Made by a program: the position numbers and the translations under genes. From assembly GCA_947589565.1 (NCBI GenBank), contig CANQBW010000007.1, positions 1-47,260 of the forward strand: a stretch of 47,260 bases of DNA. Direction: 5' to 3'. This document shows, in pieces, positions 1 to 47,260 of this stretch (positions within the stretch are counted from its first letter, which is position 1; every line of letters begins with the position of its first letter). The stretch is from an uncultured Clostridia bacterium (lineage in GTDB: Bacteria > Bacillota > Clostridia > Christensenellales > Borkfalkiaceae). The notes beneath the pieces were generated by a model. It made no database searches, had not been told where the DNA came from, and saw only the letters and a list, made by a program, of their open reading frames with translations.

Positions 1-71
1 TAGAGCTCCTCTTCATAGACAGTTTGTTTGATAAATCCGCGTTCGCGGAGAATGTCCAAGACATTTTTCAT
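1..71 (-). CDS. tyrS: Tyrosyl-tRNA synthetase, N-terminal 23 codons (cut by window edge)
   Basis: The minus strand starts at ATG 71-69 and reads MKNVLDILRERGFIKQTVYE, then EEL, before the window ends. This matches the conserved N-terminus of bacterial TyrRS, which attaches tyrosine to tRNA-Tyr in the cytoplasm. A ribosome site (GAGGT) lies about 6 nt upstream of the ATG. No T-box specifier or antiterminator motif is visible in the upstream 500 bp; a four-hairpin repeat lies there on the same strand instead. Identity rests on 23 residues only, but the motif is characteristic. Confidence 0.8.
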   Translation of the reverse strand, partial: MKNVLDILRERGFIKQTVYEEEL

Positions 72-182
72 TTGGATACCTCATGAATATAGTGTTAGGA
101 ATTGAGAATGGCACATCGCTTGCTTAGGGGATTCCTCGACTACGCTCGGAATGACATGTCGAAAACAGGCACGCCGGTTTAC

Positions 183-317
183 CGAATAAAAAGCGTCGCG
201 GGGTTTGGGACACGTCGCAAGTGTCCCAACATTTTTTTGCGCTACTTTTTTGTATGCGTAAAAAAGTAGCAAACGCCCGTCATGCGGAAATGACCGTGTT
301 TAAGCGACCTGCCGCTT
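183..317 (-). repeat. Four-hairpin repeat, copy A1
   Basis: Read on the minus strand it has four stems: AAGCG/CGCTT (302-317), GTCAT/ATGAC (279-294), a long T/A-rich stem GCTAC...GTAGC (241-270) and TTGGGACAC/GTGTCCCAA (205-229), then a tail ending near 183. It lies in the 5' region of tyrS in the same orientation. The stretch 72-182 holds a palindromic repeat of the GGGGATTC...GAATGACA type. Confidence 0.75.
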
Positions 318-567
318 GATCGGAATAACATTGCTGTTTATTACTTTTTATTATACAAATAAAACAGTCTTTTGTCAAGAAAAAATTTCCTGCGGATTTC
401 TCTCTTGCGTCCGCGCAACCGGCTCGGAGCGGAAGAGGTTCGGAAAAGAAATTTCTTCCCCGCGCTTTACCCGCTCTACCCACGTTCGGAGCAGTTCATT
501 TTGCTCCCTTTTTCTGCGCACTCTGCCTCTTTCGATGACTTCTTCAAAATTTTCCCGGATCATATAG
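318..567. other. Spacer without a convincing gene
   Basis: AT-rich DNA at 330-390 is followed by GC-richer sequence. A minus-strand open frame (from an ATG at 581 to 375) is open but has no ribosome site and no recognised similarity. I see no RNA gene. Confidence 0.4.
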
Positions 568-615
568 ACTATTCTATCCATAATAGTTGACAAGTATTGT
601 CATATATGGTAAATT
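568..615 (+). promoter_or_regulatory. Promoter and palindromic operator of the WYL regulator
   Basis: TTGACA (587-592), 17-bp spacer and TAAATT (610-615) form a sigma-A-type promoter 36 bp before the regulator start. A perfect dyad TGACAA-GTA-TTGTCA (588-602) overlaps the -35, and a second one, ACTATT/AATAGT (568-587), lies just upstream. Such placement fits autorepression (inference). Confidence 0.6.
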
Positions 616-650
616 TTTATAGGGAAATCAACCGAAATTTGGAGATTTTT

Positions 651-1574
651 ATGAAATTTCAGATCATGTTGGAAATTCTGTTTATCCTGCTCGCGCGGCG
701 CAAAGTGAGCGCGGGAGAACTCGCGAAAAAATTCGAGGTATCGGTGAGAACGATCTACCGCTACATCGATGAAATGACGATCGCGGGCATTCCCATCGAC
801 GTTGCGCGGGGGTCAAACGGCGGGGTGTACATCTCCGACTCCTTCAAGCTCCCCAAGGGACTGATGACGAAGGAAGAGTATGCGCGGACCATTCAGGCGA
901 TGCTCGCGATGAACGAACAGCTCAAAGACTCTTCGCTCGACTCCGCGATCCAAAAACTCTCCGCACAGATGAAGTCGGAGAAGTACGACCTCACCCTCTC
1001 GGGCAATATCCTCGTGGACAGCGGGACCTGGGGGGATACCAACCGTTTTTCGGAGAAACTCTCCCTGCTCGAGCGGAGCATCGAGGAGAAGTTTGCGCTC
1101 GACATCGACTACATCTCCCGCGACGGCGTGCGCTCGCAGCGGAGAATTTTTCCCCATCTTCTCGTCTACAAGCAAAATATTTGGTATGTCTACGCCTGGT
1201 GCACGACGAGGAATGCCTTCCGCCTCTTCAAACTCGGGCGAATGCGCTCCATGTTGAAGACGGAGGAAATCTTTACGCCCGTCCCCTTCCGCCGCGAGGA
1301 CGTCCCCCTCAAGTTCTGGCACGACGCGGACAAGACCGTTCTCGCGCGGTTTGAGATCTTCTGTGACGCCCTTCCCCTCGTCGAGGAGTGGCTCGGTGTC
1401 GACAATGTGCAAAATTTCAAGGGAAAATACATCTCCGAGGTGGAACTTCCCGACGATGAGTCCCTTGTCGGAAAAATTCTCTCGATGGGACCGGGGATCA
1501 AGGTCCTCTCCCCCGAAACCTTGGCAGAACGCGTCTCGGTTGCGGCAAAAAAAATCACCGAAAGTTATCTTTAA
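651..1574 (+). CDS. WYL-domain (YafY-type) transcriptional regulator
   Basis: A 307-residue protein. The N-terminus (about 1-55) is a DeoR/HTH_11-type winged helix with VSAGELAKKFEVSVRTIYRY. The middle (about 140-200) is a WYL domain with IWYVYAWCTTRNAFRLFKL, and the C-terminus resembles the WCX extension. The family binds DNA as oligomers and senses ligands or nucleic acids through WYL. The start at 651 is chosen because GGAG lies 7 nt upstream; an upstream ATG at 597 would fall inside the promoter. The gene stands 61 bp before a murG-like gene on the same strand. A palindromic operator overlaps its own promoter. The regulated gene is not obvious: the neighbour on the other side is a repeat-filled spacer before tyrS. 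Confidence 0.85.
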   Translation: MKFQIMLEILFILLARRKVSAGELAKKFEVSVRTIYRYIDEMTIAGIPIDVARGSNGGVYISDSFKLPKGLMTKEEYARTIQAMLAMNEQLKDSSLDSAIQKLSAQMKSEKYDLTLSGNILVDSGTWGDTNRFSEKLSLLERSIEEKFALDIDYISRDGVRSQRRIFPHLLVYKQNIWYVYAWCTTRNAFRLFKLGRMRSMLKTEEIFTPVPFRREDVPLKFWHDADKTVLARFEIFCDALPLVEEWLGVDNVQNFKGKYISEVELPDDESLVGKILSMGPGIKVLSPETLAERVSVAAKKITESYL

Positions 1575-1635
1575 GGTTTTCGACGAAAAGCAAGTCGGTT
1601 CCATAAAAAATGACAGTTTGCATATACTGTCTGGT

Positions 1636-2667
1636 ATGAAATACATCCTGTTTTGCGGCGGGGGGAGCGCGGGACATGTCGTGCCCAATCTCGCCGTCAT
1701 GAACGAACTCAAGTACACCCATAGGATCGCCTACGTCGGGACGGGCGGCATTGAAAAGCGGCTGCTTGCGGAGACAAACTTCCCCTTCTTCGAAATTGAC
1801 TGCCCCAAGCTCGTGCGGTCGGTCTGTCTTGACAATTTCTCCATTCCGAAACGGCTTCACCGCGCGAAGAAGGAGGCGATCGAACTTCTGACGCGCGAGA
1901 AGCCCGATCTCGTCGTCTCCAAGGGAGGGTATGCGAGCTATCCCGCAGTCTACGCCGCGCACAAGCTGAAAATCCCCGTCCTCACGCACGAGAGTGACCT
2001 AAAACCGGGGCTGACGACCAAGATGATCGCCAAAAAATGCAACTTTGTGTTGACTTCCTTTCCCGAGACGGCGGGGCTCTTTCCGAACGGCAGATATGTC
2101 GGCTCCCCCATGCGGAAGGAACTGTTCCGCTCCGAAAAGGGCCGCGCGAGAAGGAAGTTCCAGCTCCCCCCCGAGGGGAAAGTTCTCCTTGTCTTAGGGG
2201 GCGGCAGCGGCAGCCGCGCGATCAATGAGGCAGTGCATGAAAATCTTTCAAGACTTTTGAAAAAATATGCAATTTTACACCTTTGCGGCAAGGGAAATCT
2301 CATGGAAGATCCCCCCGAGGGGTATTTCCAGAGGGAGTTTGAAAACGACATGGCGAGCGCGTATGCGGCGTGTGATTTGGTTCTCAGCCGTGCGGGGAGC
2401 AATACCGTCTTTGAGACGATCGCCCTCAAAAAACCGGCGCTCCTCGTTCCGCTCGAGAAAAATTCAAGAGGCGACCAGCTCTTCAACGCGCTTTACTTCG
2501 AAAAGAGACATCTTGCGAAAATTTTGCGGGAGAGCGAACTTTCCGCCCTTCCCGAAGCGCTTGAGAGCCTCGAAGAGGACAAAGAGCTTTTCAAAGCCCT
2601 CTCCGAATCGGAGATCAAAAGCGGCACCCCGCAGATTTTGCAAGTTATAAGAGAAATGCTGAATTGA
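1636..2667 (+). CDS. MurG-like UDP-GlcNAc glycosyltransferase (isolated paralogue)
   Basis: A 343-residue GT-B protein with the MurG layout. The N-terminal loop is GGGSAGHVVPN instead of the usual GGTGGH. It also has KGGYASYPAVYAA, THESDLKPGLTTKM, a second Rossmann half starting LVLGGGSGSRAINEAV, and the donor-site segment SRAGSNTVFETIALKKPALL. MurG adds GlcNAc to lipid I at the inner membrane face to make lipid II. The deviations in the glycine loop and its position outside any mur/fts cluster suggest a second MurG-type enzyme rather than the housekeeping copy, which is not in this window. The start at 1636 has no clear Shine-Dalgarno; TATACT lies at 1623-1628, so the transcript could be nearly leaderless. 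Exact acceptor is unknown. Confidence 0.75.
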   Translation: MKYILFCGGGSAGHVVPNLAVMNELKYTHRIAYVGTGGIEKRLLAETNFPFFEIDCPKLVRSVCLDNFSIPKRLHRAKKEAIELLTREKPDLVVSKGGYASYPAVYAAHKLKIPVLTHESDLKPGLTTKMIAKKCNFVLTSFPETAGLFPNGRYVGSPMRKELFRSEKGRARRKFQLPPEGKVLLVLGGGSGSRAINEAVHENLSRLLKKYAILHLCGKGNLMEDPPEGYFQREFENDMASAYAACDLVLSRAGSNTVFETIALKKPALLVPLEKNSRGDQLFNALYFEKRHLAKILRESELSALPEALESLEEDKELFKALSESEIKSGTPQILQVIREMLN

Positions 2668-2973
2668 ATGGGACGTTACACTGTCTCTTCTATCGACCGA
2701 GGGGATCCATTCGACTCCGTGGCTACGCCACTCCGCTCAGGATGACAGAAAAAAACTGCTGTCATTCTGAGTGAAGCGAAGCGGAATCGAAGAATCTCGT
2801 CCTTTGTTCTAAATCCCATGGTGCGAGCAGGGTTTCCCTGCGCTGCGCGCCCCTGTTTGCGAGCCACCGCACGCTTCTTGTCGTGAAAGCGAACGAGACG
2901 ACCAAACAATTCAAGGCAACCAAGTCCATTTCCTCGAACGGAAATATTCCCGAAGGGAAGATTTCGTTCGAAA
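2668..2973. repeat. Spacer built of dispersed repeats
   Basis: It holds two copies of the B-type imperfect palindrome (about 2695-2800), a piece beginning CTGTTTGCGAGCCACCGCAC (2849-2868) that recurs near 17397 and 43517, and a C-type hairpin (about 2926-2973) ending 2 nt from the yunB stop codon. No coding potential is visible. Confidence 0.65.
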
Positions 2974-2975
2974 CA

Positions 2976-3638
2976 CTAAGGCGCCAGCGGATATTTATTA
3001 TGAAAAAGATCGGCTTGCAGGTAGGTGTCGGGGACTTTCCCCACGAGGACGCTCTCACAGATGAGGACCTCCGTCAGGGAGGCGAAGTTGCTCGTTCCCG
3101 AGGGCATGATGATGGAGATGTCGGCGACAATATCCAAATAAATGCTGTGCTTGGTCTGATTGACGCCCGCCTCCGCAAACGTCGAGGAGAATTTGCACTC
3201 CACGTTGGAGATGGGAATGATCTTGAGGTTGATGTTGGGTCCGAAGCCCGCCCAAGCCTCGATCCCGAAGAAGGCGCCGAGGGGCACGTTGACGCCCGCT
3301 TCGCTCATTTTGGTGAGATTCTGCTGGGACATATATGCCGTGTCGCGCGCGATGCGGTTGATCTCAAAGGCGTTTGAGGTGATCCCCGTGATGTTCCCCT
3401 CTCCGTCCCGCGAGACGTTGATGAGCTCCTCGTAGCGGACCTTGTCCGAGAGGGTATAGTAGACGGCGTCGTTGACGGCGACCGTCGTGATGGAGCGCAT
3501 GGACGCCTCCGCCACCGACTTTAAAACGCGCGTGATGTTGACGTGCAACAAAATGACGGCAAGGAGCAAGCTCAAAGCCGCGGCGATCCACTTGAGTCGC
3601 CGCTTCCACTTGGCTTTGGGTCTTTTGTACTTTTTCAT
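2976..3638 (-). CDS. yunB: Sporulation protein YunB
   Basis: A 220-residue protein with a basic N-terminus (MKKYKRPKAKWKRRLKW), one membrane segment at about 17-35, and an exported domain. SITTVAVNDAVYYTLSDKV, the ISNVECKFSSTFAEAGVNQTKH-type segment (split here: ISNVECKFSS, TFAEAGVNQTKH), and a C-terminus with LICESVLVGKVPDTY are characteristic of YunB. In Bacillus yunB is a sigma-E-dependent mother-cell gene needed for normal spores (family knowledge). The call indicates an endospore former. No strong ribosome site precedes ATG 3638. A CATAAAAT box sits only 6 nt from the ATG, too close to be its promoter. The gene is alone, flanked by repeat DNA on both sides. Confidence 0.85.
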   Translation of the reverse strand: MKKYKRPKAKWKRRLKWIAAALSLLLAVILLHVNITRVLKSVAEASMRSITTVAVNDAVYYTLSDKVRYEELINVSRDGEGNITGITSNAFEINRIARDTAYMSQQNLTKMSEAGVNVPLGAFFGIEAWAGFGPNINLKIIPISNVECKFSSTFAEAGVNQTKHSIYLDIVADISIIMPSGTSNFASLTEVLICESVLVGKVPDTYLQADLFHNKYPLAP

Positions 3639-3709
3639 AGTTACATTTTATGCTTGTCTCTCGACAAAAATAATTTCTGACAAAAAGTTTGGAACAAAAG
3701 GTCGTCTGC

Positions 3710-3840
3710 AAGCGTAATCGCTTCTGATTGTCATGGGACGCATGATGGGCGTTTGCTACTTTTTTACGAATACAAAAAAGTAGCGCAAAAAAATTCCGGG
3801 ACACTTGCGATGTGTCCCGGACCCCGCAACGCTTTCGGTA
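3710..3840 (+). repeat. Four-hairpin repeat, copy A2
   Basis: Stems: AAGCG/CGCTT (3710-3723), GTCAT/ATGAT (3730-3746, one G-T pair), GCTAC...GTAGC with a six-T/six-A extension (3755-3784) and CCGGGACAC/GTGTCCCGG (3796-3820), then the tail ACCCCGCAACGCTTTCGG. It lies between the divergent yunB and amidase genes. Confidence 0.75.
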
Positions 3841-4083
3841 TAGTTACAATCTAAGCGACCGTGGGGATTCCTCGACTGCGCTCGGAATGACAGCGGGGTA
3901 ACGTGTCATTCTGAGCGAAACGGAGTGTAAGCGGAGTGGAGTCGAATGAATCCCCTTGGTCGTTAGAAAAGCCTATATTATGTCAGGCATAGTACTATGC
4001 AAAACGTTGAAAAACGAAAAATCCACTGCTTCTTTTGGCTTTTCCTCGTCGAGAAAGATCGCGAAGCAAGCTTTTCGACGAAA
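3841..4083. repeat. Spacer with B repeats, a shared 30-bp repeat and a C hairpin
   Basis: B-type palindromes fill about 3858-3955. At 3975-4003 is a sequence (ATATTATGTC...ACTATGCAAAA) found again at 29774-29803 with few changes. A C-type hairpin (about 4046-4083), with its CGAAA end toward the amidase gene, closes the block 18 bp before its start codon. Confidence 0.6.
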
Positions 4084-4101
4084 TTTTGCATAGGATGATA
4101 T

Positions 4102-4593
4102 ATGAGCAGATTACAAGTCTACCCCTATGACCGCGAGGGGGCGGTCGCGTATGCGAAGCAGTGGGCGTTCGGGCGGAATCCTAAGTTCTATGATTTCAGT
4201 CGGATCGGCGGCGACTGCACGAATTTCGCCTCGCAGTGCATCTTCGCGGGCGCGGGGGTCATGAATTTTACGCCCGTCTACGGTTGGTTCTATCGCTCGG
4301 TGAACGACAGGACCGCCTCGTGGACGGGCGTTGAGTATCTCTATAACTTTTTGACGACCAACGAGGGGGAAGGCCCCTTTGCAAAGGAAGTTCCGATCGA
4401 GGAAGTAGAGCTCGGGGACATCGTCCAGCTCGGACGGCTGACGGGCGACTTCTACCACTCCCCCGTCGTCGTGGGATTTTCGGGGAACAACATCCTCGTC
4501 GCGGCGCACTCCTACGATGCTTTCGGCCGCAACCTCGTCTCCTACCGTGCCCCCGTCGTGAGAGGCGTACATATTTTGGGAGTGAGGAAGTAA
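4102..4593 (+). CDS. Amidase-domain (Amidase_6, NlpC/P60-like) protein
   Basis: A 163-residue single-domain protein. The motif GGDCTNFASQ places the nucleophile at Cys39. YHSPVVVGFSGN supplies the probable catalytic His119, and AAHSYDAFGR follows. This is the pattern of the putative amidase domain (PF12671), a papain-fold relative of NlpC/P60 found in clostridial and Bacillus sporulation or wall proteins. No signal peptide or membrane helix is visible, so it would act inside the cell, for example in the mother cell (inference from the yunB neighbour). AGGATG lies 5 nt before the ATG. Substrate unknown. Confidence 0.8.
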   Translation: MSRLQVYPYDREGAVAYAKQWAFGRNPKFYDFSRIGGDCTNFASQCIFAGAGVMNFTPVYGWFYRSVNDRTASWTGVEYLYNFLTTNEGEGPFAKEVPIEEVELGDIVQLGRLTGDFYHSPVVVGFSGNNILVAAHSYDAFGRNLVSYRAPVVRGVHILGVRK

Positions 4594-4596
4594 GGG

Positions 4597-5096
4597 TTTC
4601 GAAGAAAATCTTCCTGCGGAATATTTTCTTCGAGGAAATGAGCTCTCGAGTTTCAACAGCCCCGGTTCGGCGGTAGCGCCCGCCTCACCACGCCTCGCCA
4701 CCGGCTCGGCTAAACTCGCCTACGGCTCGTGCGCCGCGCTTGGACAACAATAGAATGGCGCGTCGTCTGCGTTGCGCTCACAGCCCACCGGGCTGTTGAG
4801 CAGGAATGCAACGCTCCACTCTCGTTCGCTTTCACGACAATAAGCCGAAGGGGTTCGGCAAATGGGGTGCCGCTCCGGCAAGGAAACCTTGCCTCGCGCA
4901 GAAAAATTTAGAACAAAGGGCAATGCGCCGTCCGCTATTGCGGACGGCGCATTCTGCTTCCGATGAAAGGCGCGTTGGGAAATCGCATTTTCCATAAGCG
5001 CCTTTTATTTGGAACAAAGGACGAGACCCTTCGACTGCGCTCAGGGTGACATATTTTTCCTCGAACGAAAGATTCCGCAGAAAGATTCGTTCGAAA
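4597..5096. repeat. Repeat block bounded by inverted C-type hairpins
   Basis: This 500-bp spacer between convergent genes begins with a C hairpin 3 nt after the amidase stop and ends with an inverted C hairpin 1 nt before the ABC gene stop. Inside are GC-rich pieces shared with 31360-31380 (CAGCCC...GGGCTG at about 4780-4797), a perfect stem ATGCGCCGTCCGC/GCGGACGGCGCAT (4923-4952), and a B-type palindrome near 5028. No coding frame is credible. Confidence 0.65.
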
Positions 5097-5097
5097 T

Positions 5098-8000
5098 TTA
5101 AAGTGCTCTGATACTCTCCACCGGTTTCTTCTTCGCGGCGAAGTAGACGGGCAGGAAGGTCGAAATCACGGCGACGACTGCGGCGACGGCGACCATCAGA
5201 AGCATCGGCATGGGCCCGAACACGAACAGGGTCACGTCAAAGCCGACCTCCGCCTTCAATATGCTATTCAAGACCGTCGTCAAAATCATAGAGCCGACGA
5301 TCGCAAGAATCGTGCAGATCCCCACGATGATCCCGCTCTCCGAGAAGAAGATCTTGAACACGTCCGTCCCCCGTGCGCCGACCGCGCGCAGGATGCCGAT
5401 CTCCCGCTTTTTGTTCGAAATACTCATCGAAATGAAGCTGAAAAGCAGCAGCGCAGAGAAGATCATGAACACGAGTCCGACCGCGAGGAAGACGACGGAG
5501 AGAACGTCCACAAGCTCGTTGACCGTGTCAACGTCCGTATACAGACGGTTGTCAAGACGGTATAAGACGTCCGTCTCCGGGTCGACTGTCCCCGTCCGCG
5601 CGACGAAATTCAAGATCCCGTCCCTCGTTTTTGTGAAGGGTACAAGCACGCAGGTAAATTTTTCGTCCGGGTCGTGGACATATTTTGTCTCGATCTGAAC
5701 GTCCATTTGAACCTTTTCCGACGCGTCGTAGAACGCCTGCGAGCAATACATTCCATTGGCAAGATTGTAGAATTTCTCCTCTTCGGAATAGAACAGTCCG
5801 ACGACTTTGAAGGTCGTCTCCGTCCCGACGGAAGCGTCATCTCCCCTGTTCTCATAGTGCATCGCCGAGACCTCGAAGGGCTCCTTGACGGCGCCTTCGA
5901 TGATCTTGACGAGTTTTTCAACGTCCTCTTTTCCCTTGACGGGGATCCACTCGTCCGTCTCCTCGACGTAATATTCCCAGCCGATGAGCCCCTGCAGCGC
6001 CTGCTGCACGGCGACATTCTCCTTGTCGAGCTGCTTTAATTTTCCCTCAAACTCCTCCATCGCTTTTTGGAAGCTCTCGTCGTCTTCGAAGTCGGATTCT
6101 TGAGGCATTTCCTTTTGCAGCTCTTCACGTTTGATACTGTATTGCTCGGACAGGTAGCCGATCAAAAAGACCGGCGCGACGATGATCTCCTTTTCTTCGA
6201 GGGCGCTCGTCTCTCCGTCAAAGCGGAGCACGGAGAGCTGCTCTTTTGTGGGATTCTCCTCATACACCCTCATCGCGCTCGTGCCGTAGAAGTCATTCTC
6301 CTCATTGTAGGGGCTTATAAAGGAATAGTAGTCATCCATCGCGTCGAAGTACTCGATAAAGTTCTCCTTTCCGCTCTCGAGAGGATGTGCCTCAAAAAAG
6401 GGATCATCCACGAGGACAAGCTCAAAGAGCCCCTCTTCGAGAAAGCTCATATAGGTATATTCGAGAAGAAAGTCCTCCTCTGTTTTGAGTTTTTCATACT
6501 TATGGGGAATTTCCCCGCAGTCGAAGACGCCCGAAATCTTGAAGACGCCCCCTCTGACCACGAGATACTCCCCGACGAGGGAAGAGGCGGACTCGATCTT
6601 CTTCTCCCCCTTCTCCTCCCCCTTTTCGTCGCAGGAGGTGAAGGTGCCGTTCCGGGCACACTCCGCAAAATAAGAGCTGACGCAGATTTCATTCTCTCCC
6701 GTGGGGTAACTTCCCGCGACGAGTTTTTTGCGAAGCGGATGATTCGCGGGAAGGGAGGAGACCAGATGAAGTTCGGGCTGATAATAGGTCCGATTGTCGC
6801 GGTGCATTTGAAGATTTTCGGGCGTGACGTCATAGCGGTATGCGCCGACAGCGTTCTCCCCGAAGGAAGAGACCTCTTTCGGCGTAAACTGCGTCTGATC
6901 CCGCGAGACAGAGGTATACCCGCCCCCATAGGTGTAGCGGGCTTCATATTGTTTGGAGAGGAGCAGATACTCATAGTCGCTTTTCAAAAAGGACTCGGCG
7001 AGCACTTCGTTCCCGTCGTAGAGCATCATGGTCGAGAAGAGTCCGAACATGACAAAGGAGACGAAGGACAGTAAAATGGTAAATGCGAGACGCACGGGCT
7101 TGAGTTTGAGGCCCGACGCACCGATTCGAATCGCCTTTCTCGCCGGAAGGCGGGATTTGATGAATTTGGGGCTTTCGGAACTTTCGGGAATGCTCTTTTC
7201 GTCCGTCTCCACAAAGCGTTCGCGGGCGCCGCTCTCGTCGATACGGTTTGCCCGCTTGAAATTTTTGTTCTCCTCTTCGCCCTTGCTTAAGAGAACTTCC
7301 CCCTCCCCTTCGCGCAAAAATTCGCAGACGGTGCGGAGAGTCTCCTCGTCCGGATCGCCGCTTTGCACGGAGAGAAGATTCTTTCCGATTCTCTTGACCT
7401 TGGAGCTTACAGGCTCCGCACTCTCGCGGGTCTTGGTGACGTCGGAGATGATCTTCCCGTCCTTGAGTTCGACGATCCTGTCGCCGTACTCCTCCGCGGA
7501 GGCGCGGTCGTGCGAGACGACGAGGACAAGCCGCGTTTTGGAGAGATGTTTCAAAGTCTCAAAGACCTGTTTTCCGGTTGCAGAGTCCAAAGCTCCCGTC
7601 GGTTCGTCCGCCATAATGATCTGCGGGTCCTTGACGAGGGCGCGGGCGATGGCAATCCGCTGCTTCTGCCCGCCCGAGAGGGTGTTCGGCTTGCGCTTGG
7701 CGTAAGAGGCGAGTTCGACTTCTTCGAGGATCCTCTTGACTTTCTCCCGCTCCTTGGTCTTGCCCTGGAGTTCGAGGGCGAGCGCGACATTGTCCTCAAC
7801 ATTAAATTCATTCAGGATATTATATTCCTGAAAGACAAAACCGACGTAGGTATTTCGATAACTATCGAAATCGGAGCCTGTAAAGTCCTTGGAGGACTTG
7901 CCCATGATGACGATTTCGCCGCTCGTCGGCTCGTCGAGTCCGCCCGCGAGGTTCAAAAGGGTGCTCTTCCCCGACCCGGACTTTCCGAGCAGGAAGACGA

Positions 8001-8100
8001 GCCCCGTCTTGTCGAAGGACACGGACACATTGTCGAGCGCGAGCGTCTCCGCTCCCCCCTTCGTGCGGTAAATTTTCGTTAAGTTTTTGATTTTTAACAT
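5098..8100 (-). CDS. ABC exporter: MacB/FtsE-like ATPase fused to FtsX-type permease
   Basis: A 1000-residue fusion. Residues 1-220 are an ABC ATPase: Walker A GKSGSGKST (39-47), signature LSGGQKQRIAIARAL, Walker [13 protein letters not shown], and switch SHD. An acidic linker follows. One membrane helix at about 335-360 precedes a large extracellular region (about 360-860), and three helices form the FtsX core, including ISNKKREIGILRAVGARGTD. This architecture is that of type VII (MacB/BceAB/LolCDE-like) mechanotransmission transporters, which often handle antimicrobial peptides, lipids or wall hydrolase signals. Cargo is unknown. It is a single-gene unit: a promoter at 8681-8710 points at it across a repeat-filled leader, back-to-back with the sigma operon. 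A ribosome site (GGGAGGAG) lies in the repeat just upstream of ATG 8100. Confidence 0.88.
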   Translation of the reverse strand: MLKIKNLTKIYRTKGGAETLALDNVSVSFDKTGLVFLLGKSGSGKSTLLNLAGGLDEPTSGEIVIMGKSSKDFTGSDFDSYRNTYVGFVFQEYNILNEFNVEDNVALALELQGKTKEREKVKRILEEVELASYAKRKPNTLSGGQKQRIAIARALVKDPQIIMADEPTGALDSATGKQVFETLKHLSKTRLVLVVSHDRASAEEYGDRIVELKDGKIISDVTKTRESAEPVSSKVKRIGKNLLSVQSGDPDEETLRTVCEFLREGEGEVLLSKGEEENKNFKRANRIDESGARERFVETDEKSIPESSESPKFIKSRLPARKAIRIGASGLKLKPVRLAFTILLSFVSFVMFGLFSTMMLYDGNEVLAESFLKSDYEYLLLSKQYEARYTYGGGYTSVSRDQTQFTPKEVSSFGENAVGAYRYDVTPENLQMHRDNRTYYQPELHLVSSLPANHPLRKKLVAGSYPTGENEICVSSYFAECARNGTFTSCDEKGEEKGEKKIESASSLVGEYLVVRGGVFKISGVFDCGEIPHKYEKLKTEEDFLLEYTYMSFLEEGLFELVLVDDPFFEAHPLESGKENFIEYFDAMDDYYSFISPYNEENDFYGTSAMRVYEENPTKEQLSVLRFDGETSALEEKEIIVAPVFLIGYLSEQYSIKREELQKEMPQESDFEDDESFQKAMEEFEGKLKQLDKENVAVQQALQGLIGWEYYVEETDEWIPVKGKEDVEKLVKIIEGAVKEPFEVSAMHYENRGDDASVGTETTFKVVGLFYSEEEKFYNLANGMYCSQAFYDASEKVQMDVQIETKYVHDPDEKFTCVLVPFTKTRDGILNFVARTGTVDPETDVLYRLDNRLYTDVDTVNELVDVLSVVFLAVGLVFMIFSALLLFSFISMSISNKKREIGILRAVGARGTDVFKIFFSESGIIVGICTILAIVGSMILTTVLNSILKAEVGFDVTLFVFGPMPMLLMVAVAAVVAVISTFLPVYFAAKKKPVESIRAL

Positions 8101-8680
8101 ATAAACTCCTCCCGCCGGAAAGGCGTTCTTTCCCCCATGTCATTCTGAGTGGAGCGAAGCGGAATCGAAGAATCCCCCTGACCTAAGCGACCAAGCCGCT
8201 TAAACATTGTCTCTCACGCATGACATGCGTTGTTACTTTTTTTACGAATACAAAAAAAGTAACCAAAAAAAATTCCGGGATGCTTGCGTATGCATCCCGG
8301 ACCCTTTAACGCTTTTTATTCGGGATACATTCTTTTCTATCGACCAAGGGGATTCCTCGACTGCGCTCGGAATGACACGTTACCCCCCATGTCATTCTGA
8401 GTGGAGCGAAGCGGAATCGACGACGCGCCATTCTATATGTTATCCAAGCGCGCCTCACGAGCCCCTTTCCTGTCATGTTGAGCGGAACGAAGTGGAGTCG
8501 AAACATCTCGTCCTTAATTGGAAAGGGGCAAGTAAACTCTCGTCCTTAATAATAAGGTGAAAAGGGCGAGATTCCTCGACTGCGCTCGGAATGACACGTT
8601 ACCCCCCATGTCATTCTGAGTGGAGCGAAGCGGAATCGAAGAATCCCCTAAGCAAGCGACGGGGCGTTCCTTTTAGAGCC
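8101..8680. repeat. Repeat-filled leader/spacer, 580 bp
   Basis: Contains the CGCCGGAAAGGCGTTCT module (8111-8127) shared with 17091-17107, several B-type palindromes (8135-8175, 8345-8425, 8465-8515, 8570-8650) and repeat copy A3. If the promoter at 8681-8710 is used, all of this is the untranslated leader of the ABC exporter. Confidence 0.6.
8185..8328 (+). repeat. Four-hairpin repeat, copy A3
   Basis: Stems: AAGCG/CGCTT (8185-8201), TGTC/GACA (8208-8225), GTTAC...GTAAC with seven-T/seven-A extension (8232-8263) and CCGGGATGC/GCATCCCGG (8275-8300), tail ACCCTTTAACGC. Compared with copy A2, two base pairs of the last stem changed on both sides. Confidence 0.75.
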
Positions 8681-8710
8681 ATTTTATCATACTATTATTG
8701 TCTAAGTCAA
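8681..8710 (-). promoter_or_regulatory. Minus-strand promoter toward the ABC exporter
   Basis: On the minus strand TTGACT (8710-8705), 18-bp spacer and TAAAAT (8686-8681) with a TGA just before it (extended -10 form). It implies a leader of about 570 nt for the gene starting at 8100. Confidence 0.5.
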
Positions 8711-8727
8711 ACTCCACGCCCACATGT

Positions 8728-8756
8728 TTGACAAATTTTTGCGGATATGCTAATTT
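8728..8756 (+). promoter_or_regulatory. Promoter of the sigma-factor operon
   Basis: TTGACA (8728-8733), 17-bp spacer and TAATTT (8751-8756). Transcription would start near 8763, giving a leader of about 89 nt that carries a strong hairpin. The -35 boxes of this and the divergent promoter are 17 bp apart. Confidence 0.6.
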
Positions 8757-8807
8757 TTTTCTGAAAAAGACGTCACAATTCTGCGCTTTGAATTGTTTTA
8801 ATAGATG

Positions 8808-8840
8808 AAAGGTGAAGGAAGTCGAGTTCCCTTCACCTTT
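8808..8840 (+). promoter_or_regulatory. Leader hairpin touching the ribosome site of the sigma gene
   Basis: AAAGGTGAAGGAA (8808-8820) pairs with TTCCCTTCACCTTT (8827-8840) around a 6-nt loop, with one unpaired base. The Shine-Dalgarno AGAGG starts at 8841, directly after the stem. No T-run follows, so it is not an ordinary terminator. Confidence 0.55.
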
Positions 8841-8851
8841 AGAGGAAAAAC

Positions 8852-9319
8852 ATGAGCAATTCTTACATGGACCAACTCATTCTCTCGGCGATCGAGAGCT
8901 ACGGCGATATGATCTACAGGCTCGCCCTGCACTACGTCCGCAACGCCGCGGATGCGGAAGATGTCGTGCAGGAGGTGCTGTTTGCCTATATCCGCCACAA
9001 GCCCGACGAATCGAGAGAAAAAGCCTGGCTCATCCGCGTCACCGTGAACAAGTGTCTGAACGTTCTCAAGAAGCGGCGGCGGGAGGTGCAGAGCGACTCC
9101 ATCGAGGAGAGTCAGCCCCCGCCTATCAATGAGGAGCTTCATGAGGCGCTTGAGTCCCTCTCCGTGCTCGACAGAAAGATCATCTTCCTCTATTTCCATG
9201 CGGGGTATTCCTCGAAGGAGATCGGAAAACTCGTACATAAGTCAAACTCCGCCGTCCGAAAGCGGCTGGAGAGAGCAAAAATCAAACTCAAAAATTTTTT
9301 GGAGGACCCAAATGAATAA
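8852..9319 (+). CDS. ECF-like RNA polymerase sigma factor
   Basis: A 155-residue sigma-70 family protein with only regions 2 and 4. Region 2 (about 10-75) has YGDMIYRLALHYVRNAADAE and DVVQEVLFAYIRH. Region 4 (about 100-150) has LSVLDRKIIFLYFHAGYSSK and EIGKLVHKSNSAVRKRLERA. Such factors direct polymerase to a small set of promoters and are held inactive by a partner anti-sigma factor. AGAGG lies 6 nt before ATG 8852. The stop codon overlaps the next gene by 8 nt, so the two are translationally coupled. Its own visible promoter is sigma-A-like, not an obvious ECF self-promoter. Confidence 0.88.
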   Translation: MSNSYMDQLILSAIESYGDMIYRLALHYVRNAADAEDVVQEVLFAYIRHKPDESREKAWLIRVTVNKCLNVLKKRRREVQSDSIEESQPPPINEELHEALESLSVLDRKIIFLYFHAGYSSKEIGKLVHKSNSAVRKRLERAKIKLKNFLEDPNE

Positions 9320-10466
9320 CTATCAAAAATCGATCGACGAGCTCAAGTTCGATGAAAACGCCAAGAGGAGAATTTTTCACCGCGTAAGTCAAAGTTGGGA
9401 CGCATCGCGCGAATATCGTCTGAAATTCGAGCGGATGCGGACGGCAAACATCTGCCTCTCCGTCTTTCTTGCCATTTTTTGCGTCTCCAACGTCGCTATG
9501 GCGGTGGTCAAAATTGAGTCGGAGAAGCCCGATACCGTCTATTACAGCGCCGGATTGGACTATTATCATGTCGGAGAGGCGTTTGAAGATCATGACTGCG
9601 TTCACAGAGAGATCGGCTATAACAGTATGGACGGCTCCTTCTATAACGGTTCCTTCCTCTGGAACAGCATTTCTTTTGCAAAGACTATTCAGTGCGGAGA
9701 GACTGTCTATAGAAGCGACAAGGACTACTTTCTCATCATTCAAGAGACGCTCGATTTGGACGAATACAGTCTCAACGATGTCTATAATTGGATCGAATTT
9801 GGGACTCTGTTTTACACTACTTCCGAAGAAGGAGAGACGCACAACATTAGTTTTACCTTGAATTTCAACGGCGATCCGAACGATGAAAACGATTGTCTCA
9901 ACGTGGAAGTTACAAAGGCGTTGAGCTGCGACATCGCGATCCAAGGACCGCCCCGCGCGGCAAGGGGAACCGTGTATCTCTGTCTCGATATTTCGCAGGA
10001 TCTGTATGACGCTCTCTATTTTAATTATGTTGCGGAAACAGAAGGCGTCGCCGGGATCGATCGGTTGGAACTTCCGAAATTGTTGATCGATGCAGGCATT
10101 CCCACAAAAGAACGCGCGATCGAATGTCGGAATAGATTTGAGGAATCCCGCGCCGAGAGTTGGCAGAATCATTTGAAATCTGAAGAAGAATATAAAAAAT
10201 GGCTCGAGACCCATGAGAATCAGGCAAAACAAGATGAGGAACTTTTCAAAGAAATGTATTGGTGGAGGTATGAAAGAGAAGAAGGAGAATACAAGCAATA
10301 CGAAGGAATCTTTACTCCCCCCGGCGACCCGAGCGCGATTCAGTTTGCGCCCTGCGATTTAGACAAACACGTCTACCTTGATAAATTCGGAAAGCGTCGC
10401 GAGGTCGGACTCATTTTCTACGCATTTTACAGCGATCTCAACTTTTGCGATTCGCTTGTAATTTGA
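9312..10466 (+). CDS. Single-pass membrane protein, candidate anti-sigma factor with large outer domain
   Basis: A 384-residue protein. About 45 cytoplasmic residues (MNNYQKSIDELKFDENAKRR onward) precede one membrane helix (about 47-67, NICLSVFLAIFCVSNVAMAV), and then about 315 extracellular residues with about eight cysteines and a charged helical stretch (about 270-335). The N-terminal pattern, size and coupling to the sigma gene match clostridial anti-sigma factors, but I recognise no named sensor domain. ATG 9312 is chosen because GGAGG (9301-9305) precedes it and it overlaps the sigma stop. The outer part is richer in A/T and aromatic codons than the neighbours. The sensed signal is unknown; anti-sigma function is inferred from context. 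Confidence 0.65.
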   Translation: MNNYQKSIDELKFDENAKRRIFHRVSQSWDASREYRLKFERMRTANICLSVFLAIFCVSNVAMAVVKIESEKPDTVYYSAGLDYYHVGEAFEDHDCVHREIGYNSMDGSFYNGSFLWNSISFAKTIQCGETVYRSDKDYFLIIQETLDLDEYSLNDVYNWIEFGTLFYTTSEEGETHNISFTLNFNGDPNDENDCLNVEVTKALSCDIAIQGPPRAARGTVYLCLDISQDLYDALYFNYVAETEGVAGIDRLELPKLLIDAGIPTKERAIECRNRFEESRAESWQNHLKSEEEYKKWLETHENQAKQDEELFKEMYWWRYEREEGEYKQYEGIFTPPGDPSAIQFAPCDLDKHVYLDKFGKRREVGLIFYAFYSDLNFCDSLVI

Positions 10467-10492
10467 AAAAATTTATTTTTTGGAGGTATAGT

Positions 10493-10684
10493 ATGAAACA
10501 CTCAACCAAAGAAGCACTCAAACGCTTCGGCATTGCCACGGCATGTCTGACTCTTGTCGCCTCGACGACATTGCCCTTCATGGGTAACAGACCCCTCACG
10601 GCAGAAGAACTCGAAAGAGCAGAGCTGTTAGCAACCATGCGAGACTACCGAAAAGAAATCGTAGTCCCCGCCTCTTTGGATTAA
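10493..10684 (+). CDS. Small secreted peptide, third gene of the sigma operon
   Basis: A 63-residue product: basic N-terminus MKHSTKEALKRFG, hydrophobic core IATACLTLVASTTLPF, then a charged tail (TAEELERAELLATMRDYRKE). This is the layout of a signal peptide with a mature part of about 35-40 residues, or of a single small membrane anchor. GGAGG at 10482-10486 lies 6 nt before ATG 10493; the open frame extends upstream but has no better start. It follows the anti-sigma gene by 26 bp and precedes a terminator, so it is the last gene of the operon. I recognise no family. It could be a ligand or modulator of the membrane protein (inference). Confidence 0.6.
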   Translation: MKHSTKEALKRFGIATACLTLVASTTLPFMGNRPLTAEELERAELLATMRDYRKEIVVPASLD

Positions 10685-10707
10685 ATACCTCCACATCATT
10701 TTGCTTA

Positions 10708-10737
10708 GGGCGCAAAGCATATGCTTTGCGCCCTACT
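10708..10737 (+). terminator. Intrinsic terminator of the sigma operon
   Basis: A perfect 26-bp palindrome: GGGCGCAAAGCAT (10708-10720) and its complement (10721-10733), followed by TACTTTT, 23 bp after the peptide stop codon. Confidence 0.75.
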
Positions 10738-10760
10738 TTTCACCTAAAAACCTCACACCA

Positions 10761-10794
10761 TCGGCAGCGGGCGGCAATTGCCGCCCGCTGCCGA
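10761..10794. repeat. Perfect 34-bp GC-rich palindrome
   Basis: TCGGCAGCGGGCGGCAA (10761-10777) and its exact complement (10778-10794). No T-run on either side. It lies 46 bp beyond the end of the broken toxin gene and may be a REP-like element or a barrier to convergent transcription. Confidence 0.6.
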
Positions 10795-10840
10795 ATTATA
10801 TTGTTCCATCTCCGCTCAAGAATATTCGGCTCTTTCCTTG

Positions 10841-11420
10841 CTAAAATTTCAAGGCAGAAAAATCCCGCGAACCATGGACGACCGTCGTTACGATCACGGA
10901 ATCCTCTTCCACAGAATAGATCGTGACATAGGAATAAGTGATTAAGGTGAAGGGAATCGAACCCGCGACGGTTTTGGGCGGCGGATTTCCGCCCGGTTCT
11001 TCGTCGACTCCCTTGGCAATACCATCTAGTATTCCCTGCGGTCGTCTCCTTGCCCAAACGAAAATCCGCTCGCCCAAAACTGCTTTGCACTCCCGCGTGG
11101 CAATTTTCGAGGGATTTGTGCCGAGGAGGAGGAAGGTTTACCGGACGTAAATCGACGACGACGCAGGCAAAAAGAGCCGAAAAGAGCCCACGGGAGCGGC
11201 GCGGATTCGATTCCCTTCACCTTATGTAGCGATATTTGACATTGAATCCGATTTTGTTACTCAATTTTGCACCGCTTTCGGGGAAATCCCGCAATCACTC
11301 GATGTCATCGAGAATCTTTCCAATGACCCTTTGCGCCTCTTCTAAGCTGTCCTCGGAAATAAATTCTTTGATGGAGAGTAAATCATCGTACACCTGAGGG
11401 TTGATTTTCAATTGCTTCAT
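10841..11420 (-). pseudogene. ParE/RelE-family toxin gene, broken twice
   Basis: From ATG 11420 the minus strand reads MKQLKINPQVYDDLLSIKEF, continuing ISEDSLEEAQRVIGKILDDIE, then TGA, then LRDFPESGAKLSNKIGFNVK, then YRYI. Here a 280-bp element interrupts. After it the same frame resumes as ITYSYVTIYSVEEDSVIVTT, VVHGSRDFSALKF and a TAG stop at 10841. Removing the element with one copy of TA restores a 100-codon frame typical of ParE. The TGA sits where the family usually has Arg before LRDFPESG (CGA to TGA by one transition). ParE toxins poison gyrase or, in RelE relatives, cut mRNA. The start is 3 nt after the antitoxin stop, the usual order. The toxin should be inactive. Confidence 0.85.
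10943..11224. mobile_element. MITE-like element with 25-bp inverted ends inserted at TA
   Basis: The left end TAAGGTGAAGGGAATCGAAC (10943-10962, then CCGCG) is the inverted complement of the right end (11200-11224), with one mismatch over 25 bp. TA occurs at both outer edges and excision leaving one TA repairs the toxin frame, which points to a TA duplication of the Tc1/mariner-IS630 type. The interior (about 230 bp) is GC-rich with internal pairing and no transposase frame, so it is non-autonomous. Confidence 0.8.
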
Positions 11421-11423
11421 TGC

Positions 11424-11669
11424 TTAAATCCCAAGTTTTGAACGAAGAGTTGACAAATCAATATATGGTTCGCCGCGTTCTGTACGCTGCTCCGCACCCA
11501 TGATCTTTTCCATGAGCTTGATTTGCGCCATAAGCTCATCATACTGCTCCACATCCATGATGACATATTTTCCGCGTCCGTTCTTTGTCAAAAAGACCGG
11601 GGAATCCGCTCTGCAATCCTGCAATACCGTTGAATAATTCCTCAGGTCGGAAATGGGTTTAATGGTCAT
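11424..11669 (-). CDS. Phd/YefM-type antitoxin
   Basis: An 81-residue protein MTIKPISDLRNYSTVLQDCR, with VFLTKNGRGKYVIMDVEQYD in the middle, the standard Phd/YefM DNA-binding half. The C-terminal half (about 50-81) normally wraps the toxin. Start 11669 is preferred over an ATG six codons upstream because a GGGGG ribosome site lies 8 nt before it. It forms the first gene of a TA operon, but the toxin gene behind it is a pseudogene. The antitoxin frame and promoter are intact. It may persist as an autorepressor or as an anti-addiction factor against related toxins elsewhere (inference). Confidence 0.85.
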   Translation of the reverse strand: MTIKPISDLRNYSTVLQDCRADSPVFLTKNGRGKYVIMDVEQYDELMAQIKLMEKIMGAEQRTERGEPYIDLSTLRSKLGI

Positions 11670-11704
11670 ATCTCTGCCCCCTTGCATTTTTCTTTGCTGT
11701 AAAT

Positions 11705-11733
11705 ATTATAGCATAATTTTACGAAAAATACAA
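11705..11733 (-). promoter_or_regulatory. Promoter of the toxin-antitoxin operon
   Basis: On the minus strand TTGTAT (11733-11728), 17-bp spacer and TATAAT (11710-11705), with TGC before the -10 (extended form). It is 36 bp before the antitoxin start and appears undamaged. Confidence 0.65.
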
Positions 11734-11739
11734 CAGCAT

Positions 11740-12320
11740 TTTATCAATTTTCCGAAATATTTTTCGCGCCGCCTGTAAATTGCAGGCGGCGCATCATTTT
11801 CGTTAAGTTGTAACCTCGGAACGACAGGTAGGAATGAGCAAAGCGATGTCATTCTGAGCGAAACGGAGCGCAAGCGGAGTGGAGTCGAATGAATCCCCCT
11901 AAGTTTCGACGAAACGTTCCAAAACCGTAATTCAACATTCTATCGACCGGGGGGATTCTTCAACTGCGCAACGCATTGCGCTGCTCCGTTCAGAATGACG
12001 TCGGGGAACGACTGCGCCGCCTGCAAATTGCAGGCGGCGCATTGCCCTTTGTTCTAAAATCCCATGACTTAGGTTTCCTGGTCGTTAGAAAAGCCTGTAT
12101 TACGAAGAGCGTTGCGGGGTCTGGGACACAATCGCAAGTGTCCCAGGCTTTTTTGCTACTTTTTTCAGCATTGAAAAAAGTAGGTGCATGTCTTGCTCAA
12201 AAGACAGTGTTTAAGCGACCTGTCGCTTGCTCAGGGGGATGTTTCGACTCCGCTTCGCTCCGCTCAACATGACAGAGGGAAGAACGCCTTTCCGGCGAAG
12301 AGGAATTATCGTCAAAACTT
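11740..12320. repeat. Repeat-filled spacer
   Basis: Contains two GCGCCGCC...GGCGGCGC stems (11766-11792 and 12014-12040), B-type palindromes (about 11845-11905, 11950-12000, 12235-12285), repeat copy A4, and a partial CTTTCCGGCG module (about 12283-12298). No gene is apparent apart from the small frame that follows. Confidence 0.6.
12098..12228 (-). repeat. Four-hairpin repeat, copy A4
   Basis: Minus orientation. Stems: AAGCG/CGCTT (12213-12228), TGTCTT/AAGACA (12189-12206), CTACTTTTTT/AAAAAAGTAG (12156-12183) and CTGGGACAC/GTGTCCCAG (12121-12146). Loops differ from other copies but every stem pairs. Confidence 0.75.
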
Positions 12321-12398
12321 CTATTTCTTCAAAAGTCTCCTCAAATATTCCTCGTACTCCTCGTCCGTAAGTTTGGGAAGTTTCTTAGATTTTGACAT
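12321..12398 (-). CDS. Possible 25-residue small protein behind the ABC exporter
   Basis: The minus strand reads MSKSKKLPKLTDEEYEEYLR, then RLLKK and a stop. AAGGAG lies about 8 nt before the ATG, a better ribosome site than many larger genes here have. It follows the ABC-FtsX gene by 107 bp on the same strand, so it could be on the same transcript. The charged, helical composition is protein-like, but no family is recognised and a frame this short can arise by chance. Confidence 0.45.
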   Translation of the reverse strand: MSKSKKLPKLTDEEYEEYLRRLLKK

Positions 12399-12505
12399 AT
12401 CCGCGGCTCCTTGGAAGTTTACTAAAAGTATGTCCCGCGGGGTCCCCTTTCATGCGGATGGGTGCGATTTTCTTGTCATAGCTTTTGCTAATTGGAAAGC
12501 TTTGC

Positions 12506-15184
12506 TCACTCCGTCCGCAGGGCGATGACGGGGTCCTTCTTCGCGGCGGCGGAGGCGGGAATGAGTCCGGAAATCAAGGTCAGCACGACGCTGACGAGCA
12601 CCATGATCGCGGACGTCAAAATGGGCAGCGCGGCAATGCCCGAAATTCCGCTCAGCGAGTAGATGATCCCATTGATGGGAAGTTCCAAGAGGTATGTGAC
12701 GGCCGCGCCGATGAGTCCCGCCGAGAGGCCGATGATAAAGGTCTCCGCATTGAACAGGTTCCGGATGTCCTTCTTCCGTGCGCCGAGCGAGCGCAGCACG
12801 CCGATCTCCTTGACGCGCTCCACCACCGACACATAGGTGATGATCCCGATCATGACCGACGAGACGACGAGCGAGATCGCCGTGAACGCCACCAAGACGT
12901 AGGTGATGACGTTGAGCATTGTCTGCACCATGCCCATGAGGAGCCCGACCGTATCGGTGTAGGTGATCTTTTCGGCCTCCGTTGTCGTACTCAGATCATT
13001 CCAGGCGTCTAAATAGTCCAGGACGAGGTCCTTGCTGTCGAAGTCGCGCGGGAAGATGGAGACGGAGGTCGGCGAATCATTTCCGCCGAGGAATTGAACG
13101 ACTCCCTCGGCATTGTAGGTGAGGGTCACAGACATTGCGCCGTTGCCCGCCGTGAAGAATCCGCTCTGCGAATTTAAGTGCGCCGAGGGCGAGAAGTAAA
13201 TATCCAGCCCCTCGGGGATCTGCGCGCCCGAGCCCATCATGCCCAAAAGGTCCTTGGGGACTTTCGCGTCCTCACTATTCATCCATTTGACGATGTCCGA
13301 CTGCTTGTTGTGCTCGATGTAGGTCATGACGGACTCCTCGGTGAGGTTGAGTCCCTCCGAGAGGCACCCATAGGTGTACCCCTCTTTGAGCCGAAGGATG
13401 GCGGTGACGGTGAGTTCCAAGCCCTCGTCCGCAGTTGCGGAGAGGCTGTCGCGCTCTCCCGAGTACTCAAAGGGATAGCCGCCCGTGAATGCCGTCTGTC
13501 CCGTCGCTTTGTAAATCGAATTATTGTAATACAGGACGTATTTTTTGCCGATGAGCTCGTCGAGGGGAAGCAGATGATCCCACTCCTCCTCCGCGTCCCC
13601 CGCCTCTTCGATGAAGGGAGAGATGAAGTGCTTTTCATCGAGAATGCCGAGCTGCGCGGCGGTCATGTCGGTGAGCACGTTGTCCTCGCCGAGGACAAGG
13701 ACGGCTTCATTCGGATTGGTCGGGAAGTGGGCGTTCTCGCCGATGATGTCGTACTGGCTCAAGACAAAGTCGGCATAGCCCTCGGCGGAACTATCCAAAG
13801 TGTCGGGCATTTTATGGACGATGTTGCCGAAGAAGTCCGCCATCGAGAGCAAACTGTTATACTGGGGTGCGTAAGTTCTCAGTTCGCTGATATAGAAGGA
13901 CTTGAGCTCGGTGATCGAAAAGTTGCGGTGGACCTGTTCGGTCTCCTGTCCCTCGTGCTTGACGCCGCCGACCAAGACGTCGGTGAACAGATTGTCGGTG
14001 AGGGAAACTCCGTATCCGTACTGGACGGCGTTGACGATCTCGGGGTCGATCTTGTCGATATAGTCCACATATTTTTCGCTGATGTCGTTCGTGACGGCGA
14101 TATTCTTGGCAAGTCCCGTCAGGAAAGAGTTGACATATGCCTTATCGGGCAATTTTTCCATGTCGGGCATGTCGTTGACGCTCGCCATCGCGCCCATGAC
14201 GGCGGTCATGTCGAAGGTGTTCTCCGTGATGCTGATGGGATAGTAGGAGAGCATATCCTCCTCGGTCCTTCGGATATAGTTATTGAAGCCGCTCGAGAGC
14301 GCGAGCACGAGGGAGACGCTGATGATGCCGATACTTCCCGCGAAGGAAGTTAAGATCGTCCTTCCCTTCTTGGTGAGAAGATTCCGCGCGGAGAGTGCGA
14401 GCGCCGAGAAAAAGCCCATACGGGTGCGGGCTTTTTTCTTTTTGCCCCCCTTTTCCTCCGTGCGCTCGTCCTTGTTGACGTCCCAGGACTCCTCCTCGTC
14501 CTCGTTCTCGTAGGGGTTGCTGTCCGACTCCACCAAGCCGTCCTTGAGGCGGACTATGCGCGTTGCATAGTCCTCCGCGAGCTCGGGGTTGTGGGTGACC
14601 ATGATGACGAGCCTCTCCCCCGCGATCTCGCGAATGAGGTCCATGATCTGGACGCTCGTCTTGCTGTCGAGTGCGCCCGTGGGTTCGTCGGCAAGAAGAA
14701 TATCGGGATTGTTGACGAGGGCGCGGGCGATCGCGACGCGCTGCATCTGTCCGCCCGAGAGCTGGTTGGGCTTTTTGAAGAGCTCCTTGCCAAGTCCGAC
14801 GCGCTCGAGAGCCTCTTTGGCACGTTTTCTTCGCTCCTCTTTGCCCATGCCCGCGATCGTGAGCGCGAACTCGACGTTCCCCAAAACCGTCTGATGGGGT
14901 ATCAAATTATAGGTCTGGAAGATAAATCCGATGCGGTGATTGCGGTAAACGTCCCAGTCGCGGTCCTTGAAATTCTTCGTGGACTTGCCCTGAATGATGA
15001 GGTCGCCCTCCGTGTAGTGATCGAGTCCGCCGATGATGTTCAAAAGCGTCGTCTTTCCGCAACCGGATTGTCCCAAAATGCAGACAAACTCATTCTTGCG
15101 GAAACTCAAATCGATGCCCTTTAAGGCGGGCACCGTCCCGTCCGCAACTTTATAATCCTTTTTGATCCCCTTCAGTGTCAACAT
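12506..15184 (-). CDS. ABC exporter: ATPase fused to FtsX-type permease (second copy)
   Basis: An 892-residue fusion with the same plan as the 1000-residue one. ATPase at 1-230: Walker [10 protein letters not shown] (38-46), signature [15 protein letters not shown], Walker [16 protein letters not shown], switch THN. A charged linker (about 235-285) precedes one helix (about 310-330), a large outer region, and three C-terminal helices with [20 protein letters not shown]. The family moves peptides or lipids outward, or transmits mechanical signals across the membrane. Cargo is unknown, and the outer region is unlike that of the other fusion. Start 15184 is chosen because GGAGAGGAAG precedes it and the ATPase begins at once; the longer frame to 15307 runs into repeat DNA. 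A consensus promoter at 15547-15575 gives a leader of about 355 nt. Confidence 0.88.
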
Positions 15185-15530
15185 ATCTTCCTCTCCAAAT
15201 AAGTGTTTCGACAAAAATCTTCCTGCGGAATCTTTTTGTCGAAGAAATGAACTTCCCATGCCTTTTAAGGATGAGATGTTTCGACTCCGCTTCGCTCCGC
15301 TCAACATGACATGTGAGTACCGATGTCATCCTGAGCGCAGTGGCGTAGCCGCGAAGTCGACGCCACATCGTTCTATTGAGAATCGATATGTGGCGCACGA
15401 GCCGTAAGGCGAGACAGGCGCACCCGTTCTATTGTGCCACAACGTGCGCCTCACGTGCCTTTAGGCGAAGTAAGGATCTCGCCCTTAAAAGCCAAACTCG
15501 CGATGTGCAGCGCAATTTTGGTAAAAAATT
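15185..15530. repeat. Repeat-containing leader of the second ABC exporter
   Basis: Holds a C-type hairpin starting 22 bp from the start codon (15206-15258), B-type palindromes (15270-15360), a stem CGCCACAT/ATGTGGCG (15361-15393) and sequence shared with other spacers (CGTGCGCCTCACG, about 15443). It would all be transcribed from the promoter at 15547-15575. Confidence 0.6.
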
Positions 15531-15546
15531 CCTTTTTACCGCAAAC

Positions 15547-15575
15547 ATTATATGATAAAATTGGGGTACTGTCAA
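15547..15575 (-). promoter_or_regulatory. Consensus promoter of the second ABC exporter
   Basis: On the minus strand TTGACA (15575-15570), exactly 17 bp, TATAAT (15552-15547): a perfect match in both boxes. The nearest downstream gene on that strand begins at 15184. Confidence 0.7.
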
Positions 15576-15632
15576 CCCCTCGAACCTATTTTTTGTGAAA
15601 TTTCACGAACTTATTATTTTTCTGTAAAAATT

Positions 15633-15780
15633 GCTTTCAGATTGAAAGCAAAAAAAGTTCTGTTTGTCTCTCACGCGAGACAGGCGTTGTTACTTTTTTT
15701 ACGAATACAAAAAAAGTAACCAAAAAAAATTTTGGGACACTTGCGACGTGTCCCAAACCCCGCGACGCCTTTCGTAATAC
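15633..15780 (+). repeat. Four-hairpin repeat, copy A5
   Basis: Stems: GCTTTCA/TGAAAGC (15633-15649, replacing AAGCG/CGCTT), TGTCTC/GAGACA (15665-15682), GTTAC...GTAAC (15689-15720) and TTTGGGACAC/GTGTCCCAAA (15731-15757), then a tail ACCCCGCGACGCC. A further repeat stretch and an inverted C hairpin (15915-15958) fill the gap to the next stop codon. Confidence 0.75.
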
Positions 15781-15959
15781 AGCCCTTTGTTCTAATCCAA
15801 CTGCGCGGAGCAGAATCGCCATTCTGCGGTAGCGCCCCCTGTTTGCGCCCCACAGGACGCACATTGTTGTGAAAGCGATGAAGAGAGTTACTTAATCAAG
15901 GCAAAAAGGTTAATTTCCTCGAACGTAAATATTTCCGAAGGAAAGATTTCGTTCGAAAC

Positions 15960-17078
15960 TCATTCAGGTTTTTTTCCAAAAAAGCCGAACAATCCGCACT
16001 CAAGGTTGGCGTTATAGAGCTTTCTGCGCTTGTCTGCCTTGCCGCCGAAGCAGCGCTCCGCCTCGGGAAAGCCGGAGAGAAAATAGCAGCTCCACTTGTC
16101 GAGGGAGCGGAAGACCTTTCCGAAATCGCGGTAGAGGGGGCGCAGATCCTCTTCCCTTCCCATTCGCTCGCCGTAGGGCGGATTGCTCATGAGAATACCG
16201 TAACTCTCCTTAGATGTAAAATTTCGCATGTCCGCGACCGCAAATCTGATGTGTTCCTCCACGCCTGCGCGGCGGGCGTGAAACCTTGCAAGCTCGATCG
16301 CTTTCGGGTCGACGTCGCCTGCAAATAGTTCGAGTTTCGTCGTGCGGTCGCGGAGCTCCTCCGCCTGTTTTTTGAACCCATCCATCACTTTTGGAGTATT
16401 TTTCCAGTGGAGAAAGTCAAAATCCCGCTTCGCTCCCGGGGCAATTTTCAGGGCGTAGAGGGCGGCTTCGATGGGGATCGTCCCGCTCCCGCAGAAGAGG
16501 TCGGCAAAGGGTTTTCCCGCGCGGTAGAAGGAGCTTTCGACCATCGCCGCAGCGGTCGTCTCTTTGAGGGGCGCCTCCCAATTCTTGACGCGGTAGCCGC
16601 GCTTGTGAAGTCCATCGCCCGAAGTATCGAGGGTGACGGTCGCAACGTCGCGAAAAATCGAGACGCCGACGATCGCCCGCTCTCCCCTCTCGTCGAGCGA
16701 TCTTATACCGAGCTTCTGTTTGAGTCTCTCCACGATCGCCTTCTTCGCGACCCCACCCGCCGCTTTGATCGCGCCGAGCTTGCTTTGAGAGCTCTTTCCG
16801 TCCATGCGGATGAGGGTGTGCGCGGACAGAAATTCTTCGAAGGGAAGTTTTCGAACATTCTCGAAGAGCTCGTCGAAGGTCGTCGCTTGAAAGCTACCCA
16901 ACGAGATGAGGACGCGTTCGCCCGAACGCAAAAAGACGTTCAGCCGTGCAACGTCCTCCCAATCGCCGGTCAAAGAAATTCTGCCCTCGATGGCGGGGCA
17001 GTCTCCGTAGCCGAGCTCCTTCAATTGTCGCTTGACGCTCGCCTCCAATCCCGAGGCACAGGGAATCAATAATTTCAA
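15960..17078 (-). CDS. rlmL: THUMP-domain 23S rRNA guanine-N2 methyltransferase, RlmL/YpsC type
   Basis: A 372-residue protein. An N-terminal ferredoxin-like plus THUMP region (about 1-155) ends with TVTLDTSGDGLHKRGYR. A Rossmann methyltransferase (about 160-372) carries motif I ADLFCGSGTIPIEAALYA and motif IV NPPYGERMG. This matches the single-domain RlmL/YpsC family, which makes m2G in 23S rRNA using S-adenosylmethionine. It lacks the second RlmK half of the E. coli protein, as is usual in Firmicutes. GGAGG lies 12 nt before ATG 17078, slightly long spacing, and that ribosome site belongs to a repeated module also found before the gene at 8100. The 3' end abuts a C-type hairpin. Confidence 0.85.
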   Translation of the reverse strand: MKLLIPCASGLEASVKRQLKELGYGDCPAIEGRISLTGDWEDVARLNVFLRSGERVLISLGSFQATTFDELFENVRKLPFEEFLSAHTLIRMDGKSSQSKLGAIKAAGGVAKKAIVERLKQKLGIRSLDERGERAIVGVSIFRDVATVTLDTSGDGLHKRGYRVKNWEAPLKETTAAAMVESSFYRAGKPFADLFCGSGTIPIEAALYALKIAPGAKRDFDFLHWKNTPKVMDGFKKQAEELRDRTTKLELFAGDVDPKAIELARFHARRAGVEEHIRFAVADMRNFTSKESYGILMSNPPYGERMGREEDLRPLYRDFGKVFRSLDKWSCYFLSGFPEAERCFGGKADKRRKLYNANLECGLFGFFGKKPE

Positions 17079-17513
17079 TAAAATTCCTCCCGCCGGAAAG
17101 GCGTTCTGTTCACAAGCGGAATCGCTTTAAATTGTCTTTTCCAAAGGACGAACATGTTACTTTTTTACGAATACAAAAAAGTAACCAAAAAAATTTTGGG
17201 ATGCTTGCGTATGCATCCCAAACCCTTTAACGCTTTTCGTAATAAAGGCATTCTAACGACCGGGGGGATTCACGCTCGCTGCGCTCGCTTTCGGCTCCAC
17301 TCCGCTTACGCTCCGTTCCGCTCAGAATGACATTCGGTAGCTCTTTGTTCCAAATAAAAGGCGCGTTGGGAAATTTCATTTTCCATAAGCGCACCCTGTT
17401 TGCGAGCCACCGCACGCTTATTGCCGTTTGAAACGAATGAGACGATCAGGCTGTGGGAACTCGAGAGTTCATTTCCTCGACAAAAATATTGCGTAGCAAG
17501 ATTTTTGCCGAAA
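17079..17513. repeat. Repeat-filled spacer with copy A6
   Basis: Begins with the module shared with 8101-8127 (CCTCCCGCCGGAAAGGCG). Copy A6 of the four-hairpin repeat (plus, 17114-17245) has AAGCG/CGCTT (17114-17127), GTCTTT/AAAGGAC (17134-17149), GTTAC...GTAAC (17156-17185) and TTTGGGATGC/GCATCCCAAA (17195-17222). B-type DNA follows (17260-17330), then a C hairpin (about 17470-17513) ending 7 nt from the next stop codon. Confidence 0.7.
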
Positions 17514-17520
17514 CAAACCC

Positions 17521-18633
17521 CTACTCCTCTGTTTCATCCACCGTCTCCGGCACTTCGGGTTCCGGAATGAAAGGCTGCAGGGGCGAGGTGACGGGGGTTA
17601 AGTCGTACTTGTCGTCGATGTCGCCGACGAGTTCCTCGATGATGTCCTCCCGCGTGATGAGTCCGAGCGCATTGCCGCTCCCCCCCACGATCATCATGTG
17701 CTCGCGCATACTCTGCATTCGCTTCATGAGGTCGGAGAGCTTCTCATCCGTCGAAGTATAGGAGATGGGCCGCACCAAATTTTCAAAACTTCGTCTGCCC
17801 GCGAGCAGATTTTCATAGTAATCGGCACGATAGAGCACGCCGATGATGTTCTGTTTGGTTCCCTTGTAGACGGGAATGCGCGAGAAATTCGTCTCGCGGA
17901 AGAGACGGTAGACGAGCCTCGAATCGTCCCTGATCTCCACCATGACCACGCGGTCGAGCGGGATCATGCAGGAGCCGACGTGCAGCTCGTCATAGCGCAG
18001 GGTCTTTGTGATGAGGTCATGCTCCGTCTCGTTGAGGACCCCCTCCTCTTTGACGTCCGTCACCAACATTTTAAACTCTTCCTCGGTGAACTTCGGCTTC
18101 TTCTTGTTGAGTCCGAAGAGGAAAAAGATGAGCTTTTTCCAGCCGTCGAAGAGAAGGTTCAAGGGCGTGCAGACGATGGAAAACCAATAGAGCGGATAAG
18201 CAGCGGCACAGGCAAACTTTTCGGGAGACTCTTTTGCAAGCGACTTGGGCGTGACCTCTCCGAAAATGAGAATGACCACGGTCAGAACGACCGTGGAGAT
18301 GGTAGGCCCCAGGTCCTCGCCGAGAAAGCGCGTGAAGAGCACCGTCGCGATGGAAGCCGCCGCGATATTGACGATGTTGTTCCCGATGAGAAGGGTCGTC
18401 AGTACCTTGTTATAGTCGTCGCTCAGTTTCAGGGCGAGCTTTGCGGAGCGTTTCTTTTGCGCATAGCGGCGCATACGCACCGTGGAATAGCTCGTATAGG
18501 CGGTCTCCGTGGCGGAGAAACAGCCCGAGAGCAGGACGAGAACGGCGAGCACAATGAGTAGAACGGCAGTTACGCCTCCGCTTTGTACGGCGAGCAGAGG
18601 TAATGGGACTATGTCCGATGGGGCAGCGTCCAT
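17521..18633 (-). CDS. CNNM/DUF21 membrane protein with CBS pair
   Basis: A 370-residue protein. The CNNM transmembrane domain spans about 15-190, with ATETAYTSYSTVRMRRYAQK, LLIGNNIVNIAAAS and FGEVTPKSLAKESPEK. A tandem CBS pair follows at about 210-335, with MIPLDRVVMVEIRDDS and LGLITREDIIEELVGDIDDK. The family (YhdP, YqhB, CorC relatives) is linked to Mg2+ homeostasis. The usual C-terminal CorC_HlyC domain is replaced by a short acidic, proline-rich tail. AAAGGAG precedes ATG 18633. A promoter with a consensus TATAAT is 51 bp upstream. It is transcribed alone. Confidence 0.85.
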   Translation of the reverse strand: MDAAPSDIVPLPLLAVQSGGVTAVLLIVLAVLVLLSGCFSATETAYTSYSTVRMRRYAQKKRSAKLALKLSDDYNKVLTTLLIGNNIVNIAAASIATVLFTRFLGEDLGPTISTVVLTVVILIFGEVTPKSLAKESPEKFACAAAYPLYWFSIVCTPLNLLFDGWKKLIFFLFGLNKKKPKFTEEEFKMLVTDVKEEGVLNETEHDLITKTLRYDELHVGSCMIPLDRVVMVEIRDDSRLVYRLFRETNFSRIPVYKGTKQNIIGVLYRADYYENLLAGRRSFENLVRPISYTSTDEKLSDLMKRMQSMREHMMIVGGSGNALGLITREDIIEELVGDIDDKYDLTPVTSPLQPFIPEPEVPETVDETEE

Positions 18634-18683
18634 ATTATGTTTGAAAAACTCCTTTTTTTGCCTTGCGGCAAGTATTTTAGAAT

Positions 18684-18712
18684 ATTATACTCTCTTTTTT
18701 CGGAAAAAACAA
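18684..18712 (-). promoter_or_regulatory. Promoter of the CNNM gene
   Basis: On the minus strand TTGTTT (18712-18707), 17-bp spacer and TATAAT (18689-18684), in the gap between the reductase stop and the CNNM start. Confidence 0.55.
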
Positions 18713-18739
18713 GTGAAACGATATGTTTTTCAGATAAAA

Positions 18740-19597
18740 TCAGCATTTTTCGGCTTTCAACAGGTATTCATGCGCGGAAAAAGCCGCCACGAGCCCCTCG
18801 CCCGCGGCTTTGATATACTGATAGGGTCTCCCCGTCACGTCCCCCGCCGCAAAGAGCCCTTTCAAATTGGTGGACATATCCCGCGCGACGATCACGCGGT
18901 CCCCTTCCTCTTTGAGTCCCCCGACAAGGGCGGAGGGCGGCGTCGCATTTGAAAGCAAGAATACGCCGCTCACCTCTCTTTCCCCGCTCGAAAAGACGAT
19001 TTTCTCGACGTGGGTCTCTCCTTCGACGGCAAGAGGTCTCTCTTCGAGGATTTCGACGTTTTTTGCGGAAAAACTTGCCCCTTCATAGTCGCAGAAGGCG
19101 TAGACTTTCTCCGCAAAACCCGAAAGATATTCGACTTCCTGTGAAAATTCTTTGCTCTCGACGATCGCGGCGATCTTTTTTCCGCGGTAGAGTCCGCCGT
19201 CGCACACGGCGCAGTAGCTCACGCCCTTGCCTAAAAATTCGCGCTCGCCCTTGAGTTTTCCCTTGCGGCTGACCCCCGTCGCCAAAATGACGGTCTTTGC
19301 CGTGTACATCTTGTCGCCCTGCGTCAAGAGATACTTGTCTCCCGTCAGATAGATGCGATCGATGCGGGCGGGAGTCATGGAGATCCCCTCCCGCTCTGCC
19401 TGTTTCTTCAAGAGGGCAGAAAGTTCTTCGCCCCTTCCCGAGAAGGAGAGAAAATTTCTCACCTCCTCGGAGAGGCGCACGTTCGTAAATTCCTCCGTGC
19501 CGAGCCAGATAAAGTTGTGTTTGAGCGATTTGAGGGTGAGCGCGGCCTCATACCCCGCGGGGCCGCCGCCGACGATCGCAACTTCGTATTCTTCCAA
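18740..19597 (-). CDS. Thioredoxin-reductase-like flavoprotein
   Basis: A 285-residue pyridine nucleotide-disulfide oxidoreductase of the TrxB type. The FAD-binding loop is VAIVGGGPAGYEAALT near the N-terminus, the redox pair is CAVC (Cys129-Cys132) followed by DGG, and the C-terminal FAD segment is GLFAAGDVTGRPYQYIKAAG. The central NADPH domain is short and lacks a clear GGGNSA loop (here KIAAIVESKEFSQEV), so the electron donor is uncertain. The start is TTG at 19597-19595, with AAAGGAG 6 nt upstream. It sits 10 nt behind the fucO-like gene and shares its promoter. Its substrate may be a thioredoxin or another small redox carrier. A divergent paralogue is more likely than the main TrxB. Confidence 0.75.
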   Translation of the reverse strand: MEEYEVAIVGGGPAGYEAALTLKSLKHNFIWLGTEEFTNVRLSEEVRNFLSFSGRGEELSALLKKQAEREGISMTPARIDRIYLTGDKYLLTQGDKMYTAKTVILATGVSRKGKLKGEREFLGKGVSYCAVCDGGLYRGKKIAAIVESKEFSQEVEYLSGFAEKVYAFCDYEGASFSAKNVEILEERPLAVEGETHVEKIVFSSGEREVSGVFLLSNATPPSALVGGLKEEGDRVIVARDMSTNLKGLFAAGDVTGRPYQYIKAAGEGLVAAFSAHEYLLKAEKC

Positions 19598-19607
19598 AAT
19601 ATCTCCT

Positions 19608-20753
19608 TTAAAGCAGTTTCAAATAGAGCTTTTCGATGTCCTCTTGGGTCGTATCCTTGGGATTTCCGGGACGGCAGGCGTCCGCCATCGCGCTTGCGGC
19701 AAGGAAGGGAACGTCCTCTCTCTTTGCGATTCCCTTGAGGTTTTGCGGGATCCCGACGTCCTCGGAGAGTTTTCTCACCGCCTCGACCGCCGCACGGCGA
19801 TACTCATCTTGCGACATATTTTCTGTGCCCGAAACGCCCATTGCCCGCGCGATCTCGCGGTATTTCTCCCCCGTTGCATCGGCGTTGAACTCCATGACGG
19901 TGGGGAGCAGGATCGCATTCGCAACGCCGTGCGGGGTGTCGTAGACCGCGCCGAGGGCGTGCGCCATCGAGTGGACGATCCCGAGTCCCACATTGGAGAA
20001 GCCCATTCCGGCGATGTACTGGCCGAGCGCCATGCCCTCTCTGCCCTCTTTTTCACCTTTGACCGCAGAGCGGAGGGATTTTGAAATGAGACGGATCGCC
20101 TCGAGGTGGAACATATCCGTCATCTCCCAGGCTGCCTTGGTGATATAGCCCTCGATGGCGTGGGTCAGAGCGTCCATGCCGGTTGCCGCCGTCAGCCCTT
20201 TCGGCATCGTGCTCATGAGGTCGGGGTCGACGAATGCCGCGACGGGAATGTCGTGCACGTCGACGCAGACGAACTTTCTCTTCTTCTCCGCGTCCGTGAT
20301 CACATAGTTGATGGTGACTTCCGCGGCTGTTCCCGCCGTCGTGGGGACGGCAAAGATAGGGATCGAGGGCTTTCTCGTCGGCGCGACCCCCTCCAGGGAG
20401 CACACGTCCGAAAATTCGGGATTTGCAATGATGATCCCGACCGCCTTCGCGGTGTCGATGGAGCTGCCCCCGCCGACCGCTACGAGACAGTCCGCCCCGC
20501 TCTTCTTGAACGCATCCACGCCCTCAAGCACATTTTCAATGGTGGGATTGGGCTTGATCTTCGAAAAGATCTCAAAGGGAATGTCCGAGCGGGTGAGAAC
20601 ACTTGTCGCCTTCTCGGTGACGCCGCACTTGACAAGGTCGGGGTCGGAGAGGACGAGTGCCTTTTTGAGTCCCCTGCGGTTGATCTCGAAGGGAAGCTCC
20701 AAAATGCTCCCCGCGCCGTGAAAACTGATCTCATTCAAAACGATTCTTGCCAT
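19608..20753 (-). CDS. fucO: Iron-containing alcohol dehydrogenase, lactaldehyde reductase (FucO) type
   Basis: A 381-residue group III alcohol dehydrogenase very like E. coli FucO along its length. Examples are AVGGGSSIDTAKAVGIIIAN, PTTAGTAAEVTINYVITD, KFVCVDVHDIP and ALGQYIAGMGFSNVGLG. Metal ligands are visible as Asp194, His198, His261 and His275. FucO interconverts L-lactaldehyde and L-1,2-propanediol with NAD(H) in fermentation of fucose and rhamnose; related enzymes accept other alcohols. GAGGAGG precedes ATG 20753 and a TTTACA-17-TATAAT promoter lies just upstream. No fucose or rhamnose genes are nearby. Its operon partner is the reductase-like gene downstream. Confidence 0.85.
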   Translation of the reverse strand: MARIVLNEISFHGAGSILELPFEINRRGLKKALVLSDPDLVKCGVTEKATSVLTRSDIPFEIFSKIKPNPTIENVLEGVDAFKKSGADCLVAVGGGSSIDTAKAVGIIIANPEFSDVCSLEGVAPTRKPSIPIFAVPTTAGTAAEVTINYVITDAEKKRKFVCVDVHDIPVAAFVDPDLMSTMPKGLTAATGMDALTHAIEGYITKAAWEMTDMFHLEAIRLISKSLRSAVKGEKEGREGMALGQYIAGMGFSNVGLGIVHSMAHALGAVYDTPHGVANAILLPTVMEFNADATGEKYREIARAMGVSGTENMSQDEYRRAAVEAVRKLSEDVGIPQNLKGIAKREDVPFLAASAMADACRPGNPKDTTQEDIEKLYLKLL

Positions 20754-20775
20754 AATTTTCCTCCTCTTTTCCCGT

Positions 20776-20804
20776 ATTATACCATACCGAAGACAATTTG
20801 TAAA
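20776..20804 (-). promoter_or_regulatory. Promoter of the fucO-reductase operon
   Basis: On the minus strand TTTACA (20804-20799), 17-bp spacer and TATAAT (20781-20776), 22 bp before the fucO start. Confidence 0.7.
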
Positions 20805-20823
20805 CGGGCAAAAGAAAAAAATC

Positions 20824-21290
20824 TTTCGGCAAAAATCTTGCTATGCAATATTTTTGTCGAGGAAATGGACTTGTTTGCCTTCCTGCTGTCATTCCGAGCG
20901 CAGCCGAGGAATCCCATGGGTCTATAGAATGTTGTATTACGATTTTCAGAACGTCCCGTCGCTTGCTTAGGGGATTCCCGCTCGCCTACGGCTCGTGCGC
21001 CGTTTCGATAACAATAGAACTGCGCGGCGTTCGACTTCACTCCGCTTACGCTCCGTTTCGCTCAGAATGACATGCTTTTACAACTGTCATGTTGAGCGGA
21101 ACAAAGTGAAGTCGAAACATCTCGATCTTTATTCTTAAAATAAGGTAGAGATTCTTCGACGACGGCCCCCCCCCGCGGCGACAGCCGCGGGGGGGGCCTG
21201 CTCAGAATGACAAGTTAAAGCAGGGTTTCCCTGCACTCGGGAGCTCATTTCCTCGACGATAAATATTCCGAAGGAAGATTTTCGTCGAAA
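20824..21290. repeat. Repeat block bounded by inverted C-type hairpins
   Basis: A C hairpin begins at 20824 (TTTCGGCAAAAATC) and an inverted one ends at 21290, between two divergent promoters. Inside are B-type palindromes (20885-20925, 20970-21135). At about 21164-21200 is an extreme stem: GGCCCCCCCCGCGGC pairing with its exact complement around GACA. No gene is visible. Confidence 0.65.
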
Positions 21291-21333
21291 TAAAAAATTT
21301 GTCGAAAAATTTTTAAAATTGCCCTTCAAACAG

Positions 21334-21362
21334 TTGACAGAAATGTCGCTCCATATTATACT
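21334..21362 (+). promoter_or_regulatory. Promoter of the polyamine operon
   Basis: TTGACA (21334-21339), 17-bp spacer, TATACT (21357-21362). The leader of about 100 nt contains dyads that could be operators. Confidence 0.75.
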
Positions 21363-21373
21363 ATCCGTGTTTT

Positions 21374-21450
21374 GTTTATTTTTAATAAACTTTTCGTTTA
21401 ATATAGCTATTGTTTCGTAAAAAAAGACGAATAGTTTAGAATTACTAAAC
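21374..21450 (+). promoter_or_regulatory. Repeated GTTTA dyads, likely operators of the XRE regulator
   Basis: Perfect dyad GTTTATT-TTT-AATAAAC (21374-21390) right after the transcription start and dyad GTTTAG-AATTA-CTAAAC (21434-21450), with a further CGTTTAA between them. The shared GTTTA half-site and the adjacent XRE gene suggest autoregulation (inference). Confidence 0.5.
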
Positions 21451-21471
21451 AAAAATGTTGTAAGGAGCATT

Positions 21472-22005
21472 ATGGACCTTGGAGTAAAGCTGCGCGACAT
21501 GCGCCAAAAAATCAATCTCACGCAGGAGGAACTCGCCGACCGCTGCGAGCTGACGAAGGGATACATCTCTCAGCTTGAAAACGACCTGACGAGCCCCTCC
21601 ATTGCGACACTCATCGACCTTCTGAACGCGCTCGGGAGCAATCTCTCGGATTTCTTCCATGAGGAAGCCGAGCCGAAGACGGTGTACACTCCTTCGGAGT
21701 ACATCGAAAAGCAGTCGGAGGGCATGGTCTTCAACTGGCTGATCCCCAATGCGCAGAAGAACATGATGGAGCCCGTGCTCGTCGAGCTCGAGCCGGGGGC
21801 GCAGACGGGGCAGGACTTCCCCCATGAGGGCGAGGAGTTCGGGTATGTGCTCGAGGGGCGCATCGCGATCGTCCGCGCCGAGCGAAGTACTCCCGCCAAG
21901 AAGGGCGAGAGCTTCTATTTTACGGCGGACAAGGAACATTACATTATCAATAAAGGAAAAGGAAAGGCGAAATTCATCTGGGTCTCCACCCCGCCGAATT
22001 TTTGA
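21472..22005 (+). CDS. XRE-cupin transcriptional regulator of polyamine uptake
   Basis: A 177-residue protein: helix-turn-helix of the XRE/HipB type at 1-65 ([20 protein letters not shown]) and a C-terminal cupin barrel at about 105-175 ([30 protein letters not shown]). This is the PuuR-like architecture often found first in pot operons of Firmicutes. It probably senses polyamines through the cupin domain and controls the genes behind it. AAGGAG precedes ATG 21472 by 6 nt. The gap to potA is 13 bp, within one transcript. The His/Glu pattern HEGEEF could bind a metal or ligand. Confidence 0.85.
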
Positions 22006-22018
22006 CCGAGGAGGAACT

Positions 22019-23524
22019 ATGGCAGAAAACATCATCGAACTCAAGAATGTGACGAAGTACTACGACGACAATCTCATCATCGACAATGTGAGTTTCAGCG
22101 TCAAAAAGGGAGAGTTTATCACCTTTCTGGGGCCCTCGGGCTGCGGAAAGACGACGACGCTCCGCATGATCGCGGGCTTCGACCTTCCGACGAGCGGAGA
22201 AATCCTGCTCAACGGGAAGGACATCTCCCTGCTCCCCCCCAACAAGAGGCCCGTGAACACCGTCTTCCAGCGGTATGCCCTCTTCCCCCACCTCAATGTG
22301 TTTGAGAACATCGCCTTCGGGCTCAAGTGCAAGAAGGTCATAAACACCTATCAAAACGACGAGGGCAAGAGCTACACCCGCCGCGAGAAGCTCACGAAGA
22401 AGGAAATTTCCGAAAAGGTCAAGCGGGCGCTCGAGATCGTCGACCTCGAAGGATTCGAAAAGCGCTCCATCTCCACCCTTTCGGGCGGACAGCAGCAGCG
22501 CGTCGCGATCGCGCGGGCGATCGTCAACGAGCCCGAAATCCTGCTCCTCGACGAGCCGCTCGGCGCACTCGACCTCAAGATGCGCAAGGAGATGCAGATC
22601 GAGCTCAAGGAAATTCACCGCCGCCTCGGCATCACCTTTATCTATGTCACCCACGACCAGGAGGAGGCGCTCACGATGTCGGACACCATCGTCGTCATGG
22701 CGGACGGCGTCGTCCAGCAGATCGGCACCCCCAAGGGCATCTATGACGAGCCCGCGAACACCTTTGTCGCGGACTTCATCGGCGAGAGCAATATCTTCAA
22801 CGGCACGGTCGTGGGCGAGAAGAAGGTCAAGTTCTGCGGAAAGACCTTCGACTGTCTCGACGAGTTCGAAAAGAACGAGATCGTCGACGTCGTCGTGCGC
22901 CCCGAAGACCTCAGAATGTGCCCTCCCGAGGAGGGAAAACTCGTCGGAAAGGTCCTCTCCGTCGTCTTCAAGGGCATTCACTATGAAATTACCGTCGAAG
23001 TCGGAAAGTATGAGATCGTCGTGCAGAGCACGGAGAGCCGCGAGATCGGCGAGCAGATCGGGCTGAACGTCGCGCCCGACGGCATCCACCTCATGAAGCC
23101 CCGCTTTACGACGAACATCTTCGACGGCGTCATCACCAAGCGCAACACCGTCAAGTTTGCGGACGGCGAGTTCGAATGCGACGTGACACAGCTCTTCCCG
23201 GGGAGCACGATCGACGAGGAGGACTATGTCGTCCTTCCCTCGGGCGAAAAGATCGACCTCACCGACCGGGAGGTCACCGTCGAAGTCGGGCTCAACGACA
23301 TCACGATCAGCGACGACGAAGAGGCGGGCGGCACGACGGGACACATCATCTCGATCATCTACAAGGGCGACCACTACCGTCTCATCGTCCGCACCGAGGA
23401 GGAAGAGGAGGACTTCGTCTTCTCGACGGACGATCTTTGGAATGAAAACGACTATGTCTCCGTCATCATTCCCAAGGACAAGATCAAGCTCACCTTGAAA
23501 CCCACTGCGGAGGAGAAGAAATGA
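22019..23524 (+). CDS. potA: Spermidine/putrescine ABC transporter ATPase, extended
   Basis: A 501-residue protein, well above the usual 350-380. Residues 1-240 are the ABC domain: Walker [10 protein letters not shown] (38-46), [20 protein letters not shown], signature [15 protein letters not shown], Walker [12 protein letters not shown], switch [15 protein letters not shown] domain follows ([20 protein letters not shown]). About 130 extra residues contain a spacer ([20 protein letters not shown]) and a second similar OB half ([20 protein letters not shown]). The extra domain looks like a duplication of the regulatory TOBE. GAGGAG precedes ATG 22019. The stop overlaps potB by 4 nt. The complex imports polyamines at the cytoplasmic membrane. 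Confidence 0.9.
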
Positions 23525-24351
23525 AGTTTCGGTTTTCGAGAAAGACGCTCGGGATCCCCTATGCGGTGTTCCTCCTCTTCTTTGTCATCATCCCGATGCT
23601 CGTCATCCTCTTTTACGCCTTTACGACGACGGAGACGGACGCCTCTGGCGCGGAGCACTTCTCCTTTGCGCTCTCCAACTTCGGGAAGTTCTTCTCCGAC
23701 CCCACGAAGCTGTCGACGATCGTCTACTCCCTCGTCATCGCGCTGGTGACGACGGTCATCTGCCTTCTCATCGCCTATCCCGTCGCCTATATCCTCGCGA
23801 TGAGCAAGCTCAAGAAGAAGTTCGTCATTCTCATGCTCTTCGTGCTGCCGATGTGGATCAACTTCGTGCTGCGCGTCAACGCTCTGAGGGAAATTTTCAA
23901 TTTATTGTCTCTCTCCCCCGCGTTTGAGTGGCTGCAGAGCGCGAACTATTTCAAGACGATCTTCGGCATGGTCTTCGACTTTCTTCCCTTCATGATCTTG
24001 CCCCTGTATACGACCATCATGAAGATCGACAAGAGCCTCTATGAGGCGAGCAGCGACCTCGGCGGAAATGCGCTTACGACCTTTACGCGGGTCACCCTTC
24101 CCCTCTCCATGCCCGGGATCATGAGCGGGGTCACGATGGTCTTCCTTCCCTCCATGACGAACTACGTTGTCTCGGACATGCTCGGAAATGCAAAGGTGAC
24201 CATCATCGGCAAGTTCATCTATGACTACTTCTGCAACGATTGGCACATGGGCTCCATGGTCGCGCTCATTTTGCTCATCGTCGTGTTCCTGTCCACCCTG
24301 CTGACGGGGGGATTCGGCTCGGAAGAAAATGTGAGGGGGGCGAATCTATGA
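23521..24351 (+). CDS. potB: Spermidine/putrescine ABC permease PotB
   Basis: A 276-residue inner-membrane permease with about six helices, the first at about 12-35 ([20 protein letters not shown]). The EAA loop, which docks on the ATPase, is [20 protein letters not shown]. It is translationally coupled to potA (ATGA overlap at 23521) and to potC (ATGA at 24348). Paired with PotC it forms the polyamine channel. Confidence 0.92.
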
Positions 24352-25160
24352 AACATCAAATTTTGGGAAAATCGCTCAAGGCTGCCTTTGTCGGGCTCAT
24401 TCTGCTCCTGATGTATGCCCCCATTTTGCTCCTTGCGATCTACTCCTTCAACTCGGTGAACAACATCGGCGGCTGGGGGGAATTTTCCCTCGTCCACTAT
24501 GAAAAGCTCTTCAACGACCCCGTCATTTTAAACATGATCGGCAACACAGTCGTCCTTGCCCTGCTCTCTGCGCTCCTTTCGACCATTCTCGGCACGGCGG
24601 GCGCTCTCGGCATGTACTACTGCAAGAAGCGGGTCAAGACCGCGATGACGGTCGCCAATCAGATCCCCGTCATCAATGCGGAGATCGTGACGGCGCTCGC
24701 GCTCACCATCACCTTTGTCTCGGTCGGGATCGGAAGGTCCTATTTCACCCTTCTCATCGGGCATATGGTCATGTGCACTCCCTTCGTGGTGCTGTCCGTC
24801 ATTCCCAAACTCAAACAGATGGACAACTCCCTGTATGAGGCGGCGCTCGACCTCGGCGCAAGTCCCTTTAAAGCGCTCATGAAGGTCGTTCTCCCGCAGA
24901 TCATTCCCGGGGTCATCTCGGGCTTCATGCTCGCGATCACCCTCTCCTTGGACGACTACATCGTCACCGTCTACACCCGTCCCTCCGGCTTTGAGACGAT
25001 CTCGACCTACGTCTACAACGCCACGACGAAGGGCAACAAGCACACGGCGGCGACCCTCTCCTCCTTCTGGGCGCTGACGACGATCATCTTCGTCCTCATC
25101 GTGCTGTTCGTCCTCGGCTCCAACTTGCTCGGAAGAAAGAATAAGGAGGTGCAAAAATGA
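24348..25160 (+). CDS. potC: Spermidine/putrescine ABC permease PotC
   Basis: A 270-residue permease with six helices. The EAA loop is EAALDLGASPFKALMKVVLP, and ITLSLDDYIVTVYTRPSGFE is typical of PotC. ATG 24348 overlaps the potB stop and is preceded by GAGGGGGG. The longer open frame from 24240 lies inside potB and is discarded. The stop overlaps potD by 4 nt. Confidence 0.92.
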   Translation: MKHQILGKSLKAAFVGLILLLMYAPILLLAIYSFNSVNNIGGWGEFSLVHYEKLFNDPVILNMIGNTVVLALLSALLSTILGTAGALGMYYCKKRVKTAMTVANQIPVINAEIVTALALTITFVSVGIGRSYFTLLIGHMVMCTPFVVLSVIPKLKQMDNSLYEAALDLGASPFKALMKVVLPQIIPGVISGFMLAITLSLDDYIVTVYTRPSGFETISTYVYNATTKGNKHTAATLSSFWALTTIIFVLIVLFVLGSNLLGRKNKEVQK

Positions 25161-26806
25161 AGAGAATCTGTGCGATCTTTTTGGGAGTTGCAATGCTTTT
25201 CCCTCCCCTCGTCCTGCTTTCGGGCTGCAAAGGAAGCGAAAAGCCGGACGTCATCTTAAAAGTCTACAACTGGGAAGAATACATCGACGAGGGCGACGAG
25301 GGCACCCTCATCTACGACGAACTGCATGAGTTCGACGAGAAGGGAAAGCCCGTTCTGGACGCAAGCGGCAACCATGTCCACATCGAATCCGACCTCGTGA
25401 ACGACGACTTCTTCGAATGGTACGAAGAGACGACGGGGATCCCCCTCTCTCCCGAGGCAAATCCTCTTCTCGAGGACTTCGAACTCTGGTATGAAAAGAC
25501 CTACGGGATCAAAGTGCAGGTCGAATACTCCACCTTCGGCACCAATGAGGACATGTACAACGAGATCGTCCTCGGGAACGAGTACGACCTTCTCTGCCCC
25601 TCCGACTACATGATCATGAAACTTGCGGCGGAAGGGAGACTCGAGAAGTACGACGAGAGCTTCTTCGACGAATCGGATGAAAACAACTACTATATCCGCA
25701 ACGTCTCCCCCTTCATCAGAGAGAAATTCGAGACGAACGGCGGGCTCGAGGGCAAGGACTACAGTTGGAGCGAGTATGCAGCCGGCTACATGTGGGGCAC
25801 AACGGGATTTGTCTACAATCCCGAGATCATCTCGGAGGAGACCCTTAAGGAGCTCGATTGGGAGGTCTACATCGAGAAGGGAGACAAATTTACCAATAAA
25901 ATCACCGCAAAGGACAACGTGCGGGACACCTACTTCGCGGCGCTCGGGCTTGCCTTCCTCGAGGAGCTGACCGACCTTAAGAGCCGCCGCGACGCAGGCG
26001 AGATCGACGAAGAGACCTACATCTTCGAGATCACAAGGATCTTCAACGACACCTCGGAGGAGACCATCGAGCGGGTGGAGCCCATTCTCAACGAGATCAA
26101 GAAGAACATCTACAGCTTCGAGACGGACACGGGTAAGTCCGACCTCGTCAACGGGACGATCAACCTGAACTATGCCTGGAGCGGCGACGCCGTCTATGCC
26201 ATGGACGTGGCGGAGGAGGAGAACGACTGCATGTTCAACTACTTCGTCCCCGAGAGCGGTTCAAACCTCTGGTTCGACGGCTGGGTGATGCCCAAGGGAG
26301 TCACGGAGCGCGGCACCAAGCACGCGGCGCAGGCGTTTGTCAACTTCATGTCCATGCCCTACAACGCGATGCGGAACAGCTACTACATCGGCTACACCTC
26401 CGCGATCGCGGGCGAAAACGCCGAAATGCTCGACTATGCCGACTATCTCTATGGGGAAGAGGAGTCGGAGGACACCGTCGAGTACAATCTGAGCTGGTTC
26501 TTCGACGATGAGGACGCCGTCATCTTCGCCGACGAGGAGCAGGCGACAAGGCGTCAGCTCTATGCGCAGTACCCTCCCGAAGAGGTGATGGCGCGCTGTG
26601 CGGTCATGGACTTCTACGGCGCGGAAGCAAACGCGAGGATCAACGAACTGTGGTCCCGCGTCAAGGCGGAGACCCTCGACGCCTGGGCGATCATCGTCAT
26701 CTGCGTCACCGTCGCCGCGATCGTACTCTTCTTCGTCGTCGTCAAATTCGGCGGCAAGATCGACTTCTTCCGCAGAAAACCCAAGAAGGGATATAGGAAA
26801 ATCTAA
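25157..26806 (+). CDS. potD: Polyamine-binding lipoprotein PotD, enlarged and with a C-terminal helix
   Basis: A 549-residue protein (usual length about 350). The lipobox LLSGC gives lipidated Cys near residue 23. The binding fold starts with VYNWEEYID and goes on with STFGTNEDMYNEIVLGNEYD, LLCPSDYMIMKLA, and later VNGTINLNYAWSGDAVYAMD. Two oddities are visible. About 65 residues are inserted after VYNWEEYID, with a near-duplicated segment (FFEWYEETTGIPL and FELWYEKTYGIKV). A membrane helix follows the binding domain near the C-terminus (AWAIIVICVTVAAIVLFFVV) with a basic tail. The protein could be held by both a lipid and a helix. It is the last gene of the operon; a C-type hairpin begins directly after its stop. 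Confidence 0.88.
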   Translation: MKRICAIFLGVAMLFPPLVLLSGCKGSEKPDVILKVYNWEEYIDEGDEGTLIYDELHEFDEKGKPVLDASGNHVHIESDLVNDDFFEWYEETTGIPLSPEANPLLEDFELWYEKTYGIKVQVEYSTFGTNEDMYNEIVLGNEYDLLCPSDYMIMKLAAEGRLEKYDESFFDESDENNYYIRNVSPFIREKFETNGGLEGKDYSWSEYAAGYMWGTTGFVYNPEIISEETLKELDWEVYIEKGDKFTNKITAKDNVRDTYFAALGLAFLEELTDLKSRRDAGEIDEETYIFEITRIFNDTSEETIERVEPILNEIKKNIYSFETDTGKSDLVNGTINLNYAWSGDAVYAMDVAEEENDCMFNYFVPESGSNLWFDGWVMPKGVTERGTKHAAQAFVNFMSMPYNAMRNSYYIGYTSAIAGENAEMLDYADYLYGEEESEDTVEYNLSWFFDDEDAVIFADEEQATRRQLYAQYPPEEVMARCAVMDFYGAEANARINELWSRVKAETLDAWAIIVICVTVAAIVLFFVVVKFGGKIDFFRRKPKKGYRKI

Positions 26807-27371
26807 TTTCGTCGAAAAGCTCGCTTCGCGATCTTTCTCGACGAGGAAATAAGCTCTCGAGTTCCCACAACCCCGTCCTCAAAATCGTTTCAAAGGACAA
26901 TGTGCGTCCTGTAGGGCGCAAACAGGGGGCGCTGCCGCAGAATGGCGATTCTGCTCCGCGCAGTTTGTTTAGAACAAAGGGCGAGATGTTTCGACGACGC
27001 CGCGCCGCCTGCAATATGCAGGCGGCGCGGCTGCTCAACATGACAGGAAGGAACGTACAAAGCGATGTCATTCCGAGCATAGTCGACGACGCGCCATTCT
27101 ATTGTTTTCTCGAAGCGCGGCGCACGAGCCCCTTCCCTGTCACCCTGAGCGTAGTCGAAGGGTCTCGTCCTTAGGAAAGGGGCGAGTAAGAATCTCGCCC
27201 TTTGTTCTAAATTCACTGCGCGAGGCAAGGTTCCCTTGCCGGAGCGGCACCCCATTTGCCGAACCCCTTCGGCTTATTGTTGTTTGAAACGAACGAGACG
27301 ACCAGGCTGTGGGAACTCGAGAGTCCATTTCCTCGAAGGAAATATTTCCGCAGGAAAGATTTCCTTCGAAA
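26807..27371. repeat. Repeat block bounded by inverted C-type hairpins
   Basis: A C hairpin starts on the base after the potD stop codon and an inverted C ends at 27371, just outside the rnpB terminator. Subterminal sequences are also inverted copies (CTCTCGAGTTCCCACA near 26853 against TGTGGGAACTCGAGAG near 27308). Inside are B-type palindromes, one of which (26988-27045) holds the stem CGCGCCGCCTGCA/TGCAGGCGGCGCG in its centre. Confidence 0.65.
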
Positions 27372-27377
27372 CAGAAA

Positions 27378-27408
27378 CGCCCCCGTGCAAGATTCTTGCA
27401 CGGGGGCG
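27378..27408 (-). terminator. Hairpin terminator of rnpB
   Basis: CGCCCCCGTGCAAGA (27378-27392) pairs with TCTTGCACGGGGGCG (27394-27408). It directly follows the 3' end of RNase P RNA; the T-tract after it on the minus strand is weak (GTTTCTGTTT). Confidence 0.7.
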
Positions 27409-27410
27409 GA

Positions 27411-27760
27411 TCCGAGTGGACCTGTAAGCCGGGTTCTGTCGTGTGCTGCCATTTATCTAAGCCTGCCGTCACCGGTAGGCTTCAGCGTTATTCACGGCTT
27501 GACTCGGGCGGGCAACCCATATGAGCCAAGCCCAAACTTGCATCGGACGGGGTTTACATGGCACGGGGCGTTACCGTCCCGTCGGTGAGCTCTTACCTCG
27601 CCTTTCCATCCTTGCTCCGCTTTTATCAAGCGGGGCGGTCTATTTCTGTTGCACTTTCCTTAAAGTCGCCTTCACCTGACGTTATCAGGCGTCCTGCCCT
27701 GCGATGCCCGGACTTTCCTCATCGCACTCTCGTGCGCCGCGGCAGCATAGTCCGCTCGGA
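27411..27760 (-). ncRNA. rnpB: RNase P RNA component, bacterial type A
   Basis: On the minus strand, conserved blocks appear in order: GAGGAAAGTCCGGGC near the 5' end, GGGTAAGAGC-like P10/11 sequence (here GGTAAGAGCTCACCG), and ACAGAACCCGGCTTACAGG at the 3' end. The terminal stem P1 pairs 27751-27760 (5') with 27411-27420 (3'). The ribozyme removes 5' leaders from pre-tRNAs together with the RnpA protein. Length is about 350 nt. A TTGCTT-17-TAAGAT promoter lies directly upstream. Confidence 0.95.
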
Positions 27761-27767
27761 TTTTTTC

Positions 27768-27796
27768 ATCTTATCAAATTTCCGAAAAAAAAGCAA
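27768..27796 (-). promoter_or_regulatory. Promoter of rnpB
   Basis: On the minus strand TTGCTT (27796-27791), 17-bp spacer and TAAGAT (27773-27768); start expected near 27761. The -35 is the 3' arm of the terminator of the preceding gene. The tRNA-Ser gene has the same TTGCTT and spacing. Confidence 0.65.
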
Positions 27797-27812
27797 GCGA
27801 AACGCTTGCTTG
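27785..27812 (-). terminator. Intrinsic terminator of the membrane-protein pair
   Basis: On the minus strand AAGCAAGCG (27811-27803), TTT, CGCTTGCTT (27799-27791), then a T-run (27790-27785). It lies 27 bp after the stop at 27839. Confidence 0.8.
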
Positions 27813-27838
27813 AAAGAAATTTTCTTTTTATCGTTATC

Positions 27839-28801
27839 TTACTCCCCCATGCCGTCCGGCATTCCGTCCGCGCCCGAGATCTTGCGGAAAGAGACAAAGT
27901 ACTTTTTGTTGTTTTCCTCATAGTAGTACACGAATTGCAGGCAGAGAATGAAGAAGTAGCTCGCGGGGATCGTGATGAGGAGCATACTGCCGAAGGTAAA
28001 CAGCCCGAAAAGCACATTGATCCCGAAGATAAGGTAGATCGCGACCAAAAAGCTTGAAAGTCTCCCCGCGAATCCCTTCTTCGCGCGGAAACTCTTGCTC
28101 ATTCCCGCCTTGACGGTCATTTCGTCCGTGATGATGGACGGGATCCACGCCGAAATCAAGGTGAGTTTCACGGCGAGCAGCACGATGAACGCCGTCACCG
28201 AGAGGGAGAGTCCCAAAAACACCGTCAGAATGCCGCTCGTCGGGAGCAGCGAGGGCGTGTAGAAGAAGAAAAACCAACATCCCGCGAGCGCGAGCACATC
28301 ATACAGGAAGGAACAGGGCACATAAATGATCTGATAGATCACCGATTTTCTTAAATGCTGGAAGTATGCCGAAGAAAAGCGGGTCTTGGAGTACGCCTGC
28401 ATCTTGTCATTCAGAATGCTGCCCGCGGCGAAGTTCGCCGTGCCGTTCAAAAAGCGGGTGAAGAGATAGATGACGACGATGCCGACGACGGAGGCGATGA
28501 TGGAGCCGATCTTGGTCCCCACCATCTGGAAAAAATCTTTGACCGCGGCAGTGATATTGTCACGGTATCCGTAGAGCACTTCGAAGTTGGGGCTTCCCGT
28601 GGAGAGCTCCTTGAAAAACTCCTTGAAAAGTTCGGTGATCTTGACTGCCTCGGGGCTGTAGACGATGATGTCGAGTCCCCTCTCCAATATGACAAGGACG
28701 AGGCTCATAAATAAGATCCCCGTCACTGCCCGGAACAGCAGGAGCTTGTAGACGTTCCCGAAATTGTCCGTCATCAGACGAAAGGCGTTTCTGAATTTCA
28801 T
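27839..28801 (-). CDS. Uncharacterised polytopic membrane protein
   Basis: A 320-residue protein with about six membrane helices, for example LLLFRAVTGILFMSLVLVIL near the N-terminus, IGSIIASVVGIVVIYLFTRF, and GINVLFGLFTFGSMLLITIP near the C-terminus. The C-terminal tail is short and cytoplasmic, with a GMPDGMG end. I recognise no named family or catalytic motif. It is separated by one nucleotide from the gene upstream, whose product is also a membrane protein, so the two are co-translated and could form one complex. TGGAG precedes ATG 28801 by 7 nt, inside the upstream gene. Confidence 0.75.
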   Translation of the reverse strand: MKFRNAFRLMTDNFGNVYKLLLFRAVTGILFMSLVLVILERGLDIIVYSPEAVKITELFKEFFKELSTGSPNFEVLYGYRDNITAAVKDFFQMVGTKIGSIIASVVGIVVIYLFTRFLNGTANFAAGSILNDKMQAYSKTRFSSAYFQHLRKSVIYQIIYVPCSFLYDVLALAGCWFFFFYTPSLLPTSGILTVFLGLSLSVTAFIVLLAVKLTLISAWIPSIITDEMTVKAGMSKSFRAKKGFAGRLSSFLVAIYLIFGINVLFGLFTFGSMLLITIPASYFFILCLQFVYYYEENNKKYFVSFRKISGADGMPDGMGE

Positions 28802-28802
28802 A

Positions 28803-29651
28803 TTATAACTCCATATAGCTGCGAAGTTTGTCTTCGCGGTCGAGACGGTCGGTCTCGAAGTACAGTGTCTCCATCCGCACGATAAAGCTCAAGTAGAAGA
28901 AGATATACAGGATGATCGCAACGATCCTCGAGATCCATTCGGGTCCCAAAGAACTTGCAAACAGGATCAAAAAGCAGGGCACATAGGAGAGCAGGAAGGA
29001 AAGATACAGCTTTCCCCTTACCCCCACCACGAGCTGGTAGGAATAGAGAAGGGCGCTGTAACTCTTTAGTCCCGTCTGCAGCTTGCAGGGAAGCCACAGA
29101 TAGAGCACGGTGACGACATACAAAAGCGCAGCGATAAAGAGCACAGCCACAAGAAGAAACGCGATGCGCGCCGCGACCTTGGAGGCGGCACGGCTGATCA
29201 TATAGAGCACAGCGGAGAGAATGAGCGCCCAAACTTCATACAATACGACATACATCGCCACAAAGCAGATAAAGGACAGGATCTGCGACTGAAGCTGGGA
29301 CAAAATTCCGCTGAAACTCCTCTTTCCGATGCGCATGTGCTTTTCGACGCACGACATCAAAAGCGCCGAGAAGAGGACAAGACACCCGATCGCAAAGATA
29401 CTGTACACGACGCCGAGGAAGGAGTCGGTGCGGAAGAAGCTGACGGCACGGAAGATCGTCGTAAAATCGAGCTCGAAGGGCCCGAAGATCATCGCGTTCG
29501 AGACCGTCGAGATCGCTTTGAAATCGAGGGAAAGAGACAAAAATACAGCGGGCGCTATCGCAAACGGTAGCACAAACCACAGATTTTTGAAGATGTATTT
29601 CCATTGTTCGACGACGATTCGCATACTCTTCCCCACGGGAGCGGGTATCAT
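28803..29651 (-). CDS. Uncharacterised polytopic membrane protein, partner of the previous gene
   Basis: A 282-residue protein with about six helices (NLWFVLPFAIAPAVFLSLSL, LGVVYSIFAIGCLVLFSALL, VAARIAFLLVAVLFIAALLY) and a charged C-terminal tail (ETDRLDREDKLRSYMEL). No known motif is recognised. The first ATG (29651) is taken; ATG 29624 with GGAAGAG before it is an alternative start. A good promoter is just upstream. Helix layout resembles the companion protein, so the pair may be distant homologues (inference). Confidence 0.75.
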   Translation of the reverse strand: MIPAPVGKSMRIVVEQWKYIFKNLWFVLPFAIAPAVFLSLSLDFKAISTVSNAMIFGPFELDFTTIFRAVSFFRTDSFLGVVYSIFAIGCLVLFSALLMSCVEKHMRIGKRSFSGILSQLQSQILSFICFVAMYVVLYEVWALILSAVLYMISRAASKVAARIAFLLVAVLFIAALLYVVTVLYLWLPCKLQTGLKSYSALLYSYQLVVGVRGKLYLSFLLSYVPCFLILFASSLGPEWISRIVAIILYIFFYLSFIVRMETLYFETDRLDREDKLRSYMEL

Positions 29652-29671
29652 ATTCCCAAAATCCCTATCCT

Positions 29672-29700
29672 ATTATAACGCAAAACGGCGTTTCTGTAAA
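29672..29700 (-). promoter_or_regulatory. Promoter of the membrane-protein pair
   Basis: On the minus strand TTTACA (29700-29695), 17-bp spacer and TATAAT (29677-29672). Confidence 0.7.
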
Positions 29701-29772
29701 GGGTTTTTTGAAAAAATTCACGGAAGAAATCTTTTTTATCATTCTTCCCGCCCCTTTTCTTCAAAAAAGAGA

Positions 29773-29795
29773 AGTATTATGTCTGACATAATACT
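29773..29795. repeat. Perfect 11-1-11 palindrome shared with 3975-4003
   Basis: AGTATTATGTC, T, GACATAATACT. The sequence continues ACTATGCAAAA, as it also does near 3993, so a unit of about 30 bp is repeated. It could be an end of a lost mobile element or a protein-binding dyad. Confidence 0.55.
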
Positions 29796-29861
29796 ATGCA
29801 AAATGGCAAAATTTGAAATTTCGCCCACCCCTTTCCGCAAAAAGAAAATAAATTCCATTGA

Positions 29862-29890
29862 AAAAAGCTCGCTTTCAAAGCGAGCTTTTT
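29862..29890. terminator. Bidirectional intrinsic terminator
   Basis: AAAAAGCTCGCTTT, C, AAAGCGAGCTTTTT: a near-perfect stem with a T-run on both strands. It follows the decayed thioredoxin-like frame on the minus strand. Confidence 0.8.
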
Positions 29891-29894
29891 GTTA

Positions 29895-30116
29895 TCAGGT
29901 GGCTTTTGCCGAGAGGTTGAAGTACAGAATTTCTTCAAAACGTTCTTCGGTCAAGCCACTCGTGATCTCGAAGATGTATCCCCCTTGATCAATAAAGACA
30001 TTTGCAGGCACCCCTTTCGACCAAAATTTGTCATACAGTTGGTCGGTCTCTTTGTTGCAGACTACGTAGATTTTAGCTTGATAACATAGGAAAACGTTTG
30101 CTTTTGCGGGTATTAT
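29895..30116 (-). pseudogene. C-terminal remnant of a thioredoxin-fold (TlpA-like) protein
   Basis: Without any start codon the minus strand reads KANVFLCYQAKIYVVCNKET, then DQLYDKFWSKGVPANVFIDQ, then GGYIFEITSGLTEERFEEIL and a stop at 29895. GVPANVFID...G is the cis-proline segment of TlpA/ResA-type thioredoxins, and the following helix fits. The N-terminal half with the redox CxxC is missing and an in-frame stop lies just upstream. The fragment overlaps the end of the DUF4097 pseudogene, suggesting deletion of the intervening DNA. Confidence 0.6.
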
Positions 30117-31000
30117 TCAATCGTGATCTCAATATCACCCGTGTCTGTATTGATTTCACATCTGCCGCTGTCCACAGATTTTGGAACATCGACATCGCCC
30201 GTATCGGATTGAGCAATAAATATCTTCCCGGAAAGCAAACTGCCTGTAATATCGCCTGTATCGGTTTTGACAAAAATTTCGGTAGCGTCCGAGCCGTCAA
30301 ACTTCACATCGTCCGTGCTTCTCTCAGTAGAAAACTTTTCTGCAATCACATGATTCAAATAAAGATCTCCCGTGCTTCCGTTTGATATAACGCTTTTGCA
30401 CGTAATATCAGTCAGATATGTTTTGCCTGTTGATACACCAATCGTAAAATCTCCCTTGCAAGTCACGCCCGAAACAGTTACCTGGCCTGTGGTAACTTTA
30501 AGGTCAAGTGAGCCGGGGGAGATATTCTCTACACGGATATTTCCTGTACTTGCTTTTACTTGAATCGTCTCAGATACAGACGCATTCAAATTGACGTCAC
30601 CTGTACTTAATGAGATATCGACATTGTTAAAATGAAAATCTTTCGGTATTTCGATATCTCCGGTACTTTCATCAATGAGAAGTGAAGTGTATTTCGTGCA
30701 TGGCAAATAAACCGATATTTTGGAAGAGCTAAAACCGAAGCCGATATAGTCGTACCAAGATTACGGATCTATGCCGACAACAAGCGTATTGTTTTCGACA
30801 GTGACCGAATGCTTTGTGTTTTCGCCTTCATAGCACTCCACGCTGCACTTGCCGTCATCGGAAAGCGCAAAAAACGATATCTGCGGTATCGGTATTGATA
30901 GAGATGCTGTCAAACGCTTCGCTCACTTCGTAACTGTTTGTTTCGTAGTCCGTTTTTGTCAATGGATTTCGCAGAAAAGCAACAAAATGCCCGCAGGTAC
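30113..31000 (-). pseudogene. DUF4097-type beta-repeat surface protein gene, decayed
   Basis: The C-terminal half is open (from an internal ATG at 30706) and consists of repeated strands with STGDIEIP, STGDVNLN, STGNIRVE, TDTGDITG and TDTGDIEI, the DUF4097 pattern. Further upstream on the minus strand the same protein continues: TDYETNSYEVSEAFDSISIN, TDTADIVF; a frame change at a run of six T; SDDGKCSVECYEGENTKHSV; TVENNTLVVGIDP; TAA; then WYDYIGFGFSSSKISVYLPC. One frameshift and one stop therefore separate the N-terminal half. The start and signal region are not recognisable. Function of the family is unknown. Confidence 0.75.
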
Positions 31001-31083
31001 CCTATTTTGACCGAAAAACAACACCTTTCAAACCCCGCATGTAACTTTCCTTTTAAATCTTCTCAAAATCACATAGAAAATGC

Positions 31084-31112
31084 TTGCTTTTTTCGTGATT
31101 TTAAGGTAAAAT
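31084..31112 (+). promoter_or_regulatory. Promoter of tRNA-Ser
   Basis: TTGCTT (31084-31089), 17-bp spacer and TAAAAT (31107-31112), 14 bp before the mature tRNA. Confidence 0.65.
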
Positions 31113-31126
31113 AGACCTGTTTTTAA

Positions 31127-31217
31127 GCAGAGATGTCCGAGCGGCTTAAGGAGCACGATTGGAAATCGTGTGTAGGTCAAAAGCCTACCGGGGGTTCAAA
31201 TCCCCCTCTCTGCGCCA
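31127..31217 (+). tRNA. tRNA-Ser, anticodon GGA
   Basis: Acceptor GCAGAGA (31127-31133) pairs with TCTCTGC (31207-31213). Discriminator G and encoded CCA (31215-31217) follow. The anticodon stem CACGA/TCGTG encloses loop TTGGAAA with anticodon GGA (31161-31163), reading UCC and UCU. A long variable arm (TGTAGGTC...GCCTAC) is typical of serine tRNA. Confidence 0.96.
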
Positions 31218-31419
31218 GACAAAATGCAGTGGAGCCTAAGCTCCGCTGCTTTTTGTATAAACAAATACAGAGAGGGATTTGAGGGTGGAGGCGCGAACGG
31301 GAGTGAGCGGTTTGCGGTCGAATTGCAGGAAAGCAAGACGGTTTGCCGCAAACTGAACAGCCCGGTGGGCTGTTCACCGGGGCGCGCCGCTAAAGGCGCA
31401 AATCCCCCTCTCTGCGCCA
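31197..31419 (+). repeat. Direct repeat of the tRNA-Ser 3' end
   Basis: The last 21 bases of the tRNA gene (CAAATCCCCCTCTCTGCGCC plus A, 31197-31217) recur exactly about 200 bp downstream (ending near 31419). A partial inverted copy (CAGAGAGGGATTTG, about 31270-31283) lies between them, and another (CAGAGGGGGATTTGCGCC) near 31582-31599. The pattern resembles attachment-site duplication by an integrase that targets tRNA 3' ends, with the element itself gone. Confidence 0.6.
31226..31256 (+). terminator. Intrinsic terminator of tRNA-Ser
   Basis: GCAGTGGAGC (31226-31235), CTAA, GCTCCGCTGC (31240-31249), then TTTTTGT. A near copy of this hairpin with the same downstream TTTTTGTATAAA lies at about 31540-31575. 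Confidence 0.85.
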
Positions 31420-31444
31420 TCGTCGCCGCAAGGTGATGTTTTGA

Positions 31445-31597
31445 AGCGGTTGCCTTTTGGCAACCGCTATCCTTTTATCACCTGCGGCTCCTCTTCCCAA
31501 AAAATCTTTCTTCGAAATCTTTTTCGGGAGCCCTATAAAGCCGCGGAGCCTTCGCTCCGCTGCTTTTTGTATAAATGAATACAGAGGGGGATTTGCG
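31445..31597. repeat. Hairpin and second copy of the tRNA terminator module
   Basis: AGCGGTTGCC, TTTT, GGCAACCGCT (31445-31468) is followed by ATCCTTTT. At about 31540-31597 the terminator-like unit GCGGAGCCTTCGCTCCGCTG with TTTTTGTATAAA and ATACAGAG recurs. No gene is visible in 31220-31597. Confidence 0.6.
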
Positions 31598-31630
31598 CCA
31601 GAAAAAGACAGGTTTATTCCTGTCTTTCTT
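31598..31630 (-). terminator. Terminator with the stop codon in its loop
   Basis: On the minus strand AAAGACAGG (31627-31619), loop AATAAA, CCTGTCTTT (31612-31604), then TTC. The TAA stop of the gene at 31614 lies in the loop. Confidence 0.65.
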
Positions 31631-32117
31631 TTTCGTCTATTTGCTCGTCACTATTCTCCGCTTCCGGAACGGGAGGTTCTTCGATTTCAACGGTCACACC
31701 GATGACGTTGCACAGGACAAGCTCCAAGTTGTCGGAGCCGACTTGTCCCTTGAAGATGACACAACTTTCCAAGGAAGAATAGCTGCACCGCTCGATCCGG
31801 AACTCCCCTTTCGCCAGATACTTTTGAAGGTTCGAAAGTTTGATCTCCTTGACCATGCCGAATCGCACGCGATCGATCTCAAAAGAGAGGGATGGGTCGT
31901 CGTAAAATTCAAAGATCAATTTGCATTTCCCCGTAAGCTCCGTTTCTCTGCCGTATTCGTCCAACCAAAAGACGCCCTCCTCGAACCCGAGGACAGCTTG
32001 CATTCCCTCTACGTTCAAAGACGAAATCGCCGTGCCATGAAATCCATACCTGTATAGGATACTCATGCAGACTTCCATTTCCTTCATCTTCAGTTCTTTC
32101 AATCCGTCAAGATTCAT
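31614..32117 (-). CDS. Uncharacterised 167-residue protein
   Basis: Reads MNLDGLKELKMKEMEVCMSI, with SSLNVEGMQAVLGFEEGVFW and LTGKCKLIFEFYDDPSLSFE in the middle and a very acidic tail (EEPPVPEAENSDEQIDEKER). No signal peptide or membrane helix is visible. It looks like a small cytoplasmic beta-rich domain with a disordered tail, and I recognise no family. ATG 32117 is chosen because GAGGAGG precedes it; the longer frame would run through a terminator. It lies downstream of the coiled-coil membrane protein gene, separated by a terminator-like hairpin, so its expression may depend on readthrough. Confidence 0.65.
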   Translation of the reverse strand: MNLDGLKELKMKEMEVCMSILYRYGFHGTAISSLNVEGMQAVLGFEEGVFWLDEYGRETELTGKCKLIFEFYDDPSLSFEIDRVRFGMVKEIKLSNLQKYLAKGEFRIERCSYSSLESCVIFKGQVGSDNLELVLCNVIGVTVEIEEPPVPEAENSDEQIDEKERQE

Positions 32118-32134
32118 TTTTCCGCCCCTCCTCG

Positions 32135-32178
32135 TTTTAAAAGAAAACATCCCCAAAGCGGTCAAACTTCGGGGATGT
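32135..32178 (-). terminator. Intercistronic terminator-like hairpin
   Basis: On the minus strand ACATCCCCGAAG (32178-32167) pairs with CTTTGGGGATGT (32158-32147), then TTTCTTTT. It sits 17 bp after the stop at 32195 and 18 bp before the next start at 32117. Confidence 0.75.
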
Positions 32179-32194
32179 ATCGAGTTTTTGAAAT

Positions 32195-33466
32195 TTATTT
32201 CTGCGTTTCGTCGAAGATCGCCTCGTCCCGGCGGGACTTGATCACACGCTTGATGAGGCCCTTTTCGATGAGCTCCACCGTGCCTTCATAGGGAAGATAG
32301 AAGTCCTCGCTCTCGCGCTCGATGCGCTTGACGCCGAGCTTCTCCATGACGGTGTCGATGAGTTCGAGCGCGTAGCGCATCCGCTTTTCGTTCTTGATGC
32401 GATAGAGGCAGGGAGTTTCCTTATAGGAGCCTTTTCCCGCGCTCTCGATCTTGTACTTGGAGTCCTCGAGCTCCTCGGGCTTGAGGGGAAGGAAGAGGCA
32501 GAGCGTCTTTCCTCTGTGGGAGAGGAGCGCGACCGTCCTCGCCTCGCCGCCCTGAACGGCAGAACCCGCCACGCGGAAGGATTCTTTCTTCCAGCTCATG
32601 CGCGCCTTGACCTTGTTGTAGTTCAAAAGCTGGTTTTTGATCAAGGTATACCAACGCTTTGCGGCGTCATCCGACTGGATCATTCTCGCCGTAAAGCTGC
32701 GGTTGTAGCGAAGCGTTCCGCCCTCCACGGAGTCCTCTTCGTCGAACGCCGCACGCTTCTCCTTGACGGGAGCCGCGACAGCGACGGCGCTCTCCGCGAT
32801 CTTCTCCTCGTGTTCCACCACGATCTTAAACAGATTGACGGGCACATCCTTGCAGCAGACGCGGACCTGATATTCCCCTTCCGTCAGTCCTTCCTCGGCG
32901 CGGAATACCCTGCCCTTGAGCTTTTGCTCGCCGTTTATGTACCAGATATAGTCTTCCTCGTTATAGCCGTCTTCTTCCGATTCGGGAACGGAGAGCACCA
33001 CGCTCGCCCCTTCCTTAAAGGTAAGAATGGCAAGTTTCGGCTCCTCGGCTCTGTCGTTTGGTTCGGGTTTGGGGACGGAAAGCAATAAAAACATTTCCGC
33101 AACCCGATCCGACAACTCTTTGATTTCCCGCTTCAACTCGTCGTTTTCCGCTACAGGTACGACTTTCGGCTCGGAAACCTTCTCCGACAGCTCTTTGATC
33201 GCCTGTTTCAACTCATCGTAATCTGCAGGATCTGCCTTCGGCTCGCCGACCTTTTGTTTGAGGTCGTCGATCGCCTTTTTCAGCTCGGCTCTCTCTTTCT
33301 CCGATGCCGTCTCCCGCTTTTTGCCCTTTGAACTCTGCGCCGCAAGGACAATCAGTACGACGATGTTGATGACGATCTGCGCCATGATCACGCCCGCCCA
33401 TATCAGGGTAGAAACATCCATACCCATGATCCCGGTTGCAAGAAGCGCACTCATGAAAGACCACAT
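32195..33466 (-). CDS. Membrane-anchored coiled-coil protein of unknown function
   Basis: A 423-residue protein. A hydrophobic N-terminus (about 4-42, with LIWAGVIMAQIVINIVVLIV) precedes a coiled coil (about 55-125) built of three related units (ELKKAIDDLKQKVGEPK, ELKQAIKELSEKVSEPK, ELKREIKELSDRVAEM). An acidic middle domain has YIWYINGEQKLKGRVF and a charged linker follows. The C-terminal globular domain (about 255-390) contains YNRSFTARMIQSDDAAKRWY and SHRGKTLCLFLPLKPEELED. I have no named family for that domain. TGGAGG precedes ATG 33466, and a TTGACA-17-TAAAAT promoter drives it. A scaffold role at the membrane is plausible but unproven. Confidence 0.7.
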   Translation of the reverse strand: MWSFMSALLATGIMGMDVSTLIWAGVIMAQIVINIVVLIVLAAQSSKGKKRETASEKERAELKKAIDDLKQKVGEPKADPADYDELKQAIKELSEKVSEPKVVPVAENDELKREIKELSDRVAEMFLLLSVPKPEPNDRAEEPKLAILTFKEGASVVLSVPESEEDGYNEEDYIWYINGEQKLKGRVFRAEEGLTEGEYQVRVCCKDVPVNLFKIVVEHEEKIAESAVAVAAPVKEKRAAFDEEDSVEGGTLRYNRSFTARMIQSDDAAKRWYTLIKNQLLNYNKVKARMSWKKESFRVAGSAVQGGEARTVALLSHRGKTLCLFLPLKPEELEDSKYKIESAGKGSYKETPCLYRIKNEKRMRYALELIDTVMEKLGVKRIERESEDFYLPYEGTVELIEKGLIKRVIKSRRDEAIFDETQK

Positions 33467-33535
33467 CTCAGTTTTCCTCCATTATTTTTAATTATATTGA
33501 AAGGAAATCTTGTCTTTTCCCCCAATATCGACTCT

Positions 33536-33564
33536 ATTTTATCCCGCAAAAAAGAGATTGTCAA
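33536..33564 (-). promoter_or_regulatory. Promoter of the coiled-coil protein gene
   Basis: On the minus strand TTGACA (33564-33559), 17-bp spacer and TAAAAT (33541-33536); leader about 60 nt. Confidence 0.7.
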
Positions 33565-33655
33565 GCCTTTGAACGCTTTTTTTGTGAAAAATTTACAAAA
33601 ATTCTATAAAATAACGCCTTCCTTGCGTTTTTCGACCCCATTTTGCCATTTTGGT

Positions 33656-34534
33656 TCAGATTGACGCGCGGAGAAGGCGCTCTGCGTCCTCTTTTTTCGG
33701 AATGGAGGGCTGTGCGCCCTTCTTGGTGCAGGCGAGCGACGCCGCTGCCCCCGCAAACTTCGCAGCTGCAAGAAGAGACTCTCCTTCGCTCAATTTGCTG
33801 CAAAGTCCGCCGCAGAAGGTGTCCCCCGCCGCCGTCGTGTCGACGACCTTTACGGGGATACAGGGGTACTTTTCCACCCTTCCCTCGGCATAGCGCTCGA
33901 ATCCATCCCCGCCGACCGTGACGATGAGTTCCCTGATTTTTTTCGCGAGAGCCGCTCTCCCGCCCAAAATTTCCGCCTCCGTCTCATTGGGAATGAGAAG
34001 ATCGCAAAATTCGAGATATTTCTCCGCCTCTTCTTTTGCGGGCGCGGGATTGAGAACGGTATACATCCCCTTCTTTTTGCCCAAACGGAGCGCATATCCG
34101 ACGACATCGATGGGATTTTCGAGCTGGGACAGCAGAATATCCCCCTCTCCTGCCTCTGCGAGGGCAAGGTCCACATCCTCTTTTGTGAGAAAGGCGTTTG
34201 CGCCCTTGTCCAAAATAATGCGATTGTCTCCGTCGATGACGAGAATGACCGCGGTCCCCGTGGGACAGTCCGCGATCTCCCGCACGAAGCGAACGTCGAT
34301 CCCCTCCGCTTTCAGCGCCTCTTTTGCCTGAATGCCGAAAGGCTCCGCGCCGACGCAGCCGCACATGACGACTCTTCCGCCGAGCCGCGCCGCGGCGACC
34401 GCCTGGTTGGCGCCCTTTCCGCCGTGCGCCGTGATGAATCCGCCCCCCGTGAGCGTCTCCCCCTTCGCGGGAAGATAGGGCGCGGAGATGCTCAGATCGG
34501 TATTGATGCTTCCGACGACAAAAATGGTTTTCAT
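33656..34534 (-). CDS. rbsK: PfkB-family carbohydrate kinase, ribokinase type
   Basis: A 292-residue protein. The N-terminal signature is VVGSINTDLSISAPYLPAKG with GGKGANQAVAAARLGGRVVM. The C-terminal signature is VVDTTAAGDTFCGGLCSKLS, whose Asp is the catalytic base; the anion-hole sequence is DTTAAGD where DTTGAGD is common. Ribokinase phosphorylates D-ribose at O5 with ATP. No ribose transporter is nearby, so another sugar is possible. ATG 34534 has GAGGTGAG before it. It lies 11 nt behind the lysR gene at the end of the ecf-truA-mnmE run. Confidence 0.8.
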   Translation of the reverse strand: MKTIFVVGSINTDLSISAPYLPAKGETLTGGGFITAHGGKGANQAVAAARLGGRVVMCGCVGAEPFGIQAKEALKAEGIDVRFVREIADCPTGTAVILVIDGDNRIILDKGANAFLTKEDVDLALAEAGEGDILLSQLENPIDVVGYALRLGKKKGMYTVLNPAPAKEEAEKYLEFCDLLIPNETEAEILGGRAALAKKIRELIVTVGGDGFERYAEGRVEKYPCIPVKVVDTTAAGDTFCGGLCSKLSEGESLLAAAKFAGAAASLACTKKGAQPSIPKKEDAERLLRASI

Positions 34535-34545
34535 ATTCTCACCTC

Positions 34546-35442
34546 TCATTGTTTTTTCTTTCGGACGAGCGAAATGAAGGAACGGAGCGCGAAGGACATG
34601 TTCGTATCCTTGGAGACCGCCATTCCCACCGAACGGGAGGGCAGGGCGGGCGAGACTTCGAGTTCGGTGAGTCTGCCGTTTTCGAGCCCCTTCCTCGCAT
34701 ATTCGCGGGGAATGCAGCCGATCCCCATTCCGTCGGCGACGAGCCGCTTCATGAAGGACCAGCTGTCCACCTCCACCATCGGCACGAGTCTCATGCCGAG
34801 GCTCTGGCAGAATCTGTCGAACAATCCGCGCGAGACGGTGTGGTCGCGCATTAAGATCAGAGGATACTTTTGCAGATCCCATATCGAGATTTTCTTGTGT
34901 TTGAGTTCTGCAAATTGTCCGCCTGCGATAAAGATATCGTTGAGAAGAAGGACGGTATCCGTCAGAATGATGCTCTTATCCTCCTCGATGGGAAGGTTCA
35001 AAAAACCGACGTCGCAGCGGTCGATCTTGAGGTTCTGAATGGTTTTCGCCGTGAAATCGGTCAGAAGTTCGAGTTTGACCTGCGGGTATTGCTCGTGGAA
35101 GGCGTTGATGCTGTCGAGGAGAAAATATTCGAACATTGTCTCCGACGCGCCGATGCGCAGCGTTCCCGTCGCGCTCTCCTTGAGCTCGGAGAGCTTGTCC
35201 TCGACACCGACCAGAAGTTGCAGCGCCTTTTCAACGTCGGGATAGACGAGTTCTCCCCCCTGCACGCTGAGCTCCACCCCCTTGTGCATCCGATTGAAGA
35301 GGGACATTCCGAGCTGATTTTCGAGCTGCTTGATCGCCTGCGAGACTGCGGGCTGCGTGATGTACAGCTCCTCCGCCGCCTTTGTGAGGCTCCCGCACTT
35401 CGCAACGGTATAGAAGACCTTGTAAAGTTCCAAATTGACCAT
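34546..35442 (-). CDS. LysR-family transcriptional regulator
   Basis: A 298-residue protein. The N-terminal winged helix at 1-60 (LTKAAEELYITQPAVSQAIK) is followed by a two-lobed LysR substrate domain (about 90-290), starting GTLRIGASETMFEYFLLDSI. It is co-oriented with mnmE (15-bp gap, GGAGAG before ATG 35442) and with rbsK, unlike the usual divergent LysR arrangement. The target is unknown; rbsK is the nearest metabolic gene. Confidence 0.85.
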   Translation of the reverse strand: MVNLELYKVFYTVAKCGSLTKAAEELYITQPAVSQAIKQLENQLGMSLFNRMHKGVELSVQGGELVYPDVEKALQLLVGVEDKLSELKESATGTLRIGASETMFEYFLLDSINAFHEQYPQVKLELLTDFTAKTIQNLKIDRCDVGFLNLPIEEDKSIILTDTVLLLNDIFIAGGQFAELKHKKISIWDLQKYPLILMRDHTVSRGLFDRFCQSLGMRLVPMVEVDSWSFMKRLVADGMGIGCIPREYARKGLENGRLTELEVSPALPSRSVGMAVSKDTNMSFALRSFISLVRKKKQ

Positions 35443-35457
35443 CGTGTCTCTCCTTTT

Positions 35458-36744
35458 TTATTTTCCTACGCAGAATCTGCCGAAAATTTCGCGCAAAATC
35501 TCCTCGTTTGCAGTCTCACCTGTGATTTTTCCGAGCGCAAAGTAGACAGTCTTCAGCTCCTGTGCCAGAAGATCGGTCTCCGCCCCTCTCTTGGCGCATT
35601 CGCGGGCGCGGGTCACCGCATCGAGCGCCTCTTTTAAAGCGTCTCTGTGACGCTCTTCGAGGATAAAAACCTCGTCGTTCCCGCTGCCGAAACCGCGCTC
35701 GAAGAGGAGCTCTTTGAGCTTTCCGATCCCCTCGCCCGTCACGGAAGAAACGTAAATTTCGCACCCATCCTGCACTTTTACGTCGCACTTCGCCCCCACG
35801 ACGATCACGGGAATATCTTTGGGAAGAGAAATATTATCCCCCTCTTCCTTTAAGTACAAGATCATATCGGCGGACTTGATCGCATTCTCCGCACGGCGGA
35901 CGCCCTCGCGCTCGACTTCGTTTTCCCCTTCCCTTAGACCCGCGGTATCGATGAGGAGAAACCGGACTCCTCCGATCTCCGTCTCCGATTCGACAAGATC
36001 GCGGGTCGTGCCCGCACAGTCCGAGACGATGGCGCGTTCATACCCGCAGAGAGCGTTCAAAAGAGAGCTCTTTCCCGCATTGGGTCTGCCGCAGAGGACG
36101 ACTCTCACCCCCGCGCCGATCTTTCTGCCCGCGGGATATTGGGCGAGGAGGTTTTCGATCTCCTCCTTGACGGGAGCCGTCTTTTGCAGGACGGAGGGAA
36201 AGAGGTCGATGGAGAGGTCCTCTTCGGGATAGTCGACGTCGGCGTCTGCCTCGGCAAGGCAGCTCAAGACAAGCTCCTGAAGTTTCCGCGCCTTTTCGGA
36301 GAGCTTTTCCCCCAAAAGAAGGTAGCCCGCACGCACCTGCGCTGAAGAGCGGGCGGCGATCATCTCCCCGAGCCCCTCCACGGCGGACAGGGAGAGTTTG
36401 CCGTTGAGGTAGGCTCTCCGCGTGAACTCCCCGGGCTCCGCCTGACGTGCGCCGAGTTCGATCGTGCGCCTTAAAAGGGAGCGCACGATCTCCGTGCCGC
36501 CGTGGCAGTGAAATTCGACCGTGTCTTCCCCCGTATAGGAATGGGGAGCCGCAAAATAGACGCACATGCCCATATCGCGAATTTTTCCGCAGTCAATGGT
36601 GCCCGGATACATGTGATAGGGTATGAAATTCCCCTTCCGCGAGAACATTTTTTGGGCGAGAGAGAGTGCCCCGTCCCCGCTGACGCGGACGATGGCGATC
36701 CCCCCCGCCCCCGGCGCCGTTGCGATGGCAGTGATGAGTTCCAC
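35458..36744 (-). CDS. mnmE: tRNA modification GTPase MnmE
   Basis: A 428-residue protein, slightly short for the family (about 450). The N-terminal folate-binding domain begins ITAIATAPGAGGIAIVRVSG. A helical domain encloses a G domain with GRPNAGKSS (P-loop), GTTRD, DTAGLREGE and GAKCD in place of NKxD. The C-terminal motif FCVGK carries the conserved Cys. With MnmG it installs the (carboxymethyl)aminomethyl group on wobble U34 of tRNAs. It starts 2 nt after the upstream stop codon, within a long operon. Usually mnmE neighbours mnmG and jag; neither is here. Confidence 0.92.
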   Translation of the reverse strand: MELITAIATAPGAGGIAIVRVSGDGALSLAQKMFSRKGNFIPYHMYPGTIDCGKIRDMGMCVYFAAPHSYTGEDTVEFHCHGGTEIVRSLLRRTIELGARQAEPGEFTRRAYLNGKLSLSAVEGLGEMIAARSSAQVRAGYLLLGEKLSEKARKLQELVLSCLAEADADVDYPEEDLSIDLFPSVLQKTAPVKEEIENLLAQYPAGRKIGAGVRVVLCGRPNAGKSSLLNALCGYERAIVSDCAGTTRDLVESETEIGGVRFLLIDTAGLREGENEVEREGVRRAENAIKSADMILYLKEEGDNISLPKDIPVIVVGAKCDVKVQDGCEIYVSSVTGEGIGKLKELLFERGFGSGNDEVFILEERHRDALKEALDAVTRARECAKRGAETDLLAQELKTVYFALGKITGETANEEILREIFGRFCVGK

Positions 36745-36746
36745 GG

Positions 36747-37604
36747 TCAGAAGTCCTTGAAGACGTCGTCGTCTTCCTTGTGATCGGAACTATGATCGGG
36801 GAAAGGGTCGTCGCCCTTGGGCGGCTCCGTCTTATAGTCGGCAAAGGGATCGTTTGCCTGCCCTCCCCCCTGCGGAGGCTGAGGAGGGTACCCATAACGG
36901 CGGGCATATACCCTTCTCATGTATTCTTCGTAGTCGATCCTCGCATTGTTCCGAACGGCGAAGAGTACAAAGCTGCGGAAGGGAAAGATCGTGCAAAGAA
37001 TGGTCATCAGGAAGGGACTGCGCGCATAGTACTTGCGGAAGAGGGCTACGAACAGCACGAACAGGAAGATCACCATCAGAAAATAGAACAGATAAGAGAT
37101 ATATCCGCCGTACATATGGACGTCGTACAGCCATTGTTTTTCGGCGGGAATGAGCGATCTGTTTACGCTCCATTGAATGAGCTCCGTACCCTCTACCGAT
37201 TCGAGAACAATGTACTCCCCGCGCGTGAGCAGAAGATTTAAAACAAAGCGAACGCCCTCGAGGAGGGTATAGGCGATCTCGCAGAGCATGGCATACAGCC
37301 CCGCACGCTTCATGCGGACGCCGAAAAAGAACCCCTCGCCTGCGATCTTCCCCGCAAAATAGGTGTTCGCAAAGGGAAGATAGGCGGCAGCGCTCGGCTT
37401 GACCCCCTCTTTTTGCGCAAGCTTATTGAGCGCCACCCCACCCAAGACGAGGCAGAGGACGAAGAGCGCAAAGCCGATCGCAAAGCTGATGTAGAAATTG
37501 CGAACGGCGATCGCGGCGATCTCCTGCGGCGTGCTCACGTCGGACGCATAGCCGAACAGTTCCAAAAACAGCATCGGAATATTGATCCAATCGAATAATT
37601 CCAT
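36747..37604 (-). CDS. Uncharacterised membrane protein with proline/glycine-rich tail
   Basis: A 285-residue protein with about five helices, including YISFAIGFALFVLCLVLGGV, YAMLCEIAYTLLEGVRFVLN and YLFYFLMVIFLFVLFVALFR. AAYLPFANTYFAGKIAGEG resembles a motif in other clostridial membrane proteins of unknown role. The cytoplasmic tail is disordered (YPPQPPQGGGQANDPFADYK, ending in DHKEDDDVFKDF). AAAGGAG precedes ATG 37604. It is embedded between truA and mnmE in the same operon. Confidence 0.7.
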   Translation of the reverse strand: MELFDWINIPMLFLELFGYASDVSTPQEIAAIAVRNFYISFAIGFALFVLCLVLGGVALNKLAQKEGVKPSAAAYLPFANTYFAGKIAGEGFFFGVRMKRAGLYAMLCEIAYTLLEGVRFVLNLLLTRGEYIVLESVEGTELIQWSVNRSLIPAEKQWLYDVHMYGGYISYLFYFLMVIFLFVLFVALFRKYYARSPFLMTILCTIFPFRSFVLFAVRNNARIDYEEYMRRVYARRYGYPPQPPQGGGQANDPFADYKTEPPKGDDPFPDHSSDHKEDDDVFKDF

Positions 37605-37615
37605 TCTTTCTCCTT

Positions 37616-38392
37616 TTATTGATCTTTATCTTCGGCCGTGCCGAAGAGCGGCACACCGTATTCTACTTTGATGAGACAGAGCCCCTTGGGCGGCATGGTC
37701 TTGGAGAGCAGCTTCCGCTCGCCCGTTTGAAGAGCTTTGGAAAAGCCCTCTTCCTTGCCCGCGCCCACTGCGAAGAGCTCTCCGCAGAGGATACGGACCA
37801 TGTTGTACAAAAACCCGTTTCCCGTCACTTCCACGTCGTATTTTTCGACCCCATCCTGCACTTTTTCAGAAATTTGAAGGTCGTAAATTTCCCGCTCGCT
37901 CGTCTTCGAGGTGAATCCCGAAGAGCGGAATGCGCGAAAATCGTGACGCCCTAAGAGAAGTTCGGAAGCCTTCCGCATTCTCTCCAAATCAAGTTTCTTA
38001 GGCAGCTGTACGGCGAACCTCGAAAGGAGCGGAAGTTCCGCGTCCGCGACATAGGCGCTGTAGCGGTAGGTCTTTCTCTTTGCGCTGCGGGAGCAGTCGA
38101 ATCCCTCGGGCGCAGCCGCGCTCTTTAAGACCCGCACATCGGGGGGAAGGGAGCGATTGAAGCACGCGGCGAGTTTTTCGGCGGGGATCGTCGTCTCTGC
38201 TTGGAACTGAGCGACCTGCCCCAGCGCATGAACGCCCGCATCCGTGCGTCCGCTCGCGGTCAAAACGAGCTTCTTCCCGAAAATTTGCTCCGCGGCAAGC
38301 TCCATCGTCTCCTGAACGGTGCGGCAGCCAGGCTGGCGCTGCCAGCCCGAAAACTCCGTCCCGTCATAGCTTATCAGCAATACATATTTCAT
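37616..38392 (-). CDS. truA: tRNA pseudouridine(38-40) synthase
   Basis: A 258-residue protein: ISYDGTEFSGWQRQPGCRTV at the start, catalytic Asp51 in SGRTDAGVHALGQ, then CFNRSLPPDVRVL and NGFLYNMVRILCGELFAVG. TruA isomerises uridines 38-40 in the anticodon arm of many tRNAs. It follows ecfT by one nucleotide, the conserved ecfA1-ecfA2-ecfT-truA order of Firmicutes. Confidence 0.95.
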   Translation of the reverse strand: MKYVLLISYDGTEFSGWQRQPGCRTVQETMELAAEQIFGKKLVLTASGRTDAGVHALGQVAQFQAETTIPAEKLAACFNRSLPPDVRVLKSAAAPEGFDCSRSAKRKTYRYSAYVADAELPLLSRFAVQLPKKLDLERMRKASELLLGRHDFRAFRSSGFTSKTSEREIYDLQISEKVQDGVEKYDVEVTGNGFLYNMVRILCGELFAVGAGKEEGFSKALQTGERKLLSKTMPPKGLCLIKVEYGVPLFGTAEDKDQ

Positions 38393-38393
38393 A

Positions 38394-39206
38394 TCAGAAG
38401 GGAAATTGCGGGAAGACGCGAAGGAGCACCGCGCTTGCGATCAGGCCTGCGATCACAAGGAACGCCAAAATATCGCGCCATCCGATCTTAAGTTTTTTAT
38501 ATTTGGTGCGCTTTTTGCTGCAACCGTAGCAACGCGCCTCCATCGCGTCCCCGAGCTCCTCTGCGAGACGGAAGGAGGAGATGAGCAGCGCGATGAGAAC
38601 GGGAACAAACGCCTTGATCCGGCTGACAGGTCCCCCTTCGTCGAGCTTTGCGCCGCGCGCACGCTGTGCGTTCATGATGGTCCCCGCATCTTCGGAGAGC
38701 TTGGGAATAAACCGTAGCGCGATGCTCATGACGAGGGTGAGCGCGTGGACGGGAAACCTGATCCAGGTGAGCGGCGTTAAGATGCTCTCGATCCCGTCGG
38801 TCAGGGCGACCGGGGTCGTCGTGTAGGTCAAAAGGGAGGAACAGAGCACCAAAAGCACGAGGCGGATCACCAAAAACGCCGAGAACAGGATCCCCTCTTT
38901 CGTGATCTGCAGAAACTTCCACGACCAATAGACGGTCTCCCCCGGGTAGAAGATGAGATTCAGCGTCGCCGTAAACAGGACGAGGAAGAGGATCCCGCGC
39001 ACGGCGCGAAGGAACTTTGTGAGGGGGATCCTCGAAAACAGAGTCGCGATGAGCAGCACGGCGGCGCAAATTCCGAGCGCCAAAAACTCTTTTGCGACAA
39101 AAATCACCGTGATAAAGACGATGAGGAAGAGAATTTTGACGCGCGGATCGAGGCTGTGGACAAACGATTTGACGGGGTAGTACTGCCCGAAGGAGACGTC
39201 TTTCAT
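38394..39206 (-). CDS. ecfT: Energy-coupling factor transporter transmembrane protein EcfT
   Basis: A 270-residue protein: N-terminal FGQYYPVKSFVHSLDPRVKI, about five helices, and cytoplasmic coupling helices with the motifs AQRARGAKLDEGGP and AMEARCYGCSKK, which dock on the two ATPases. It forms the shared module that energises vitamin- and metal-binding S components, none of which is encoded here. Start ATG 39206 overlaps the ecfA2 stop by 4 nt. Confidence 0.93.
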   Translation of the reverse strand: MKDVSFGQYYPVKSFVHSLDPRVKILFLIVFITVIFVAKEFLALGICAAVLLIATLFSRIPLTKFLRAVRGILFLVLFTATLNLIFYPGETVYWSWKFLQITKEGILFSAFLVIRLVLLVLCSSLLTYTTTPVALTDGIESILTPLTWIRFPVHALTLVMSIALRFIPKLSEDAGTIMNAQRARGAKLDEGGPVSRIKAFVPVLIALLISSFRLAEELGDAMEARCYGCSKKRTKYKKLKIGWRDILAFLVIAGLIASAVLLRVFPQFPF

Positions 39207-40096
39207 GTGTCTTTCCCCCTTGCAAGCGCCGCCTTGACGAAGCCGTCCAAGGTGTAGTCGCAGTCGAGCTCGACGCCCTGTTCTTTTAAAAGATTACAAA
39301 CCTTTGCGGTGAGCGGAAGGTCGAGTCCGTGACGCAAAAGCTCTTCCGATCTTCGGAACAATTCCTTCGGCGGGAGCACGCAGAGCACCTTCCCCTCCGC
39401 AAAAACCGCGACCCGTGTGCAATTTTCGGCGACTTCATCCATGTCGTGGGAGACAATGACGACGGTCTTGCACCAGGAACTGTGCAGGGTGTGGAGAAGG
39501 TCCATGATCTCCTTTTTCCCATGGGGATCGAGGCCTGCGGCGGGCTCGTCCAAGACCAGAATTTCGGGCTTTGCGACGATGACGCCCGCGATCGCGACCC
39601 TTCTTCTCTGTCCGCCCGAGAGATCGAAGGGAGAGGCGTTCTTGACGCTCTCATAGGGAAGTCCCACGACTGTGATCGCCTCCCGCACCGCCTCTTCGAG
39701 CTCTTGATCGGTCGGCTTCTTCTCCGAAAAATTGCGATAGGCAAAGGCGACGTCCTCAAAGACGGTCTCCGCAAACAGCTGGTTTTCGGGATATTGAAAG
39801 ACCATGCCGACCTTTCTCCGAAGGGCGCGGAAATCCGTCTTCTTCCGCGTCAGATCGAACTCTCCGACCTTGAGAATTGTGTTGTCCCCCTTCTTCTTTT
39901 TGCGTTTCAGGGAAGAGGGAAGGCGAATGAGCCCGTTTAAATGCTGCACAAAGGTGCTCTTTCCGCTGCCCGTGTGCCCGATGATCCCGAAAAAGTCCCC
40001 CTCTTCGATCGAGAGCGACACGCCGCTGAGCGCGGTCGTTGCGAACGGAGACTTCGGATTGTAGACATGGGTCAGATTTTCAACTACGATACGCAC
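39203..40096 (-). CDS. ecfA2: Energy-coupling factor ATPase EcfA2
   Basis: A 297-residue ABC ATPase. Walker A is GHTGSGKST, then FQYPENQLFAETVFEDVAFA, signature DLSGGQRRRVAIAGVIV, Walker B ILVLDEPAAGLD, switch SHDMDEV. The PENQLFAETV segment and C-terminal extension are typical of the A2 subunit. It overlaps ecfA1 by 17 nt and ecfT by 4 nt, so the subunits are translated together. Confidence 0.93.
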   Translation of the reverse strand: MRIVVENLTHVYNPKSPFATTALSGVSLSIEEGDFFGIIGHTGSGKSTFVQHLNGLIRLPSSLKRKKKKGDNTILKVGEFDLTRKKTDFRALRRKVGMVFQYPENQLFAETVFEDVAFAYRNFSEKKPTDQELEEAVREAITVVGLPYESVKNASPFDLSGGQRRRVAIAGVIVAKPEILVLDEPAAGLDPHGKKEIMDLLHTLHSSWCKTVVIVSHDMDEVAENCTRVAVFAEGKVLCVLPPKELFRRSEELLRHGLDLPLTAKVCNLLKEQGVELDCDYTLDGFVKAALARGKDT

Positions 40097-40904
40097 GCAA
40101 AATCTCCCCCGTAAGTTCTTCCGCAGTAAAAGCGTCGCCGACGTTCAAGCCCCCCGCCCGCAGTTTTCTGGAAATTTCGACCGTCTTGGGAAGGGCGAGA
40201 CGATACTTTTGAAGCTCGTCCGCGTCCTTTAAAATTTCCCGCGGCTTTCCCTCCGCGGCGATTTTTCCCTCGTGCATGATCACGGCGCGGTCGGCAAGCA
40301 GGGCTTCCTCCATGAAGTGGGTGATCATGAGGACTGTGACGCCGAACTCCTCCCGCGATTTTAAGATGACGTCCATGATCTCTCTCCTTCCGCGAGGGTC
40401 GAGCATGGCGGTCGATTCGTCAAAAATCATGATACGGGGACGCAGCGCGAGGATCCCCGCGACGGCGACCCGCTGTTTCTGTCCCCCCGAAAGTCTCGAG
40501 AGCATCGCGCCGCGGTATTTTTCCATATCCACCGCTTTCAAAGCACGATCGATGCGCTCCCTCATCTCCTCCCGCGGGATCCCCACATTTTCGGGTCCGA
40601 AGGCGATATCGTCCTCTACAATAGATGCGACCGCCTGTGAATCGGGGTTCTGGAAGACGATCCCGACGTCCCTTCTGATCTCCCGCTCGTTCTTTTGGGT
40701 GAGAAGACGGTCAAAGACGTACACGGAGCCCTCGTCCGCCCACAAAAGGCCGTTCGAGAGCCGCGCGAGCGTGCTCTTCCCGCTCCCGTTCTGACCGAGA
40801 ACGGCGACAAATTCCCCCTCTTCCACCGAAAGGTTGACGCATTTGACGGCGAGCGAATCGTCGCGATACCCGAAGGAGACGTTTTTATATTCCAAGGCTT
40901 TCAT
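40080..40904 (-). CDS. ecfA1: Energy-coupling factor ATPase EcfA1
   Basis: A 274-residue ABC ATPase. Walker A is GQNGSGKST, then FQNPDSQAVASIVEDDIAFG, signature RLSGGQKQRVAVAGILA, Walker B IMIFDESTAMLD (Ser in place of the usual Pro), switch THFMEEA. QNPDSQ...EDDIAFGPEN is typical of the A1 subunit. It is first in an eight-gene run. No Shine-Dalgarno precedes ATG 40904, and the promoter -10 ends 11 bp upstream, so the mRNA may be nearly leaderless. Confidence 0.93.
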   Translation of the reverse strand: MKALEYKNVSFGYRDDSLAVKCVNLSVEEGEFVAVLGQNGSGKSTLARLSNGLLWADEGSVYVFDRLLTQKNEREIRRDVGIVFQNPDSQAVASIVEDDIAFGPENVGIPREEMRERIDRALKAVDMEKYRGAMLSRLSGGQKQRVAVAGILALRPRIMIFDESTAMLDPRGRREIMDVILKSREEFGVTVLMITHFMEEALLADRAVIMHEGKIAAEGKPREILKDADELQKYRLALPKTVEISRKLRAGGLNVGDAFTAEELTGEILRAYRS

Positions 40905-40915
40905 TCTAACACTGT

Positions 40916-40943
40916 ATTATACCAATTTTTCTTGAAAATCCAA
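40916..40943 (-). promoter_or_regulatory. Promoter of the ecf-truA-mnmE operon
   Basis: On the minus strand TTGGAT (40943-40938), 16-bp spacer and TATAAT (40921-40916). The start codon at 40904 is only about 5-6 nt from the expected transcription start. Confidence 0.6.
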
Positions 40944-40948
40944 TCTTT

Positions 40949-43330
40949 TCACGATGAAAAAGTGGTGAAATTTTCCTCTTCGATGACGCCGAGGTCCTTG
41001 AGCGCCCGCGTAAAGGCGATGTATTTTTCATGGACGGTCATATTTTTCGAATAGACCGCGACCGCGGAAAATTCGAGCCCCTTGCTCTCATAGACGGTGA
41101 GGACGTTGATCTTGCTCTTGCTGAGCTTTCCCGTCTGCGAGAGAAGGGAGTATCCCCTCTTTTTGAAGAGGGGGAGAAATTCCTCTCTCACGATCACCGC
41201 CTTGCGCCCCTGCTTGTCTCGGAAAAAGGCGTTCAGACCCCGCATTCCGAAGGTGCGCACCTCCCCGCCGTGGAGCCCGACGGGCGACATCTCGACCTTT
41301 GTGCAGGCGGAGACGTATTCGACAATTTCGTTTGTGTTCCGATAGTTGCGGTTGAGCTCGTAGCGGCAGCCGAAACTTTGATCCCACTCCTTGATCCCGC
41401 GGAAGGGGGTGATATTTTGACCCAGATCGCCGAAGACGTTGAAGGCGGCGTCCGGATTCATCTTTCTTAGAAGCGCGTACTCGCTTCGGCTCAGGTCCTG
41501 CCCCTCGTCCACGAAGACGAGCCCGAATTTGGGGGAGAGGCTCTTTCCCGCCGCCGTCAGAATGGAGCAGAGGGCGTACCCGTCCGAGGGATAGACCCCC
41601 TTCATGCCGTACTTTTGCTTGATTCTCTTTACCGTCCGTCGGTAGAGCCAGCGGCAGATGTCGCGGGAGTCCTCGTTCTTTCCCGCCTCCGCGGAGGCGG
41701 AGTCCGACTTGATGACAGCAAAGAAATCGCAGAAAAGTCCGACCCCATCCTGCATATTTCGTAAAATTTCGGAGATATTCTTCGCCTCGGAAAGAAGTTC
41801 CCTTCTTCGCTCGATGCGGTCCTGATAGGTGAGAATTTCCTCTCCCGCGCGCATTCGGCGGAAGCGGAGAAGGTCCTCGATCTCCTTTTCGACCGTCCCC
41901 ATAAAGTCCATTAGATCCTTTTCGGCATGGGAGAAGATCTCCTCCGCATGGAAGTAAATTTCTTTGGCGCACTTATAAAATTGCCCGTATTGGCGGAAAA
42001 AGTAGTCGGGCGTCCGCGCCTTCTCTTTGAGAAGAAAGCGCAGGAAGTCCTCCACCTGCACGAACGCGCTCATGAGGGTGCGGAATGGCTTGGTGAAATA
42101 GAACCCACCCTCCGCGTTTTCCTTCATTTCGCCCAAAATGCTCCTCCGAATGCGAAGAGAGGCGTTCTTGATCTTGACGTAATGCTCCTGCCTCTTCTCG
42201 CAGTCCCGCAAAATTTCCTCGGCGACCGAGAGGCACTCCTCGCTCGTAAAGAGTCCGCTCACCTCTTCGTAGAGCTCCCCAATCTCCTTGGAAAGGTCTT
42301 CGTAGAAGCCGTCCGAATAGAGGTAGGCGAGATATTCCTCCTCTTCCCGCTCGCCCGTGAGCTTTTCGGCAAGCAGGATCCCCTCCCCTTCGAGGGCGCG
42401 AAAATAGTAGTCTGTGAGGGTGGTCGTTCTCACCTTCTGTAGTTCGAGGACCTGCGAGAGTTCGTCGATAAAGGCGTTGAAAGTCTTCGATGGGGTGATG
42501 ACGAGCACATCGTGCGGGCTCAATTTTTCGTTGTTGTAGAGAAGATAGCTCAAGCGGTGCAAAAGGATCATCGTCTTCCCGCTGCCCGCGCAGCCCTGCA
42601 AAACAAAACTCTCCCGCTCGGGGCGGGTGACGATCTCGAACTGCTTCTCCTGAATGGTGCGGATGATGTCGCGGACGGAGTAGTCCTCTTTGCGCTCGTT
42701 GAGAATGTTTCTCAGGTACGGATCGAAGAGAATTTCCTCATCCCGTCCCGCAATTTCCTCTGGGGACAGCTCCCCCCGCACGGAGAGGTATTCGTTGCGA
42801 AAATCACACAGTTTTCCGTTTTTGACGCTCAGCGCCCGCCGCAGAACCGTCTTATAGTGATAGTCGTTGATTTGAAATTCCACGCGGCTCTTCTGGTAGT
42901 AGCGGACGGCGAGCGGCGCACGCCAATCCACGATCTCAAGGTTGACGTCCCCCTTCTTCCCGATGTAATAGGAATTGTAACCCTCGCGGTCGTCGACGAC
43001 GTCCATCCGCGCGAAATAGGGCTCCGTAAAGAAACATTTGTAGGAATTGAGCTTGCTTTCGAGCGTAGAGAGCTCCGCCTTGAGACGGAGGGTCTCCTGA
43101 TAGTCCTCCGCCGAAAAGCTCTCCCCCGCTCCGAGCGAGAGAATTTGCTCCTTCAATTCGTTGATCTTTTTTTGATAGCGGGCGATGTAGAACCTTCGGA
43201 GCATGACCAAAACAGAGGAAAGATGATATTCCTCGTAATTCTTTTGCGCGTCAACATCCAACAGGGACAAATACCATGTCTTGTCGGCTTCTCTATGAGG
43301 TGAAAGCTCTTCTTTAAAGTCTCTGTCCAT
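40949..43330 (-). CDS. helD: UvrD/Rep-like helicase, RNA polymerase recycling factor HelD type
   Basis: A 793-residue protein. The N-terminal coiled-coil arm (about 1-100) ends with a segment including YFARMDVVDDREG and YYIGKKGD, typical of HelD. Superfamily-1 motifs follow: Walker A FVLQGCAGSGKTMILLHR (about residue 245), motif II FVDEGQDLSRSEYALL, and C-terminal VYESKGLEFSAVAVY and YIAFTRAL. HelD removes stalled RNA polymerase from DNA using ATP. AGGAAGGAG lies 15 nt before ATG 43330, a long spacing. It is transcribed alone. The repeat-filled upstream region holds a C hairpin at 43413. Confidence 0.88.
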   Translation of the reverse strand: MDRDFKEELSPHREADKTWYLSLLDVDAQKNYEEYHLSSVLVMLRRFYIARYQKKINELKEQILSLGAGESFSAEDYQETLRLKAELSTLESKLNSYKCFFTEPYFARMDVVDDREGYNSYYIGKKGDVNLEIVDWRAPLAVRYYQKSRVEFQINDYHYKTVLRRALSVKNGKLCDFRNEYLSVRGELSPEEIAGRDEEILFDPYLRNILNERKEDYSVRDIIRTIQEKQFEIVTRPERESFVLQGCAGSGKTMILLHRLSYLLYNNEKLSPHDVLVITPSKTFNAFIDELSQVLELQKVRTTTLTDYYFRALEGEGILLAEKLTGEREEEEYLAYLYSDGFYEDLSKEIGELYEEVSGLFTSEECLSVAEEILRDCEKRQEHYVKIKNASLRIRRSILGEMKENAEGGFYFTKPFRTLMSAFVQVEDFLRFLLKEKARTPDYFFRQYGQFYKCAKEIYFHAEEIFSHAEKDLMDFMGTVEKEIEDLLRFRRMRAGEEILTYQDRIERRRELLSEAKNISEILRNMQDGVGLFCDFFAVIKSDSASAEAGKNEDSRDICRWLYRRTVKRIKQKYGMKGVYPSDGYALCSILTAAGKSLSPKFGLVFVDEGQDLSRSEYALLRKMNPDAAFNVFGDLGQNITPFRGIKEWDQSFGCRYELNRNYRNTNEIVEYVSACTKVEMSPVGLHGGEVRTFGMRGLNAFFRDKQGRKAVIVREEFLPLFKKRGYSLLSQTGKLSKSKINVLTVYESKGLEFSAVAVYSKNMTVHEKYIAFTRALKDLGVIEEENFTTFSS

Positions 43331-43731
43331 AGCGGCGCGGTAAAACTCCTTCCTTACATCTTATCCCTTATCATACCACGTTTTGCAGAAAAAAGAAAAT
43401 AAAATTTTTATGTTTCGGCAAAAATCTTGCTACGCAATATTTTTGTCGAGGAAATGCGCTTGTTTGCCTTCACTTACCCCGTCCTCACGGTCGCTTTGTT
43501 CGACACTAAGCGTGCGGTGGCTCGCAAACAGGGTGCGCTGCCGCAAAAGCGTGGTTTTGCTCCGCGCAGTAAAATTTAAAATTTCCTCTGTCATCCTGAG
43601 CGGAGTGGCGTAGCCACGGAGTCGAATGGATCCACCCGGGCGATAGACAAACCCATATTACGTCCCGTCGATTACTTAGGGGATTCATTCGACTCCGTGA
43701 CGCTTCGCGTCACTTCGCTCAGAATGACACC
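43331..43731. repeat. Repeat-filled spacer between helD and arsR
   Basis: A C-type hairpin at 43413-43457 has its TTTCG end toward helD. The GTGGCTCGCAAACAGGGTGC piece (43517-43536) recurs in other spacers, and two B-type palindromes lie at about 43588-43650 and 43675-43730, the last touching the arsR stop codon. No gene is visible. Confidence 0.6.
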
Positions 43732-43986
43732 TCACTTCAAGAATAAATTGAGTTCCTCGATGAGTTCCTCGAAGACGGGGGTATTCAGAGAATAGATGAT
43801 CGTCTGGGCGCGGCGCTTGACGCGCACGAGCCCGCCGAGCTTGAGAAGGCTCAGATGGTGCGAGACCGTGGACGGCGACAGTGAAAACTGGTCGGCGATC
43901 TCCCCCGCCGTATGGGGACGGCTCTTGAGAAGTTCCAAAATCTCCCGCCGCGTCGGATCGGACAGCGCATTCCAAGCCTCGTTCAT
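43732..43986 (-). CDS. ArsR-family regulator (SdpR-like, no metal site)
   Basis: An 84-residue winged-helix protein: ALSDPTRREILELLKSRPHT, AGEIADQFSLSPSTVSHHLS, LLKLGGLVRVKRRAQTIIYS. It has no CxC metal site, like SdpR/PagR-type members. GGGAGAT precedes ATG 43986. An 8-6-8 inverted repeat just downstream of its promoter -10 is the likely autorepression site. The divergent nitroreductase gene shares the region and could be a target. Confidence 0.88.
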   Translation of the reverse strand: MNEAWNALSDPTRREILELLKSRPHTAGEIADQFSLSPSTVSHHLSLLKLGGLVRVKRRAQTIIYSLNTPVFEELIEELNLFLK

Positions 43987-43998
43987 CTTTATCTCCCG

Positions 43999-44020
43999 TA
44001 TTTCGAAATGTATCGAAATA
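43999..44020 (-). promoter_or_regulatory. Probable ArsR operator
   Basis: Exact inverted repeat TATTTCGA-AATGTA-TCGAAATA between the arsR -10 and its ribosome site. Confidence 0.65.
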
Positions 44021-44021
44021 T

Positions 44022-44050
44022 ACTATATCATTTTTCCCCTTCCCAGTCAA
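44022..44050 (-). promoter_or_regulatory. Promoter of arsR
   Basis: On the minus strand TTGACT (44050-44045), 17-bp spacer and TATAGT (44027-44022). Confidence 0.65.
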
Positions 44051-44098
44051 GTGTATTTTCGAAAAAGGTCAAAATAAACCCAAAGAAAATTCTCGGGC

Positions 44099-44127
44099 TT
44101 GCAAAATGGGAAAAACTGTGTTATAAT
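44099..44127 (+). promoter_or_regulatory. Promoter of the nitroreductase gene
   Basis: TTGCAA (44099-44104), 17-bp spacer and TATAAT (44122-44127), followed by AAGGAGG before ATG 44148. Confidence 0.75.
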
Positions 44128-44147
44128 CAAAGTTAAGGAGGCAAAAA

Positions 44148-44663
44148 ATGGATGCTATTACATGTTTGAAGGGGCGCAGGAGCGTCCGGGAATTTCAGGA
44201 AAGACAGGTCGATGAGGAGGCGTTGAAGACCATCCTCGAGGCAGGCACCTATGCGCCGACGGGAATGGGAATGCAGTCGCCGATCATGGTCGTCGTGCAG
44301 GACAGGGAGACCATCAAAAAGCTCTCCAAGATGAACGCCGACGTCATGGGCGTCGAGACGGACCCCTTCTACGGGGCGCCGACGGTCGTCGTCGTGCTCG
44401 CAGACGCGTCGAGGCCCACCCATCTTGAGGACGGAAGTCTCGTCATGGGGAATCTCATGAACGCCGCCTTTGCGGTCGGCGTGGACTCCTGCTGGATCCA
44501 CCGCGCAAAGGAAGTCTTTTCAAGTGTTGAGGGCAAGGAACTTCTCAAAAAATGGGGAATCAAGGGAAACTATGTCGGGATCGGACACTGCATTCTCGGC
44601 TACCGCAAGGGGGAACTCCCCTCTCCCCGCCCGAGAAAGGAAAATTACATCTATCGGGTCTGA
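44148..44663 (+). CDS. Nitroreductase-family FMN protein
   Basis: A 171-residue compact member. The N-terminal FMN-phosphate motif is LKGRRSVREFQ, then AGTYAPTGMGMQSPIMVVVQ, a central GNLMNAAFAVGVDSCWIHRA and C-terminal GIGHCILGYRKGELPSPRPR. Such proteins reduce nitro groups, quinones or flavins with NAD(P)H as homodimers; the physiological substrate is unknown. The stop lies 13 nt inside the 3' end of the convergent ABC permease gene. It is divergent from arsR. Confidence 0.88.
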   Translation: MDAITCLKGRRSVREFQERQVDEEALKTILEAGTYAPTGMGMQSPIMVVVQDRETIKKLSKMNADVMGVETDPFYGAPTVVVVLADASRPTHLEDGSLVMGNLMNAAFAVGVDSCWIHRAKEVFSSVEGKELLKKWGIKGNYVGIGHCILGYRKGELPSPRPRKENYIYRV

Positions 44664-45568
44664 ACATTTCCTTTTTTTCGAAACTTAACAGTGCAGAGCA
44701 GCACATAAATCCCCACGAGGAGAAAAATGGAGCAGAGAAGGACGAGGTAACTCGCCCAAGCGGGCACGGCGGTGCCGAAAAAGGAGAGGTTGCAGTCGAA
44801 GCCCTCCTTCATGCCTGCGATAAGTTCCGAAGGGACGCCGCTGTCTGCGGCGGATTCGATCGCCGCTCCCATCAGATGTTCATGCAAGAGTCCCGTGCCG
44901 TACGTTCCGGGAAGGAACATCAGCGCATTCCGAAGCCACGCCGTCAGATTGCCGAGCGGCATATATGCGCCGCAGAGGAATCCGTAGGCAGCGGAGACGG
45001 TCGTCTCCACCGCCGCGATCCCGCCCTGCGAATGCAGAAAGTGACAGACGATCGAGGAGAGCGAGGTTCCGAAAAGAACAAGGAGCAGCGTATCGAGAAT
45101 GCACAAAAGGACATCTGCAAAGGTGAGATGCCAGCCCGCGATCGCGATATAGACAAATCCCCCCGCGATCGCGACCAGGCAGATGAGAGATGTCACGAGA
45201 AAGGTCGAGACAAAATAGGAGACGGACACGATCGCCCGCGGCACGGGCGACACAAAGATGTCCTTTGCCTGTCCGTCCGCCTTGTCCTGCACCATGACGA
45301 CGTTTGCGGAGAAGGCGATCGTCACAGCCGAGACCGCAAGGAGCGAAGAGATCAGCCAACCCGCTGCGACGCCCTCGATAAAGCCGTCCGAGACAAGTGC
45401 CGAAAACGCCCCGAGCACCGAGCGAATGCTGTCGCGGTAGACGTTCCCCAAAAAGGCGATGAACAAAAAGAGCAGAATGAGCGGCGCGATCAACGAGGGC
45501 AAAAAGACGCCCTTGTCCTTGAAATACAGTTTACAATGCCTTGAAACGAGCGAAAACAGCGTTTTCAT
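44651..45568 (-). CDS. ABC-2 type permease (DrrB-like)
   Basis: A 305-residue protein with six helices. The N-terminus LYFKDKGVFLPSLIAPLILL and the middle VMVQDKADGQAKDIFVSPVP, where ABC-2 permeases carry the coupling helix, are typical, as is AAYGFLCGAYMPLGNLTAWL. With the ATPase upstream it forms an exporter for drugs, lipids or other hydrophobic compounds. Start ATG 45568 overlaps the ATPase stop by 4 nt. Its 3' end overlaps the nitroreductase gene tail to tail. Confidence 0.9.
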   Translation of the reverse strand: MKTLFSLVSRHCKLYFKDKGVFLPSLIAPLILLFLFIAFLGNVYRDSIRSVLGAFSALVSDGFIEGVAAGWLISSLLAVSAVTIAFSANVVMVQDKADGQAKDIFVSPVPRAIVSVSYFVSTFLVTSLICLVAIAGGFVYIAIAGWHLTFADVLLCILDTLLLVLFGTSLSSIVCHFLHSQGGIAAVETTVSAAYGFLCGAYMPLGNLTAWLRNALMFLPGTYGTGLLHEHLMGAAIESAADSGVPSELIAGMKEGFDCNLSFFGTAVPAWASYLVLLCSIFLLVGIYVLLCTVKFRKKGNVQTR

Positions 45569-46470
45569 AGACTTCCCTCCGGTTTTTTGCCCGTGACGTT
45601 CAAAAAGACGTCATCCATCTTGCCCTTTGTGATCTCATAGTCCGAAAAAAGTTCGGGATGTGCGAGAATGAGCTCCGTCGCAGCGGCGGTGTTCTTGACC
45701 TCGATGCGAAGCGCCTCTCCGACCCGTTCGAAGGGAATTTTCAGGAGTTTTACCCGCTCTTCGTCGGCATGATAGAGGGTGATAAAGTCCCCCGTGTATG
45801 TATTTTTGAGCTCCAACGGCGTGGCGTTCGCCAAGATTTTCCCGCCGTCGAGAATGACGACATGGTCGGCGTCCGCCGCTTCCTCCATGTAATGGGTGGT
45901 GAGAAAAATCGTCGTGCCGCGCACTTTTCGGATCCCATCCAAGATTTCCCAGACGTTTTTCCGCGTCTGCGGGTCGAGTCCCGTCGTCGGTTCGTCCAAA
46001 ATGAGAAGCTCGGGATCATGGACGAGGGCGCGGGCGATGTCCGCTCTTCTCCTCTGTCCGCCCGACAGCTTTCCGACGGGACGGCGCAAAATGTCCTCAA
46101 GTTCCAAAAGCGCGGTGAGCTCTTTCAGTTTCTTTTGAAATTTCTCCCCTGTGATCCCATAGAGAGAGGCGCGGTTTCTGAGATTCTCCTCTACGGAAAG
46201 GGGACGGTCGAGCGCACTCGCCTGGAAGACGACGCCGATCTTTCGGCGAATCTCGGCGGGACATTCGTCCACGTCCTTCCCCGCCACAAGCACCTTTCCG
46301 CTCGTCCGGGGAAGATCGCCGCAGAGAATGGAGATGGTCGTGCTCTTGCCCGCGCCGTTCACCCCCAAAAAGGCGAAGAACTCCCCCTTTTCAACGGAAA
46401 AACTCACCCCATCCACCGCTTTTACCTGTCCGTAGTACTTGATTAAGTTTTCAATTTCGATCATTTTCAT
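45565..46470 (-). CDS. ABC transporter ATPase (DrrA-like)
   Basis: A 301-residue protein: Walker A GVNGAGKSTT, FQASALDRPLSVEENLRNRA, signature KLSGGQRRRADIARALV, Walker B LLILDEPTTGLDPQTRKNVW, switch THYMEEA, and a C-terminal DrrA-type domain. ATG 46470 is used because GAGGG precedes it; the longer open frame runs into the tetR gene. It is second in the operon tetR-ATPase-permease, 10 nt after the tetR stop. Confidence 0.92.
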   Translation of the reverse strand: MKMIEIENLIKYYGQVKAVDGVSFSVEKGEFFAFLGVNGAGKSTTISILCGDLPRTSGKVLVAGKDVDECPAEIRRKIGVVFQASALDRPLSVEENLRNRASLYGITGEKFQKKLKELTALLELEDILRRPVGKLSGGQRRRADIARALVHDPELLILDEPTTGLDPQTRKNVWEILDGIRKVRGTTIFLTTHYMEEAADADHVVILDGGKILANATPLELKNTYTGDFITLYHADEERVKLLKIPFERVGEALRIEVKNTAAATELILAHPELFSDYEITKGKMDDVFLNVTGKKPEGSL

Positions 46471-46480
46471 AAAGTTACCC

Positions 46481-47041
46481 TCATCCCAACCGCGGTCGGT
46501 TGGGGAAATAATAGTCATACAATCCATAAAATTCCCGCTTGAGACATTCGGAAATTTCCTCATCGCTTAAATGAAGGTTTCCGAGATTGATGAGCACCGC
46601 GAGTCCGTAAGAATACACCGCCATGTCGCCGTGAAAGGCGCTCGCCTCCGATTCCGTCATGTGATAGAGGGTCATCATCTCGGAGAGAATGTCATCCAAA
46701 AATGGGTCTTTGAGTTCCCCTCGTCCGCTTCTCATGAAGAGGTAGGAAAAGAGCCCACGCTCCTCATGCGCAAACTTGACAAACCCCATTCCGAAACATT
46801 CGTAGCGGCTTCGCCCCGCCTTTGCGAGAAATTCCTCGATATAATCGCGGTAGCGAGTTTTCGCCTCCTCCAAGAGAGTCTCTTTCAGCTCCTCCATGTT
46901 TTGAAATTGCGAATAGACGGGCTGCGTCGAACAGCCGAGCTCCTCCGCGATCGCACGGACGTTGAGTTTATTCCCCTTTCGCACAACTTCCGCGGCCGCT
47001 CTCAGAATCGCCGCTTTGGTCATCTGAACCTTTTTCCCCAT
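46481..47041 (-). CDS. TetR-family repressor of the exporter operon
   Basis: A 186-residue protein with an N-terminal TetR helix-turn-helix (AAAEVVRKGNKLNVRAIAEE, LGCSTQPVYSQFQNMEELK) and an all-helical ligand domain (TetR_C_33-like in appearance). GGAG precedes ATG 47041. It is first in the operon with the DrrAB-like exporter. Two palindromes overlapping its own promoter suggest it represses itself and the pump until a substrate binds. Confidence 0.88.
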   Translation of the reverse strand: MGKKVQMTKAAILRAAAEVVRKGNKLNVRAIAEELGCSTQPVYSQFQNMEELKETLLEEAKTRYRDYIEEFLAKAGRSRYECFGMGFVKFAHEERGLFSYLFMRSGRGELKDPFLDDILSEMMTLYHMTESEASAFHGDMAVYSYGLAVLINLGNLHLSDEEISECLKREFYGLYDYYFPNRPRLG

Positions 47042-47053
47042 GCACGCTCCATG

Positions 47054-47082
47054 TATAACAATTGTTATATAACATATGTTAT
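47054..47082 (-). promoter_or_regulatory. Twin palindromic operators of the TetR regulator
   Basis: TATAACAATTGTTATA (47054-47069) and ATAACATATGTTAT (47069-47082) are both perfect palindromes built from the half-site ATAACA. They overlap the -10 region of the tetR promoter. Confidence 0.7.
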
Positions 47083-47104
47083 CATAAATTTATTTGTTTG
47101 TCAA
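47076..47104 (-). promoter_or_regulatory. Promoter of the tetR-exporter operon
   Basis: On the minus strand TTGACA (47104-47099), 17-bp spacer and TAACAT (47081-47076). Confidence 0.6.
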
Positions 47105-47146
47105 CAAATTTTCATGCCATTTTGAAAAATTTTTTACGGTTAAAGT

Positions 47147-47171
47147 GCGCCGCCCACTTTGTGGGCGGCGC
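47147..47171. repeat. GC-rich palindrome
   Basis: GCGCCGCCCAC (47147-47157), TTT, GTGGGCGGCGC (47161-47171). Related stems GCGCCG...CGGCGC occur at 4923, 11766, 12014 and 27001 with changed but still paired inner bases. Confidence 0.65.
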
Positions 47172-47248
47172 ATTCATGATTAAGGTGAATTATACTATCA
47201 AGTGCAACAGGAGAGGCAAAAAAAAGTAGTTCAAACGGAAGTCTGTGT

Positions 47249-47260
47249 TATAATTAAAGT
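47249..47260 (+). promoter_or_regulatory. Probable promoter -10 at the window edge
   Basis: TATAAT at 47249-47254, in a context (CTGTGTTATAAT, then AAAGT) nearly identical to the nitroreductase promoter at 44116-44132. No good -35 is seen at 16-18 bp. The gene it serves lies outside the window. Confidence 0.4.

Follow-up and report, generated by a model that had tools for sequence, protein, structure and literature searches.

Among the described bacterial repeats, those closest to the one considered here are BOX elements, the REP/REPIN sequences and MITEs. For BOX elements of Streptococcus, ISSpn2 has been proposed as the mover, acting by way of similar ends (PMC3049150); the accessible portion of that paper's text contains neither ‘covari’ nor ‘compensatory’. 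REPINs consist of two REP sequences in inverted orientation and are associated with RAYT genes, and compensatory changes have been reported for them in the available part of the source (PMC3116915). The repeat analyzed here comes from an uncultured gut bacterium of the Clostridia, represented by a draft assembly (1.59 Mb, 93% complete). We use ‘window’ for the whole stretch of DNA that was analyzed, one entire contig of 47,260 nt. The repeat is dispersed, occupies two sites that are short in relatives, covaries significantly and pairs in its core almost strictly by Watson-Crick rules. With a probability of roughly 0.6, we consider it to be a non-autonomous, modular, chromosomal MITE/REP-like DNA-hairpin repeat of a mobile type, the mechanism of which we infer below.

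Copies of the repeat in the window and in the host genome

An earlier note on this DNA had placed six copies of a four-stem element in the window, all with a single order of stems. We located all six with nhmmer (E-values from 1e-31 to 3e-38), so the places are confirmed; the common order holds except that stem 1 is absent from copy c5. Copy c1 (183..317, minus strand; nhmmer 186-317) has all four stems and lies between a sigma-70-like promoter (378-350, minus strand) and the contig's first gene (start 71, minus strand). Copy c2 (3710..3840, plus strand), characterized by both nhmmer and single-stranded DNA folding, consists of stem 1 (3710-3714/3719-3723), stem 2 (3731-3735/3741-3745), stem 3 (3755-3765/3774-3784) and stem 4 (3795-3804/3812-3821), followed by CCCCGCAACGC. 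Copy c3 (8185..8328, plus strand; nhmmer 8185-8319) has the GGGATGC tip of stem 4 and a TTT tail, and is bordered on both sides by pieces of another repeat (8136-8180 and 8341-8380). Its stem 2 is broken, because a TGTCTC arm stands opposite ATGACA. Copy c4 (12098..12228, minus strand) represents the CTAC type of stem 3, with the loop CAATGCTG. In copy c5 (15643..15780, plus strand; nhmmer 15647-15779) stem 1 has been lost and AAGCAAAAAAAGTT is found in its place. Copy c6 (17114..17245, plus strand; nhmmer 17114-17243) lies between RlmL-like and CNNM genes, and its stem 2 includes two G-T pairs. The paired changes listed earlier are correct for stems 3 and 4; for stem 2, the break in c3 and the wobbles in c6 are corrections to that list. 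When folded as single-stranded DNA, five of seven strands scored better than all 200 shuffles, and c1 and c5 were each equalled by one shuffle in 200 (z from -2.7 to -6.3 over the seven strands).

The host genome contains at least 44 copies. A blastn search gave 44 matches at E ≤ 0.001 with 40 of 59 candidates scored; here, as in the model searches described below, the number of candidates scored sets an upper limit on the copies counted per genome. An nhmmer search of the fetched stretches returned 54 rows, including 36 full copies, 7 interrupted or cut ones and 5 reverse-strand echoes. One further copy of this genome (G000:C2:21199-21333) was found by the model R1 search only and is part of no alignment. 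The order of stems is the same in all 36 full copies: AAGCG.CGCTT, TGTC../..GAC, G(T/C)TAC or CTAC with T6-7/A6-7,.GGGACAC/GTGTCCC. and a tail CCC....ACGC. Many copies begin with AAGCG and end with CGCTT, a match of 5 nt only. Uninterrupted Watson-Crick pairs number at least 10 in stem 3 and at least 9 in stem 4, both in the six window copies and in the 36 parsed full copies.

The core module and its companions

Stem 3 (hairpin A) and stem 4 (hairpin B) form the core of the repeat. CAAAA serves as the linker between them, the loop of hairpin B is often TTnCG, and CCC follows as the tail. In the 68 core sequences compiled below, the linker is present in 67, CCC after hairpin B in 63 and the TTnCG loop in 52, counts that come from rows picked by a model that itself holds these letters. 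In the host genome the tip of stem 4 switches between GGGACAC and GGGATGC in full linkage with the tail (CGC in 29/29, TTT in 7/7). The base of stem 4 (CC/GG or TT/AA) varies with both tips; the four combinations account for 18, 3, 9 and 4 of the 36 copies, with CT/AG in the other 2. The occurrence of both base types with both tips, despite the full linkage of tip and tail, indicates that the two arms of the stem 4 base changed together. A pseudoknot between the stem 4 loop TTGCG and the tail CGCAA was considered and rejected, as it is broken in the TTT-tail copies.

The modular organization is also apparent from insertions and partial units. Repeat X, about 280 nt long with inverted ends, stands alone in the window (10943..11224, plus strand) and also interrupts stem 3 in three of the genome's other copies. 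Four copies contain an insert of about 50 nt in the loop of stem 4; all of them keep the seven-pair core and two keep the base as well. Units of stems 1 and 2, some partial, occur in tandem ahead of some copies. Stems 3 and 4 together are a module that is found in other genera too, which could not be seen from the stretch on which the earlier note was based.

Covariation of the paired arms

We compiled a core alignment of 68 sequences, 19 of them from the genus; having been fitted to the structure, it leans towards the structure. In this alignment 95.0% of 1310 cells pair and both-sided changes are seen at 18 of the 20 pairs. Both-sided cells number 273; shuffles gave 76, and sliding by 1-3 columns left no more than 37. 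Four of five covariation measures were reached by none of 500 shuffles, while the fifth (further pair types) did not rise above them, being reached by 164 of 500. We also applied our own R-scape-like test, in which substitutions were redistributed along the branches of a FastTree tree and pairs were scored by an APC-corrected G statistic against 40 nulls. With this test 11 of the 20 pairs were significant (E < 0.05), nine with scores higher than any null, and no pair outside the structure reached significance.

The host genome's own copies gave a narrower result. The corresponding alignment (A3) includes 34 of the 36 full copies, two near-duplicates being left out. Here 6 of 26 pairs are significant, two in stem 2 and four in stem 4, while stems 1 and 3 have none in this alignment; one further significant pair falls outside the structure. 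The earlier note had proposed that significant covarying pairs in all four stems would support its reading, and had named a lack of covariation in a larger alignment, or a match to a described repeat, as outcomes that would speak against it. Significant pairs did emerge from the larger core alignment, although in the own copies those within the structure are confined to stems 2 and 4. None of the copies was matched by an Rfam family. The view that the pairing is under constraint is supported.

Wobble pairs and the RNA alternative

Such covariation is usually taken as a sign of RNA structure. A structured RNA selected for its fold, either a small RNA or a 3'-UTR element, would account for it and also for the partial conservation of the unpaired letters. 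However, the core has almost no G-U pairs. Leaving aside the three basal pairs, 1098 of 1110 core cells are Watson-Crick, 2 are G-T, 1 is A-C and 9 are other. With the basal pairs included, the 1310 cells comprise 3 G-T, 27 A-C and 38 other, and a single basal pair accounts for 48 of the unpaired cells. Stems 3 and 4 show hardly any one-sided G-U intermediates. For comparison, RNase P of the same genome has 6 G-U among 101 cells (Fisher p 7e-6 versus the core), an imperfect control in that 6 A-C and 2 other cells occur there as well.

The region of stem 2 is more accommodating to an RNA. Wobbles occur within it, and at the pair beneath it 15 of 36 copies have U-G and 14 have U-A. Yet within the five pairs of stem 2 (36 copies) G-T and A-C are equally frequent, 5 of 180 cells each. 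Alignment A3 as a whole has G-T in 39 of 882 cells, most of which we ascribe to one out-of-register column pair of stem 3 and to the pair beneath stem 2. A core nearly free of wobbles, together with a stem 2 without preference for the strand an RNA would use, favors a constraint or correction acting on DNA over an RNA fold. The joint change of the two arms of the stem 4 base agrees with this. On these grounds the core pairing would fit enforcement or copying at the DNA level better, which falls short of proof.

Gene setting points in different directions in the host and in other genera. Around 39 own copies the four gene orientations are evenly represented (12, 9, 8 and 7; three copies lack one neighbor). 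Genes were called here by a simple ORF search that disregarded any ORF running across a copy. The even distribution bears out the earlier claim of no fixed relation to gene orientation and speaks against an RNA. In contrast, among the 47 copies of other genera, many of them contributed by a handful of genomes, the preceding gene is more often on the same strand (28, versus 14 on the opposite strand and 5 with none called), which could mean an RNA role there. In two of the genomes (G210 and G149) 5 of 9 copies begin 1-6 nt past a called same-strand gene. Against an RNA stand also the flanks, which by eye vary from copy to copy, so that a common promoter is not evident (the promoter scan covered the window only). 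In addition, no Rfam family matched the window above its gathering cut-off, and the fetched loci gave only weak, chance-like matches at a loose threshold. Taken together, we regard a structured RNA as rather unlikely; the small-RNA family that had been put forward as one of two favored readings has lost ground.

Distribution among relatives and putative insertion sites

Stems 3 and 4 were found in 3 of 103 genus genomes, the host included, by the stem 4 pattern and by model R1 alike. The two genus-mates, G120 and G110, have at least 29 and at least 3 copies, respectively, of a diverged form, and neither this form nor the host's was found in the other 100 genomes searched. The two share stems 3, 4 and the tail, which by eye are embedded in a larger unit that includes other hairpins. 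Only the host genome showed stems 1 and 2. Core model R2, built from 14 core sequences, detected related hairpin pairs in 17 of 391 genomes of the class (13 of 222 genera) and in 3 of 398 of the phylum set. Both counts include the host and G239, which is doubtful by eye and was omitted from the Y1_Tnp, gene-orientation and further carrier comparisons; the third phylum match, G873, has the same anatomy. Arm sequences differ widely between the carriers across the class. Strict search filters mean that weak matches were lost. A pattern scan of 84,980 species, each represented by a single genome, produced 38 stretches. Besides the two genus-mates, hairpins A and B occur in the same order in CANPVN (Lapin-001), JAFQWW (Goat_Colon) and WRDI (Bacillota). 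A clear hairpin A is missing from the matches in Anaerococcus, Rothia, an Acidobacteriaceae MAG and a Chloroflexi MAG. Searches of open PMC text brought up no description of the repeat, and none of the papers listed for one of its strings concerns bacterial repeats by title.

Two sites in the window are consistent with insertion. At c6 the RlmL-CNNM gap, measured between tblastn ends, is 442 nt. Of 16 relatives, 15 have 4-124 nt there, and the stretch from the remaining one lacks RlmL. At c2 the YunB-amidase gap, measured in the same way, is 463 nt; in the six relatives where both genes were found it is 68-95 nt in four, and 400 and 790 nt in two. As both gaps are long here and short in relatives, c2 and c6 look inserted. 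The distance at c5 (775 nt) says little, since it is short (about 131 nt) only in G036 and G120, and is 523-675 nt in eleven other genomes and 1368 nt in one. Neither a target duplication nor an exact empty site was seen, none of the relatives compared having an alignable empty site, and an empty form of the flanking repeat had 0 regex matches in the fetched stretches. New insertion need not be assumed for all sites, as a glycosyltransferase near c1 and c2 also adjoins a G120 copy, in the same orientation relative to c1. The neighbor comparison, which covered part of the G120 copies, gave three weaker matches as well (45-46% over 57-86 residues). The idea of a dispersed, structured repeat of a mobile type is sustained by at least 44 copies and by two sites that are short in relatives.

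These data bear on a further alternative, namely that the units are old palindromes kept perfect through template-switch correction alone, with no present mobility. The accessible literature describes imperfect inverted repeats being corrected in this way, and the near absence of one-sided changes from the core is what it would leave behind. However, presence in only 3 of 103 genus genomes, combined with the two sites that are short in relatives, calls for spread at some time. Moreover, no inverted loop was noticed by eye in the 68 rows. We consider this explanation unlikely.

Hairpin B followed by a T run, read on the reverse strand of the element, could also act as a portable intrinsic terminator. 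A terminator scan calls a site in five of the six window copies, and 46 terminator-like sites were obtained in 18 kb, compared with 22.6 in shuffles. Nevertheless, of 37 downstream neighbors 16 are transcribed towards the 3' side and would use it, which is no excess, and copies occur between divergent genes as well. In several other genera the stem and the T run are set apart by a few bases, and stems 1-3 would be left unexplained. Termination as the reason for the repeat is therefore distinctly improbable. A riboswitch or leader is rejected, in line with the lower rank that the earlier note gave to a cis-riboswitch, because orientation is even and the annotated neighbor genes in the window differ in function. 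Phage or plasmid cargo is likewise rejected: a blastn search with c2 at E 0.001 gave nothing among 72,556 plasmid and 50,697 phage records, and the four stretches of viral contigs with the stem 4 pattern turned out on reading to be other palindromes (a second pattern matched two stretches, and three hairpin A patterns 1, 0 and 0).

A candidate mechanism and comparison with known systems

For a mobile DNA-hairpin repeat we envisage the following course. A single-stranded state, as in replication or repair, would let the hairpins fold. A trans-acting enzyme might recognize them mainly by shape and spread the unit into intergenic DNA. The arms would stay complementary through hairpin-templated mismatch correction, through failure of mismatched copies to move, or through both. 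Several movers were considered. Y1_Tnp was not found in the host genome (a 93% complete draft) or in 6 of 17 other carriers searched, the other 11 having a Y1_Tnp of some kind; a RAYT mover is not supported. RVT_1 was found in G110 only among three genomes and DDE_Tnp_1 in none of the three, and with neither found in the host draft both were set aside as movers.

More speculatively, at odds well short of even, the core may define an undescribed Clostridia-wide superfamily of miniature mobile DNA. Its enzyme would read the hairpin shape with the loop and the CCC tail, so that arm sequence could turn over freely while perfect DNA complementarity is enforced. Should a mover be found, this hairpin repeat family of gut Clostridia would gain a mechanism; otherwise it would stand as an orphan family with a searchable model, R2. 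A core that covaries strongly yet has hardly any G-U suggests that hairpins in DNA are able to produce the signal usually ascribed to RNA structure, a warning for screens that seek new RNAs.

As far as the accessible descriptions go, the repeat resembles BOX elements (PMC3049150) in its many copies, stem-loops, past spread and modular build with middle modules that vary in number. It differs in that no parent element was found; this comparison is by description, not by sequence. With REP, BIME and REPIN sequences, as presented in the available part of the source (PMC3116915), it shares short palindromes, clusters, hairpins in single-stranded DNA and compensatory changes. Unlike in REPINs, its hairpins follow one another in the same order and direction in all 36 full copies and form no inverted doublets, and no Y1_Tnp (RAYT) was found in the host genome, which speaks against REP/REPIN membership. 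Compared with MITEs, as defined in the consulted portion of PMC3049150, its ends match over 5 nt only, no empty site could be aligned, and searches for DDE_Tnp_1 and RVT_1 revealed no parent transposon. Nevertheless, it has the non-autonomous look, the dispersal, the high degree of base pairing and the short matching ends (AAGCG/CGCTT) of such elements.

Genomic surroundings of the element

In five copies from two other genera (L176, L195, L214, L215 and L181), the core of the element, comprising hairpin A, a CAAAA linker, hairpin B and a CCC tail, is preceded by a called same-strand gene that ends 1-6 nt before the core start. In a further stretch, L194, the core is traversed by a reading frame. 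A hairpin A of the element's kind, GTTACTTTTTG..CAAAAAGTAACCAAAAA, is also present in one viral contig (L239, positions 3737-3772), with no clear hairpin B beside it.

A promoter scan of the window revealed a perfect match to TTGACA-17-TATAAT at 378-350 (minus strand), positioned 5' of both copy c1 of the element and the first gene of the contig, all on the same strand (region 71-378). Judging from its start, MKNVLDILRERGFIKQT, this gene may encode a tyrosyl-tRNA synthetase.

The intergenic DNA of the window is also occupied by a second dispersed repeat, which flanks copies of the four-hairpin element. Its sequence is about CATTCTGAGTGGAGCGAAGCGGAATCGAAGAATCCCC (8136-8180, 8388-8423, 8607-8648, 12232-12274, 2760-2796 and others) and its partner is GGGGATTCCTCGACTGCGCTCGGAATGACA (8341-8380, 3856-3892 and 126-159).

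Repeat X, of about 280 nt, is found at 10943-11224. By eye, its ends, AGGTGAAGGGAGTCGAA and TTCGACTCCCTTCACCT, appear to resemble a tRNA T arm.
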